This document shows, one piece after another, positions 1-40,520 of a stretch of DNA of 40,520 bases. This DNA is from Bacteroidales bacterium (GTDB lineage Bacteria; Bacteroidota; Bacteroidia; Bacteroidales; F082). The notes beneath the pieces are model-generated. The model was not told the DNA's origin, did not search any database, and worked only from the letters and a program-made list of their open reading frames with translations. The DNA lies in NCBI GenBank assembly GCA_017537965.1, contig JAFYJV010000002.1:1-40520 (forward strand). Direction: 5' to 3'. Position 1 is the stretch's first letter; each line of letters begins with the position of its first letter. The position numbers and the translations under genes were made by a program.

Positions 1-68
1 AAGACAAAATCATTGGTGAAGAACCTGAATAGGAGGTCGGCAATATGTCTTTTGCTTTTATCGAGCAT
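1..68 (-). CDS. 5' end of an unidentified gene, cut by the window edge
   Basis: An open frame starts at ATG 68 and runs off the window after 22 codons, reading MLDKSKRHIADLLFRFF and on. It begins 12 bp after the hutU stop codon on the same strand. An AGAGG stretch lies about 6 bases before this ATG, which makes it a better start than the in-frame ATG at 74. Gene direction and spacing suggest co-transcription with hutU, but the visible peptide is not a recognisable histidine-degradation enzyme. The product is not identified. The call rests on the open frame, the start site and the spacing only. Confidence 0.45.
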   Translation of the reverse strand, partial: MLDKSKRHIADLLFRFFTNDFV

Positions 69-79
69 ATACATCCTCT

Positions 80-2083
80 CTATTCAAACAACCCTTCAAG
101 GATCTCGTCCTTCACCAAATTCGGCATGGTGACCCTTAGCTTGGGTTCGCGTTCCATGGCACGCTGGATGGCGAAGGTGGCGCCTTCGTTGCGGGCCCAG
201 TTGCGGCGGGCGATGCCGTTGTTGACATCCCAATGCAACATACAATGCAGGCGACGGTCAGCCTCGGGAGTGCCGTCCAGCACCATGCCGAAGCCACCGT
301 TGATGACTTCGCCCCAACCGACACCGCCGCCGTTGTGAATGCTCACCCAAGTGGCACCACGGAAGCCATCGCCGATGACGTTTTGGATGGCCATGTCGGC
401 AGTGAACGACGAGCCGTCGTAGATGTTGCTCGTCTCGCGGAACGGCGAGTCGGTACCCGAAACGTCATGGTGGTCTCGTCCCAAGACCACCGGGCCGCTC
501 AAGCGGCCGTCGGCGATGGCCTTGTTGAACTCAGCGGCGATCTTGGTGCGGCCTTCGCAGTCGGCGTAGAGGATGCGGGCTTGGGAACCCACCACGAGGT
601 GGTTGGCCTGAGCGCCGCGAATCCATTGGATGTTGTCGTGCATCTGCTGACGGATTTGGTGAGGCGCCGTGCGAGCGATGTCCTCGAGCACCTGGCATGC
701 AATGTCGTCGGTGACGGCGAGGTCTTCAGGCTTGCCGGAGGCGCAGACCCAGCGGAAAGGACCGAATCCGTAGTCGAAGCACATCGGGCCCATGATGTCC
801 TGCACGTAGGAAGGATAACGGAAGGTGCCGTCTTCCTTCATGATGTCGGCACCGGCGCGGCTGCTTTGGAGCAGGAAGGCGTTGCCGTAGTCGAAGAAAT
901 ACATGCCCTGGGCGGTGAGTTTGTTGATGGCGGCCACATGGCGACGCAACGAAGCCTGCACCTTCTCCTTGAAGAGATCGGGATTCTCGGCCATCATGGT
1001 CTTGGATTCCTCGAAAGACTGACCGACAGGATAGTATCCACCAGCCCATGGGTTATGCAGCGAGGTCTGGTCGCTTCCGAGATCCACATGGATGTTGTGC
1101 TCGGCGGCGTATTCCCAGAGATCCACCACGTTGCCTTGGTAGGCATACGAACGGGCTTCCTTCTTGGCGAGGCTCTCGTTGACGTGCTTGAATAGTTCCT
1201 CTATATTATCATACACCTCATCAACCCATCCTTGTTGATAACGCTTTTGTGTTGCTGCTGGATTGATTTCTGCGGTGATGCTCACCACGCCGGCGATGTT
1301 GCCAGCCTTGGGCTGGGCGCCGCTCATGCCGCCCAAACCCGCGGTGATGAACAGCTTGCCTGCCGTGCCGCCGCCTTGCTTACGAGCAGCATTCAAAACG
1401 GTGATGGTGGTGCCGTGGACGATGCCTTGGGGACCGATATACATGTAGGAACCTGCGGTCATCTGGCCGTATTGCGTCACGCCGAGTGCGTTGTAACGCT
1501 CCCAGTCGTCGGGTTTGCTGTAGTTCGGGATCATCATGCCGTTAGTGACCACCACACGCGGCGCATCCTTGTGCGACGGGAACAGGCCCATCGGGTGGCC
1601 GCTGTACATGGCCAGAGTCTGCTCGTCGGTCATGTTGGCGAGGTATTGCATCACCAAGCGGTACTGGGCCCAGTTTTGGAAGATGGCGCCGTTGCCACCG
1701 TAGATGATCAGCTCGTGGGGATGCTGTGCCACAGCGGGGTCGAGGTTGTTCTGGATCATCAGCATGATGGCCGCGGCCTGTTGGCACAATGCGGGATATT
1801 CCTCGATCGGACGGGCGTACATCTTATACGAAGGACGGAAACGGTACATGTAGATGCGGCCGTATTTCTCCAGTTCCTCGGCAAACTCCGGGGCCAGTGT
1901 GGCATGCCACTTCTCGGGGAAGTAACGCAAGGCGTTGCGGATGGCAAGCTTCTTCTCGGCCTTGGTGAGGATGTCCTTGCGCTTGGGCGCATGGTTGATA
2001 TTCGGGTCGTAAGGTTTTACCTCGGGCAGTTCATCGGGGATGCCGGCGAGGATCTCTTTCTGGAAATCGTTGTATTCGATCAT
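80..2083 (-). CDS. hutU: Urocanate hydratase (urocanase)
   Basis: Converts urocanate to 4-imidazolone-5-propionate, the second step of histidine breakdown, in the cytoplasm with tightly bound NAD+ as electrophile. The protein has 667 residues and matches the long urocanase form of Bacteroidota rather than the roughly 555-residue proteobacterial form. Family hallmarks are visible: an N-terminal GGNGAIFQNWAQYRLVM segment, the glycine-rich GLGGMSGAQP nucleotide-binding stretch, and a C-terminal IHNGGGVGWG block. I chose ATG 2083 (MIEYNDFQ). The upstream in-frame ATG at 2152 would add 23 residues that overlap the predicted promoter. No hutH, hutI or ftcD is in view, but the next gene on this strand starts 12 bp after the stop, so an operon probably continues beyond the edge. 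Confidence 0.97.
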   Translation of the reverse strand: MIEYNDFQKEILAGIPDELPEVKPYDPNINHAPKRKDILTKAEKKLAIRNALRYFPEKWHATLAPEFAEELEKYGRIYMYRFRPSYKMYARPIEEYPALCQQAAAIMLMIQNNLDPAVAQHPHELIIYGGNGAIFQNWAQYRLVMQYLANMTDEQTLAMYSGHPMGLFPSHKDAPRVVVTNGMMIPNYSKPDDWERYNALGVTQYGQMTAGSYMYIGPQGIVHGTTITVLNAARKQGGGTAGKLFITAGLGGMSGAQPKAGNIAGVVSITAEINPAATQKRYQQGWVDEVYDNIEELFKHVNESLAKKEARSYAYQGNVVDLWEYAAEHNIHVDLGSDQTSLHNPWAGGYYPVGQSFEESKTMMAENPDLFKEKVQASLRRHVAAINKLTAQGMYFFDYGNAFLLQSSRAGADIMKEDGTFRYPSYVQDIMGPMCFDYGFGPFRWVCASGKPEDLAVTDDIACQVLEDIARTAPHQIRQQMHDNIQWIRGAQANHLVVGSQARILYADCEGRTKIAAEFNKAIADGRLSGPVVLGRDHHDVSGTDSPFRETSNIYDGSSFTADMAIQNVIGDGFRGATWVSIHNGGGVGWGEVINGGFGMVLDGTPEADRRLHCMLHWDVNNGIARRNWARNEGATFAIQRAMEREPKLRVTMPNLVKDEILEGLFE

Positions 2084-2119
2084 TTTATAGAGGTGTTTTT
2101 GTTGTTTTTCACGAAACGA

Positions 2120-2153
2120 CAAAGATACGAATATTTTTCTCATCACCGCCAAA
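2120..2153 (-). promoter_or_regulatory. Predicted hutU promoter
   Basis: On the minus strand TATCTTTG (2127-2120) matches the Bacteroidota -7 element TAnnTTTG. TTTG at 2153-2150 is a possible -33 element, with 22 bases between. The leader to ATG 2083 would be about 30 bases. It lies back to back with the promoter of the amidase gene. Confidence 0.5.
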
Positions 2154-2166
2154 AAAGAAAAATACG

Positions 2167-2174
2167 TATTTTTG
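2167..2174 (+). promoter_or_regulatory. Predicted -7 box of the amidase gene
   Basis: TATTTTTG matches TAnnTTTG and ends 16 bases before ATG 2191, so the leader would be very short. No convincing TTTG is found at the -33 distance. Confidence 0.4.
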
Positions 2175-2190
2175 CTTCAAATTACTTCGG

Positions 2191-3942
2191 ATGAAAAGAG
2201 CCTGCTTTTTCTTGGCAATTATGGGGTTATTGGTGGTCTCAGTAAGGTCGCAAGCCGCTGACAACCAATCGATAAAATCCATCTTTGAAGTTGCTTACCA
2301 GGCTTGCCCCGACATCCCACAAGGTCTGCTTGAAGCCATTTCTTTCACCAACACCCATTGCAATCACCTGACTGATGCGAATTATTTCCACGATGGTCCT
2401 GATGCGATGCCACGTGCCTACGGCTTGATGGGTTTGGTGAAGGATGGTAAAGGCTATTTCAGAGAGAACCTGCATCTTGTTTCGGAACTGTCAGGCGTTT
2501 CGGAAGCAGAGATTTTGGAAAGTCCTGAAAAGAATGTGTTGGCATACGCCAAGGCTTTCGAACACTTGGCCAAAGAAAACAAAGCCACGGAAATCAAAGG
2601 CTATTTGTCCATCATTCAGCAACTTTCGGAGTTGCCGATAGGAGAGGAGAAGGATGTTTACCCCATGCAGAGCATGCTCTATTCAGTGTGTTCTTTCTTG
2701 AACGATGCTAAAAAGGCTGAGCAATATGACTTCCCGAAATACGACGTTGACCTAAAGGCGGTTTTTGGTCGGCATTACGATATGCTTACTGCGCCCGAAC
2801 TGGGTGTTGTGCGTAGCCCTGACTATCCTCCGGCGATCTGGGATCCGGCGCCAGAATGCAACTGGGAGCCTCGAACCAAGGAGGTGAGTGCGGTGGTAAT
2901 CCATTACACGGAAGGCTCCTATGCGGGCTGCATCAGCTGGTTCAAGAACTGTGATGCACAAGTCTCGGCGCATTATGTCATTCGTTCCGTTGATGGACAG
3001 GTGACGCAAATGGTGCGCGAAGCTGACAAGGCATGGCATGCCCGCACGGCTAATGGCTACACAATTGGCATAGAACACGAAGCCTATGGCAACGTCTGGG
3101 AGTTCTTCACCGAAGAGATGTACCAGTCTTCCGCCAATTTGGTGCGAAGCATCTGCTCGCGTTATGAGCCCATCGACGGTCGGCGCACCCACGACCGCGA
3201 CACACTTGACAACGGTTTCTGTGTCAACGACGGTCTTTACAACCTCGGAGGTGAAGGAGCTTGCGTGAAAATCCGCGGACATCAGCATTATCCTGACCAG
3301 TCGCATACCGATCCAGGGCCGTATTGGGACTGGAACTATTACTACAAGCTCATCAATGAGGGCACAGCCGTCACCCTGCTCGAAGGCGACAGCGGCCGTC
3401 TTGATCATAGGAATTATGGTGACGATGAATGCCTGATTTGGGTGATTTGCGTTCCCGAGGGATCGAAGGTTAGCATCACCTTCAGCGACTTCCATCTGGA
3501 ACAGGATTTTGATTTCCTTTGGATTTATGACGGCGACAACGTCTATGCGCCGAAGATCGGCCGTTGGAACACGCAAAGCCCACAAACAGTGACGGCTTCG
3601 GGTAACACGATGTGCCTGGAATTCCGTTCCGATTGCCTTACGACAGACACGGGATGGGAGGCTTCTTGGCTGGCTACTTCATCCAACTCCCTGACCAATG
3701 AATCGTGTGAAGTGATGGGCGTTTCCCCTAATCCTTTTTCCGATTGCTTCACCATGAAAACGGATGGAGATGATATCGCGGAGGTGAAGGTGTTCGACTT
3801 GTATGGCAACTTGATGATGCCTGCAAGACGGTTCCAAAAGTCTGTCGAGGTCGAAGCAAATCACTGGCCTTCTGGTGTTTATATGGTTCATTATAGCACG
3901 TCTTCTGGCAAAAGTGGGGTTGCCAAGGTGGTGAAGCTATAG
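2191..3942 (+). CDS. Secreted N-acetylmuramoyl-L-alanine amidase with CUB and T9SS sorting domains
   Basis: 583 residues. A signal peptide covers residues 1 to about 22. After a helical region comes an Amidase_2 (AmpD/T7 lysozyme type) domain at about 225-385, which cuts the bond between N-acetylmuramic acid and L-alanine in peptidoglycan. Its predicted zinc ligands are His238 (VVIHYTEG), His364 (RGHQHYP) and Asp374 (SHTDPGP); the 10-residue gap between the last two equals that of AmpD. Glu295 in TIGIEHEA fits the catalytic glutamate. A CUB-like beta domain follows at about 395-495 (LWIYDGDN, LEFRSD). The last 75 residues (VSPNPFSD, VFDLYGN, WPSGVYMVHY) form a type A T9SS sorting domain. It is probably exported across the outer membrane and acts on cell walls outside the cell. 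The target, self or other bacteria, cannot be told from sequence. Confidence 0.9.
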   Translation: MKRACFFLAIMGLLVVSVRSQAADNQSIKSIFEVAYQACPDIPQGLLEAISFTNTHCNHLTDANYFHDGPDAMPRAYGLMGLVKDGKGYFRENLHLVSELSGVSEAEILESPEKNVLAYAKAFEHLAKENKATEIKGYLSIIQQLSELPIGEEKDVYPMQSMLYSVCSFLNDAKKAEQYDFPKYDVDLKAVFGRHYDMLTAPELGVVRSPDYPPAIWDPAPECNWEPRTKEVSAVVIHYTEGSYAGCISWFKNCDAQVSAHYVIRSVDGQVTQMVREADKAWHARTANGYTIGIEHEAYGNVWEFFTEEMYQSSANLVRSICSRYEPIDGRRTHDRDTLDNGFCVNDGLYNLGGEGACVKIRGHQHYPDQSHTDPGPYWDWNYYYKLINEGTAVTLLEGDSGRLDHRNYGDDECLIWVICVPEGSKVSITFSDFHLEQDFDFLWIYDGDNVYAPKIGRWNTQSPQTVTASGNTMCLEFRSDCLTTDTGWEASWLATSSNSLTNESCEVMGVSPNPFSDCFTMKTDGDDIAEVKVFDLYGNLMMPARRFQKSVEVEANHWPSGVYMVHYSTSSGKSGVAKVVKL

Positions 3943-3969
3943 TGAACTCTTCATAAAATTGATAGCCTG

Positions 3970-4000
3970 TTGCGTTTTTCCATGGTTTTTTCTATCTTTG
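3970..4000 (+). promoter_or_regulatory. Predicted promoter of the PKD/gliding-motility-type gene
   Basis: TTG (3970-3972), a 20-base spacer, then TATCTTTG (3993-4000). This fits the Bacteroidota sigma factor consensus well. ATG 4030 follows 29 bases after the -7 box. Confidence 0.65.
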
Positions 4001-4029
4001 CAGCCTATTTGTAATAGTGTTTGGAAAAC

Positions 4030-5241
4030 ATGAAAAAAGCGTCCATGTTATATAAAACCTTGCTGCTTCTGCCCATCTTGGCAATATCGCTGATGACATC
4101 AGCCCAAGAGGTCTCCTGTGAGATTACCTGCAGCGAGACCATGCCAGTATGCAGCGAGGCGCCAGTGACCCTTAGCGTGCCCAACGACTACCTTCATCGC
4201 TATTATTGGAGACCGGGTGGAGCTACAACGAGCAGCGTCATTGTCTCACCTGCGACGACCACCACCTACGAGGTCGTGGTGAGCGATACCGCCGGAGTGG
4301 AGCTGTGCAACGCTTCTTTCACCGTGGAGGTGCTTCCTCGATTTGAAACACAGGTCAACCAACTGAGGTTGACGTGCAACAACAATCAGATGGACAATGG
4401 CAAGACCGCCCAGATCAAGGCCGAAGCCAGTGGCGTGGGCGAGCCCTATACCTATTTCTGGGAAGAGCAATCCGGCAGCAGATGGAAAGAACTCAGCCCC
4501 ATGCACATTGCTCCTACAGACCCTTCTGTCGCCATTGGCCTCCAGGCTTATCATTGGTACCGTGTAAAGATCGAAGACAGCCGTGGCTGTGTACAGTATG
4601 ACAGCATCTACACCCGCGCCTTCCCAACGCCGGTGGTTGAGATCACTTGCGACCCGAGCGATACGGTCTATATCCAAAACCCTGATGTCACTTTCTCATT
4701 CGAGAACCTTTCTCAGGACAGTATCTCCATCGACCATTTCTTTTGGACCTTTGAGCATGGGCTTACTTCCACGCAGGAGGAGCCGGTGTTTACCTATGTG
4801 GAGACGGGCAGCTATCAAGCTTCGCTGACGGTGTACGACGAATATGATTGCGACACGGTCTATCTGAAAGACGTGTATGTCAACCCCGTCAAGCTTTCCA
4901 TTCCCAGTGTGTTTACCCCGAACGGGGATGGCATCAACGATACTTTCGTCATTTCTTTGGGCAGCGGCAGCGACACGCCTGGCAGCAACAACGACGTGAC
5001 GCGAGGCCGTGATGGCAATGAGGGTGATGTCAGGCCTCTCAATGAGTATTATAAGTCCACCGACTTGATGATCATGAACCGTTGGGGCCGCATCGTGTAT
5101 CATTCCACCGATTACCAGAACGACTGGGACGGTGGAGGCCTCTCCGACGGCACGTATTTCTATGTCTTGAAATGCAATGGCTTGAAGGAAGAGATTCAAT
5201 ATCAGGGCGCGGTGATGATCGTGACCAAATCCAGACAATGA
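4030..5241 (+). CDS. PKD-domain surface protein with gliding-motility type (type B) C-terminal domain
   Basis: 403 residues from ATG 4030; a TTG at 4021 is in frame, but the ATG gives a clean signal peptide (about 26 residues, ending LMTSAQ). An Ig-like beta region with paired cysteines comes first. A PKD domain lies at about 198-285, shown by FFWTFEHGL, PVFTYVETGSYQASLTVYD. The C-terminal domain starts near residue 291 with IPSVFTPNGDGINDTF and ends with LMIMNRWGRIVY, NDWDGG and SDGTYFYVLKC. This is the CHU_C type B signal that sends proteins through the type IX system. A low-complexity Gly/Asn/Asp/Arg stretch inside the C-terminal domain (about residues 318-340) is an unusual insertion. It is probably a cell-surface or secreted protein. 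Binding partner and function are unknown. It stands between the amidase and the yajC cluster and has its own promoter. Confidence 0.88.
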   Translation: MKKASMLYKTLLLLPILAISLMTSAQEVSCEITCSETMPVCSEAPVTLSVPNDYLHRYYWRPGGATTSSVIVSPATTTTYEVVVSDTAGVELCNASFTVEVLPRFETQVNQLRLTCNNNQMDNGKTAQIKAEASGVGEPYTYFWEEQSGSRWKELSPMHIAPTDPSVAIGLQAYHWYRVKIEDSRGCVQYDSIYTRAFPTPVVEITCDPSDTVYIQNPDVTFSFENLSQDSISIDHFFWTFEHGLTSTQEEPVFTYVETGSYQASLTVYDEYDCDTVYLKDVYVNPVKLSIPSVFTPNGDGINDTFVISLGSGSDTPGSNNDVTRGRDGNEGDVRPLNEYYKSTDLMIMNRWGRIVYHSTDYQNDWDGGGLSDGTYFYVLKCNGLKEEIQYQGAVMIVTKSRQ

Positions 5242-5274
5242 GAATTAAGGTTTTTGAATAAATTAGTTAGAGTT

Positions 5275-5730
5275 ATGAGCGTGTTGAGATATATGGCGAT
5301 GGTGCTTTTTGCAATCACGTTGGTCTCATGCCATCATGAAGGAGGGAAACAGCTTTCGGGCGATCTGGTGTCGATTCCCAAATCGGCGCAAGGCAATTCT
5401 GACAAGCAGGCAGTGATTCAGTTTGACAAGTCGGAGTTTGACTTCGGCAAGATCCTTCAAGGCGAGGTGGTGTCATATACCTTCCATTTTACCAATATTG
5501 GAGATGCTCCGTTGCTCATCACAAGCGTTGAGAAGAGCTGTGGCTGTACGGCAAGCGAGTACACCCGTGAGCCTATCGCCCCGGGGAAGAAAGGGGAGAT
5601 CAAGATCACCTACGACAGCAAGGGACACCATGGCTTCCAGTCGAAGAGTCTGGTGGTCAACGCTAACACCAACCCCTCGCAAACCATCATCCGGATCAAG
5701 GCCGAGGTGCGGACACCGGATCAGTTGTAA
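5275..5730 (+). CDS. DUF1573 domain lipoprotein
   Basis: 151 residues from ATG 5275; an in-frame TTG at 5254 would put extra residues before the lipoprotein signal. The N-terminus reads MSVLRYMAMVLFAITLVSC, so Cys19 is the likely lipidated residue. Residues 45-150 form a DUF1573 domain, an Ig-like fold related to ASH/MSP domains, with the typical FDFGKI, FTNIGDAPL, CGCTASEY and GEIKITYDS blocks. The function of the family is not established. In Bacteroidales it commonly stands just before yajC, as here (38 bp). The protein should be anchored in the inner or outer membrane, facing the periplasm or outside. Confidence 0.9.
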   Translation: MSVLRYMAMVLFAITLVSCHHEGGKQLSGDLVSIPKSAQGNSDKQAVIQFDKSEFDFGKILQGEVVSYTFHFTNIGDAPLLITSVEKSCGCTASEYTREPIAPGKKGEIKITYDSKGHHGFQSKSLVVNANTNPSQTIIRIKAEVRTPDQL

Positions 5731-5751
5731 GTTGGAAATTTGAAATTTGAG
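5731..5751 (+). repeat. Heptad array, 3 units
   Basis: Three 7-base units (GTTGGAA, ATTTGAA, ATTTGAG) fill most of the gap between the DUF1573 gene stop and yajC. It belongs to the family of degenerate intergenic heptads seen across this window. Confidence 0.6.
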
Positions 5752-5768
5752 TATAGATATTAAGAGCT

Positions 5769-6107
5769 ATGAGTACATTAATCGTATTGTTACAAGCGGC
5801 CCAGCAGAATGCTGAAGGCGCCGTCCAAGGTCCCGGAAGGTTTTCAGGCCTGTTGATGATCGGCTTGATAATCCTGGTCTTCTGGCTGTTCTTCATCCGT
5901 CCCCAGTCGAAACGTGCCAAAGAGCAAAAACGTTTCCGCGATGAGTTGAAGAAAGGCGATCCCGTGGTCACCATTGGTGGCTTCCATGGCAAGATTACCG
6001 AGGTGAAGGAAAACACTGTGATGGTCTCCCTCGCCCCTGGCACTGAAGTGGAAATTGAGAAGTCGGCACTCGTCCAGAACGCCTCGCAGGTAGGTGGACA
6101 GGCCTAA
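5769..6107 (+). CDS. yajC: Preprotein translocase subunit YajC
   Basis: 112 residues. A single membrane helix at about 24-45 (LMIGLIILVFWLFFIRPQ) ends in the family signature FFIRPQSKR. It is followed by a cytoplasmic region with KKGDPVVTIGGFHGKITEV, the conserved YajC core. YajC associates with SecDF and the SecYEG translocon in the inner membrane. Length and topology are normal. It lies between a DUF1573 lipoprotein and a YbbR-like protein, the usual Bacteroidales order. Confidence 0.96.
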   Translation: MSTLIVLLQAAQQNAEGAVQGPGRFSGLLMIGLIILVFWLFFIRPQSKRAKEQKRFRDELKKGDPVVTIGGFHGKITEVKENTVMVSLAPGTEVEIEKSALVQNASQVGGQA

Positions 6108-6122
6108 TCAGATCCTTATGCC

Positions 6123-7088
6123 TTGAATCAGGTCGAACAGATAAAGGAGGAAATCGTACAGAAGGACAAGAGCCGCTTCCTGACCTTCCTGCTGTTTGTG
6201 GTCATTTCCACGGCCCTTTGGTTTCTGATCAAGCTTACCAAGGACTATTCCACGCAGACGGTGTTCCTGGTGCGTTATACGGAGGTGCCGGTGAACAAAT
6301 GGGTCTCCACGCCTGAGCAGCAAGTGAAGCTGACCTTCGTGGGCGATGGCTTCGTGACCTTGGGACACAACTTGGTGAGGAATCATCGCCGTGTGGTGGA
6401 GATCTCACTGAGCGAAGTGCCATATAGGCTGGAGGGTGGCTTCACTTATTCCTATAGTTCGCAGTATGTGGCCGAGAAAGTGGCCGATTGGCTCAATATC
6501 CCTACAGGCAATGTCACCATCAACGACGACAAGCAGTATTTCAACATGGAGGATCTCCAGTCGAAAGAGCTGCCAGTAACGGTGTTGATGAGTGTCAAGA
6601 CACAGCGTCAATATGGCGTCTATGGCGATCCAAAGGTCGATCCGCCGACAGTCACCGTGTTCGGCCCCAAGAATCTGCTCGACACCCTCAACTATGTCAC
6701 CACAGAATGGCTTCGCGCCGAGAATGTCAGCGAGGACGTGCATCGCACCTTGAAAGTCGATTTGTATGAAGGTGCCATCCGCTCGGCTGTCGAGTCGGTG
6801 GAAGTGTCCGTCGACGTGGAGAAATTCACTGAGATGGACGTGGAGGTGCCGGTCACGATACATGACTCGCTCTCGGTGCGCTTCTTCCCTGAGACGATGA
6901 AGGTGAAGTGTATGGTGGCCATCAGGGACTTCGCTTCCGTCACTCCGTCTTCCTTTCAGGTGCTTGCCGATACGGCACAGCTGCATCGACGCGAGCCGCT
7001 GCTGGATATCGGGCTCTTCAATGTCCCGGAACACGTGCAGGTGCTGAAGTCGGAGCCGAAGCAGGTGGAGTATTTGATTATTAATTAG
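6123..7088 (+). CDS. YbbR-like domain membrane protein
   Basis: 321 residues if it starts at TTG 6123. The preceding in-frame stop is that of yajC at 6105-6107, and the ATG at 6118 is out of frame and stops at once, so TTG is the best start. A membrane helix at about 20-40 (FLTFLLFVVISTALWFLIKL) leaves a short cytoplasmic N-terminus and a long periplasmic part with repeated beta YbbR-like segments (LPVTVLMSVKTQRQYGVYGDPKVDPPTVTVFGP, VEVPVTIHD). In Firmicutes the YbbR protein CdaR regulates the diadenylate cyclase CdaA. No cyclase gene is present here, so that role cannot be carried over. The gene sits between yajC and coaE as in other Bacteroidales. Its stop codon is the start of a heptad array. 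Confidence 0.85.
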   Translation: MNQVEQIKEEIVQKDKSRFLTFLLFVVISTALWFLIKLTKDYSTQTVFLVRYTEVPVNKWVSTPEQQVKLTFVGDGFVTLGHNLVRNHRRVVEISLSEVPYRLEGGFTYSYSSQYVAEKVADWLNIPTGNVTINDDKQYFNMEDLQSKELPVTVLMSVKTQRQYGVYGDPKVDPPTVTVFGPKNLLDTLNYVTTEWLRAENVSEDVHRTLKVDLYEGAIRSAVESVEVSVDVEKFTEMDVEVPVTIHDSLSVRFFPETMKVKCMVAIRDFASVTPSSFQVLADTAQLHRREPLLDIGLFNVPEHVQVLKSEPKQVEYLIIN

Positions 7089-7121
7089 AAGTCAGAAGAC
7101 AGAAGTTAGAAGTCGGAAGAC
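7087..7121 (+). repeat. Heptad array, 5 units
   Basis: Five units of the form AGAAGTC/AGAAGAC/AGAAGTT with strict 7-base spacing. The array begins within the ybbR stop codon (TAG 7086-7088) and ends 31 bases before coaE. Confidence 0.85.
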
Positions 7122-7152
7122 GGTATTTAATTACGAGTCAATCGGATAGGGG

Positions 7153-7740
7153 ATGAGAATAGCAATTACGGGAAATATCGGCAGTGGGAAAAGCTACGTC
7201 TGTTCCCTTTTCAAGGGCTTGGGAATACCTGTGTTCGATTCTGACTACGAGGCAAAGCGGCTGTATGATCTTCCTGAGATCCGTGAGCGCATCATTGCGC
7301 GTTTTGGGCCGGAGATGTATCAGGAGGATGGAAGCCTTGACCGCAAGAGACTTGCCGATCGGCTGTTCTCCGACTCCTGCTCTTTGGGTTTCGTGGAGTC
7401 CATCTTGTATCCCGCCTTGAACGAGCGCTTTCTCCAGTGGGCCGATCGACAAACGGCGCCGTATGTCTTGTATGAGTCCGCTCTGGTCTTCGAGAAGCAT
7501 CTGGAGCCGCTTTTCGATGCGATCATCGTGGTGTCGGCTTCCGAGCAGACAAGAATCCGTAGGGTGATGTCGCGTGACCATTGCGATGAGGGCAAGGTGC
7601 GCTCGCGCATGGCGTTACAATGGCCTCAGTCCGAGAAACTATCTAAAGCCGACTATGTCATCGTTCACGAAGAGGATGACGAAGATGCTGCCTTGATGGA
7701 ACAGATCCTAAGGATTCATTCCGTGTATTGCGGGAAATAA
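7153..7740 (+). CDS. coaE: Dephospho-CoA kinase
   Basis: 195 residues. Phosphorylates the 3'-hydroxyl of dephospho-CoA with ATP, the last step of coenzyme A synthesis. The P-loop GNIGSGKS is at residues 7-14, followed by FDSDYEAKRLYD and the adenylate-kinase-like lid region with RVMSRDHCDEGKVRSRM. Size is typical for the family. It closes the DUF1573-yajC-ybbR-coaE run. Its last 25 bp overlap the 3' end of the endonuclease I gene on the other strand (stop codons at 7738-7740 and 7718-7716), so there is no room for a separate terminator. Confidence 0.96.
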   Translation: MRIAITGNIGSGKSYVCSLFKGLGIPVFDSDYEAKRLYDLPEIRERIIARFGPEMYQEDGSLDRKRLADRLFSDSCSLGFVESILYPALNERFLQWADRQTAPYVLYESALVFEKHLEPLFDAIIVVSASEQTRIRRVMSRDHCDEGKVRSRMALQWPQSEKLSKADYVIVHEEDDEDAALMEQILRIHSVYCGK

Positions 7741-10700
7741 AACACCTTATTACTTGATGCATTCGAGAAGTAGATGTAGCCCACGCCAGGATCCAGTTCC
7801 TTGAGTGAGCCAATCCAGCTGGTTCCCGAGTATATTGCGTAGCTCGAATGTGATATGATACGGTCGTAAGCACTTGCATTGAGGCCTGATAGTGCTTGGT
7901 TGATAGGTGTGGACTGAGCCAACGGGTATCCCATCCAGTTGAAACCTGGGTTTATGGAGATAGGGCAGTCCTTTGGATTGACGGGTGTTCCAGTTAGGGC
8001 AAGTTGACATGCTGCTGTCATATCCAACATATACATCCTCGACAAGTCAAGCGATTCGAAATTAGCGCCATCCCATCCCGCGCCGGCAATGTATGAAAGC
8101 GTGCCATTTTGGGAAACGATATTGAGGCAGTTGTCACCCAAAGCTTCTTCCAACTGTGCCAAATCAATGTCAAGATAGGTGGACCACCAAGTCCAATTTC
8201 CAGATAAGGTGTTGATCTGCTCGGTGGGGTAGTCGTAGATCTCGGTGCGACGGAAAAGATAGACGTCCAACTGAGTAGAGCTCGATGCGTAACAAGCAAA
8301 GATGTCGCTTGAATTGTTGTATTTCAATAGGTTGCGTGTGTTGCTGCCTTGCGCCGTAATGGTGGCGGCACCATTGGCTCCGATGGTGATGCTCCATTTG
8401 CCGTTATTGTTGTTAGTGGCCTGTGTCCTCAGATAGTTATTGTTACTGCTGGCGGCATAAAGATAGCCGCCGTTGTTGCCATATCCTTCGTCAAAGAAAG
8501 TCCATGCGCCTGTGCCGCCACCAAGGGTCAATTCGCAAACGGTGTTGTCGATGCTGGCAATGATGTCGTCTTCAATAGTGACTGCCGCAGCGGAACGGTT
8601 GTTGCTGTTTTGCGTCGTTCCCAAGGCCTTGCCGTTGGCTACATTGACAATCAGATATGTGTGGCCCGCCACAAGCTGGTTGGTCGAAGTAACAAGTTGG
8701 TATTCCTTGACAAAGCTTTGTGGAGAATACATGAAAACGGCAGTGACGGTGACATCGTTGGCCGGCATCTCAAACTGGTTCTCGGTGACATTGACAGGGT
8801 TGCCCAGCGCGTCGGTGACCATCCAAAAGTTCAAGGCGTAACAAGGGTCGGGCGTGGCGGTCAGGACGATTTCGGCTTCTTCAATAGCCTGAGTGGCGTT
8901 GGCGACGATGCTGCCGTGGTTCGCTTGAACCAATGTGATGTTAAACAATTGATTCCATTGTGCATAGAGCGTCAAGTCGTCGAGCAGGGTGACGGTGGCA
9001 CCATCGGCATAATAGTCGCCTGTGCCATCGGCTGCGGTGTTCCAACCCTCGAATACAAAACCCGTTCTCGTGAAGGCGTTGTCATGCAAAGCTGTTGGTT
9101 CAAACTCGTTTACGGTCTGGTCGTTCATCGAGCCGGTACCACCGTTTTGATTGAAATAGATGTTGTGGGTCGGGGTTGCGGATGGTTCACTTTTCTTGTA
9201 GAGTTGAATGGCTTTTTGGTTGGTATAGGTGCTTGACTTGAAGTAGCGGAAACGGGCTTGATCCGTCTGATTGTTGTATCTCATATAAGCTCCGCTCGAT
9301 ACGATATTCACATTACCGTTACTGTATGTGATGGTGTTCGTATAAGTCGTGGTTTGGCTGGATTTCAAGCCGTTTGCATCAGAAGTCTGCCCAATATAAT
9401 ATCCGCTGGCACTTTGGATGGAATAACCGCCACTGATGGCGGCAATGGTGAATTTTGCGGCATTGGTGGTTGCGTCAGCTACGATCGTATTGTTATTGAT
9501 GGAAACCGAAATGGTATTGCCTGTGGCATCCAAAGTGGTCAGACCGCCGTTGAAAGCCAAGTTGCCCCCTTCATACACAATCAGATACTCACCGCTCCAA
9601 TCAGAGGGAGCAGCGGTCACTTTCACATAGTCGCCGGTACTCACCTCACCTAGCACAAAGGTGGCCATTACGGTTACATTGAAGGCGGGCATCGTGAAGC
9701 TGTTGCCTGACACGGCCACCGAGGTGTTCATGTCGTCCGACTTGAAGACATACCAAGAATAGAGGCTGTAACCTGTGGCAGGCGTGGCTGTCAACGTGAT
9801 GTTTGTCCCCGAGAGGGCTGTGCTGGCACTTGCATTAATGCTGCCATGGCTGACCGTTCCCAGTGCAATATTGTACATCGTGTTGTTCTGCACGAAGGTC
9901 GCACTCACAGTGACGGCATAACCAGGCATGGTAAAGGTGCCGTTGCTGCTCACCGTGACGGTGGTGCTGGTATCGCCTGTCTTATATACGGAATATGCAC
10001 CTACCATATAACCTGGTGTAGGCGTGGCGGTGATGGCCACGGTACTGCCTTCCAACGCACTTTCGGGAGCCGACACGCTGCCGTGCGACAATCCCGTGGC
10101 ACAGGTAATGTTGTAAGAGGCGCCTTGCGTCCAGGTTGGATCCCAAATCATGCGGGCATATTCCGGATGGTCGATGAAGGGATTGCGGTTGCTTTGGTAG
10201 CCGTAAACAGCGTTGTTGCGAGCGATTTCCTTGTCGCTTACAGGATCCTCGTCGCTCCAACGCAACAGCATGGTCATGGCCCAAGGAAGAATCTCCGACT
10301 TGTTGGTCATGCCACTGGTTCCCCAATCGTCGTCTTCGCCGCTGTAACGCACACTCATGTAAAAGAAGCCACGGGCGATGTCGCCCTTGTATTCGTCGAT
10401 GGGCTCAAACACTCTGCCCGAATAGCCAGTCGTGACGCAGGGTCCCAGTTTGGAGCCATTCCCCGAAGTATAGATCGGGTTGTTGACTTCACCGTACGGA
10501 TAGTTACTGCGCTGTCCGTTGACATAGCCGTCAGTGGGATACACATGAAAGAGGTCGCTGCGAGGCGTGGTGCTCTCATTGAACCAGCTCTGGGGCCAGG
10601 TGTGCTCACGGTTCCAGCAGTCGCCTTCTTGCTCATAGTCGCCGCATAGGCCGCTGCTTGGGCTATATTCGATGTTGGAATAGATATCCCAAATCTTGCC

Positions 10701-10916
10701 GTTGGGTTTGCAGTCGGTATAGGCGAAGGCGTTGAGAAGTCCGCCATAACTAACCACATGGTGGCCTTTGATGATGTCGTGAAGGGCGGTTTTCAGTTCG
10801 TCGCCGGTTTTTCCATTGGCGTTGTTGTAATAGCCGTTGGGGATTTGTGCCGATACGCTGATGCTGAAGGCGATAAGCAGGATTGGTAGCGCGAATTGTC
10901 TTAATAGATGTTTCAT
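7716..10916 (-). CDS. Secreted multidomain endonuclease I
   Basis: 1066 residues from ATG 10916; an in-frame ATG at 10970 would add 18 residues lying over a hairpin and the -7 box, and is rejected. Signal peptide 1-23 (ends SVSA-QIPNG). Endonuclease_1 domain at about 28-265, with the catalytic REHTWPQSW block (Arg103, Glu104, His105) and DLFHVYPTDGYVNGQRSNYPYG. This family (Vibrio Vvn/Dns, E. coli EndA) cuts DNA and RNA non-specifically outside the cytoplasm using a metal ion. Then follow two divergent InlB B-like repeats (269-424), a beta module (about 432-572), an InlB B-repeat (582-656, FEGWNTAADGTGDYYADGATVTL), a third divergent repeat (656-732) and a YLIVNVANGKALGTTQNSNNR module (739-892) shared with the 2014-residue neighbour. 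The C-terminus (ELDPGVGYIYFSN) is a Bacteroidales surface-protein ending without a clear T9SS signal. Likely role: digesting extracellular nucleic acid. Confidence 0.9.
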   Translation of the reverse strand: MKHLLRQFALPILLIAFSISVSAQIPNGYYNNANGKTGDELKTALHDIIKGHHVVSYGGLLNAFAYTDCKPNGKIWDIYSNIEYSPSSGLCGDYEQEGDCWNREHTWPQSWFNESTTPRSDLFHVYPTDGYVNGQRSNYPYGEVNNPIYTSGNGSKLGPCVTTGYSGRVFEPIDEYKGDIARGFFYMSVRYSGEDDDWGTSGMTNKSEILPWAMTMLLRWSDEDPVSDKEIARNNAVYGYQSNRNPFIDHPEYARMIWDPTWTQGASYNITCATGLSHGSVSAPESALEGSTVAITATPTPGYMVGAYSVYKTGDTSTTVTVSSNGTFTMPGYAVTVSATFVQNNTMYNIALGTVSHGSINASASTALSGTNITLTATPATGYSLYSWYVFKSDDMNTSVAVSGNSFTMPAFNVTVMATFVLGEVSTGDYVKVTAAPSDWSGEYLIVYEGGNLAFNGGLTTLDATGNTISVSINNNTIVADATTNAAKFTIAAISGGYSIQSASGYYIGQTSDANGLKSSQTTTYTNTITYSNGNVNIVSSGAYMRYNNQTDQARFRYFKSSTYTNQKAIQLYKKSEPSATPTHNIYFNQNGGTGSMNDQTVNEFEPTALHDNAFTRTGFVFEGWNTAADGTGDYYADGATVTLLDDLTLYAQWNQLFNITLVQANHGSIVANATQAIEEAEIVLTATPDPCYALNFWMVTDALGNPVNVTENQFEMPANDVTVTAVFMYSPQSFVKEYQLVTSTNQLVAGHTYLIVNVANGKALGTTQNSNNRSAAAVTIEDDIIASIDNTVCELTLGGGTGAWTFFDEGYGNNGGYLYAASSNNNYLRTQATNNNNGKWSITIGANGAATITAQGSNTRNLLKYNNSSDIFACYASSSTQLDVYLFRRTEIYDYPTEQINTLSGNWTWWSTYLDIDLAQLEEALGDNCLNIVSQNGTLSYIAGAGWDGANFESLDLSRMYMLDMTAACQLALTGTPVNPKDCPISINPGFNWMGYPLAQSTPINQALSGLNASAYDRIISHSSYAIYSGTSWIGSLKELDPGVGYIYFSNASSNKVFYFPQYTE

Positions 10917-10930
10917 GTAATGCGAGTGTT

Positions 10931-10968
10931 TAAAAACAAAAATAGTCGGTGACCCGAAGGTCACCGAC
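10931..10968 (-). terminator. Terminator hairpin merged with the endonuclease -7 box
   Basis: A perfect 10-bp inverted repeat (GTCGGTGACC at 10945-10954 and its complement at 10959-10968, loop CGAA) is followed on the minus strand by a T-rich run. It would end transcription of the 85-residue gene. The same T-rich run contains TATTTTTG (10944-10937), a match to the -7 element, placed to start the endonuclease transcript with a leader near 16 bases. Confidence 0.7.
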
Positions 10969-11030
10969 ATACCTTTAACCCAAGGAAATCATCCTTAACT
11001 TAAATTTGGATCCTGAATGATAGATACAAT

Positions 11031-11288
11031 TCAGTCCTTGTTCTTCTTGCTGAGAGCATAAGCCGCTCCAAGGCCGATGAGGACGGCGATGCCGCTGCCC
11101 ACAGGGGTGTTGGCGTCTTGGTTGCCCGACAAACCATGTTCTCCGGGTAATGACGGGATGCCATCACGGTTGATCATGCCTGAATTTTCGCGATTGCTGT
11201 TGCCACGCTCAAAGAGGCCGCCGCCTTCAGCAAAAGTAGTCATGGTCATTCCAAGAACGATAGCTAGGGTTAAGATTAGTTTTTTCAT
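11031..11288 (-). CDS. Small exported protein with C-terminal membrane anchor
   Basis: 85 residues. Residues 1-20 are a signal peptide (MKKLILTLAIVLGMTMTTFA). Residues 21-60 are polar, rich in Gly, Asn and Ser. Residues 62-84 read PVGSGIAVLIGLGAAYALSKKNKD: a Pro-Val-Gly-Ser-Gly motif, a hydrophobic helix and a lysine tail. This three-part ending resembles the layout of sorting signals such as LPXTG or PEP-CTERM. From memory, similar PxGSG-helix-KK ends are common on small Bacteroidales proteins; no processing enzyme is in the window. Function unknown. It has its own predicted promoter with a leader near 85 bases and a strong hairpin behind it, so it may be highly expressed as a single gene. 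Confidence 0.75.
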   Translation of the reverse strand: MKKLILTLAIVLGMTMTTFAEGGGLFERGNSNRENSGMINRDGIPSLPGEHGLSGNQDANTPVGSGIAVLIGLGAAYALSKKNKD

Positions 11289-11378
11289 TTTCTTTTCTTG
11301 TTTAAAATCTGATATATACCTTTTATTATTAATATTCGTTTTTTGAGTGGCTCATTTTTTTGAGCTCAAAATCGACTG

Positions 11379-11408
11379 CAAAATTAGAAATTATTTTGTT
11401 ACCCACAA
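11379..11408 (-). promoter_or_regulatory. Predicted promoter of the 85-residue gene
   Basis: On the minus strand TTG (11408-11406), a 19-base spacer and TAATTTTG (11386-11379). The leader to ATG 11288 would be about 85 bases, long for this genome. It is AT-rich. Confidence 0.55.
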
Positions 11409-11427
11409 CATAATTTGTTGTTTTTTT

Positions 11428-14400
11428 TCAAAAATATTTGATTCTGAAGCGTTGGGCATGTTCTCCTTCCTTTGAAATAAAGGTGTAAGACGGGTTTTTG
11501 AGCAGGTCAATGTCATCGCCAGTCAGACTATCAATAAGGTGTAAGTACTCCAGCGTCATGTTTTCAACATGGATACTTAGGGTATAAGAGCCGTTGTCGC
11601 TTGTCTTGAAGCAGACGGGCATCTCACCCTGCTTTTCGGCGTTGACAACCGCAAATTCGTTCTCATCCAAATCGAAATAGATCTTGGTGTTGTCCTCGTG
11701 GAGCATGATCTTGTCAAGGTCGCGGGTTTGGTCGAAGCGGATGACGGCTCGGTCGATGACGGTGCCTTCTTCTTGGCTGACATTGATCACGATGGCCTTG
11801 GCGGGTGTTACGGCACCTTGGGTGAAGGTGATGCTCCCGTCGTTGGCATTTTCAGCCACCACGAAGATGCCTTGCATCGGGTTGACGGCGTTGGTCTCGG
11901 CGGTGATGATTTCAGTGCCTTCTTCGTTCATCACGTAGAAAGGACGTCCGTCAGCGATGGAGGCTGCCATGCCGAATGGGTTGCCCACGAGGTTCCAGCC
12001 GGCCATCGTGTTGTCGGCGGAATAACTCAAGTTGACGGTGCCGTTGGTGTTGGCTTGTCCCTCAAATCGGAGGGTCACCGTGTTGTTGTTTGCGTAGAGA
12101 TAGCCCTTGCCAGCTGCCAGGTTGAACGCATTCGTCTTGTGATTGCGCCATTCTTCAAGCTCGGCAGTCTGGTCGAATTGATAGAGGTCGTATTCGGCTT
12201 CCAACAGGTTGTTGACATTGGTTGGCGTGGTCTCTCCCATGACAGGCGAGGCGATGAGGTGCCAGTGATTGTCGTTTTCGCCATAGCCAGTGACATCGGT
12301 ATAATAGGTGCGGGTCTCCTCTTCGTCCTTCACATAGAGATAGATGTCATGCTGTGTCGAGTTTGAGGCATAGCACGAGAAGATGGTGTTGGAGCTGTTG
12401 TAGCGCATGGTGTTGCGGCCTTCCATATTGGCCACCACGGAGGCGGCATGGGTATCGGGGTCGAAACTGATGGCCCATTGGCCCTTGTTGTCGCAGAAGG
12501 TCTGAGTCCTCAAGTAGTTGTTGCTGTTGGCACCTGCGGCAAAGAGGTAGCCGGTAGAGGCTTCGTTGGCATCGTAGATGGTATAGAAGCCGTTGACATC
12601 GGGACCGTTGATGACGAACTCATAGACCTCGTCGTTGATTACACTGGCGACGCCTTGGTTGATGATGACATCGGCTGCTGCGCGGTTGTTGCTGTTCTGC
12701 AAGCCCATGGCCTTGTCGGTGCCGTTGGCGATGATATAGTGTCTTCCTGACTCGATGGTGGTGGCCAGTGTATAGTTGACCGCATTGGGGATGACCGTGG
12801 CAGTGGCGTTGACGGTGGCGTTGTATGACGGCATGGTGAACGTCCAAGTGCCATTGGCATTCTCTGTCAATGCGACATCTGATCCGTCGTCGCCGGTGAC
12901 GGTAAGGCTTTCAAACATGTAACCTGCGGTGATTTCGAGGGCGAGGGTGACGTCGGTGCCATTTTGGATGGTGGCCGATTGTCCGTTGCTGAGGCTGGCG
13001 GTGCCGTAAGTGGCGGTGATGGTCACGTTGTCGGGGTTGCCGATGGTCAGCGTGTAGTCCTGCGGCTCGGCGTAGGCTTCAAGTACGATGTTGCCCAAGG
13101 CCACGTTGCCGCTCACCTTTTCGGTATAGATCCACTTGATGTAACGGACGTTTTCACCGAGGTTGTTGAACGACTCGGACTGGGTGTTGCCCAGCTCCGT
13201 GTAAGCGGCCAGTTCGGTGAAGGTCTCGCCGTCTTCAGAAGTCTGCACGGTGAAGGTGCCGCCTGAGAAGCTGTTGCCCTTGATGTCGAAGCTGAGTCGG
13301 CCTGGGCGTCCGTCGAAGTAGAGTTGCACGTAGTCGCCGGCGCCGTCGAACTTCAGCTTGGGCGAAGAACCATAGTCATCGCCGAGGCCGTTTTGGATGA
13401 GACCGGTGGTGGTGGCGATGTCGCTGCGGCCGCCGTCGAAGGCGAAGGGCAGGGTGGCGGGTACCTCAACAGGTGGCTCGCCGCCTTGGGTGACGGTGAC
13501 GTCGGTGGTGTTGACGAGCTGCACGGCGTTGTAGCAGCCCACGTTGGCCGTGAAAGTGAGCAGGTCGTTCACCTCATAGTTGACGCTGCTGGGGATGTTG
13601 CGCAAGGAGATGCTTTGTCCGTCTTGCTCGATGGTGGCGATTGTTCCGCTCTTGGCAGTCACGGTGGCGTTCTCGATCCTCACCAACCAGGCTTGCAAAG
13701 CGTTGTCGGCGGCATAGTCGGCATTGATGGCCGCGATAGTCGTCAATTCAGGCGTGACGGTGTTGCCTTGTGAAAGGATCGTGTAGGAGGGGCTGGTGAT
13801 TTCGAGCAGTCCGTTGTACTCGGCCAACTTACCTTGCACGGAGATCTCATCGCCCATGGTGAGGTCGGTGATGTTGCTGTCGGCATAGACCACGATGGCA
13901 GCGGTGGCGTCTTGGATGTAGGCGTTTTTGCCGTTGATGCTGGTTACGGTGCCGATGGTGTTGACGTTGGTGGTTAATTCTTGTACGCGCACTTCGGCGA
14001 TGGTCAGTAGGGTGGTGGTGTTTTCGGTGGCGGTTGCATCGACGTTGGCGTCACAGTCGGGCATCTCGAAGGTCCAGGTCTCGCCGACATGGGTCAGCGT
14101 GAACGGATCGCCTGCGTCGTTGGTGACGGTGAGCGATTCGAGCGTGTAGCCTTCCTCAACTTCGAGGGCGATGGTGATCTCGGTGCCGCTCAACACCTGC
14201 TCATAGTCGCCATTGGTGAGGCTGTTGCCCACGCCGTAGGTGGCAGTGATGGTGACATGGTCGGGGTCGCCGATGGTCAGGTAGTATAAGGCTGGTTCGG
14301 CATAGGCTTTCAGCTCGATGTTGCCTAAAGCCACGTTGCCGCTGACTTTCTCTGTATAGATCCACTTGATGTAGCGGACGTTTTCACCGAGATTGTTGAA

Positions 14401-17400
14401 CGACTCGGACTGGGTGCTCCCCAGTTCTGTGTAGGTGGCCAGTTCGGTGAAGGTCACGCCGTCTTCAGAAGTCTGCACGGTGAAGGTGCTGCCTGAGAAG
14501 CCGTTGCCCTTGATGTCGAAGCTGAGTTTGCCGGGACGTTGGTCGAAGTAGAGCAGCACGTAGTCGCCGGTGCTGTTGAACTTCAGTTTGGGCGATGCGT
14601 TATAGTCGCTGTCGAGGCCATCTTGGGTGAGCCCTGTGATGTCGGCGATGTCGTCGCGACCGCCGTCGAAGGCGAAGGGCAGGGTGGCGGGATCCATTAC
14701 GGGAGGTTCGCCACCGCCTGGGTTGGCGGCCTGGGTCACGGTCACGTTCTTGGTGATGGCTTCACTGGTGCCGTAAGTGTAGGTGAGGGTGACGGTGGCG
14801 CTGCGTGGGCTCGTCTCGGGGTTGACCACGGTGCTGAAGGTGACGGTCTCGCCGACGGTGAGGTTGGTGATCCAGTCGGCCTCGGTGCTGGCGGTCAAAA
14901 CGCCACCCTCAACGGGGTTGTTGACGGTGTAGCCGATGGTGCCTTCAGTGGCGTCGTAGTCTAGCGACACATTGTTGGCAGTGATGCTTGGTCCCATTAC
15001 TACAGGGATATCGCCCAAGATGAACAGGGCGATCTGGGTGTCCTTGATGTTGTTGTGTATGGTGGTGTAGGCACGCCAATCTTGGTTGTTATACACGCCC
15101 AGATAGCGCGAGAATGCCACGTTCTTGAAGCCGTGGTAGTCATTTTCTTCGGAGGTGATGTCGAGTTCCCACACGTTGTTTTCATTGGTGCCTACACGCA
15201 CGCCGTTGTTGGTGTCGGTAGAATAGAGCCATTTGGTGTTGTCGCTCACGGGGTGGATGATATAGCCGCCATCAGTGGCTTCGAAGGTCCATTGGATGGT
15301 GAGGTCGTCGGTGGTGATCTGGCTGTTGGCGTCGATGGTGACTGCTACTAGAGTGGGAGCCGATGAGCTGCCGTTGGCGCTGGTGAGGGCGCTTCCTGAA
15401 GTGAGATCCACAATGAGGTAAGTCTGGCCTTCTGTCACGGTATGTCCTGCAGTGAGTGAGAAGATCTGCGGTTCGACGGGTTCGACGATGGTATATTGTG
15501 CGGAGCTGATGGAACTGTCGTCCATGTCATCTGCGAAGGCGTAAGCCCAGATGGTGGTGGTGGTCTCTACCAAGATGGGCTCGGAATATGTCGTCCACGG
15601 ACCGTTTTGCGACTCGGTGCTGTAAACGATGATAGCGCCTTCGGTAGCACAGGCGATCTCAACGGTTTGAGCTTCGTTGTAGGTGCCTGCGGCAGGGCTG
15701 AAGGTCGGGGCGGCCACCATCGACTGGTTGTGTTCGATAGATACCAGATAGTTGCCTTGATCCAGCTCGTAGGTGGTGTTGTAGAGCTTCAGAGTGCCAA
15801 ACACGGTGACAATGTCGCCCACCAAGAGGTCATTCTCCGAGGTGAATTCGGTGTTGTTGAGGCCTTTGCCGCGGTAGGCTTGCAACTGAGGACTCTCGGT
15901 GGTGCCGTCGTCGGAGATGTTATAGGAAATGTTGCCATATTGTGAGTTGAAGGCGGTGACGATACCAGAGACGATGCCGTGTACATAGACATCGGCGAGG
16001 CCGGTGTTGGCTTCGATGGCGGCGCGGGCCTGTTCCACGGTATAGGGGTTATTCACGGTACCTGGGCCGTTGGGATCGACGATGTTATAGACGGCGGTAG
16101 CCACTTGGCTGGCGTTGTCGTTGTTGTCGTAGGCGATGGCCTTGATGGTGGTGGTTTGGCTCACGGTGATGGGGCCGGTGTAGGTAGTGCTTTCGTCGTC
16201 GGGCGTGCTGCCGTCGGTGGTGTAATGGATGGTGGTGTTGGGGGTGGCGCAGGTGATGGTCACCGTTTGGGCTTCTTCGTAGGTGCCTCCCACGGGATCG
16301 AAGACTGGGGCTTCGACGGTGAAGACAGGAGCGATGTAAGAGACGAGTTGATTGTTGGCCTCGAACTCATAGGTGCTGCCATATTTTTTCAGATTACCAA
16401 AAATCACTACGGTGGCACCTACCTGAACATCGTCTTCGGAGGTGAAGTGGGCACCATCGAAACTAAAGCCTCGGTAAGCCTGAAGTTGGTCGGCGGTAGT
16501 AGAGCCATCGTCGGAGATGTTATAGGTGATGTTGCCATATTGAGCGTTAAAGGCAGTCACAATTTCTGAAACGATACCCGTGGCATACACACCTTGTGTG
16601 CCTGTGTTGGCATCGATGGCTTCGCGGGCTTGTTCCACGGTATAGGGGTTGTTGAGCGATCCTGGGACGTTGGGGTCGCTGTTGGTCACCGTCAGCGCGT
16701 AGTTGGCGTGCGAGGAGCCATACACTCCCTCTTGACCTGCATAGCTTGCGGTGAGGGTGGTGGTGCCGGTGGCGACCAGGGTCACGTATCCTGCATCGTC
16801 GATGATGGCAACGCCGGTGTTGCTCGACGACCAGGTGACGGCGGCTCCAGGGAGGGGGCTGCCGCCTGCGCTCACGGTGGCACTCAGCCATCCGGCTGCG
16901 GTGCCCTCATAGAGGTTGGTATTGGTGATGTTGCTGGCATCGATGGTGACGGTGGTAGGTGTGATGGTGGAGCCGCCGTCTTCCTCGGCGTTCACGCCGA
17001 AGACCACGAAACGCTTTCCGCCAGTGGCAGTAAAGGTGAGGTCAGTGTCGGAATCCAAGGCGGATTCGAAGGTGATCACCTTGTAGTAGTCATCGGTGGA
17101 CGGATCGCCGTTGAAGGTGAATGGCGAGTTGTTGGCAATGCCCGAGTTGGCAGTCAAAGGGATGTCGTTGGCATAGCCCGTGGGGGTGACGGTTAAAGTG
17201 ATGCTTTCGTTGTTCCAAGCCGCGACGTGGAGGTGAAGGTGCCGGGTGCCTGCAGGGACGCTGAGTTTCCATGCGCCAGCTACTTTGCCGGTGCCCGCCT
17301 TGATGCCGTCGTATGAGGTGCCGCTGACAACCACCGCGCAAGTAGAGGCGTTCGTTCCTCCTTCGGTGGATAAGGTCACATTGCTAGTGTAGGTTGTCGA

Positions 17401-17472
17401 ATGGTCGGTTTGTGCCCAGCCGATACTGACCAGCAAAAGGAGCGCAACGATTAAAAGGGTAAATCTCTTCAT
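11428..17472 (-). CDS. 2014-residue mosaic surface protein
   Basis: Signal peptide 1-20 (ends IGWA-QTDHS). Visible modules in order: Ig-like (Big_2 type) at about 171-264; OB-fold-like NPYTVEQAREAI module 274-379; chitobiase-type C-terminal beta domain 387-466 (TIHYTTDGSTPDD); a second OB-like plus beta-domain pair 474-664; a GQTYLIVDLTSG module 670-825; a BACON-like domain 826-912; a discoidin-like ATLPFAFDGGR module 928-1062 with a divergent InlB-type repeat to 1155; an OB-fold-like segment 1162-1330; a second ATLPFAFDGGR module 1338-1467 and InlB-type repeat to about 1570; a HYIIANGTDKAMGLQNSNNR module 1568-1715; and a C-terminal region ending SYTFISKEGEHAQRFRIKYF. No catalytic domain is recognised. 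The set suggests glycan or surface binding outside the cell. The ending is widespread on Bacteroidales surface proteins, but I see no standard T9SS type A or B signal. Confidence 0.85.
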   Translation of the reverse strand: MKRFTLLIVALLLLVSIGWAQTDHSTTYTSNVTLSTEGGTNASTCAVVVSGTSYDGIKAGTGKVAGAWKLSVPAGTRHLHLHVAAWNNESITLTVTPTGYANDIPLTANSGIANNSPFTFNGDPSTDDYYKVITFESALDSDTDLTFTATGGKRFVVFGVNAEEDGGSTITPTTVTIDASNITNTNLYEGTAAGWLSATVSAGGSPLPGAAVTWSSSNTGVAIIDDAGYVTLVATGTTTLTASYAGQEGVYGSSHANYALTVTNSDPNVPGSLNNPYTVEQAREAIDANTGTQGVYATGIVSEIVTAFNAQYGNITYNISDDGSTTADQLQAYRGFSFDGAHFTSEDDVQVGATVVIFGNLKKYGSTYEFEANNQLVSYIAPVFTVEAPVFDPVGGTYEEAQTVTITCATPNTTIHYTTDGSTPDDESTTYTGPITVSQTTTIKAIAYDNNDNASQVATAVYNIVDPNGPGTVNNPYTVEQARAAIEANTGLADVYVHGIVSGIVTAFNSQYGNISYNISDDGTTESPQLQAYRGKGLNNTEFTSENDLLVGDIVTVFGTLKLYNTTYELDQGNYLVSIEHNQSMVAAPTFSPAAGTYNEAQTVEIACATEGAIIVYSTESQNGPWTTYSEPILVETTTTIWAYAFADDMDDSSISSAQYTIVEPVEPQIFSLTAGHTVTEGQTYLIVDLTSGSALTSANGSSSAPTLVAVTIDANSQITTDDLTIQWTFEATDGGYIIHPVSDNTKWLYSTDTNNGVRVGTNENNVWELDITSEENDYHGFKNVAFSRYLGVYNNQDWRAYTTIHNNIKDTQIALFILGDIPVVMGPSITANNVSLDYDATEGTIGYTVNNPVEGGVLTASTEADWITNLTVGETVTFSTVVNPETSPRSATVTLTYTYGTSEAITKNVTVTQAANPGGGEPPVMDPATLPFAFDGGRDDIADITGLTQDGLDSDYNASPKLKFNSTGDYVLLYFDQRPGKLSFDIKGNGFSGSTFTVQTSEDGVTFTELATYTELGSTQSESFNNLGENVRYIKWIYTEKVSGNVALGNIELKAYAEPALYYLTIGDPDHVTITATYGVGNSLTNGDYEQVLSGTEITIALEVEEGYTLESLTVTNDAGDPFTLTHVGETWTFEMPDCDANVDATATENTTTLLTIAEVRVQELTTNVNTIGTVTSINGKNAYIQDATAAIVVYADSNITDLTMGDEISVQGKLAEYNGLLEITSPSYTILSQGNTVTPELTTIAAINADYAADNALQAWLVRIENATVTAKSGTIATIEQDGQSISLRNIPSSVNYEVNDLLTFTANVGCYNAVQLVNTTDVTVTQGGEPPVEVPATLPFAFDGGRSDIATTTGLIQNGLGDDYGSSPKLKFDGAGDYVQLYFDGRPGRLSFDIKGNSFSGGTFTVQTSEDGETFTELAAYTELGNTQSESFNNLGENVRYIKWIYTEKVSGNVALGNIVLEAYAEPQDYTLTIGNPDNVTITATYGTASLSNGQSATIQNGTDVTLALEITAGYMFESLTVTGDDGSDVALTENANGTWTFTMPSYNATVNATATVIPNAVNYTLATTIESGRHYIIANGTDKAMGLQNSNNRAAADVIINQGVASVINDEVYEFVINGPDVNGFYTIYDANEASTGYLFAAGANSNNYLRTQTFCDNKGQWAISFDPDTHAASVVANMEGRNTMRYNSSNTIFSCYASNSTQHDIYLYVKDEEETRTYYTDVTGYGENDNHWHLIASPVMGETTPTNVNNLLEAEYDLYQFDQTAELEEWRNHKTNAFNLAAGKGYLYANNNTVTLRFEGQANTNGTVNLSYSADNTMAGWNLVGNPFGMAASIADGRPFYVMNEEGTEIITAETNAVNPMQGIFVVAENANDGSITFTQGAVTPAKAIVINVSQEEGTVIDRAVIRFDQTRDLDKIMLHEDNTKIYFDLDENEFAVVNAEKQGEMPVCFKTSDNGSYTLSIHVENMTLEYLHLIDSLTGDDIDLLKNPSYTFISKEGEHAQRFRIKYF
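13075..13461 (-). repeat. Internal repeat A, copy 2 (C-terminal)
   Basis: About 387 bp encoding the second ATLPFAFDGGR module. It is nearly the same as 14305-14691 at a constant offset of 1230 bp, without visible gaps. Confidence 0.85.
14305..14691 (-). repeat. Internal repeat A, copy 1 (N-terminal)
   Basis: Encodes the first ATLPFAFDGGR module. Long stretches, such as the codons for SFNNLGENVRYIKWIYTEK, are the same in protein and nearly the same in DNA as in copy 2. The high DNA identity points to a recent duplication or gene conversion. Confidence 0.85.
15481..16080 (-). repeat. Internal repeat B, copy 2
   Basis: A 600-bp unit holding one OB-like module and one chitobiase-type beta domain. 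It aligns with 16081-16680 at an exact 600-bp offset at several points (for example the shared run at 16031-16050 and 16631-16650). It is more diverged than repeat A. Confidence 0.8.
16081..16680 (-). repeat. Internal repeat B, copy 1
   Basis: Tandem partner of 15481-16080. Conserved blocks are NPYTVEQARxAIxANTG, YNISDDG, LQAYRG and GTYxEAQTVxIxCAT. Confidence 0.8.
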
Positions 17473-17510
17473 GATTCTATTTTTTTGATTTGTTTTTCAT
17501 ATAATGGCGT

Positions 17511-17540
17511 CAAAGATACGATATTTCCCTTGAAATATCG
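17511..17540 (-). promoter_or_regulatory. Promoter of the 2014-residue gene with abutting inverted repeat
   Basis: TATCTTTG on the minus strand (17518-17511) is a -7 match 38 bases before ATG 17472. Directly against it lies a perfect 9-bp inverted repeat (CGATATTTC at 17519-17527, GAAATATCG at 17532-17540, loop 4). The repeat covers the -33 position, where no TTTG is seen. It may be an operator, or a terminator of the upstream glycosyltransferase gene. Confidence 0.55.
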
Positions 17541-17589
17541 TGGTTTACCTTATTATTTTATGAACAATTCCGCAAGGATTGTTGATATT

Positions 17590-18756
17590 CTATTCTTTGG
17601 TCATCCTGCCTGTGATTCGGAATAATGGGGTGGCGATGGCAAAGAAAGCGTCCCAGAAAAGCAATCCGGGTAGCAGTCCCTTCTCGCCGAGTCGGCGTGA
17701 TGCGCCCCGATAGATGATCATCTGTGTCACATAACGAAGGATGAACAAAGCGGCGAGTGTGGGGAAATAATAAGTGTAATAGGGGAGGTCGGAAGCCACT
17801 GCGAAAGCAGGTTTCAGGAAAAACAAGGCGATGAAGCTGGCGTAGAAAAGAAACTGCGACCAATAATGTATTGCCATCCAGGCACGGGTGCTTGTGCGGT
17901 GCATCTTGATGGTGGCGTATTTGTTGCAGCGTTGACGTACCCAGGCCCAAAACGAAGTGGAAGGAGTGGCTACGATGCCGTTTTCGGCGTCGATGCAAGC
18001 CCTGGTGTTGCGTTTGGTGGCCACCTGGCTGATGAAGACGTCGTCATCGCCAGCAGGCATGGTATAATGGGAGGTGAACCCTTTGTTCTCGAAGAAGAGC
18101 CGTTTCCGATAGGAGAGGTTCTTGCCTACGCCCATGTAAGGCCGTCCCGCCAAGGCGGCGGAGAGATAGAGGATGCCGTTTTGCAAGGAGTCGAAACGTA
18201 TCAGCTTGTTGAGCAGCCCTTTGAGGTTGTTGAAGCGGCTATAGCCGATCACGACCTCGGTCTTGGAGCCATAGCAACTGACCATGCTGCGCAACCACTC
18301 GTCGCTCTCGGGGAGACAGTCGGCGTCGGTGAGCACCAGGAGGTCGTAGGTGGCCGACTTGATGCCCATCGACAAAGGGAACTTCTTGCCGTTGAAGAAG
18401 TTGAGGTGCTGGCGCAGCTGCACGGGCTTGACACGGGGCTCGCGACGTTCCAGGTCTTTGAGGTATTCCTCGGTTTCATCCTCGGAGCAGTCGTTCACGA
18501 CGACGACCTCGAACTGGGGATAGTTTTGGCGGAGCAGCGCGGGGATCAGCTCAGTAAGCTGCTCGTAGGCGTCGCGGGCACAGACCACCACCGAAACCGG
18601 CTCCAACTCTTCGTCGAGCTTGGGACGCTGTCTCCGTTTGAAAAAGGCAACCCTCGAAAAACGGATCCAATGGATGCAAAGCTGTATCAAAAGCATCAAG
18701 ATAAAGCAGGCAAAGAGGTAGAATGACAGTCGGTTATGAAAAAAAGTGACGCTCAC
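17590..18756 (-). CDS. Membrane-bound family 2 glycosyltransferase
   Basis: 388 residues from GTG 18756, supported by GGAGG seven bases before it. A membrane helix at about 10-30 is followed by a GT-A domain at about 52-280: VSVVVCARDAYEQL, VVVVNDCSEDETEEYL, the metal-binding LVLTDADC, GDDDVFISQ and the acceptor-side motif RQRCNKYA, which stands where processive or membrane GT2 enzymes carry QxxRW-type residues. C-terminal helices lie at about 295-315 and 330-350. It should move a sugar from a nucleotide donor to a lipid or polysaccharide acceptor at the inner membrane. The substrate cannot be told. It is divergent from tgt, with shared promoter DNA. Confidence 0.88.
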   Translation of the reverse strand: MSVTFFHNRLSFYLFACFILMLLIQLCIHWIRFSRVAFFKRRQRPKLDEELEPVSVVVCARDAYEQLTELIPALLRQNYPQFEVVVVNDCSEDETEEYLKDLERREPRVKPVQLRQHLNFFNGKKFPLSMGIKSATYDLLVLTDADCLPESDEWLRSMVSCYGSKTEVVIGYSRFNNLKGLLNKLIRFDSLQNGILYLSAALAGRPYMGVGKNLSYRKRLFFENKGFTSHYTMPAGDDDVFISQVATKRNTRACIDAENGIVATPSTSFWAWVRQRCNKYATIKMHRTSTRAWMAIHYWSQFLFYASFIALFFLKPAFAVASDLPYYTYYFPTLAALFILRYVTQMIIYRGASRRLGEKGLLPGLLFWDAFFAIATPLFRITGRMTKE

Positions 18757-18773
18757 GGCAGGTCCTCCAAAAA

Positions 18774-18811
18774 TTTGCGCAAAGATAGGCGAAAATCTTT
18801 ACCTTTGCAAA
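18774..18811. promoter_or_regulatory. Interlocked divergent promoters for the glycosyltransferase and tgt
   Basis: Plus strand: TTTG 18774-18777 and TACCTTTG 18800-18807, 22-base spacer, towards tgt. Minus strand: TTTG 18811-18808 and TATCTTTG 18787-18780, 20-base spacer, towards the glycosyltransferase. Each -33 element stands next to the -7 element of the opposite promoter, so both fit in 38 bp and polymerase can hardly occupy both at once. Confidence 0.7.
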
Positions 18812-18823
18812 AAATATCATGCG

Positions 18824-19954
18824 ATGAAATTCACTTTGTCAGCGACCGACCCGAAGAGCAATGCTCGTGCGGGATTGCTGCATACCGACCATGGGGTTGT
18901 CGAGACTCCCATCTTCATGCCCGTGGGTACCGTGGGATCCGTCAAGGCATGCCATATCCGCGACATCCGCGACGAGGTTAAGGCGCAGATCATCCTGGGC
19001 AACACCTATCACCTCTATCTGCGTCCAGGGCTCGACATCCTGGAAGCGGTGGGGGGACTGCATCGTTTCAACGGATGGGATCGGCCCATCCTCACCGACA
19101 GTGGCGGCTTCCAGGTGTTCTCCCTCACCGGTATCCGCAAGATGAAGGAGGAGGGCGTGGAGTTCCGTTCCCATATCGACGGATCCAAGCATCTCTTCAC
19201 CCCGGAGCGTGTGATGGACATCGAACGGAGCATCGGAGCCGACATCGTGATGGCCTTCGACGAGTGTACCCCCGGAACCGCCGACTATCATTATGCCAAG
19301 CAGTCGATGGAACGCACTCACCGCTGGCTCGACCGCTGCGTGGAGCGTTTCACCACCACCGAGCCGAAATACGACTATGGACAGTCGCTTTTCCCTATCG
19401 TCCAAGGCTGTGTCTATCGCGACCTTAGGGAACAGTCGGCGGAGTATATCGCCTCGAAAGGCGCCGATGGCAACGCCATCGGCGGCCTCGCCGTGGGAGA
19501 ACCCACGGAGAAGATGTATGAGATGATAGAACTCGTCAACAGCATCCTACCGAAAGACAGACCCCGTTATCTCATGGGCGTCGGCACCCCGGCCAACATC
19601 CTCGAAGGCATCGAGAGAGGCGTCGATATGTTCGACTGCGTCATGCCTACCCGCAACGGACGCAACGGCATGATATTCACCTCCGAAGGCATCATCAACC
19701 TCAAAAACGAGAAGTGGCGCAACGACTTCTCCCCCGTGGATCCGAAGGGAGAAACTTTCGTGGATGCACAATATTCAAGGGCCTATCTGCGTCATCTTTT
19801 CGTCTCGGGTGAGATCCTCGGCCCCATGATCGCCAGCCTCCACAACCTCGGCTTCTATCTTTGGCTCGTCAGGGAGGCGCGAGCCCATATCCTTGTGGGC
19901 GACTTCCGCGAGTGGAAGGCCGACATGCTGCCCAAAGTCACGCGAAGACTGTAA
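18824..19954 (+). CDS. tgt: tRNA-guanine transglycosylase (queuine tRNA-ribosyltransferase)
   Basis: 376 residues from ATG 18824, 16 bases after the -7 box; an earlier in-frame ATG at 18746 would run through the promoter. Swaps guanine-34 of GUN anticodons for preQ1 in queuosine synthesis. Visible motifs: TDSGGFQVFSL with the catalytic Asp, the MAFDECTPG block, GGLAVGEP, and MFDCVMPTRNGRNG with the second catalytic Asp. The C-terminal zinc site, normally CxCxxC plus a His 26 residues on, is changed: the three Cys positions are Gly309, Thr311 and Asp314, while His340 remains at the right spacing. The fold seems otherwise whole, so the enzyme may work without structural zinc. The lptF/G-type gene follows after 6 bp. 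Confidence 0.96.
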   Translation: MKFTLSATDPKSNARAGLLHTDHGVVETPIFMPVGTVGSVKACHIRDIRDEVKAQIILGNTYHLYLRPGLDILEAVGGLHRFNGWDRPILTDSGGFQVFSLTGIRKMKEEGVEFRSHIDGSKHLFTPERVMDIERSIGADIVMAFDECTPGTADYHYAKQSMERTHRWLDRCVERFTTTEPKYDYGQSLFPIVQGCVYRDLREQSAEYIASKGADGNAIGGLAVGEPTEKMYEMIELVNSILPKDRPRYLMGVGTPANILEGIERGVDMFDCVMPTRNGRNGMIFTSEGIINLKNEKWRNDFSPVDPKGETFVDAQYSRAYLRHLFVSGEILGPMIASLHNLGFYLWLVREARAHILVGDFREWKADMLPKVTRRL

Positions 19955-19960
19955 CATGCC

Positions 19961-21043
19961 GTGAAGAAAATCGACATCTACATATTAAAGAAATTCATCG
20001 GCACCTTCTTCTTTGCCGTCTCGCTGCTCATGGTCATCGTCATCGTCTTCGACCTGTCGGAGAACATCGATGCATTCCTCAAGCACGACGCTCCATGGCA
20101 GAAGGTGGTCGTCAACTACTACCTGACCTCCATCCCGTATTACATCAACCAGTTCATCCATCTCTTCGTCTTCATCTCCGTCATCTTCTTCACCTCCAAG
20201 ATGGCCAACCATACCGAGGTCGTGGCGGTGCTCAGCAGCGGCGTCAGCTTTTGGCGCTTCCTGTATCCATACATCGTCGGGGCCGTGTTGCTTGCCTTGA
20301 TGTCGCTTTATCTTGGCAACATCTTGATTCCCAATATGAATGAGATCAGGAGAGAGTTCAAGGACGAATACATCGAGCATCTTGTGAAGAGCTCAGGGAG
20401 GAACATCCACATCCAGACGGACAAGAATGAGTATGTCTATGTGGAGACGTACAACATGAAGAAGGACTTGGGCTACAAGTTCGCCATCGAGCGCTACAGC
20501 GGCAACGAGCTGGTATATAAGATGAGTTCCGATGTCATCTACCACGATTCGCTCGACGACCATGGGTGGCGTATCGACAACTACACGGAACGCTACATCA
20601 ACGGCGACCGTGAAAGCATCGTCAACGGCAGACGGCTCGACACGGTGATCCCCAACCTGGTGGGCAGCGACTTCTATAACTTGAAAGAGGATTTCGAGGA
20701 GATGACGTTTTTCGAGCTGCGCGACCATATCGAAGGCATGAAGCTGCGTGGCGCTGAGGGGGTGCGTCGCTATGAGGTGGAGATGCACCAGCGCATGGCC
20801 CAGCCAGCGGCGATCCTCATCCTCACCCTCATCGGCGTGGCCCTGTCGAGCCGTAAGATCCGTGGCGGCATGGGGATGCATCTGGGACTGGGCATCACCA
20901 TCGCTTTCTCCTATATCCTGTTTGCCAAGATCGCCATGGCCTTCGGCGTCAACGGCGTCGTCTCACCCGCACTGGCCGCATGGATCCCCAACATCCTCTA
21001 CTGCGCCGTGACCGCCTTCTTCCTCGCCAAGGCTCCGAAATAA
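19961..21043 (+). CDS. LptF/LptG family permease (YjgP/YjgQ)
   Basis: 360 residues starting at GTG 19961, 6 bp after the tgt stop. Helices lie at about 12-32, 55-80 and 100-122, then a periplasmic beta-jellyroll-like region (125-275), then three helices (285-355). This is the layout of LptF and LptG, the inner-membrane parts of the LptB2FG exporter that pulls lipopolysaccharide out of the membrane. Conserved ends are visible: KKIDIYILKKFIGTFFFA at the N-terminus and a C-terminal block (about 285-320) with QPAAILILTLIGVALSS. F and G cannot be told apart with certainty. Its place after tgt is common in Bacteroidales. Only one copy is in view, so the partner must be elsewhere. Confidence 0.92.
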   Translation: MKKIDIYILKKFIGTFFFAVSLLMVIVIVFDLSENIDAFLKHDAPWQKVVVNYYLTSIPYYINQFIHLFVFISVIFFTSKMANHTEVVAVLSSGVSFWRFLYPYIVGAVLLALMSLYLGNILIPNMNEIRREFKDEYIEHLVKSSGRNIHIQTDKNEYVYVETYNMKKDLGYKFAIERYSGNELVYKMSSDVIYHDSLDDHGWRIDNYTERYINGDRESIVNGRRLDTVIPNLVGSDFYNLKEDFEEMTFFELRDHIEGMKLRGAEGVRRYEVEMHQRMAQPAAILILTLIGVALSSRKIRGGMGMHLGLGITIAFSYILFAKIAMAFGVNGVVSPALAAWIPNILYCAVTAFFLAKAPK

Positions 21044-21071
21044 TTTAACGATTTAGGACTTAGGATTTAAA
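21044..21071 (+). repeat. Heptad array, about 4 units
   Basis: Units ATTTAGG, ACTTAGG and ATTTAAA with a degenerate first unit, directly after the permease stop and before the deoxynucleoside kinase gene. Confidence 0.55.
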
Positions 21072-21109
21072 AAATCTCATTATATTCGCAGTCTGAAAAT
21101 CTTATTGAC

Positions 21110-21721
21110 ATGCATATCGCTATCGCAGGAAATATCGGTGCAGGGAAAACCACCCTGACACGTCTGTTAGCCAAACACTTCGGATGGACGCCTCACTTCG
21201 AGGAGGTGGACCATAACCCTTATCTTGCCAGCTATTACGAGGACATGCGCCGCTGGTCGTTCAACATCCAGATATTCTTCCTCAACAGCCGTTTCCGTCA
21301 GGTGATCGACATCCGCAACAGCGGGAAGGACGTCATACAGGACCGTACCATCTACGAGGATGCCATGATCTTTGCGCCCAACCTCTATTCGATGGGCTTG
21401 ATGGAGTCGCGCGACTATGAGAACTACAAGTCGCTGTTCGACCTGATGACGAAGTTCCTCCAGCCGCCCGACCTGCTCATCTACCTGCGCGCCTCGGTGC
21501 CTACGCTGATGCGGCAGATCGCCAAGCGCAACCGCGATTACGAACAGTCGATCCGACTCGACTACCTCAGCAACCTCAACGAACGTTACGAAAAGTGGAT
21601 TAGTGGCTATAAGGAGGGCAAGCTCCTGGTGATCGATATGGACAACCTCGAACTGGAGAAACCTGAGGATCTTGGCATCATCATCGACAAGATTGAAGCC
21701 TCCTTGAATGGATTGTTCTGA
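21110..21721 (+). CDS. Deoxynucleoside kinase
   Basis: 203 residues. Phosphorylates deoxynucleosides (deoxyadenosine/deoxyguanosine type in related bacteria) for dNTP salvage. P-loop GNIGAGKTT at 7-15, the FEEVDHNPYL segment, substrate-side WSFNIQIFFLNSRF, the catalytic QDRTIYEDAMIF motif (the DR[ST] signature), and an arginine-rich lid (QIAKRNRDYEQSI). Length is typical. The stop codon shares one base with the kdsB start (TGATG), which suggests translational coupling. Substrate preference cannot be fixed from sequence. Confidence 0.93.
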   Translation: MHIAIAGNIGAGKTTLTRLLAKHFGWTPHFEEVDHNPYLASYYEDMRRWSFNIQIFFLNSRFRQVIDIRNSGKDVIQDRTIYEDAMIFAPNLYSMGLMESRDYENYKSLFDLMTKFLQPPDLLIYLRASVPTLMRQIAKRNRDYEQSIRLDYLSNLNERYEKWISGYKEGKLLVIDMDNLELEKPEDLGIIIDKIEASLNGLF

Positions 21722-22464
21722 TGAGCGTGTTGGGAATCATACCGGCCCGTTACGGCTCGACGCGCTTCCCTGGCAAGCCGTTGGCGATGATCGGGGACAA
21801 GACGATGATCCACAGGACCTACGACCAGGTCCTGAAGTCGTCGTTGGATGCCGTCGTGGTTGCCACCGACGACCGCCGCATCTACGATGAGGTGGTGGGT
21901 TTCGGAGGACGGGCGGTGATGACACGGGCTGACCATCGCAGCGGCACCGACCGGTGTCGAGAGGCCCTTGAGGCCCTTGGCGGCGGTTACGATGGGGTGG
22001 TGAACGTCCAGGGTGACGAGCCTTTCATCGACCCTCGCCAGATCGACCAGGTGGCGGAACTCCTCCGCTGCGACGGCATCACTCTCGCCACCCTTGCACG
22101 AAGGATCCAGGATCCCTCCGCACTCGACAATCCCAACGTCGTCAAAGTGGTCTTCGACCGACAGGGCGACGCCCTGTATTTCAGCCGTCATCCGCTGCCT
22201 TACCTGCGCGGCGTCGAACGGAGCCGCTGGCTCGAACAGACGGCATACTACCGGCATATCGGCCTCTATGCATATAGCGCCGACACCTTGAGGCGTCTCG
22301 CCGACCTGTCTCCGGGCAGGCTCGAGACAGCTGAGTCGCTTGAGCAACTGCGATGGCTCGAAAACGGACTGCGCATCCGCGTCGCTGTCACCGATCTCGA
22401 CCAATCCCTTTCCATCGACACCCCCGACGATCTGCTATCCATCCCCAAAGAAGCATTGCTATGA
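21721..22464 (+). CDS. kdsB: 3-deoxy-manno-octulosonate cytidylyltransferase (CMP-Kdo synthetase)
   Basis: 247 residues. Activates Kdo with CTP to CMP-Kdo, the donor for the inner core of lipopolysaccharide. The N-terminus has the family signature IIPARYGSTRFPGKPLAMI, then VVVATDD, THRSGTD-like TRADHRSGTDRC, VNVQGDEPFI with the metal-binding Asp, and SRHPLPY. Length and motifs are complete. The next gene starts inside its stop codon (ATGA at 22461-22464). The position near an LPS-exporter-type permease fits an envelope theme for part of this operon. Confidence 0.97.
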   Translation: MSVLGIIPARYGSTRFPGKPLAMIGDKTMIHRTYDQVLKSSLDAVVVATDDRRIYDEVVGFGGRAVMTRADHRSGTDRCREALEALGGGYDGVVNVQGDEPFIDPRQIDQVAELLRCDGITLATLARRIQDPSALDNPNVVKVVFDRQGDALYFSRHPLPYLRGVERSRWLEQTAYYRHIGLYAYSADTLRRLADLSPGRLETAESLEQLRWLENGLRIRVAVTDLDQSLSIDTPDDLLSIPKEALL

Positions 22465-23603
22465 CCCAACTGTCCACCATACTCTCCGAACTGCTATTCG
22501 AACGCGACCTGGTCATCGTTCCCGGTCTGGGCGCGTTTGCCAGGCATGACGATGCCGCCAAGGTGAATGTCATCACCAACCAGTTCGAGCGTCCGTCGTC
22601 GTCGATCCGTTTCCTGCCTCAACAACGCGAAGAGAACGACCTTCTCGCCAAGGCTGTCGCCGCTTACGAAGGCTGTCAGCTGGAGGAGGGAAGGGCCCGG
22701 GTGGCGCAGTTCGTTTCGGACTGCTTTGCTGAGTTCAAGGAAGGCCGTGAAGTGGTCCTGCCTGGCATCGGTACCCTCTCCATGGATGGCACCCAGACGA
22801 TCTGCTTCGCACCTGACGACAGCGAGAACTACAACAGCGATGCCTTCGGCCTTGGCGATTTCAGCATGACTCCCGTATTCGACGGAAAGGCCGCCGATGA
22901 CTGGAGGGCGCAGGTGTTGAAGCAGAACAAGGACAAGAACACCCCGATGACCGTTGACCGCAAGGCCATGGAGGAAGATCTCAATGACGAGGTGGGTTAC
23001 CGTCGCCGTCGTAGAAGAGCAGTGCTCTTTTCCTTGCTGACACTTCTCCTTGCCATCCCAGCCGTGCTGCTGCTCCTCGTCTTCCTTGAAGTGATCCATA
23101 TCGACTTTCCGACGAGGCCAAAGCCGCTGCCGCCTACTCAGGTCGTCCACCTGCCTGATTCTGCACTCCAGTCGCAACTGGTCTGCTATTATATACCACC
23201 TCAAATTCCTGACGAACCTTTGCCATCAGCCGATACGCTTCTTTTTGCTGACACTATTGTGCTTGTCGAAAATCTTGAAATATCCGATACCATTGTGACG
23301 ACCGACAGCGTCGTCACAGACAATGTCAATCCTTCCGTTGAGGCTGTTCCTGTAGCTGAACCTGAACCTGAGCAGCCTGTCGGCAAGATCTTCATCATCG
23401 GAGGTTGTTTCGCCCAGCAGGAAAACGCCGAAAAGCTAGCTGCCTCGATACGGGAGCAGGGCTTCGAGAACGCTTTTGTCATGCAGCGAGGAAGGATGTA
23501 TTACGTCAGCTACGGCCGCTTTGTGACGATGGAAGAGGCGAATGTGGAGTTGGCCAGGATCAGGGTGTATTCCAACAACAAGGCATGGATCCTCAACAAA
23601 TAA
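22461..23603 (+). CDS. HU-like (CCDC81-type) and SPOR domain membrane protein
   Basis: 380 residues from ATG 22461, overlapping the kdsB stop by 4 bp; the frame stays open further upstream only as an overlap with kdsB. Residues 1 to about 130 form two prokaryotic CCDC81-type HU-like segments (LLFERDLVIVPGLGAFARHDDAAKVN, VVLPGIGTLSMDGTQTICF). A basic patch YRRRRRR at about 179-185 precedes one membrane helix at about 187-210. A Pro/Thr/Val-rich linker leads to a C-terminal SPOR domain at about 308-380 (FIIGGCFAQQENAEKLAASIREQGF), which in other proteins binds denuded peptidoglycan at division sites. The topology puts the HU-like part in the cytoplasm and SPOR in the periplasm. It could link DNA or a cytoplasmic partner to the septum. 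This architecture is known in Bacteroidales; its role is not established. Confidence 0.9.
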   Translation: MTQLSTILSELLFERDLVIVPGLGAFARHDDAAKVNVITNQFERPSSSIRFLPQQREENDLLAKAVAAYEGCQLEEGRARVAQFVSDCFAEFKEGREVVLPGIGTLSMDGTQTICFAPDDSENYNSDAFGLGDFSMTPVFDGKAADDWRAQVLKQNKDKNTPMTVDRKAMEEDLNDEVGYRRRRRRAVLFSLLTLLLAIPAVLLLLVFLEVIHIDFPTRPKPLPPTQVVHLPDSALQSQLVCYYIPPQIPDEPLPSADTLLFADTIVLVENLEISDTIVTTDSVVTDNVNPSVEAVPVAEPEPEQPVGKIFIIGGCFAQQENAEKLAASIREQGFENAFVMQRGRMYYVSYGRFVTMEEANVELARIRVYSNNKAWILNK

Positions 23604-23610
23604 ATGACCC

Positions 23611-24294
23611 ATGAGCAAGAAGAACAAACTGCAGAAATTCGAGGAGAACAAGGGCTTTGACAACTTGTTCCAATACTCATACGAGAGAATCATGGCCGAA
23701 GGCTTCCCTTTGCAAGGACATTGGCATGACGGCTTTTTCCATAACGACCATCCCATCGTGCTTGAGTTGGGTTGTGGCAAGGGCGAATACACCGTGGGGC
23801 TGGCCCGAGTGCATCCTGAAGTCAACTATATCGGCGTGGATATCAAAGGTGCGCGCATGTGGCGTGGGTTGACCCAAGCCCGTGAGGAGGACCTTGGCAA
23901 CGTGGCTTTTATCCGTGCCCGCATCGACCAGATCGAGCATTTCTTCGCCCCCGGCGAAGTCGATGAGATATGGGTTACCTTCCCCGATCCGCATCCAGGC
24001 GAAGGCGAACGCAACGCCCGTCATAGGCTTACCTCTCCCGAGTTCCTCGAACGTTACCGCAAGATCGTCAAGCCGGAAGGGATCCTGAACCTGAAGACCG
24101 ACAGCCCCATCATGTATGAGTTCACGCTCCACGAGGTGGTGGAGAAACAAGGGCTGCCGCTGCTCTATCATAGCGACGACCTGTATGCCAACGACGATGT
24201 CCTCGAAGTGAAGACCATCAGGACGTTTTACGAGCAGATGTGGCTTGATCAGGGATTGACCATAAAGTATTTGAGATTTAGAATTAACAATTAA
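23611..24294 (+). CDS. trmB: tRNA (guanine-N7-)-methyltransferase
   Basis: 227 residues. Methylates N7 of guanosine-46 in the variable loop of tRNAs with S-adenosylmethionine. Visible: SAM-binding [28 protein letters not shown], and the [19 protein letters not shown] block, where most homologues have a lysine-rich FPDPWPKxRHxKRR. The terminal [12 protein letters not shown] is conserved. The last residues (LRFRINN) are encoded by the start of a heptad array that runs past the stop codon, so the normal C-terminus may have been replaced or extended by repeat DNA. Confidence 0.95.
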
Positions 24295-24305
24295 GAATTT
24301 AGAGA
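24271..24305 (+). repeat. Heptad array, 5 units, spanning the trmB stop
   Basis: Units TTGAGAT, TTAGAAT, TAACAAT, TAAGAAT and TTAGAGA in strict 7-base register. The array covers the last eight codons of trmB including the stop and ends two bases before the next ATG. Confidence 0.75.
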
Positions 24306-24307
24306 TT

Positions 24308-25828
24308 ATGTTCACGGAAAACAAAGAGTTTTACATTGCCCATTGCGACAACGGACCGCTTTATCTGGTGGGCAAGATGGCGAACCGCCATGGATTGATA
24401 GCCGGTGCCACGGGTACGGGAAAGACTGTGACGCTGCAGGTGATTGCGGAGTCGTTCAGTCAGGCAGGAGTCCCCTGTTTCATGGCGGATATGAAAGGCG
24501 ACCTCTCTGGCATCTGCCAGCCTGGGGCGATGAGCAGCTTCATCGAGAAACGCTGTCCCGAGTTCGGCATCACCGATCCTCAGTTCAAAGGCTGTCCCAC
24601 ACGATTCTTCGATGTGTTTGGTGAACAAGGGCATCCGTTGAGGGCTACCATCTCCGACATGGGTCCCCAGCTGCTGTCGCGTCTCCTTGGCCTTAACGAG
24701 ACCCAGACGGGCATCATGAACATCGTGTTCAAGATCGCCGATGACCGTGGGCTGTTGCTGATCGACATGAAAGACCTGCGTCTGATGCTGGATTATGTGG
24801 CGAAGAATGCCAAGGAGTTTACCACCACCTATGGCACCATCACCTCGGTGAGCGTGGGTGCCATCCAGCGCGCCTTGCTCGCGCTGGAGGCGGAGGGTGC
24901 CGACCTTTTCTTCGGCGAGCCCGACTTCGACGTGTTCGACTTCCTGCAAACGGAAGGGGGGCAGGGCGTTATGAACGTCCTCGCCGCCGACAAGCTGATG
25001 CTGAACCCGAAGCTCTATTCCACCTTCCTGCTCTGGCTGCTGAGCGAGCTCTACACGCAGTTGCCCGAGGTGGGCGACCAGGAGCTGCCCAAGCTGATCT
25101 TCTTCTTCGACGAGGCGCACATGCTGTTCAAGGACACCTCGAAGGCGTTGGTTGACAAGATCGAGCAGGTCATCCGTTTGGTGCGTTCCAAGGGCGTGGG
25201 CGTTTATTTCGTCACCCAGAATCCCGACGACATCCCGGAGGCCATCGCAAGCCAGCTCGGCAACCGTGTCCTCCATGGCCTTCGTGCCTATACCCCCAAG
25301 GAGCAGAAGGCCGTCAAGGCTGCTGCCCAGACCTTCCGCACCAACCCCAACTTCCGCACCGAGGATGCCATCCTGGAGCTTGGGACGGGCGAGGCCTTGG
25401 TGTCGTTCCTCGATGCCAAAGGCGCACCGAGTATTGTGGAAAGGGCCAAGATACTCTTCCCGCTCAGCCAGATCGGCGCCATCACCGAAGAACAGCGCAG
25501 CTCGATGATCCGCAACTCCCGTTTCTACGGCAGGTACGACAAGACCATCGACCGTGAAAGTGCCTACGAGGTGCTCGTCGAACAGCAGCGTCGTGAAGAG
25601 AAACAGGCCAAGGAAGAGGCCGAAGCTGCTGAGAAACGCAAGGCTTGGGAAGCCAAGGAGAAAGAAAAAGCCAAGGCCTCAAAGAGCAAGTCGAGTTCCA
25701 AGTCCACCAAGAAGTCAACGGGGAAGAAGGCGCTTGAAAAGACCATCAACACCACTGCCACGACATTCGGACGTCAGCTCGGGAAGTCGATTTTCAGGTC
25801 AATTTTGGGAGGAATCTTCAAAAGCTAA
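24308..25828 (+). CDS. HerA-like ATPase (DUF853/YjgR family)
   Basis: 506 residues. A RecA-like ATPase of the HerA/FtsK class: Walker A GATGTGKT near residue 33, ADMKGDLSG, Walker [13 protein letters not shown] near 262, [12 protein letters not shown] (sensor region) and [11 protein letters not shown]. The C-terminal quarter turns into a charged segment (about 420-490, [21 protein letters not shown] and Lys/Ser runs) before a short hydrophobic end, as is usual for YjgR proteins. No nuclease partner such as NurA is next to it, so a DNA-end-resection role is not supported by context. The function of the YjgR family is not established. Its stop lies 4 bp from the convergent pcm stop. Confidence 0.92.
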
Positions 25829-25832
25829 CGCT

Positions 25833-26495
25833 TCAATCATTCCCTGTGCCAGTCAGCATCGGGACGAATTTAAAGGCTCCAAACTCCTCGCGTTTCAACG
25901 AGCCGTCGCTGGTTTTCGTGAGACGCAGCATGGTTTGTCCATCACCGTTTTCGTTGTCCATGGGGATGACCATGATCCCGCCTGTCTTCAGCTGTCCCAT
26001 CAGGATGGAGGGGATGTCGGGAGCTCCTGCTGTGACGATGATGCGGTCGAAAGGCGCGTAGGTGGGCAAGCCCTCGAAGCCGTCGCCGAGGAAAGTCTTC
26101 ACGCGGAAGGGGAGCGCCTCCAAGATCTCCTTGGTCTTGAAATAGAGGTTGCGCTGCCGTTCGATGGTGAACACCTTGGCGCCCATGGCGGCCAGCACAC
26201 AGGCTTGATAGCCTGATCCGGTGCCGATCTCCAACACCTTCATGCCTTGCTCCACCTGCAACAGCTCAGTCTGCAATGCCACCGTGCGTGGCTGTGAGAT
26301 GGTCTGCCCCGACCCGATGGGGAAGGCCTGATCGGAATAGGCGATCTCGACAAAGGAGGAGTCGAGGAAGACGTGTCGGGGCACGGCGTTGATGGCGGAG
26401 AGCACCTTCTCGTCGCCGATGCCCTCGCTGCGGAGCAGGTCAACAAGCTGTTTGCGCATCCCTTTGTGCCGATAGTTGTCCTCGATCGAATTCAT
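25833..26495 (-). CDS. pcm: Protein-L-isoaspartate O-methyltransferase
   Basis: 220 residues from ATG 26495 (MNSIEDNYRHKGMRKQLVD). An in-frame ATG at 26537 would add 14 residues translated through the promoter. Repairs isoaspartyl sites in aged proteins by SAM-dependent methylation. Motifs: PRHVFLD, the QTISQPRTVALQTELL segment, SAM-binding VLEIGTGSGYQACVLA, FDRIIVTAGAPDIP and LKTGGIMVIPM. All are typical of the family. The predicted -7 box ends only 5 bases before the ATG, which suggests an almost leaderless mRNA. Confidence 0.96.
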   Translation of the reverse strand: MNSIEDNYRHKGMRKQLVDLLRSEGIGDEKVLSAINAVPRHVFLDSSFVEIAYSDQAFPIGSGQTISQPRTVALQTELLQVEQGMKVLEIGTGSGYQACVLAAMGAKVFTIERQRNLYFKTKEILEALPFRVKTFLGDGFEGLPTYAPFDRIIVTAGAPDIPSILMGQLKTGGIMVIPMDNENGDGQTMLRLTKTSDGSLKREEFGAFKFVPMLTGTGND

Positions 26496-26500
26496 GGTGG

Positions 26501-26508
26501 CAAAAATA
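26501..26508 (-). promoter_or_regulatory. Predicted -7 box of pcm
   Basis: TATTTTTG on the minus strand, ending five bases before ATG 26495. With the usual distance to the start point, transcription would begin at or just before the ATG. No good -33 element is seen. Confidence 0.5.
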
Positions 26509-26515
26509 CGCTTTT

Positions 26516-26550
26516 TTTGGCTGCTGCTCCTGAACAAATCACTATCTTTG
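26516..26550 (+). promoter_or_regulatory. Predicted promoter of the Gfo/Idh gene
   Basis: TTTG (26516-26519), 23 bases, TATCTTTG (26543-26550), then 16 bases to ATG 26567. It lies back to back with the pcm -7 box. Confidence 0.5.
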
Positions 26551-26566
26551 CCAAAAATTAAACTCT

Positions 26567-27553
26567 ATGCTGAAAATTGGAGTCTTAGGTGCGGGACATC
26601 TTGGCAAGATACACCTCAAGTGTATCCAGCAGATTCCCGACTACGAACTTGTTGGATTCTACGATCCCGACACCGACAATGCCAAGCAGGTGGAGACGGC
26701 CATGGACGTGCGTTGCTTCAACACCTTGGAGGAGCTGATCGAGGCGGTGGATGTGGTTGACATCGTGACTCCCACGGTGCAGCATTTCGCCTGCGCCTCG
26801 AAAGCGCTCGCGCGCAATCGCCATGTCTTCATCGAGAAGCCTATCGTGGCCACCCCCGAGGAGGCTTCCAAACTCATCGAGCTTGCCGACGCGGCAGGAG
26901 TGAAGGTTCAGGTGGGGCATGTGGAGCGTTTCAACCCGGCCTTCATCGCTGCCGAGCCCCATATCAAGTCACCCAAGTTCATCGAAGCCCATAGGCTCTC
27001 GCTGTTCAACCCCCGTGGCACCGACGTCCCTGTGGTGCTCGACTTGATGGTTCACGACCTCGACATCCTGCTCTCCATCGTCAAGTCGCCTGTGGCCCAT
27101 GTAAGCGCCTGTGGCGTCTCCGTGGTCAGCCCGACACCCGACATCACCAACGCTCGCATCGAGTTCGAGAACGGTACGGTGGCCAACCTTACCACCAGCC
27201 GACTCTCCCTCAAGAACATGAGAAAGATGCGCATCTTCCAGGAAGACGCCTACATCACCGTAGATTTCCTCGAAAAGAAGACGGAGATCATACGGATCCA
27301 CGACCATGAGGAATCAGGCTATCCTTTCTCGTTGACGCTCGACCTTGCCGACGGAGCGACACGACAAATCACCATGGAGAAGCCGGAGATCAAGCCTTTG
27401 AATGCCATCCAGACCGAGCTGGAGCGCTTTTACGACAGCATCATCCACAACACGACGCCTCCCGTCACCATCCACGACGGCGTCAGGGTGCTGAACCTCG
27501 CCTACGACATCCTCAAGGCCGCAGATACCTCTTATAAAAAAATGGCTGATTGA
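26567..27553 (+). CDS. Gfo/Idh/MocA family oxidoreductase
   Basis: 328 residues. NAD(P)-binding Rossmann fold at the N-terminus (KIGVLGAGHLGKIHLKCI), then VDIVTPTVQHF and the family EKP motif (HVFIEKPIVATPEEA). The C-terminal domain has VGHVERFNPAF and LDLMVHDLDILLSIV, where His in the MxHDLD stretch is the likely catalytic region. Members oxidise or reduce sugars and related compounds. Family and neighbours (a lipoprotein and a sugar-phosphate transferase) suggest nucleotide-sugar chemistry for a surface glycan, but the substrate is not known. The next gene starts 44 bp on. Confidence 0.9.
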   Translation: MLKIGVLGAGHLGKIHLKCIQQIPDYELVGFYDPDTDNAKQVETAMDVRCFNTLEELIEAVDVVDIVTPTVQHFACASKALARNRHVFIEKPIVATPEEASKLIELADAAGVKVQVGHVERFNPAFIAAEPHIKSPKFIEAHRLSLFNPRGTDVPVVLDLMVHDLDILLSIVKSPVAHVSACGVSVVSPTPDITNARIEFENGTVANLTTSRLSLKNMRKMRIFQEDAYITVDFLEKKTEIIRIHDHEESGYPFSLTLDLADGATRQITMEKPEIKPLNAIQTELERFYDSIIHNTTPPVTIHDGVRVLNLAYDILKAADTSYKKMAD

Positions 27554-27597
27554 ACAATATTCACAACAATGGCCCGTTTCTATTAAAAGCAGATGCT

Positions 27598-28530
27598 ATG
27601 ACAAGACATTTTACGCTGTTTTCGCTTTTTTCTTTCCTTTTGTTGCTGGCGTTAGCCCTTCCTTCGTGCAAGGATTTCGAGGGCCCTCAGACCGTCCCCG
27701 CCTATCTCCGTATCGACACGATGCGAGTGAGTTGCGACTATTACACATACGGTGCCAACACACATAACTTCACCGATGTATGGGTTTATGTTGACGATGA
27801 TGTCCAAGGCGCCTTTGAGCTTCCGGCCGTGGTGCCGTTGCTGTATGAAGGACAGCACAAGGTGGCGCTTTATCCGGGCATCAAGGTCAACGGCATCGCC
27901 CAGACAAGAGCCGACTATCCTTTCATAGCCCCTGCTGAATATGCCTCGGTGAATCTGGTCAAAGACAGCATCGTCACCTTGACGCCGACCTTCACCTATT
28001 ATCCCGAAGGCGACAACCTGCACATGCGCTGGATAGAGGATTTCGACGGCGGTTTCGTGTCGCTGGAGTCCACCTCGCTGAGCGACGTCACCTTTACTCG
28101 CGTCAACGGTCCCCAGGCATGGCACGACCCGCAAGGGATCTATTCCTCCTATTCGGGGAAAGTGGTGCTGACCTCCGACACGTTGCGCTTCCAGCTGGCC
28201 ACTTCCGAAGAGTTCAGGGACCTGCCTACCACAGGCTCGGCTTGTATGCTAGAGATGGACTACAAATGCTCCGATACCTGTCTGGTGGGATTGTACTACA
28301 AAGAAAACAACAGCATCTATGAATATCCCGTTCTTCGTGTGAGTCCTACCTCCGAATCGGGTGTCGAGCCTACCACATGGAAGAAGATCTACGTCAATAT
28401 CGGACCATACCTTGTGGATTACAAGGATGCAGACTATTTCAAGCTGTATTTCTCTTCATGGAATCCACGCAATGACGGGACGCAATATTTCTATTTCGAC
28501 AATTTGAAGCTAATCTATCGTGACCGATGA
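27598..28530 (+). CDS. Uncharacterised Bacteroidales lipoprotein
   Basis: 310 residues from ATG 27598. An in-frame TTG at 27550 is possible but would put 16 residues before the signal. The N-terminus MTRHFTLFSLFSFLLLLALALPSCKDFEG has a clear lipobox, with Cys24 lipidated. The rest is beta-rich: an N-terminal Ig-like part that reads like a ligand-binding or carboxypeptidase-regulatory fold (RIDTMRVSC, DVWVYVDDDVQGAFELP), and a C-terminal part that looks like a jelly roll (GSACMLEMDYKCSD, YFYFDNLKLIY). I do not recognise a named family. The stop codon overlaps the start of the sugar transferase gene by 4 bp, so the two are likely co-translated. Confidence 0.8.
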   Translation: MTRHFTLFSLFSFLLLLALALPSCKDFEGPQTVPAYLRIDTMRVSCDYYTYGANTHNFTDVWVYVDDDVQGAFELPAVVPLLYEGQHKVALYPGIKVNGIAQTRADYPFIAPAEYASVNLVKDSIVTLTPTFTYYPEGDNLHMRWIEDFDGGFVSLESTSLSDVTFTRVNGPQAWHDPQGIYSSYSGKVVLTSDTLRFQLATSEEFRDLPTTGSACMLEMDYKCSDTCLVGLYYKENNSIYEYPVLRVSPTSESGVEPTTWKKIYVNIGPYLVDYKDADYFKLYFSSWNPRNDGTQYFYFDNLKLIYRDR

Positions 28531-29954
28531 AACGCAAACGTTGCTTGCCATATCTTTACGGTTTTGTTGACTGGGTGCTCTCAGTGCTTTCCTGGACCTT
28601 GTTCTATTATTTCAGGAAGACTTACGAGGTCCCCAACGTGAACACATGGCAACGCTTCGGTCTTGCTTTCCACGATCATAGCTTTTGGATGGCCGTTGCC
28701 ATCATTCCTATCTGCTGGGTGGTGTTGCACGGTCTCACCGGTGCCTATCAAAGCGTCTATTCCAAGTCGCGTCTGAAGGAACTATCCCAAACTTTTTTCA
28801 TTACCTTGCTGGGTGTCACGGTGCTGTTTTTCGCGGCGATTCTCGACGATCAGATCTTCACCTATAAGATGTATTACCAGTCGTTCCTCACCTTGTTTGC
28901 GCTGCAGTTCGGGTTGACCTATATCGGCCGCCTCATCATCACAAGCATTGTGAAGCATGGCATCCATAACGGGAAGATTTGTTTCAATACCTTGATTGTG
29001 GGCAGCAACGAGAATGCCGTCACGGTCTATCGTGAGATCACCGAGCAGGAGAAACCTACTGGTCAGCGTTTCGTCGGTTTCGTGAATGTGTATGACAAGG
29101 ACGAATACCGACTGGGCGACTTTCTCCCGCATCTTGGTTCTGTCAAGGATTTGGTGCGGATCATCCAGGAGAATGAAGTGGAAGAGGTGATCATCGCCAT
29201 CGAGCGTTCGGAAAAGGACTGCATGAACATCATTTTACCGGTAATGAACAGCACCAAGGCTGAGATTGAAATCATCCCCGAGATGCAGGATTTGGTGTTT
29301 GGCAACGTGAAGCAGTCGGCCATTTGGCGTACACCGCTGGTGCAGGTCAGCCCTGAGCTGATGCCCATCTGGCAGCGTGTCATCAAGCGCCTGTTCGACA
29401 TTCTGGTCTCCTTGTTTGTGCTCGTTGTGTTTTCGCCGATATACCTGATCACGGCCATCCTCGTCAAGGCTTCCTCGCCGGGTCCCGTGTTTTACGTGCA
29501 AGAGCGTATCGGCAAGAACGGGAAGCCGTTCAAGATGGCGAAATTCCGCAGTATGCGTGTCGATGCGGAGGCGGACAACACCCCTCAACTCTCAAGCGAC
29601 GACGATCCGCGTATCACGAAGTTCGGGAAGTTCATGCGCAAGGTGCGTCTTGACGAGATCCCGCAGTTTTGGACGGTGCTGAAAGGCGACATGTCCATCG
29701 TGGGTTATCGCCCCGAGCGTCAGTATTACATCGACCAGATCATGGAACGTGCCCCGTACTATAGCATGTTGCTTCTCGTGAAGCCCGGCATCACCAGTTG
29801 GGGTGAGGTCAAGTTCGGGTACGCCGAGAATGTCGATGAGATGATCGAACGGTTAAAATACGACATTCTCTATATCGAGAATGTCAGTATTGGTTTGGAT
29901 CTTAAGATTTTGATTTACACGGTCCTGATCGTGATTCAAGGGCGAGGGAAGTAA
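28527..29954 (+). CDS. Polyprenyl-phosphate sugar-1-phosphate transferase
   Basis: 475 residues, starting at ATG inside the stop of the lipoprotein gene. Four to five N-terminal helices (about 12-130) are followed by a CoA-binding-like domain (about 145-265, LIVGSNENAVTVYREI) and then the catalytic PF02397 domain (about 285-475). This has its own membrane segment (KRLFDILVSLFVLVVFSPIYLI), the PGPVFYVQERIGKNGKPFKMAKFRSM block, VRLDEIPQFWTVLKGDMSIVGYRPER and the final LKPGITSWGEVKFGYAE. It links a sugar phosphate to undecaprenyl phosphate, starting a capsule, O-antigen or exopolysaccharide unit. No other glycan-assembly genes follow, so it is not inside a classical capsule locus. Sugar specificity is unknown. 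Confidence 0.93.
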   Translation: MKRKRCLPYLYGFVDWVLSVLSWTLFYYFRKTYEVPNVNTWQRFGLAFHDHSFWMAVAIIPICWVVLHGLTGAYQSVYSKSRLKELSQTFFITLLGVTVLFFAAILDDQIFTYKMYYQSFLTLFALQFGLTYIGRLIITSIVKHGIHNGKICFNTLIVGSNENAVTVYREITEQEKPTGQRFVGFVNVYDKDEYRLGDFLPHLGSVKDLVRIIQENEVEEVIIAIERSEKDCMNIILPVMNSTKAEIEIIPEMQDLVFGNVKQSAIWRTPLVQVSPELMPIWQRVIKRLFDILVSLFVLVVFSPIYLITAILVKASSPGPVFYVQERIGKNGKPFKMAKFRSMRVDAEADNTPQLSSDDDPRITKFGKFMRKVRLDEIPQFWTVLKGDMSIVGYRPERQYYIDQIMERAPYYSMLLLVKPGITSWGEVKFGYAENVDEMIERLKYDILYIENVSIGLDLKILIYTVLIVIQGRGK

Positions 29955-29968
29955 TTTTTAATTCTAAA

Positions 29969-30628
29969 TCAGATTTGCCCTCTTTCTAGCAGTGTGATGA
30001 TGGTCTCAATCTCGTCGTCTTCGGGATTGGCTTGTGGGTTGTATTCGGTCTTTAGGTTGTATCCCCATAGACGTGCGAATCCTTGGTAGAAGAAGGCTCT
30101 CAGCCTGCCTCTCAGCTCCTGGACGACTTGGTAGGAGGTGTTGCCCGTCTCGCGGTCGATGAGGCGGATGAGGATGGCGCCTTGCGAGAAGGTCAGTTTC
30201 TTCAGTTCTTCCGTGTATTGGTCGGAGATTTCCTTTTCCGCTTCTTTCATCATGCGCCTGCGTTCAGAGTTGCTGCTGATGTCGGCCAGCATGAGGTCGT
30301 ATTCCTTCATCTTGTCGCCGGCGAGTTTGGCATAGGGATAGACTTTCCTCACGTTGCTGACGAGGCGGCGTCCACGGCGGGTGCCAGTGAGTTCGTAGTA
30401 ACGGTTCATGAGGTCGATATCGACTTCGGGGAGATAGACGATGAGGAGGGTGTCGTTGCCGTTGATTTGTCCATACACGACATTGATATGGTCTTTGTCA
30501 GGGATGGCGTTGCCGTTGGTGGTCTCTTGGTTGACGATGCGACTGGAGCCCACTCGTTTGGTTATCAGCTGACTGAATCCTTGGGTGGTGGCCATCACGA
30601 GCAGGATGGCGATGACGATCTTCTTCAT
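29969..30628 (-). CDS. DUF4294 domain protein
   Basis: 219 residues with a signal peptide of about 19 residues (ends TTQGFS). The rest is a DUF4294 domain: LLIVYLPEVDIDL, the charged RRGRRLVSNVRKVYPYAKLAGDKM and a helical segment (RRMMKEAEKEISDQYTEELKKLTFSQGAILIRLIDRETG). The last 30 residues are acidic. The family is found in Bacteroidota and has no known function. The gene follows clpX after 41 bp on the same strand, with no promoter seen between, so it is probably the end of the tig-clpP-clpX operon. Convergent with the sugar transferase, 14 bp apart. Confidence 0.85.
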   Translation of the reverse strand: MKKIVIAILLVMATTQGFSQLITKRVGSSRIVNQETTNGNAIPDKDHINVVYGQINGNDTLLIVYLPEVDIDLMNRYYELTGTRRGRRLVSNVRKVYPYAKLAGDKMKEYDLMLADISSNSERRRMMKEAEKEISDQYTEELKKLTFSQGAILIRLIDRETGNTSYQVVQELRGRLRAFFYQGFARLWGYNLKTEYNPQANPEDDEIETIITLLERGQI

Positions 30629-30669
30629 TGCTTGGATAGTATTTTTAAACCAAGCGGGATGCTTTGCAA

Positions 30670-31908
30670 CTATTGTGCCAGTTTGCTGTCCTTGGAGATT
30701 TTCTCTTCCGCGAAGGCTTTGGTGACGATGAGTTTCCCTTTCTGTTCGGAGGATGGCATCTCGAACATGGCGTCGTTGAGGATGGTCTCCATGATGGAGC
30801 GGAGGCCTCGGGCGCCCAGTTTGAACTCGATGGCTTTCTTCACCACGAAGTCGAGGGCTTCGTCTTCGATGACGAGTTCGATGCCGTCCATGGCGAAGAG
30901 TTTGGTAAACTGTTTCACGAGGGCGTTTTTCGGCTCGGTGAGGATGCGTCGGAGGGCAGTGGCGTCAAGGGGGTTGAGATGGGTGATGATTGGCATTCGG
31001 CCGACGATCTCGGGGATGAGGCCGAACTTCTTGAGGTCGGCAGGCGCCAGGTATTGCAGCATGTTGCTTTTGTCGAGCACCTGGTCGGCGTTGGTGCTGT
31101 AGCCGATGACGTTGGTGCTTTTGCGGGCAGCGATGATGCGTTCGATGCCGTCGAAGGCGCCGCCGGCGATGAAGAGGATGTCCTTGGTGTTGATGGGGAT
31201 CATCTTCTGCTCGGGGTGCTTGCGTCCGCCTTGGGGCGGCACGTTGCACACGGAGCCTTCGAGGAGTTTCAGGAGGGCCTGCTGCACGCCTTCGCCGGAG
31301 ACGTCGCGCGTGATGCTCGGGTTGTCGCTCTTGCGTGCGATCTTGTCGATCTCATCGATGAAGACGATGCCGTGCTCGGCGGCGGCGACGTCATAGTCGG
31401 CGGCCTGGAGCAACTTGACGAGGATGTTCTCCACGTCTTCGCCCACATAGCCGGCTTCGGTGAGCACGGTGGCGTCGGCGATGGCGAAGGGGACGTTGAG
31501 CATCTTGGCGATGGTGCGAGCCATGAGGGTCTTGCCGGTGCCGGTCTCGCCCACGAGGATCATGTTGGATTTTTCAATCTCCACCTCGTCGCTTTCGACT
31601 TTTTGGCTGATGCGTTTGTAGTGGTTGTAAACGGCCACGGCGAGGGTGCGTTTCGCCTCTTCCTGCCCAATGACATACTGGTCGAGGAAGTCCTTGATCT
31701 CCTTGGGTTTTCTTAACTCAAAGGTGGACGGGACAGCGTCGTTTTTCTTCTTCGGATGGTCTGCCGTCCCCAGTTCTTCCCTGATGATCTGATAGGCTTG
31801 TTCGGCGCAACGTTCGCAGATGTGGGCTTCCATGCCTTGGAGCAGCATCAGCGTCTCGCTGGCGGGTCTGCCGCAGAAAGAACAATGTTCTGTCTTTTTG
31901 TTGGCCAT
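30670..31908 (-). CDS. clpX: ATP-dependent protease ATP-binding subunit ClpX
   Basis: 412 residues. The AAA+ unfoldase that feeds proteins into ClpP. The N-terminal zinc-binding domain has Cys9, Cys12, Cys31 and Cys34 (CSFC, CERC). The AAA+ core has Walker A GETGTGKT, Walker [13 protein letters not shown], the [23 protein letters not shown] sensor region, and the C-terminal arginine [10 protein letters not shown]. It holds the IGF-loop region needed for ClpP docking by family. Starts 1 bp after the clpP stop, so translation is coupled. Confidence 0.98.
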
Positions 31909-31909
31909 C

Positions 31910-32584
31910 TTATCTCTTTCTGGAGAGTACTTCGTCGATCATGCCGTATTCCTTGGCTTCCTGGGCGGTCATCCAGTAGTCGCGGTCCGAGTCGGCCCAC
32001 ACCTTGTCGTAGGGCTGGCCGGAGTGATGGGAGATGATCTCGTACAGCTCTTTCTTGAGTTTCTGGATCTCGCGAGCGGTGATCTCGATCTCGGTGGCTT
32101 GTCCTTCGACGCCGCCCATGGGTTGGTGGATCATGATGCGGGAGTGGGGCAGGGCGGAGCGTTTGCCAGGGGCGCCCGAGCACATCAGAACGGCGGCCAT
32201 GGAGGCGGCCATGCCGGTGCAGATGGTGGCTACGTCAGGGCCGATGAACTGCATCGTGTCGTAGATGCCGAGTCCTGCATAGACACTGCCGCCAGGCGAG
32301 TTCAGATAGATCTGGATGTCGCGTTTCGGGTCGGTTGACTCCAGGAAGAGGAGCTGTGCCTGGATGACGTTGGCCACGTAGTCGTCGATGGCGGTGCCGA
32401 GGAAGATGATGCGGTCCATCATCAGTCGGGAGAACACGTCCATCTGTGCCACGTTGAGCTGGCGTTCCTCGATGACAGTGGGGCTGATGTAGCCGCCGCT
32501 GTTGTTGATCTGTGAGATGTATTGCTCCAGCCCCAGCGGGTTGAGGCCGAGGTGCTTGGTGGCGTATTTGCGGAATTCGGTCAT
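31910..32584 (-). CDS. clpP: ATP-dependent Clp protease proteolytic subunit
   Basis: 224 residues. Serine protease forming the 14-subunit chamber degraded-protein machine with ClpX. The catalytic triad is Ser128 ([11 protein letters not shown]), His153 (RIMIHQP) and Asp202 (DSDRDYWM), with the same spacing as E. coli ClpP Ser97/His122/Asp171. The N-terminal region of about 30 residues before the mature core is longer than in E. coli and may be processed. Its ATG overlaps the tig stop by 4 bp (ATGA). Confidence 0.98.
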
Positions 32585-33951
32585 TTTTTCTTGGATTCTT
32601 TTTTGTTTTCCTTTTCGAGGTCTTTGATGAAGTCGTCGTAGGTCTGGTCGGTGTAGTTGATCTTCATCTGGTTCTTGAGGAAGCCGGTCATCTTGACGTC
32701 GGCGAGTTGGTTCTTGACGTTGTTGAGTTGCTCCTCGTTCTTGAGATAGCTATCGACGATCTTGTCGATGCGGCCCTTCATGTCGTCGTCCATGGTGGCA
32801 TAGTCAAGGCCCGGGAAGATCTGGCTGCGCAGGAAAGCCTTCACCTCTTCGTCTTGGATGGCAAGTTCGGGATGGTCTTTCACGATGCTGTCTTCGATGA
32901 GTTGCCAGCGGAGGCCTTTGCTGTAGTTGTCCTCGTAGTTCTTCTCAATGTCCTCGGTGCTGAGCTTGCCTTGGTTGTTCTCGGCGATCCAGCGTTTCAG
33001 GAAGGCGTCGGGCAGGTCGAACGGGGTGTTGTCAACCAGTGCGTCGATCATCTTGGTGAAGAGGATGCGGTCGGTCTCGCTCTCATATTGGCGTTCCATG
33101 TCTTCCTTGACTTGGGCGCGGAAGGCGTCGAGATCCTTGATGTCCTTGTTGGGATAGAGTTTCTTGAAGAACTCTTCGTTGAGTTCGGGCTTTTGCTCGT
33201 GGCGGATGTCGTCGATGATGATGTTATAGTCGCTGGCGGCTGGGGCGTCTTGTCCGAGGAGTTGGCTGACTTTGGCTTCGGAGCCGAGGAAGTTGGCGAA
33301 GTTGACGATCATCTCGGTGCCTGCTTCCTTGCCGATCAGTTTCTTCTTGTTGGTCTTGGTCTTGATGTCGGCCATGTGGAACATCACATAATCCTTTTGG
33401 AATCCGCCTTCCACTTCCTGTCCGTCTTTGGCTTCGCGCACCTTCAGTTCGAGGTCGTCCTCTTCGCCGACGGTCTCGGGATGGGTGATGTCGGGGTTGC
33501 GGCTGAGGAGGTCTTCAAGGGTCTTGTCGATGGCTTGGTCGTCGGCGATGATATGGCTGAAGTCGATGCTTGTCTTGTTGAAGTCAACGGTAATGGCGGG
33601 GCGAAGGGCGGCTTCGAAGAAGAAGTCGAGGGAGTCCTGGGTCTCGAAATCAACGGGCTGTTGATGGTCGGGGTCGCTGAGCGGGTAGCCGATGAGGTCG
33701 AGCTTGTTGTCGAAGATGTAGTTGTTCAAGGTCTCTGACACGAGGGTGTTGAGGACTTCGATGGTGGCTTGCGGGCCGTACATCTTCTTGATCATTCCGA
33801 AGGGCACCATGCCGGGGCGGAAGCCTGGGATGCTGGCTTTCTTCTGGAGTTTGTTAAGTTCTTTCTTGACCTGTGGTTCGTAGTCGGCTTTGGCGACGTT
33901 GATTTGGATGGAGATCAGCTGTTCTCCCTTTTGGACTTGTGTTGTGTTCAT
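32581..33951 (-). CDS. tig: Trigger factor
   Basis: 456 residues. Ribosome-bound chaperone for nascent chains. The N-terminal domain carries the ribosome-docking signature IPGFRPGMVPFGMIKKMYG (standard GFRxGxxP). The middle region (about 150-250), where the FKBP-type prolyl isomerase domain normally lies, is present in length but lacks recognisable FKBP active-site residues, as is usual in Bacteroidota. The C-terminal helical arms follow, ending in a lysine-rich tail ([11 protein letters not shown]). It is the first protein gene of tig-clpP-clpX-DUF4294. Only 37 bp separate it from tRNA-Leu upstream, with no promoter motif or terminator between, so it may share a transcript with the tRNA. Confidence 0.94.
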   Translation of the reverse strand: MNTTQVQKGEQLISIQINVAKADYEPQVKKELNKLQKKASIPGFRPGMVPFGMIKKMYGPQATIEVLNTLVSETLNNYIFDNKLDLIGYPLSDPDHQQPVDFETQDSLDFFFEAALRPAITVDFNKTSIDFSHIIADDQAIDKTLEDLLSRNPDITHPETVGEEDDLELKVREAKDGQEVEGGFQKDYVMFHMADIKTKTNKKKLIGKEAGTEMIVNFANFLGSEAKVSQLLGQDAPAASDYNIIIDDIRHEQKPELNEEFFKKLYPNKDIKDLDAFRAQVKEDMERQYESETDRILFTKMIDALVDNTPFDLPDAFLKRWIAENNQGKLSTEDIEKNYEDNYSKGLRWQLIEDSIVKDHPELAIQDEEVKAFLRSQIFPGLDYATMDDDMKGRIDKIVDSYLKNEEQLNNVKNQLADVKMTGFLKNQMKINYTDQTYDDFIKDLEKENKKESKKK

Positions 33952-33988
33952 TTATGATCTGTTGAGTGATGAATACTTGTTATTGTAG

Positions 33989-34070
33989 TGCGGATGAAGG
34001 GACTCGAACCCTTACCCCTTTCGGAACTAGATCCTAAGTCTAGCGCGTCTACCAATTCCGCCACACCCGC
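33989..34070 (-). tRNA. tRNA-Leu (anticodon UAG)
   Basis: 82 bases. The acceptor arm GCGGGTG/CATCCGC pairs fully, with A as the discriminator base. The anticodon stem is CTAGA/TCTAG with loop CTTAGGA, so the anticodon is TAG. A long variable arm and the T arm AAGGG-TTCGAGT-CCCTT fit a class II tRNA. The CCA end is not encoded. Confidence 0.97.
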
Positions 34071-34082
34071 ACAAATGGGCTG

Positions 34083-34090
34083 CAAAGATA
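34083..34090 (-). promoter_or_regulatory. Predicted -7 box of tRNA-Leu
   Basis: TATCTTTG on the minus strand, 12 bases before the tRNA 5' end. The -33 position falls in the upstream terminator hairpin and T run; no TTTG is there. It may also drive tig. Confidence 0.5.
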
Positions 34091-34097
34091 TAAAAAA

Positions 34098-34135
34098 AAC
34101 AGAAAAAAGAACGGCGCGCCGTTCTTTTTTCTGTT
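34098..34135 (-). terminator. Terminator of tRNA-His: 38-bp perfect palindrome
   Basis: Every base from 34098 to 34135 pairs with its mirror partner, with ACGGCGCGCCGT at the centre. On the minus strand it is followed directly by a T run. It starts 4 bases after the tRNA-His 3' end, a typical intrinsic terminator place. Confidence 0.85.
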
Positions 34136-34138
34136 GAG

Positions 34139-34213
34139 GGTGGAATGTGGGATTCGAACCCACGACCCACGGAACCACAATCCGGTACTCTAACCAACTG
34201 AGCTAAATCCACC
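34139..34213 (-). tRNA. tRNA-His (anticodon GUG)
   Basis: 75 bases including the extra 5' G (G-1) opposite C73, the mark of tRNA-His. The anticodon loop TTGTGGT gives GTG. The T arm GTGGG-TTCGAAT-CCCAC is perfect. Two stem positions do not pair: U6-U67 in the acceptor arm and C27-U43 in the anticodon arm. The CCA end is not encoded. Confidence 0.93.
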
Positions 34214-34229
34214 ATCTGGTTTGCGGCTG

Positions 34230-34259
34230 CAAAGTTACATCTTTTTTCAAAATCCGCAA
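34230..34259 (-). promoter_or_regulatory. Predicted promoter of tRNA-His
   Basis: TTG (34259-34257), a 19-base spacer, TAACTTTG (34237-34230), then 16 bases to the tRNA. Good match to the Bacteroidota consensus. Confidence 0.65.
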
Positions 34260-34278
34260 GTGTTTTTTAAAAAAAACT

Positions 34279-34286
34279 TATCTTTG
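34279..34286 (+). promoter_or_regulatory. Predicted -7 box of the OppC-like permease gene
   Basis: TATCTTTG ends four bases before ATG 34291, so the transcript would start at about the A of the ATG. No -33 TTTG is seen. Confidence 0.5.
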
Positions 34287-34290
34287 CAAC

Positions 34291-35379
34291 ATGAGAGCGA
34301 AGAGAGACCTCCAGTCGCCAAGTGCGTTGTCGTGGCAAAAGTTCCGGCGTAACAAGCTGGGCATGACGGCGTTGGCGTTCATCGTCATGGTGGCCTTGCT
34401 GGCACTCTTCGCCTATTACATTATCCCCGACCCAACACCCCATGCCAACCGTCAGCTCTTGGAGTTGAGCACCCGAAAGCCCGGCTTCGAAGTCGATATG
34501 TTGGTGCTTCCGAAGGAAAACCCTCCTGCGAAGGTGGGCTTCCTGGAAAGGCTTCTCTATGGCCGACCCGACGACTGCACCTATTTGCCTTACGACAGCC
34601 TTCAGGTCTTCGCCGACCACACCTTGGTCTATCTGTTCAATCCCGAACAGGGCGGCAGCGTGCGGGTTCAGGAGATCCCCAACAGCGAGATCGCTGGCAC
34701 ACGGCATCAGAAGTTCCTGCTGGGTACCGACCAGTTTGGACGTGACTTCCTGAGCCGTCTGGTGTTGGGAAGCCGCATCAGCCTATTGGTAGGCTTTATC
34801 GCCGTCTCGCTCAGCTTGCTCATAGGTATCCTCATCGGCAGTCTGGGCGGCTTCTTCAGGGGAAAGGTTGACGACGTGGTGGTTTGGCTGATCAACGTGG
34901 TGTGGTCGATCCCGACGCTGCTTTTGGTCATCGCCATCACTTTCGCCTTGGGCAAAGGCATTGCACAGGTCTTCATCGCCGTGGGACTCACCATGTGGGT
35001 GGAGGTGGCACGCATCGTCCGTGGACAGATCTTCTCGGTGCGCGAGATGACCTACGTTGAGGCTGGCAAGGCCTTGGGATTTCGCAATATCCGTGTCATC
35101 TTGCGGCATATCCTGCCCAATATCGTCAATCCCATCATCGTGGTATCCGCTTCCAACTTCGCCTCGGCCATCCTATTGGAAGCTGGCTTGAGTTTCCTCG
35201 GTATCGGGGTGCAGCCGCCCATGCCTTCGTGGGGCAGCATGATCAAGGAGAACTACGCCTTCATCATCCTCGACGCCGCCTATCTTGCCATCCTGCCTGG
35301 CATCGCCATCATGTTGCTGGTGCTGGCATTCATGCTGGTGGGGAACGCCCTTCGCAGCGCTATTGACAATAAGAGTTAG
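34291..35379 (+). CDS. ABC transporter permease, OppC/DppC type
   Basis: 362 residues. Inner-membrane permease of the peptide/nickel class. The N-terminal SPSALSWQKFRRNKLGMTALAF fits the OppC_N segment. After the first helix (about 24-44) comes a long periplasmic stretch to about 145, then FLLGTDQFGRDFLSRLVLGSRISLLVGF, helices at about 160-345 and the EAA loop (YVEAGKALGFRNIRVILRHILPNIVNPI) that docks the ATPase. The periplasmic stretch is longer than in E. coli OppC. No OppB, ATPase or binding protein gene is nearby, so its partners must lie elsewhere. The stop codon falls in the first unit of a heptad array. Confidence 0.93.
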   Translation: MRAKRDLQSPSALSWQKFRRNKLGMTALAFIVMVALLALFAYYIIPDPTPHANRQLLELSTRKPGFEVDMLVLPKENPPAKVGFLERLLYGRPDDCTYLPYDSLQVFADHTLVYLFNPEQGGSVRVQEIPNSEIAGTRHQKFLLGTDQFGRDFLSRLVLGSRISLLVGFIAVSLSLLIGILIGSLGGFFRGKVDDVVVWLINVVWSIPTLLLVIAITFALGKGIAQVFIAVGLTMWVEVARIVRGQIFSVREMTYVEAGKALGFRNIRVILRHILPNIVNPIIVVSASNFASAILLEAGLSFLGIGVQPPMPSWGSMIKENYAFIILDAAYLAILPGIAIMLLVLAFMLVGNALRSAIDNKS

Positions 35380-35402
35380 GAATGAGGAATGAGAAATGAG
35401 GA
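35375..35402 (+). repeat. Heptad array, 4 units
   Basis: Units GTTAGGA, ATGAGGA, ATGAGAA, ATGAGGA. The first unit contains the permease stop codon TAG. The array ends 8 bases before the ruvX -7 box, covering its -33 position. Confidence 0.75.
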
Positions 35403-35410
35403 ATTTTTAT

Positions 35411-35418
35411 TACCTTTG
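35411..35418 (+). promoter_or_regulatory. Predicted -7 box of ruvX
   Basis: TACCTTTG, 18 bases before ATG 35437. The -33 position lies in the heptad array, without TTTG. Confidence 0.45.
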
Positions 35419-35436
35419 CGGCCTTAAATTAGGAAT

Positions 35437-35853
35437 ATGGCAAGGATCATGGCAATCGACTTGGGAAGGAAACGCTGCGGCGTGGCTGTCACCGACCCGC
35501 TTCAGATCATCGCCAACGGCCTGACTACCGTCGAGAGCGGCAAGCTGGCCGATTGGGTGGTGGACTATGTGCGGAACGAAGAGGTGGAGATGATCGTCAT
35601 CGGCGAGCCGAAGGACATGCACAACAACCCTTCTGACTGCGCGCAATTCATCGAACCCATCGTGAACCGGCTCCGTAAGCTGCTTCCCAACATGAAGATC
35701 GTGCGTTACGACGAAAGGTTTACCTCGGTGATGGCGCATCAAACCATGATCGATGCGGGACTGAAAAAGAAACAACGGCAGGACAAGGCCTTGGTGGATA
35801 CCATCGCGGCCACCATCCTCCTGCAATCCTACATGAATACTTCTAACTTCTGA
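35437..35853 (+). CDS. ruvX: Holliday junction resolvase-like protein RuvX (YqgF)
   Basis: 138 residues. RNase H-fold nuclease linked to pre-16S rRNA 5' processing in E. coli and to junction resolution. The N-terminal catalytic stretch MAIDLGRKRCGVAVTD has the first Asp, VIGEP comes next, then RYDERFTSVMAHQ and a final DTIAATILLQSYM with the C-terminal Asp. Length is typical. The last codons (TSNF and stop) lie inside a heptad array. It leads the ruvX-def-TPR string. Confidence 0.95.
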   Translation: MARIMAIDLGRKRCGVAVTDPLQIIANGLTTVESGKLADWVVDYVRNEEVEMIVIGEPKDMHNNPSDCAQFIEPIVNRLRKLLPNMKIVRYDERFTSVMAHQTMIDAGLKKKQRQDKALVDTIAATILLQSYMNTSNF

Positions 35854-35873
35854 CTTCTAAATTCTAACTTCTA
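35839..35873 (-). repeat. Heptad array, 5 units, reverse orientation
   Basis: On the plus strand the units are ACTTCTA, ACTTCTG, ACTTCTA, AATTCTA, ACTTCTA; on the minus strand they read TAGAAGT-like. The array encodes the end of ruvX, holds its stop codon and ends 5 bases before def. It is the only array in the opposite orientation. Confidence 0.85.
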
Positions 35874-35878
35874 AAACA

Positions 35879-36445
35879 ATGATTCTTCCAATCGTAGCAT
35901 ACGGCCATCCGACCTTGAAGGCGATAGCCAAGGACATCGACAAGGACTACCCTGAGCTGGAGAAGCTGCTTGCCGACATGTGGGAGACGTTGGCGCACTC
36001 CGAGGGTGTGGGCTTGGCGGCTCCTCAAGTGAACAAGTCGATACGGCTGTTTTTGGTGGACGCCGATCCTTTTTATCCCGACTACCCTGACGCCAAAGGC
36101 TTCAAGCAGGTCTTTATCAACGCCAGGCTGATCGACACCTTCGGCGAGGAAGTGCCGTTCAAGGAGGGCTGCCTGAGCCTTCCCGGCATCTTCGAGGAGG
36201 TGATGCGTCAAGACGGCATCCGCATCAAGTATCTTGACGAGAACTTCGTGGAGCACGAGGAGGAGTTTACGGGCATCAAGTCGAGGATCATCCAGCACGA
36301 GTACGACCATCTGGAAGGCCATGTGCATGTGGATCGTATCGCGCCGATGCGCAAATTCCTGCTTCAAGGCAAGTTGCGCGACATCTCGGAAGGGAAGTGC
36401 GATGCGGATTATAGGATGATTTTTCCTAAGAAGAAGAGAAGATAG
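35879..36445 (+). CDS. def: Peptide deformylase
   Basis: 188 residues. Removes the formyl group from the N-terminal methionine of new proteins. All three metal-site motifs are present: GVGLAAPQV, EGCLSLP with the metal-binding Cys, and QHEYDHLEG with both His ligands and the catalytic Glu. The lysine-rich end (FPKKKRR) is usual in Bacteroidota. Starts 26 bp after ruvX, and the gap between them is taken up by the array. The stop codon TAG is the first triplet of the next array. Confidence 0.97.
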   Translation: MILPIVAYGHPTLKAIAKDIDKDYPELEKLLADMWETLAHSEGVGLAAPQVNKSIRLFLVDADPFYPDYPDAKGFKQVFINARLIDTFGEEVPFKEGCLSLPGIFEEVMRQDGIRIKYLDENFVEHEEEFTGIKSRIIQHEYDHLEGHVHVDRIAPMRKFLLQGKLRDISEGKCDADYRMIFPKKKRR

Positions 36446-36470
36446 AAGTAAGAAGTAAGAAGTAAGAATG
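36443..36470 (+). repeat. Heptad array, 4 units
   Basis: Units TAGAAGT, AAGAAGT, AAGAAGT, AAGAATG. It begins exactly at the def stop codon TAG (36443-36445). Confidence 0.85.
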
Positions 36471-36500
36471 TTTAAGGCCCCTTTTAAACTATAAGAACAA

Positions 36501-37037
36501 ATGAAAAAGACTGTATTAATAGCGGTAATGATGCTTCTTGCGATAGCGGGATGCAACCGAAACACGAAAGTGACAGAAAACGATGTGAAAAAGGCCGAGG
36601 ACGCCTTGTTCAGCGAGAGTGGGATGGCCAACGAAGAGGCCGTGCCGAATGCCATAGAGACGTTCAGCAAGTATGCCGAAGAAAACCCCGAGGCTGCCAA
36701 CGCCCCCGAGTATCTGTTCAAGGCATTGGAAGTGTCGGTGAACACCAAGCAGGATCCCCAACAGTCCATCGACTTCTGCAACCGGCTGGTGACGACCTAT
36801 CCTCAGTTCGACAAGAATCCCGTGGCGCTTTTTATGCTGGCCACCTTCGTGTATGACGAACAGCTGCACGACCTCGACAAGGCGCGTGCAGCCTATCAGC
36901 AGGTGATCGATCAATATCCTGACAGCCCGTTCGCCAACGACGCCTCCATTGCTATCACGCAACTTGGAATGACTCCAGAGGAGTTGATCAAGATGTTTGA
37001 AAGTAATGAGAAGTCAGAAGACAGAAGTCAGGAGTAA
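36501..37037 (+). CDS. Tetratricopeptide-repeat lipoprotein
   Basis: 178 residues. Lipobox MKKTVLIAVMMLLAIAGC with Cys18 lipidated. The mature part is helical with two to three TPR units (about 45-165): ETFSKYAEENPEAANAPEYLFKALEVSV and LDKARAAYQQVIDQYPDSPFANDASIAI, like YfgC/BamD-type repeats. It probably stands in the envelope and binds protein partners; no partner is known. The last ten residues (NEKSEDRSQE) are encoded by a heptad array, so the natural C-terminus likely ended near LIKMFES. Convergent with metK. Confidence 0.85.
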   Translation: MKKTVLIAVMMLLAIAGCNRNTKVTENDVKKAEDALFSESGMANEEAVPNAIETFSKYAEENPEAANAPEYLFKALEVSVNTKQDPQQSIDFCNRLVTTYPQFDKNPVALFMLATFVYDEQLHDLDKARAAYQQVIDQYPDSPFANDASIAITQLGMTPEELIKMFESNEKSEDRSQE

Positions 37038-37062
37038 GAAGTAAGAAGTAAGAAGTAAGAAG
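37007..37062 (+). repeat. Heptad array, 8 units (longest)
   Basis: Eight 7-base units in perfect register, from TGAGAAG and TCAGAAG to four exact copies of TAAGAAG (37035-37062). The first four encode the end of the TPR lipoprotein; the TAA of the fifth is its stop codon. It ends 18 bases before the metK stop. Confidence 0.9.
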
Positions 37063-37079
37063 GCGCTTCATTCAGGCTT

Positions 37080-38405
37080 CTAAATGCTGAATTCTTTCCT
37101 AAGGTCCTCCACCAGATCAAGTTTTTCCCAACCGAAGAACTCCACGTTCTTGTAGGTCTTTTTGTCTTTGGAGAAGGTCTCCTTATCCTTGTAGAAGACT
37201 TCGACGGGCTTGACTTCGGGTTGGCGACCGAAGTGGCCGTAGGAAGCCGTCTCCTCGAAGATGGGGTTGGTGAGGCCGAAGCGTTTCACGATGGCGTATG
37301 GTCGCAGATCCACCATGTTGCGGATCTTCTCGGCGATGGCTGCATCGCTGAGGATCTTGCCATGGCTGTCTTTGGCGTGCCCGGTGCCTTCGGTGTTGAC
37401 ATAAAAGCCCACTGGTTCGGCGATGCCGATGGCGTAGGCGATCTGCACCAGGGCCTGGTCGCAGAGGCCGGCAGCCACCATGTTCTTGGCAATATGGCGT
37501 GCGGCGTAGGCTGCCGAGCGGTCCACCTTCGAGCTGTCCTTGCCCGAGAAGGCGCCGCCGCCGTGGGCACCACGACCGCCGTAGGTATCGACGATGATCT
37601 TGCGACCCGTGACACCGGTGTCGCCGTGGGGACCGCCGATGACGAACTTGCCCGTCGGGTTGACGAAGATCTTCATGTCTTGGTCGAAGAGCTTGCGGAG
37701 CTTGGCCGGCAGTTTGCGCTTCACCCTCGGGATGAGGATGTTGAGCACGTCGGCCTCGATCTTATCGACCATGCGCTCGTCGGCCTCGCGCTGGGCCTCT
37801 TCGCTGTCATCGGCAGGACGGATGAAATCGTCGTGTTGGGTGCTGATGACGATGGTGTCGATTCTCAAGGGTTTCCAGCCGTTTTCGTATTCCACCGTGA
37901 CCTGCGACTTGGCGTCGGGGCGGAGGTATTTCATCTGCTTGCCTTGGCGGCGGATAGCGGCGAGTTCCTTCAAGAGGAGATGCGCCAAGTCGATGGTCAA
38001 AGGCATATAATTCTCGGTCTCGTTGGTGGCGAAGCCGAACATCATGCCTTGGTCACCGGCGCCCTGTTCCTCGGGCTTTTCGCGGCCCACGCCCATGTAA
38101 ATGTCATTCGACTGGCCGTGGAGGGCGGAGAGGACACCGCAGGATTGGGCGTCGAATTGGTACTCTGACTTGTTATAGCCGATTTTGTCGATCACGCGAC
38201 GGGCGATGTCCTGAATCTCGACGTAGGAGTTGGTGCGGATCTCGCCGGCAACGACAACGAGGCCGGTAGTGACAAGCGTTTCACAAGCCACCTTTGAAGA
38301 GGGATCGTAACGGAGTATCTCATCCAATACGGCATCCGATATTTGATCGGAAACTTTGTCGGGATGGCCTTCAGAGACCGATTCCGAAGTAAAAAAATAA
38401 CCCAT
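37080..38405 (-). CDS. metK: S-adenosylmethionine synthetase
   Basis: 441 residues, longer than the 384 of E. coli but normal for Bacteroidales. Makes S-adenosylmethionine from methionine and ATP. The N-terminal [18 protein letters not shown] has the catalytic His, [12 protein letters not shown] is the ATP-binding hexapeptide region, and [28 protein letters not shown] carries the phosphate-binding [12 protein letters not shown] 38405 follows a 128-base leader that holds a SAM-II-like aptamer, so the enzyme is likely switched off by its own product. Convergent with the TPR gene. Confidence 0.98.
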
Positions 38406-38477
38406 AACAAATTGATTATTAGTTAGTTAATAAATAATTTGTGTGGGAAGTCGTTGACTGAAAGGGAAGGAAAAAGC

Positions 38478-38528
38478 ATTGGTTTAGCATTTTTTCTTGT
38501 GGTTGCAATCAAAACAAATCTTTCCACG
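38478..38528 (-). ncRNA. Candidate SAM-II riboswitch in the metK leader
   Basis: On the minus strand a 4-bp P1 stem (GTGG at 38527-38524, CCAC at 38502-38499) encloses a loop with GATTT (38520-38516) and ATTGCAA (38509-38503). After P1 comes an A-rich stretch and ATGCTAAA (38490-38483). Recalled from memory, the SAM-II aptamer from the Sargasso Sea metX leader has GAUUU, then AUUGCAA before the P1 3' strand, then AAAUG, GCUAAA, in the same order and with the same loop length. The predicted start of transcription lies about 6 bases before the aptamer. The gene controlled makes the ligand. Pseudoknot pairing is less clear: CCAA replaces the usual GG after CUAAA. Confidence 0.7.
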
Positions 38529-38538
38529 TTTTGCGCTG

Positions 38539-38546
38539 CAAAGGTA
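38539..38546 (-). promoter_or_regulatory. Predicted -7 box of metK
   Basis: TACCTTTG on the minus strand. The start point would be near 38534, just before the riboswitch. The -33 position lies inside the hairpin 38549-38587 and holds no TTTG. Confidence 0.5.
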
Positions 38547-38548
38547 CG

Positions 38549-38587
38549 AATAATTTTGGACGCGGCATCGCCGCTTCCAAAATTATT
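38549..38587 (-). terminator. Long hairpin between the ABC ATPase gene and metK
   Basis: Outer arms of 12 bp (AATAATTTTGGA at 38549-38560 and complement at 38576-38587), one mismatch, then inner arms GCGGC/GCCGC with a 3-base loop. It overlaps the stop codon of the ABC ATPase gene and lies 2 bases from the metK -7 box. There is no clear T run behind it on the minus strand. Confidence 0.65.
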
Positions 38588-39491
38588 TCGTCAACTTTTG
38601 GAATGCCTCCTCGATGGTGATGTCTTCCTTTTGCAAAGTTTTGATGATGAGCTTGTTGTCGAGCGACCATTTCATGAGGTTGGCGCGGATGTCGATGTCG
38701 CCTTCGGGTTCGAGGATCCAGTGGTTGTCCTTGACACGTTGCACTTTGCATACCTGGGGGATGCTGAGCAGCTGTTGCTGTCCCACCTCGCTCTCAAACT
38801 CGACGATGATGACGTTGCTTGACGATCCCGTCTGCTTGAGGTTCTCGATCTTGTCGTCGGCCACCACCACACCTTTATTAATAATGATGGCGCGTTGGCA
38901 GATGGCTTCCACTTCCTGCATGATGTGGGTGGAGAGGAGCACGGTCTTCTCTTTGCCTAGGCTGGAGATGAGGTTGCGGATGTCGATGAGTTGGTTGGGG
39001 TCGAGACCCGAGGTGGGTTCGTCGAGGATGAGCACCTGCGGGTCGTGCATCATGGCTTGGGCGAGGCCGACACGTTGTCGGTAGCCTTTGGATAGGGCAC
39101 CGATCTTCTTGTGCGCCTCTAGTCCGAGCCCAGTCTCCTCGATCATCTGTTCGATGCGTCGTTTTGCGGTCTCGCCTTTGAAATGGTGGATCCCGGCGAC
39201 AAAGCCTAGGTATTCGCGCACGTACATGTCGAGATACAACGGGTTGTGTTCGGGGAGATAGCCCACGATGCGTTTCACCTCCATGGGTTGGTCCATGACG
39301 TCGAAGCCGTTGACGCTCACCGTTCCCGAGGTGGGAGGGATGAAGCAGGTGATGATCTTCATCAGCGTTGACTTGCCTGCGCCGTTGGGACCCAAAAGGC
39401 CCACGATGCCTTTGTCGATGCTGAGTGTGACGTCGTTCAGGGCGAGTTGCTCGCCGTATTGTTTGGTGATGTTTTGGATCTCGATGGACAT
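38583..39491 (-). CDS. ABC transporter ATP-binding protein, GldA-like
   Basis: 302 residues from ATG 39491; an in-frame ATG at 39512 would add seven residues that overlap the promoter. ATPase domain with Walker A GLLGPNGAGKST, the Q-loop region YLPEHNPLY, the signature LSKGYRQRVGLAQAM, Walker B VLILDEPTSGLDP and the H-loop STHIMQE. The C-terminal 80 residues form a small accessory domain. Length and motifs fit GldA, the ATPase of a Bacteroidota ABC system tied to gliding motility in Flavobacterium and also present in non-gliding Bacteroidales. No membrane partner (GldF/GldG) is next to it. The substrate is unknown. Confidence 0.85.
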   Translation of the reverse strand: MSIEIQNITKQYGEQLALNDVTLSIDKGIVGLLGPNGAGKSTLMKIITCFIPPTSGTVSVNGFDVMDQPMEVKRIVGYLPEHNPLYLDMYVREYLGFVAGIHHFKGETAKRRIEQMIEETGLGLEAHKKIGALSKGYRQRVGLAQAMMHDPQVLILDEPTSGLDPNQLIDIRNLISSLGKEKTVLLSTHIMQEVEAICQRAIIINKGVVVADDKIENLKQTGSSSNVIIVEFESEVGQQQLLSIPQVCKVQRVKDNHWILEPEGDIDIRANLMKWSLDNKLIIKTLQKEDITIEEAFQKLTK

Positions 39492-39509
39492 TCCTTTATT
39501 ATTTGGGGG

Positions 39510-39517
39510 CAAAGTTA
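39510..39517 (-). promoter_or_regulatory. Predicted -7 box of the ABC ATPase gene
   Basis: TAACTTTG on the minus strand, 18 bases before ATG 39491. It overlaps the first unit of a heptad array, which also covers the -33 place. Confidence 0.5.
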
Positions 39518-39548
39518 GGAATTTAGAGTTTAGAATTCGGAATTTAGA
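39514..39548 (+). repeat. Heptad array, 5 units
   Basis: Units GTTAGGA, ATTTAGA, GTTTAGA, ATTCGGA, ATTTAGA on the plus strand. Unlike the others it lies between two divergent promoters, not after a stop codon. Confidence 0.7.
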
Positions 39549-39569
39549 GAGAAAAAAACACGTAAAGTG

Positions 39570-39599
39570 TTGAGGGTATGAAAAAAAGTTGTACTTTTG
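39570..39599 (+). promoter_or_regulatory. Predicted promoter of the rplM-rpsI operon
   Basis: TTG (39570-39572), a 19-base spacer and TACTTTTG (39592-39599): a close match to the Bacteroidota consensus, as expected for a ribosomal protein operon. Confidence 0.7.
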
Positions 39600-39743
39600 C
39601 GGCCTCGTTAGATCAGTCCATTATCTGACTTCTGAACGCTCTGACGCATTGATTTATGGGCGAAGATAGATTGATGCACAATAAGTTAGGGAGGGAAGGA
39701 GAAAGGGTAAATATTGATTTTGATTAAACATAAAAGGAATAAA
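39600..39743 (+). promoter_or_regulatory. Long 5' leader of rplM
   Basis: About 140 bases between the promoter and the rplM start, far longer than the other leaders here. Its second half has a purine-rich run near 39690-39710. I found only weak inverted repeats (for example GCAT/ATGC arms around 39648-39676). It may be a site for control of the operon by its own ribosomal protein, as known for L13 leaders in Firmicutes, but no known motif was recognised. Confidence 0.35.
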
Positions 39744-40202
39744 ATGAACTACTTAAGTTACAAGACAGTTAGCGTCAACAAGGAAAATGCCAACAAGAAA
39801 TGGTATGTTATCGACGCTGAAGGTCAGATCCTCGGTCGTTTTGCCTCCGAGGTTGCCATGATTCTTCGTGGCAAACGCAAACCCTGCTACACTCCCCACA
39901 GTGATTGTGGCGACAACGTGATCATCATCAATGCCGAGAAGATCCAACTCACCGGCAACAAGATGGAGGATAAGTACTACGTGCACTACACGGGTTATCC
40001 GGGTGGTCAGCGTTTCCGCACCGTCAAGGAGCAGCTGAACAGGAAGCCGATCGCCGTCCTCGAACACGCCATCAAGGGTATGCTTCCCAAGACCAAGCTT
40101 GGCAATGAGATCTTTCGTAACCTCTATGTCTATGCCGGTCCAGAGCATCCGCATCAGGCACAACAACCCACTGAACTCAAAATTAACACTATTAAGAAAT
40201 AA
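39744..40202 (+). CDS. rplM: 50S ribosomal protein L13
   Basis: 152 residues from ATG 39744 ([32 protein letters not shown]). An in-frame ATT at 39714 would add ten residues and is not needed. Large-subunit protein that binds 23S rRNA early in assembly. The core [49 protein letters not shown] and [29 protein letters not shown] are all as in the family. The rpsI start lies 2 bp after the stop. Confidence 0.98.
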
Positions 40203-40204
40203 TC

Positions 40205-40520
40205 ATGGAAGTAATCAACGCTTTAGGTAGAAGAAAGACCGCCGTTGCCCGCATCTACATGAAGGTCGGTAACGGTAACATTACGGTGAACAAGCGCGAC
40301 TACAAGGAGTACTTTCCAACGAGCATCCTCCACTACGTGGTTGAACAGCCTTTGATGCTTACCGACAACCTCGGCAAGTTCGACATCAAGGTGAACCTCG
40401 ACGGTGGTGGCATCAACGGCCAGGCCGAGGCTTTGCGTCTCGCCATCAGCCGCGCTCTTTGCGAAATCGATCCCGAGTATCGTCCTACCTTGAAGGCCAA
40501 AGGTTTGATGCGCCGCGACC
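40205..40520 (+). CDS. rpsI: 30S ribosomal protein S9 (3' end outside the window)
   Basis: Starts at ATG 40205, two bases after rplM. 105 codons are visible: MEVINALGRRKTAVARIYM, then GNGNITVNKRDYKEYF and VNLDGGGINGQAEALRLAISRAL, then LKAKGLMRRD at the edge, which corresponds to the conserved region before the C-terminal arginine tail that reaches the P-site tRNA. The rplM-rpsI pair is conserved in most bacteria. Confidence 0.97.
   Translation, partial: MEVINALGRRKTAVARIYMKVGNGNITVNKRDYKEYFPTSILHYVVEQPLMLTDNLGKFDIKVNLDGGGINGQAEALRLAISRALCEIDPEYRPTLKAKGLMRRD

Follow-up and report, generated by a model that had tools for sequence, protein, structure and literature searches.

Degenerate heptanucleotide arrays at gene ends and in isoleucyl-tRNA synthetase loops of a gut Bacteroidales genus

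The gene spacers of a 40,520-nucleotide stretch of genome (the window) contain tandem arrays of a degenerate seven-base unit. The host belongs to an uncultured gut Bacteroidales genus that includes "bacterium F082". The heptad arrays of the window are genuine and far above shuffled sequence. They belong to the heptanucleotide simple-sequence repeats, and their purine strand is close to RTNNRRA. They could well be seven-base copying errors, seeded by the flanks, mirrored by template switching and retained where they are tolerated, a reading to which we give about even chances.

The null model consisted of 400 dinucleotide shuffles of the 23 spacers of the window (3131 bp with margins). Seven period-7 segments score at least 11 in the window spacers, while the shuffled mean is 0.02 and the maximum 1. 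The best score is at most 9.5 in 95% of shuffles, and a single shuffle reached 15.5. With a score of at least 10 and periods from 3 to 15, seven segments are found at period 7, five at its multiple 14, one at period 4 and none at the rest. In 440 kb of the same genome, 29, 8 and 6 segments are observed at periods 7, 14 and 21, and at most 4 at any other period between 2 and 30; the same scan of one Markov-shuffled copy gave none. The periodicity is above shuffles both in the window and in this sample, which holds 45 arrays in spacers (margins of 30 and 10 bp included) and 9 in coding sequence. The arrays recur outside the window in the remaining genome, and the commonest unit has 59 exact matches in the 2.32 Mb, its reversed control none. 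The genome and its relatives are mostly metagenome assemblies, which would favour an artefact. However, array counts far exceed shuffles, all 16 sampled genomes of the genus carry arrays, and a common site in isoleucyl-tRNA synthetase (IleRS) carries them in separate assemblies with open frames. Chance or assembly artefact is thus a negligible explanation.

A sequence-only reading had listed nine arrays with strict 7-base spacing and a core TNAGRA. The spacing is visible in all nine, the core summarizes the units fairly, and seven lie individually above the 9.5 mark. On the plus strand, about four units GTTGGAA ATTTGAA ATTTGA (5723..5750, period-7 score 13.5) cover the end (5730) of ORF 5254-5730. 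The array AGAAGTC AGAAGAC AGAAGTT AGAAGTC GGAAGAC (7074..7123, core 7087-7121, plus strand, score 15.5) covers and trails the end (7088) of the YbbR-like ORF 6123-7088. TTGAGAT TTAGAAT TAACAAT TAAGAAT TTAGAGA (24271..24305, plus, score 11.0) spans the end (24294) of the methyltransferase ORF 23611-24294, shortly 5' of the HerA-like ORF 24308-25828, and GTTAGGA ATGAGGA ATGAGAA ATGAGGA (35370..35404, plus, score 15.5) covers and trails the end (35379) of the permease ORF 34291-35379. The deformylase gene is flanked on both sides: an array with its purine strand TTAGAAGTTAGAATTTAGAAGTCAGAAG... on the minus strand (35839..35874, score 19.0) spans the ruvX end (35853) and stops 4 nt 5' of the deformylase start (35879), and TAGAAGT AAGAAGT AAGAAGT AAGAA (36437..36468, plus, score 20.0) covers and trails the end (36445) of the deformylase ORF 35879-36445. 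The longest array of the window, 7.7 units AGAAGTN (37009..37062, plus, score 34.5; 89% matches in TRF), contains the end of the TPR ORF 36501-37037 and is convergent with ORF 37080-38405. The two other listed arrays are marginal. TTTAACG ATTTAGG ACTTAGG ATTTAAA (21044..21071, plus), immediately 3' of the LptF/LptG ORF 19961-21043, scores 8.0, below the 95% mark of the shuffle maxima; GTTAGGA ATTTAGA GTTTAGA ATTCGGA ATTTAGA (39514..39548, plus), upstream of the start of the minus-strand ORF 38583-39512, scores 9.0, just below it. The arrays had been placed in gaps, mostly after genes; the spacer bias holds, but several arrays extend into the final codons of the preceding ORF. Their relation to a kind of heptanucleotide repeat known from other bacteria was correctly recognized. 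Cyanobacterial STRR families are defined by their own units and context.

The 16 sampled genomes contain 25-250 arrays per Mb, with units differing among them; RTNNRRA is the pooled purine strand, a motif picked first and then fitted. AGAAGTN predominates in the source genome. The main units AGAAGTN, AGTTAGG and AATTTAG have no GGG, and GGGG is present in some units of genome G023. The fraction of array pairs whose units agree to within one mismatch is 0.268 inside a genome, for arrays at unrelated places, versus 0.130 between genomes, a difference reached in 0 of 2000 label shuffles after arrays less than 150 bp apart were merged and G018 was dropped (181 arrays reduced to 163). Pooled in this way, the result was 0 of 2000 for each of four genome sets. 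Averaged per genome, with the same 150-bp merging, the sharing is weak over eight genomes (350 of 2000 shuffles), with 175 of 2000 when the source genome is left out, 102 of 2000 in the source genome with G020, G023 and G061, and 2 of 2000 in G020, G023, G061 and G034. Site by site, the link between unit and genome is only suggestive (344 of 5000). G018 was excluded from the comparison within and between genomes, as from the position and orientation counts, because it is near-identical to G072. In this one close species pair, two arrays were placeable in both genomes and have equal unit numbers, so that no slippage is seen. One G072 array site is other sequence in G018, one G018 array lies in a spacer that differs in G072, and two arrays are unplaced.

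Position and orientation relative to genes follow clear preferences. Over 15 genomes, arrays cover 0.19% of the bp in coding sequence, 4.3% in tandem spacers, 5.0% in convergent spacers and 1.1% in divergent ones. A stop codon boundary is overlapped by 71 of 165 arrays and lies at most 10 nt away from 47 more; a start codon is overlapped or at most 10 nt distant for 39 of 117. Genes were called with our own hexamer script, which leaves gene starts and some of the small genes uncertain. In tandem spacers the purine strand is sense near stops (35 of 44) and antisense near starts (7 of 9; Fisher p 0.0018 for the contrast), with arrays of purine fraction 0.45-0.55 excluded. The comparison also excludes 40 mid-spacer tandem arrays, which fill short spacers and are nearly even (24 sense versus 16 antisense). 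At the deformylase site, surveyed in 30 loci of which 8 yielded no gene, the unit varies between related species. Some relatives have arrays of the AACTGAT/TAACTGA type before the start, and those of G020 and G023 are purine-rich, so G-poor arrays before a start codon are no general rule. As a separate observation, noted in connection with possible extension in trans, the purine strand shows a tendency to point, in its 5' to 3' direction, away from the neighbouring gene.

Arrays and inverted pairs also sit in frame within IleRS loops of many species. Among 30 genomes, loop 2 holds 8 inverted pairs, 4 purine-only arrays, 2 short forms and 16 other sequences, all with open frames; loop 1 was located in 28 of 30 loci. 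One and the same loop carries different heptads in different species. A native seed is visible in loop 2, where the first unit of the arrays is the native coding sequence AAGTTGA, AAACTGA or AAGTTAG. The arms of the loop 2 pairs match within species: only 98 of 40320 pairings match as well as or better than the pairing with own partners. The arms of G010 do not match one another, and in some species a foreign arm outscores the own partner. In-frame inverted repeats inside essential-protein genes are familiar from the Rickettsia palindromic elements.

Where two arrays lie on opposite strands, the purine arm comes first at 20 of 22 distinct sites and second at 2. Sites were grouped by flank similarity, and 20 is a slight undercount because one group joins two L021 sites with one L094 site. 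Some pairs are near-perfect mirror copies. In the G004 pair, read by eye, the arms agree along roughly 34 nt and their variable letters are mirrored; the G020 pair 5885-5954 has different units in its two arms.

These features would be explained if short purine-rich stretches at gene ends or protein surface loops served as seeds, DNA copying lengthened them in 7-nt steps, and template switching sometimes mirrored an array into an inverted partner. Selection would purge arrays from most coding sequence and from promoter-bearing spacers, so that the remaining arrays would lie 3' of stops, within short spacers, or in frame in loops that tolerate them. We infer slippage and template switching as the events and protein or promoter tolerance as the filter; the arrays probably have no dedicated function, and any route by which one unit becomes common in a genome is likewise conjectural. 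Local slippage from a seed, as proposed in the sequence-only reading, agrees with the seed in IleRS loop 2. It is incomplete, however, because purely local, independent seeds predict neither the unit sharing within genomes nor the purine-first bias. Slippage alone is not easily reconciled with the sharing in array-rich genomes or with the 20-to-2 ratio.

Alternatively, selection could maintain the arrays as elements of mRNA 3' ends: a stretch of purines 3' of the stop that, with a second array, would form a hairpin ending or protecting the transcript. The enrichment in tandem and convergent spacers, the rarity in divergent ones and the orientations near stops and starts are consistent with this, as is the strong RNA folding of 17 inverted pairs (mfe -9 to -55 kcal/mol, values without a shuffle control). 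In Xanthomonas, G4-forming repeats also coincide with transcript starts or ends more often than control repeats do (PMC4692102). Yet 6 of these 17 pairs (4 distinct sites) lie wholly within one called gene, most arrays are single and have no partner for a hairpin, and orientation is almost balanced in filled short tandem spacers; we consider this explanation unlikely. Another one, improbable in our judgement, is argued from the frequent adjoining of start and stop codons, including the 39 arrays at starts and the AACTGAT/TAACTGA type before deformylase in some relatives; against it, the unit at one site differs among related species, orientation is mixed and the same units occur in frame within IleRS. 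Arrays might also supply stop codons in every frame downstream of genes; this would profit from a unit length indivisible by three, and TAA, TAG or TGA occurs on the purine strand of many units. Units without stops speak against it: in sense arrays of tandem spacers of the source genome, 14 of 37 unit junctions are TC or AC, which yield no stop, and units of several species (e.g. GGAAAGT, CAACAAT) are stop-free as well. We consider it extremely improbable.

Another possibility is that 3' ends at DNA breaks acquire repeats in trans, with other arrays serving as template or for priming, much as in interstitial telomere repeats. A pair of such extended ends would produce the purine-first arrangement, also within genes, as at the 20 of 22 sites; unlike units in the two arms, as in the G020 pair, and shared units within genomes would fit too. 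A bacterial reverse transcriptase, DRT10, makes tandem-repeat DNA in a telomerase-like manner (PMC12632851). Such synthesis requires a reverse transcriptase, but the source genome (93.8% complete) has no match to RVT_1 (PF00078, the only profile covered by this search). The profile matches in 20 of 36 genus genomes and is missing in the other 16, including the array-bearing G010, while G018 has a match and yet few arrays. Ku is absent in all 36 genomes, and near-perfect mirror pairs are not expected from independent additions. REP/RAYT elements, for their part, require a Y1 transposase (PF01797), which has no match in the source genome and is found in 27 of 36 genus genomes. No candidate agent among RVT_1 reverse transcriptase, Ku and Y1 transposase is thus matched there, and we consider addition in trans quite improbable. 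The wider proposal, that heptad arrays in several phyla are scars of directional 3'-end extension in trans with a genome-specific unit, is very improbable; if true, it would be a bacterial parallel to interstitial telomere repeats, and the layout in Xanthomonas and Nostoc would reflect this process acting with a different unit.

The kind of repeat and its layout are already published. The heptamers GGGAATC and GGGGA(T/C)T of Xanthomonas and Nostoc have fixed and variable positions, and Xanthomonas has 183-186 arrays per genome, about 90% intergenic (PMC4692102). The G-rich strand is sense in the 50 bp that follow a stop and antisense in the 50 bp that precede an ORF, convergent heptad pairs number 70 and 75, and arrays are rarer between divergent ORFs; Nostoc has few inverted pairs, and the repeats are framed as possible G-quadruplexes (PMC4692102). 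The present arrays share the partly variable 7-nt unit, the mainly intergenic position, the strand rule at stops and starts, the convergent pairs and the scarcity in divergent spacers. They differ in that the main units have no G-triplet, in that units change among related species, and in the in-frame IleRS arrays of many species. TAACTGA direct repeats occur in Beggiatoaceae, Cyanobacteria and five Bacteroidetes, intergenic near starts and stops, some reversed just after a stop and some inside ORFs (PMC4679880). They resemble our arrays as intergenic heptamers with Bacteroidetes members, and relatives carry AACTGAT-type arrays; that system, however, has one fixed unit, whereas the Bacteroidales arrays have several degenerate ones, in the source genome mainly AGAAGTN and distinct from TAACTGA. 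Heptamers are the commonest long prokaryotic simple sequence repeats (Mrazek 2007, via PMC4679880 and PMC4692102), and heptamer-derived satellites include the likewise purine-rich (GATAGRA)n of Chloroflexus (PMC6749651). Unit length and spacer bias are the same, and the source genus is not described in the excerpts of these surveys; the term 'Bacteroid' does not occur in PMC6749651 or PMC4692102. In Nematomorpha mitochondria palindromes lie in frame in coding genes (PMC6649704), like the IleRS pairs retained in essential-protein genes, but their arms encode conserved protein while the IleRS arms are heptads in a variable loop. Borg tandem repeats lie in spacers and ORFs, sometimes begin within an ORF end and show base bias (PMC9879509); their units are perfect copies, multiples of three in ORFs, in contrast to the degenerate 7-nt units here.

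The sequence-only reading knew of no description for this lineage. In Bacteroidetes one such unit, TAACTGA, is on record for five members; for the source genus, we found no description of heptad repeats among open-licence PMC papers. The present genus shows the published layout with degenerate units without G-triplets, and in-frame IleRS arrays and inverted pairs with different units per species in the same loop. The unit changes between species while the position and direction rules stay much alike. Since similar rules hold without G-triplets, G-quadruplexes probably do not account for the layout in general. The IleRS loops amount to a natural experiment on one essential gene, with 30 species, the same sites and differing units, and comparing them puts the origin of bacterial heptad repeats within reach of a test.

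The nine 7-bp tandem stretches that the sequence-only reading placed between 5731 and 39548 of the window are real on inspection of the sequence. Against the 95% mark of shuffle maxima for the window's 23 spacers, seven of the nine lie above it and two do not. Period-7 segments scoring at least 11 number seven in these spacers, versus a mean of 0.02 in 400 shuffles. A 440,520-base sample of the genome holds 29 segments scoring at least 14 at period 7, eight at period 14 and six at period 21; no other period between 2 and 30 exceeds four, and one Markov-shuffled copy of the sample gives none. The commonest-unit pattern has 59 matches genome-wide (25 forward, 34 reverse), many of them overlapping within a single array, and its reversed control none. 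Thus both the excess of 7-bp periodicity over shuffled sequence and the recurrence of the arrays across the rest of the genome hold. The window also contains a 21-bp tandem duplication (37154-37197) inside the ORF 37080-38405, type IX secretion tails (Por_Secre_tail, CHU_C) in the ORFs 2191-3942 and 4021-5241, and a 2014-codon ORF (11428-17472).

The host assembly comprises 2.32 Mb in 41 contigs (completeness 93.8%, contamination 4.1%). Judged by deformylase, its 21 closest named loci (75-87% identity) are MAGs. Many were sampled from rumen, horse or deer; their titles read Bacteroidales or Bacteroidia, and 'bacterium F082' is one of them. From these neighbours the genus may be labelled F082-like, as a label only. 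A triple of the main unit, AGAAGTN on the purine strand, is present in 12 of 60 genomes, the host among them: 11 of the 36 in the genus and one of the 24 from the order's other families. Its reversed control is found in three of the 60, once each in G031 and G045 and 14 times in G027, which therefore seems to carry a different unit. Arrays scoring at least 13 are present in all 16 sampled genomes (58-440 kb each) at 25-250 per Mb, a biased range because the genomes were partly picked for known arrays. Density is lower outside the genus (30 arrays in 872 kb from other Bacteroidota, compared with 34 in 335 kb from the genus). In 15 genomes, arrays fill 0.19% of coding bp and 4.3%, 5.0% and 1.1% of tandem, convergent and divergent spacer bp, occupying 94/614, 29/111 and 10/169 of these spacers, respectively.

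Unit families on the purine strand approximate RTNNRRA, the T and N positions varying most and the final A least. Array pairs at most one mismatch apart make up 26.8% within one genome versus 13.0% between genomes, a sharing reached in none of 2000 shuffles; random heptamers give 5.1%. Among eight genomes of similar G+C the sharing holds when pooled (0/2000) but not as a per-genome average (350/2000), and it is carried by array-rich genomes. A test of whether the unit follows the genome, made at isoleucyl-tRNA synthetase (IleRS) and at deformylase, is no more than suggestive (344/5000). In the ruvX-deformylase spacer the unit differs from species to species. At L028, L039 and L068 the spacer upstream of deformylase carries the palindrome GTAGAGACGCGATTAATCGCGTCTCTAC or one nearly identical to it, as does the downstream side in L022; other species have heptad arrays in this spacer. 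Comparable spacers of some relatives carry 8-mer or mixed 7/8-mer arrays (L022, L031, L035, L169).

In tandem spacers, the purine strand is sense in 35 of 44 arrays clearly closer to the stop, antisense in 7 of 9 closer to the start, and divided in between (24 sense, 16 antisense). Opposite-strand neighbours are purine-first at 20 distinct sites and reversed at two. One rule covers stop, start and pair data: read 5' to 3', the purine strand tends to point away from the gene next to it. The same direction is described for Xanthomonas and Nostoc heptads (PMC4692102). Both reversed sites are of the GCCAG type; these GC-rich TGGCTNC / GCCAG inverted pairs, pyrimidine arm first, lie downstream of IleRS in L148, L151 and L159, and in L025 at 19336-19432. 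Six of 17 opposite-strand pairs (four distinct sites) are wholly inside one called gene.

Heptad arrays occupy two loops of IleRS. In loop 1 an array is detected in 9 of 30 genomes, with units GAAGACN (host), GGAAAAC (G023), GGAAAGT (G061) and CAACTCT (G018, G072, G081). In loop 2, eight of 30 genomes carry an inverted pair, four a purine-only array, and two the short form FKLKGMDN; the remaining 16, the host included, have something different there, often hairpin-like when read by eye. The first array unit at this loop is identical to the native codons. Arms with their own partner outscore most swaps (98 of 40,320 pairings do at least as well, and 31 of 5040 once the sister genome G018 is left out), and in G010 the two arms do not match one another. 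Besides heptad pairs, several other hairpin-like inserts are seen in different species at this loop (L131-L160), one example being an insert that codes for VRLPQCDSP in seven of the 30 genomes, among them the host. Loop 2 appears to be a place where palindromic inserts arise or collect, a hot spot.

The arrays are a known kind of repeat. Searches of open-licence PMC papers gave no description for this genus. Two features did not appear in the published accounts examined: units that differ between species at one site within a gene for an essential protein, and units lacking G-triplets that nevertheless follow the published geometry.

The local slippage from a seed proposed earlier stands in part: native seeds and 7-nt steps fit it, but the purine-first bias of pairs and the units common to arrays of one genome make a process that is directional or acts in trans conceivable. 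Against the latter, the host genome has no match to RVT_1, Ku or Y1 transposase, the three protein families looked for as candidate machinery. The native seeds, the steps of 7 nt and the mirroring of arms are consistent with slippage plus template switching, tolerance acting as a filter. Arrays would start at native seeds and grow by slippage in 7-nt steps, template switching would produce the mirrored arms, and tolerance would filter where they persist. A role of the arrays at 3' ends is possible.
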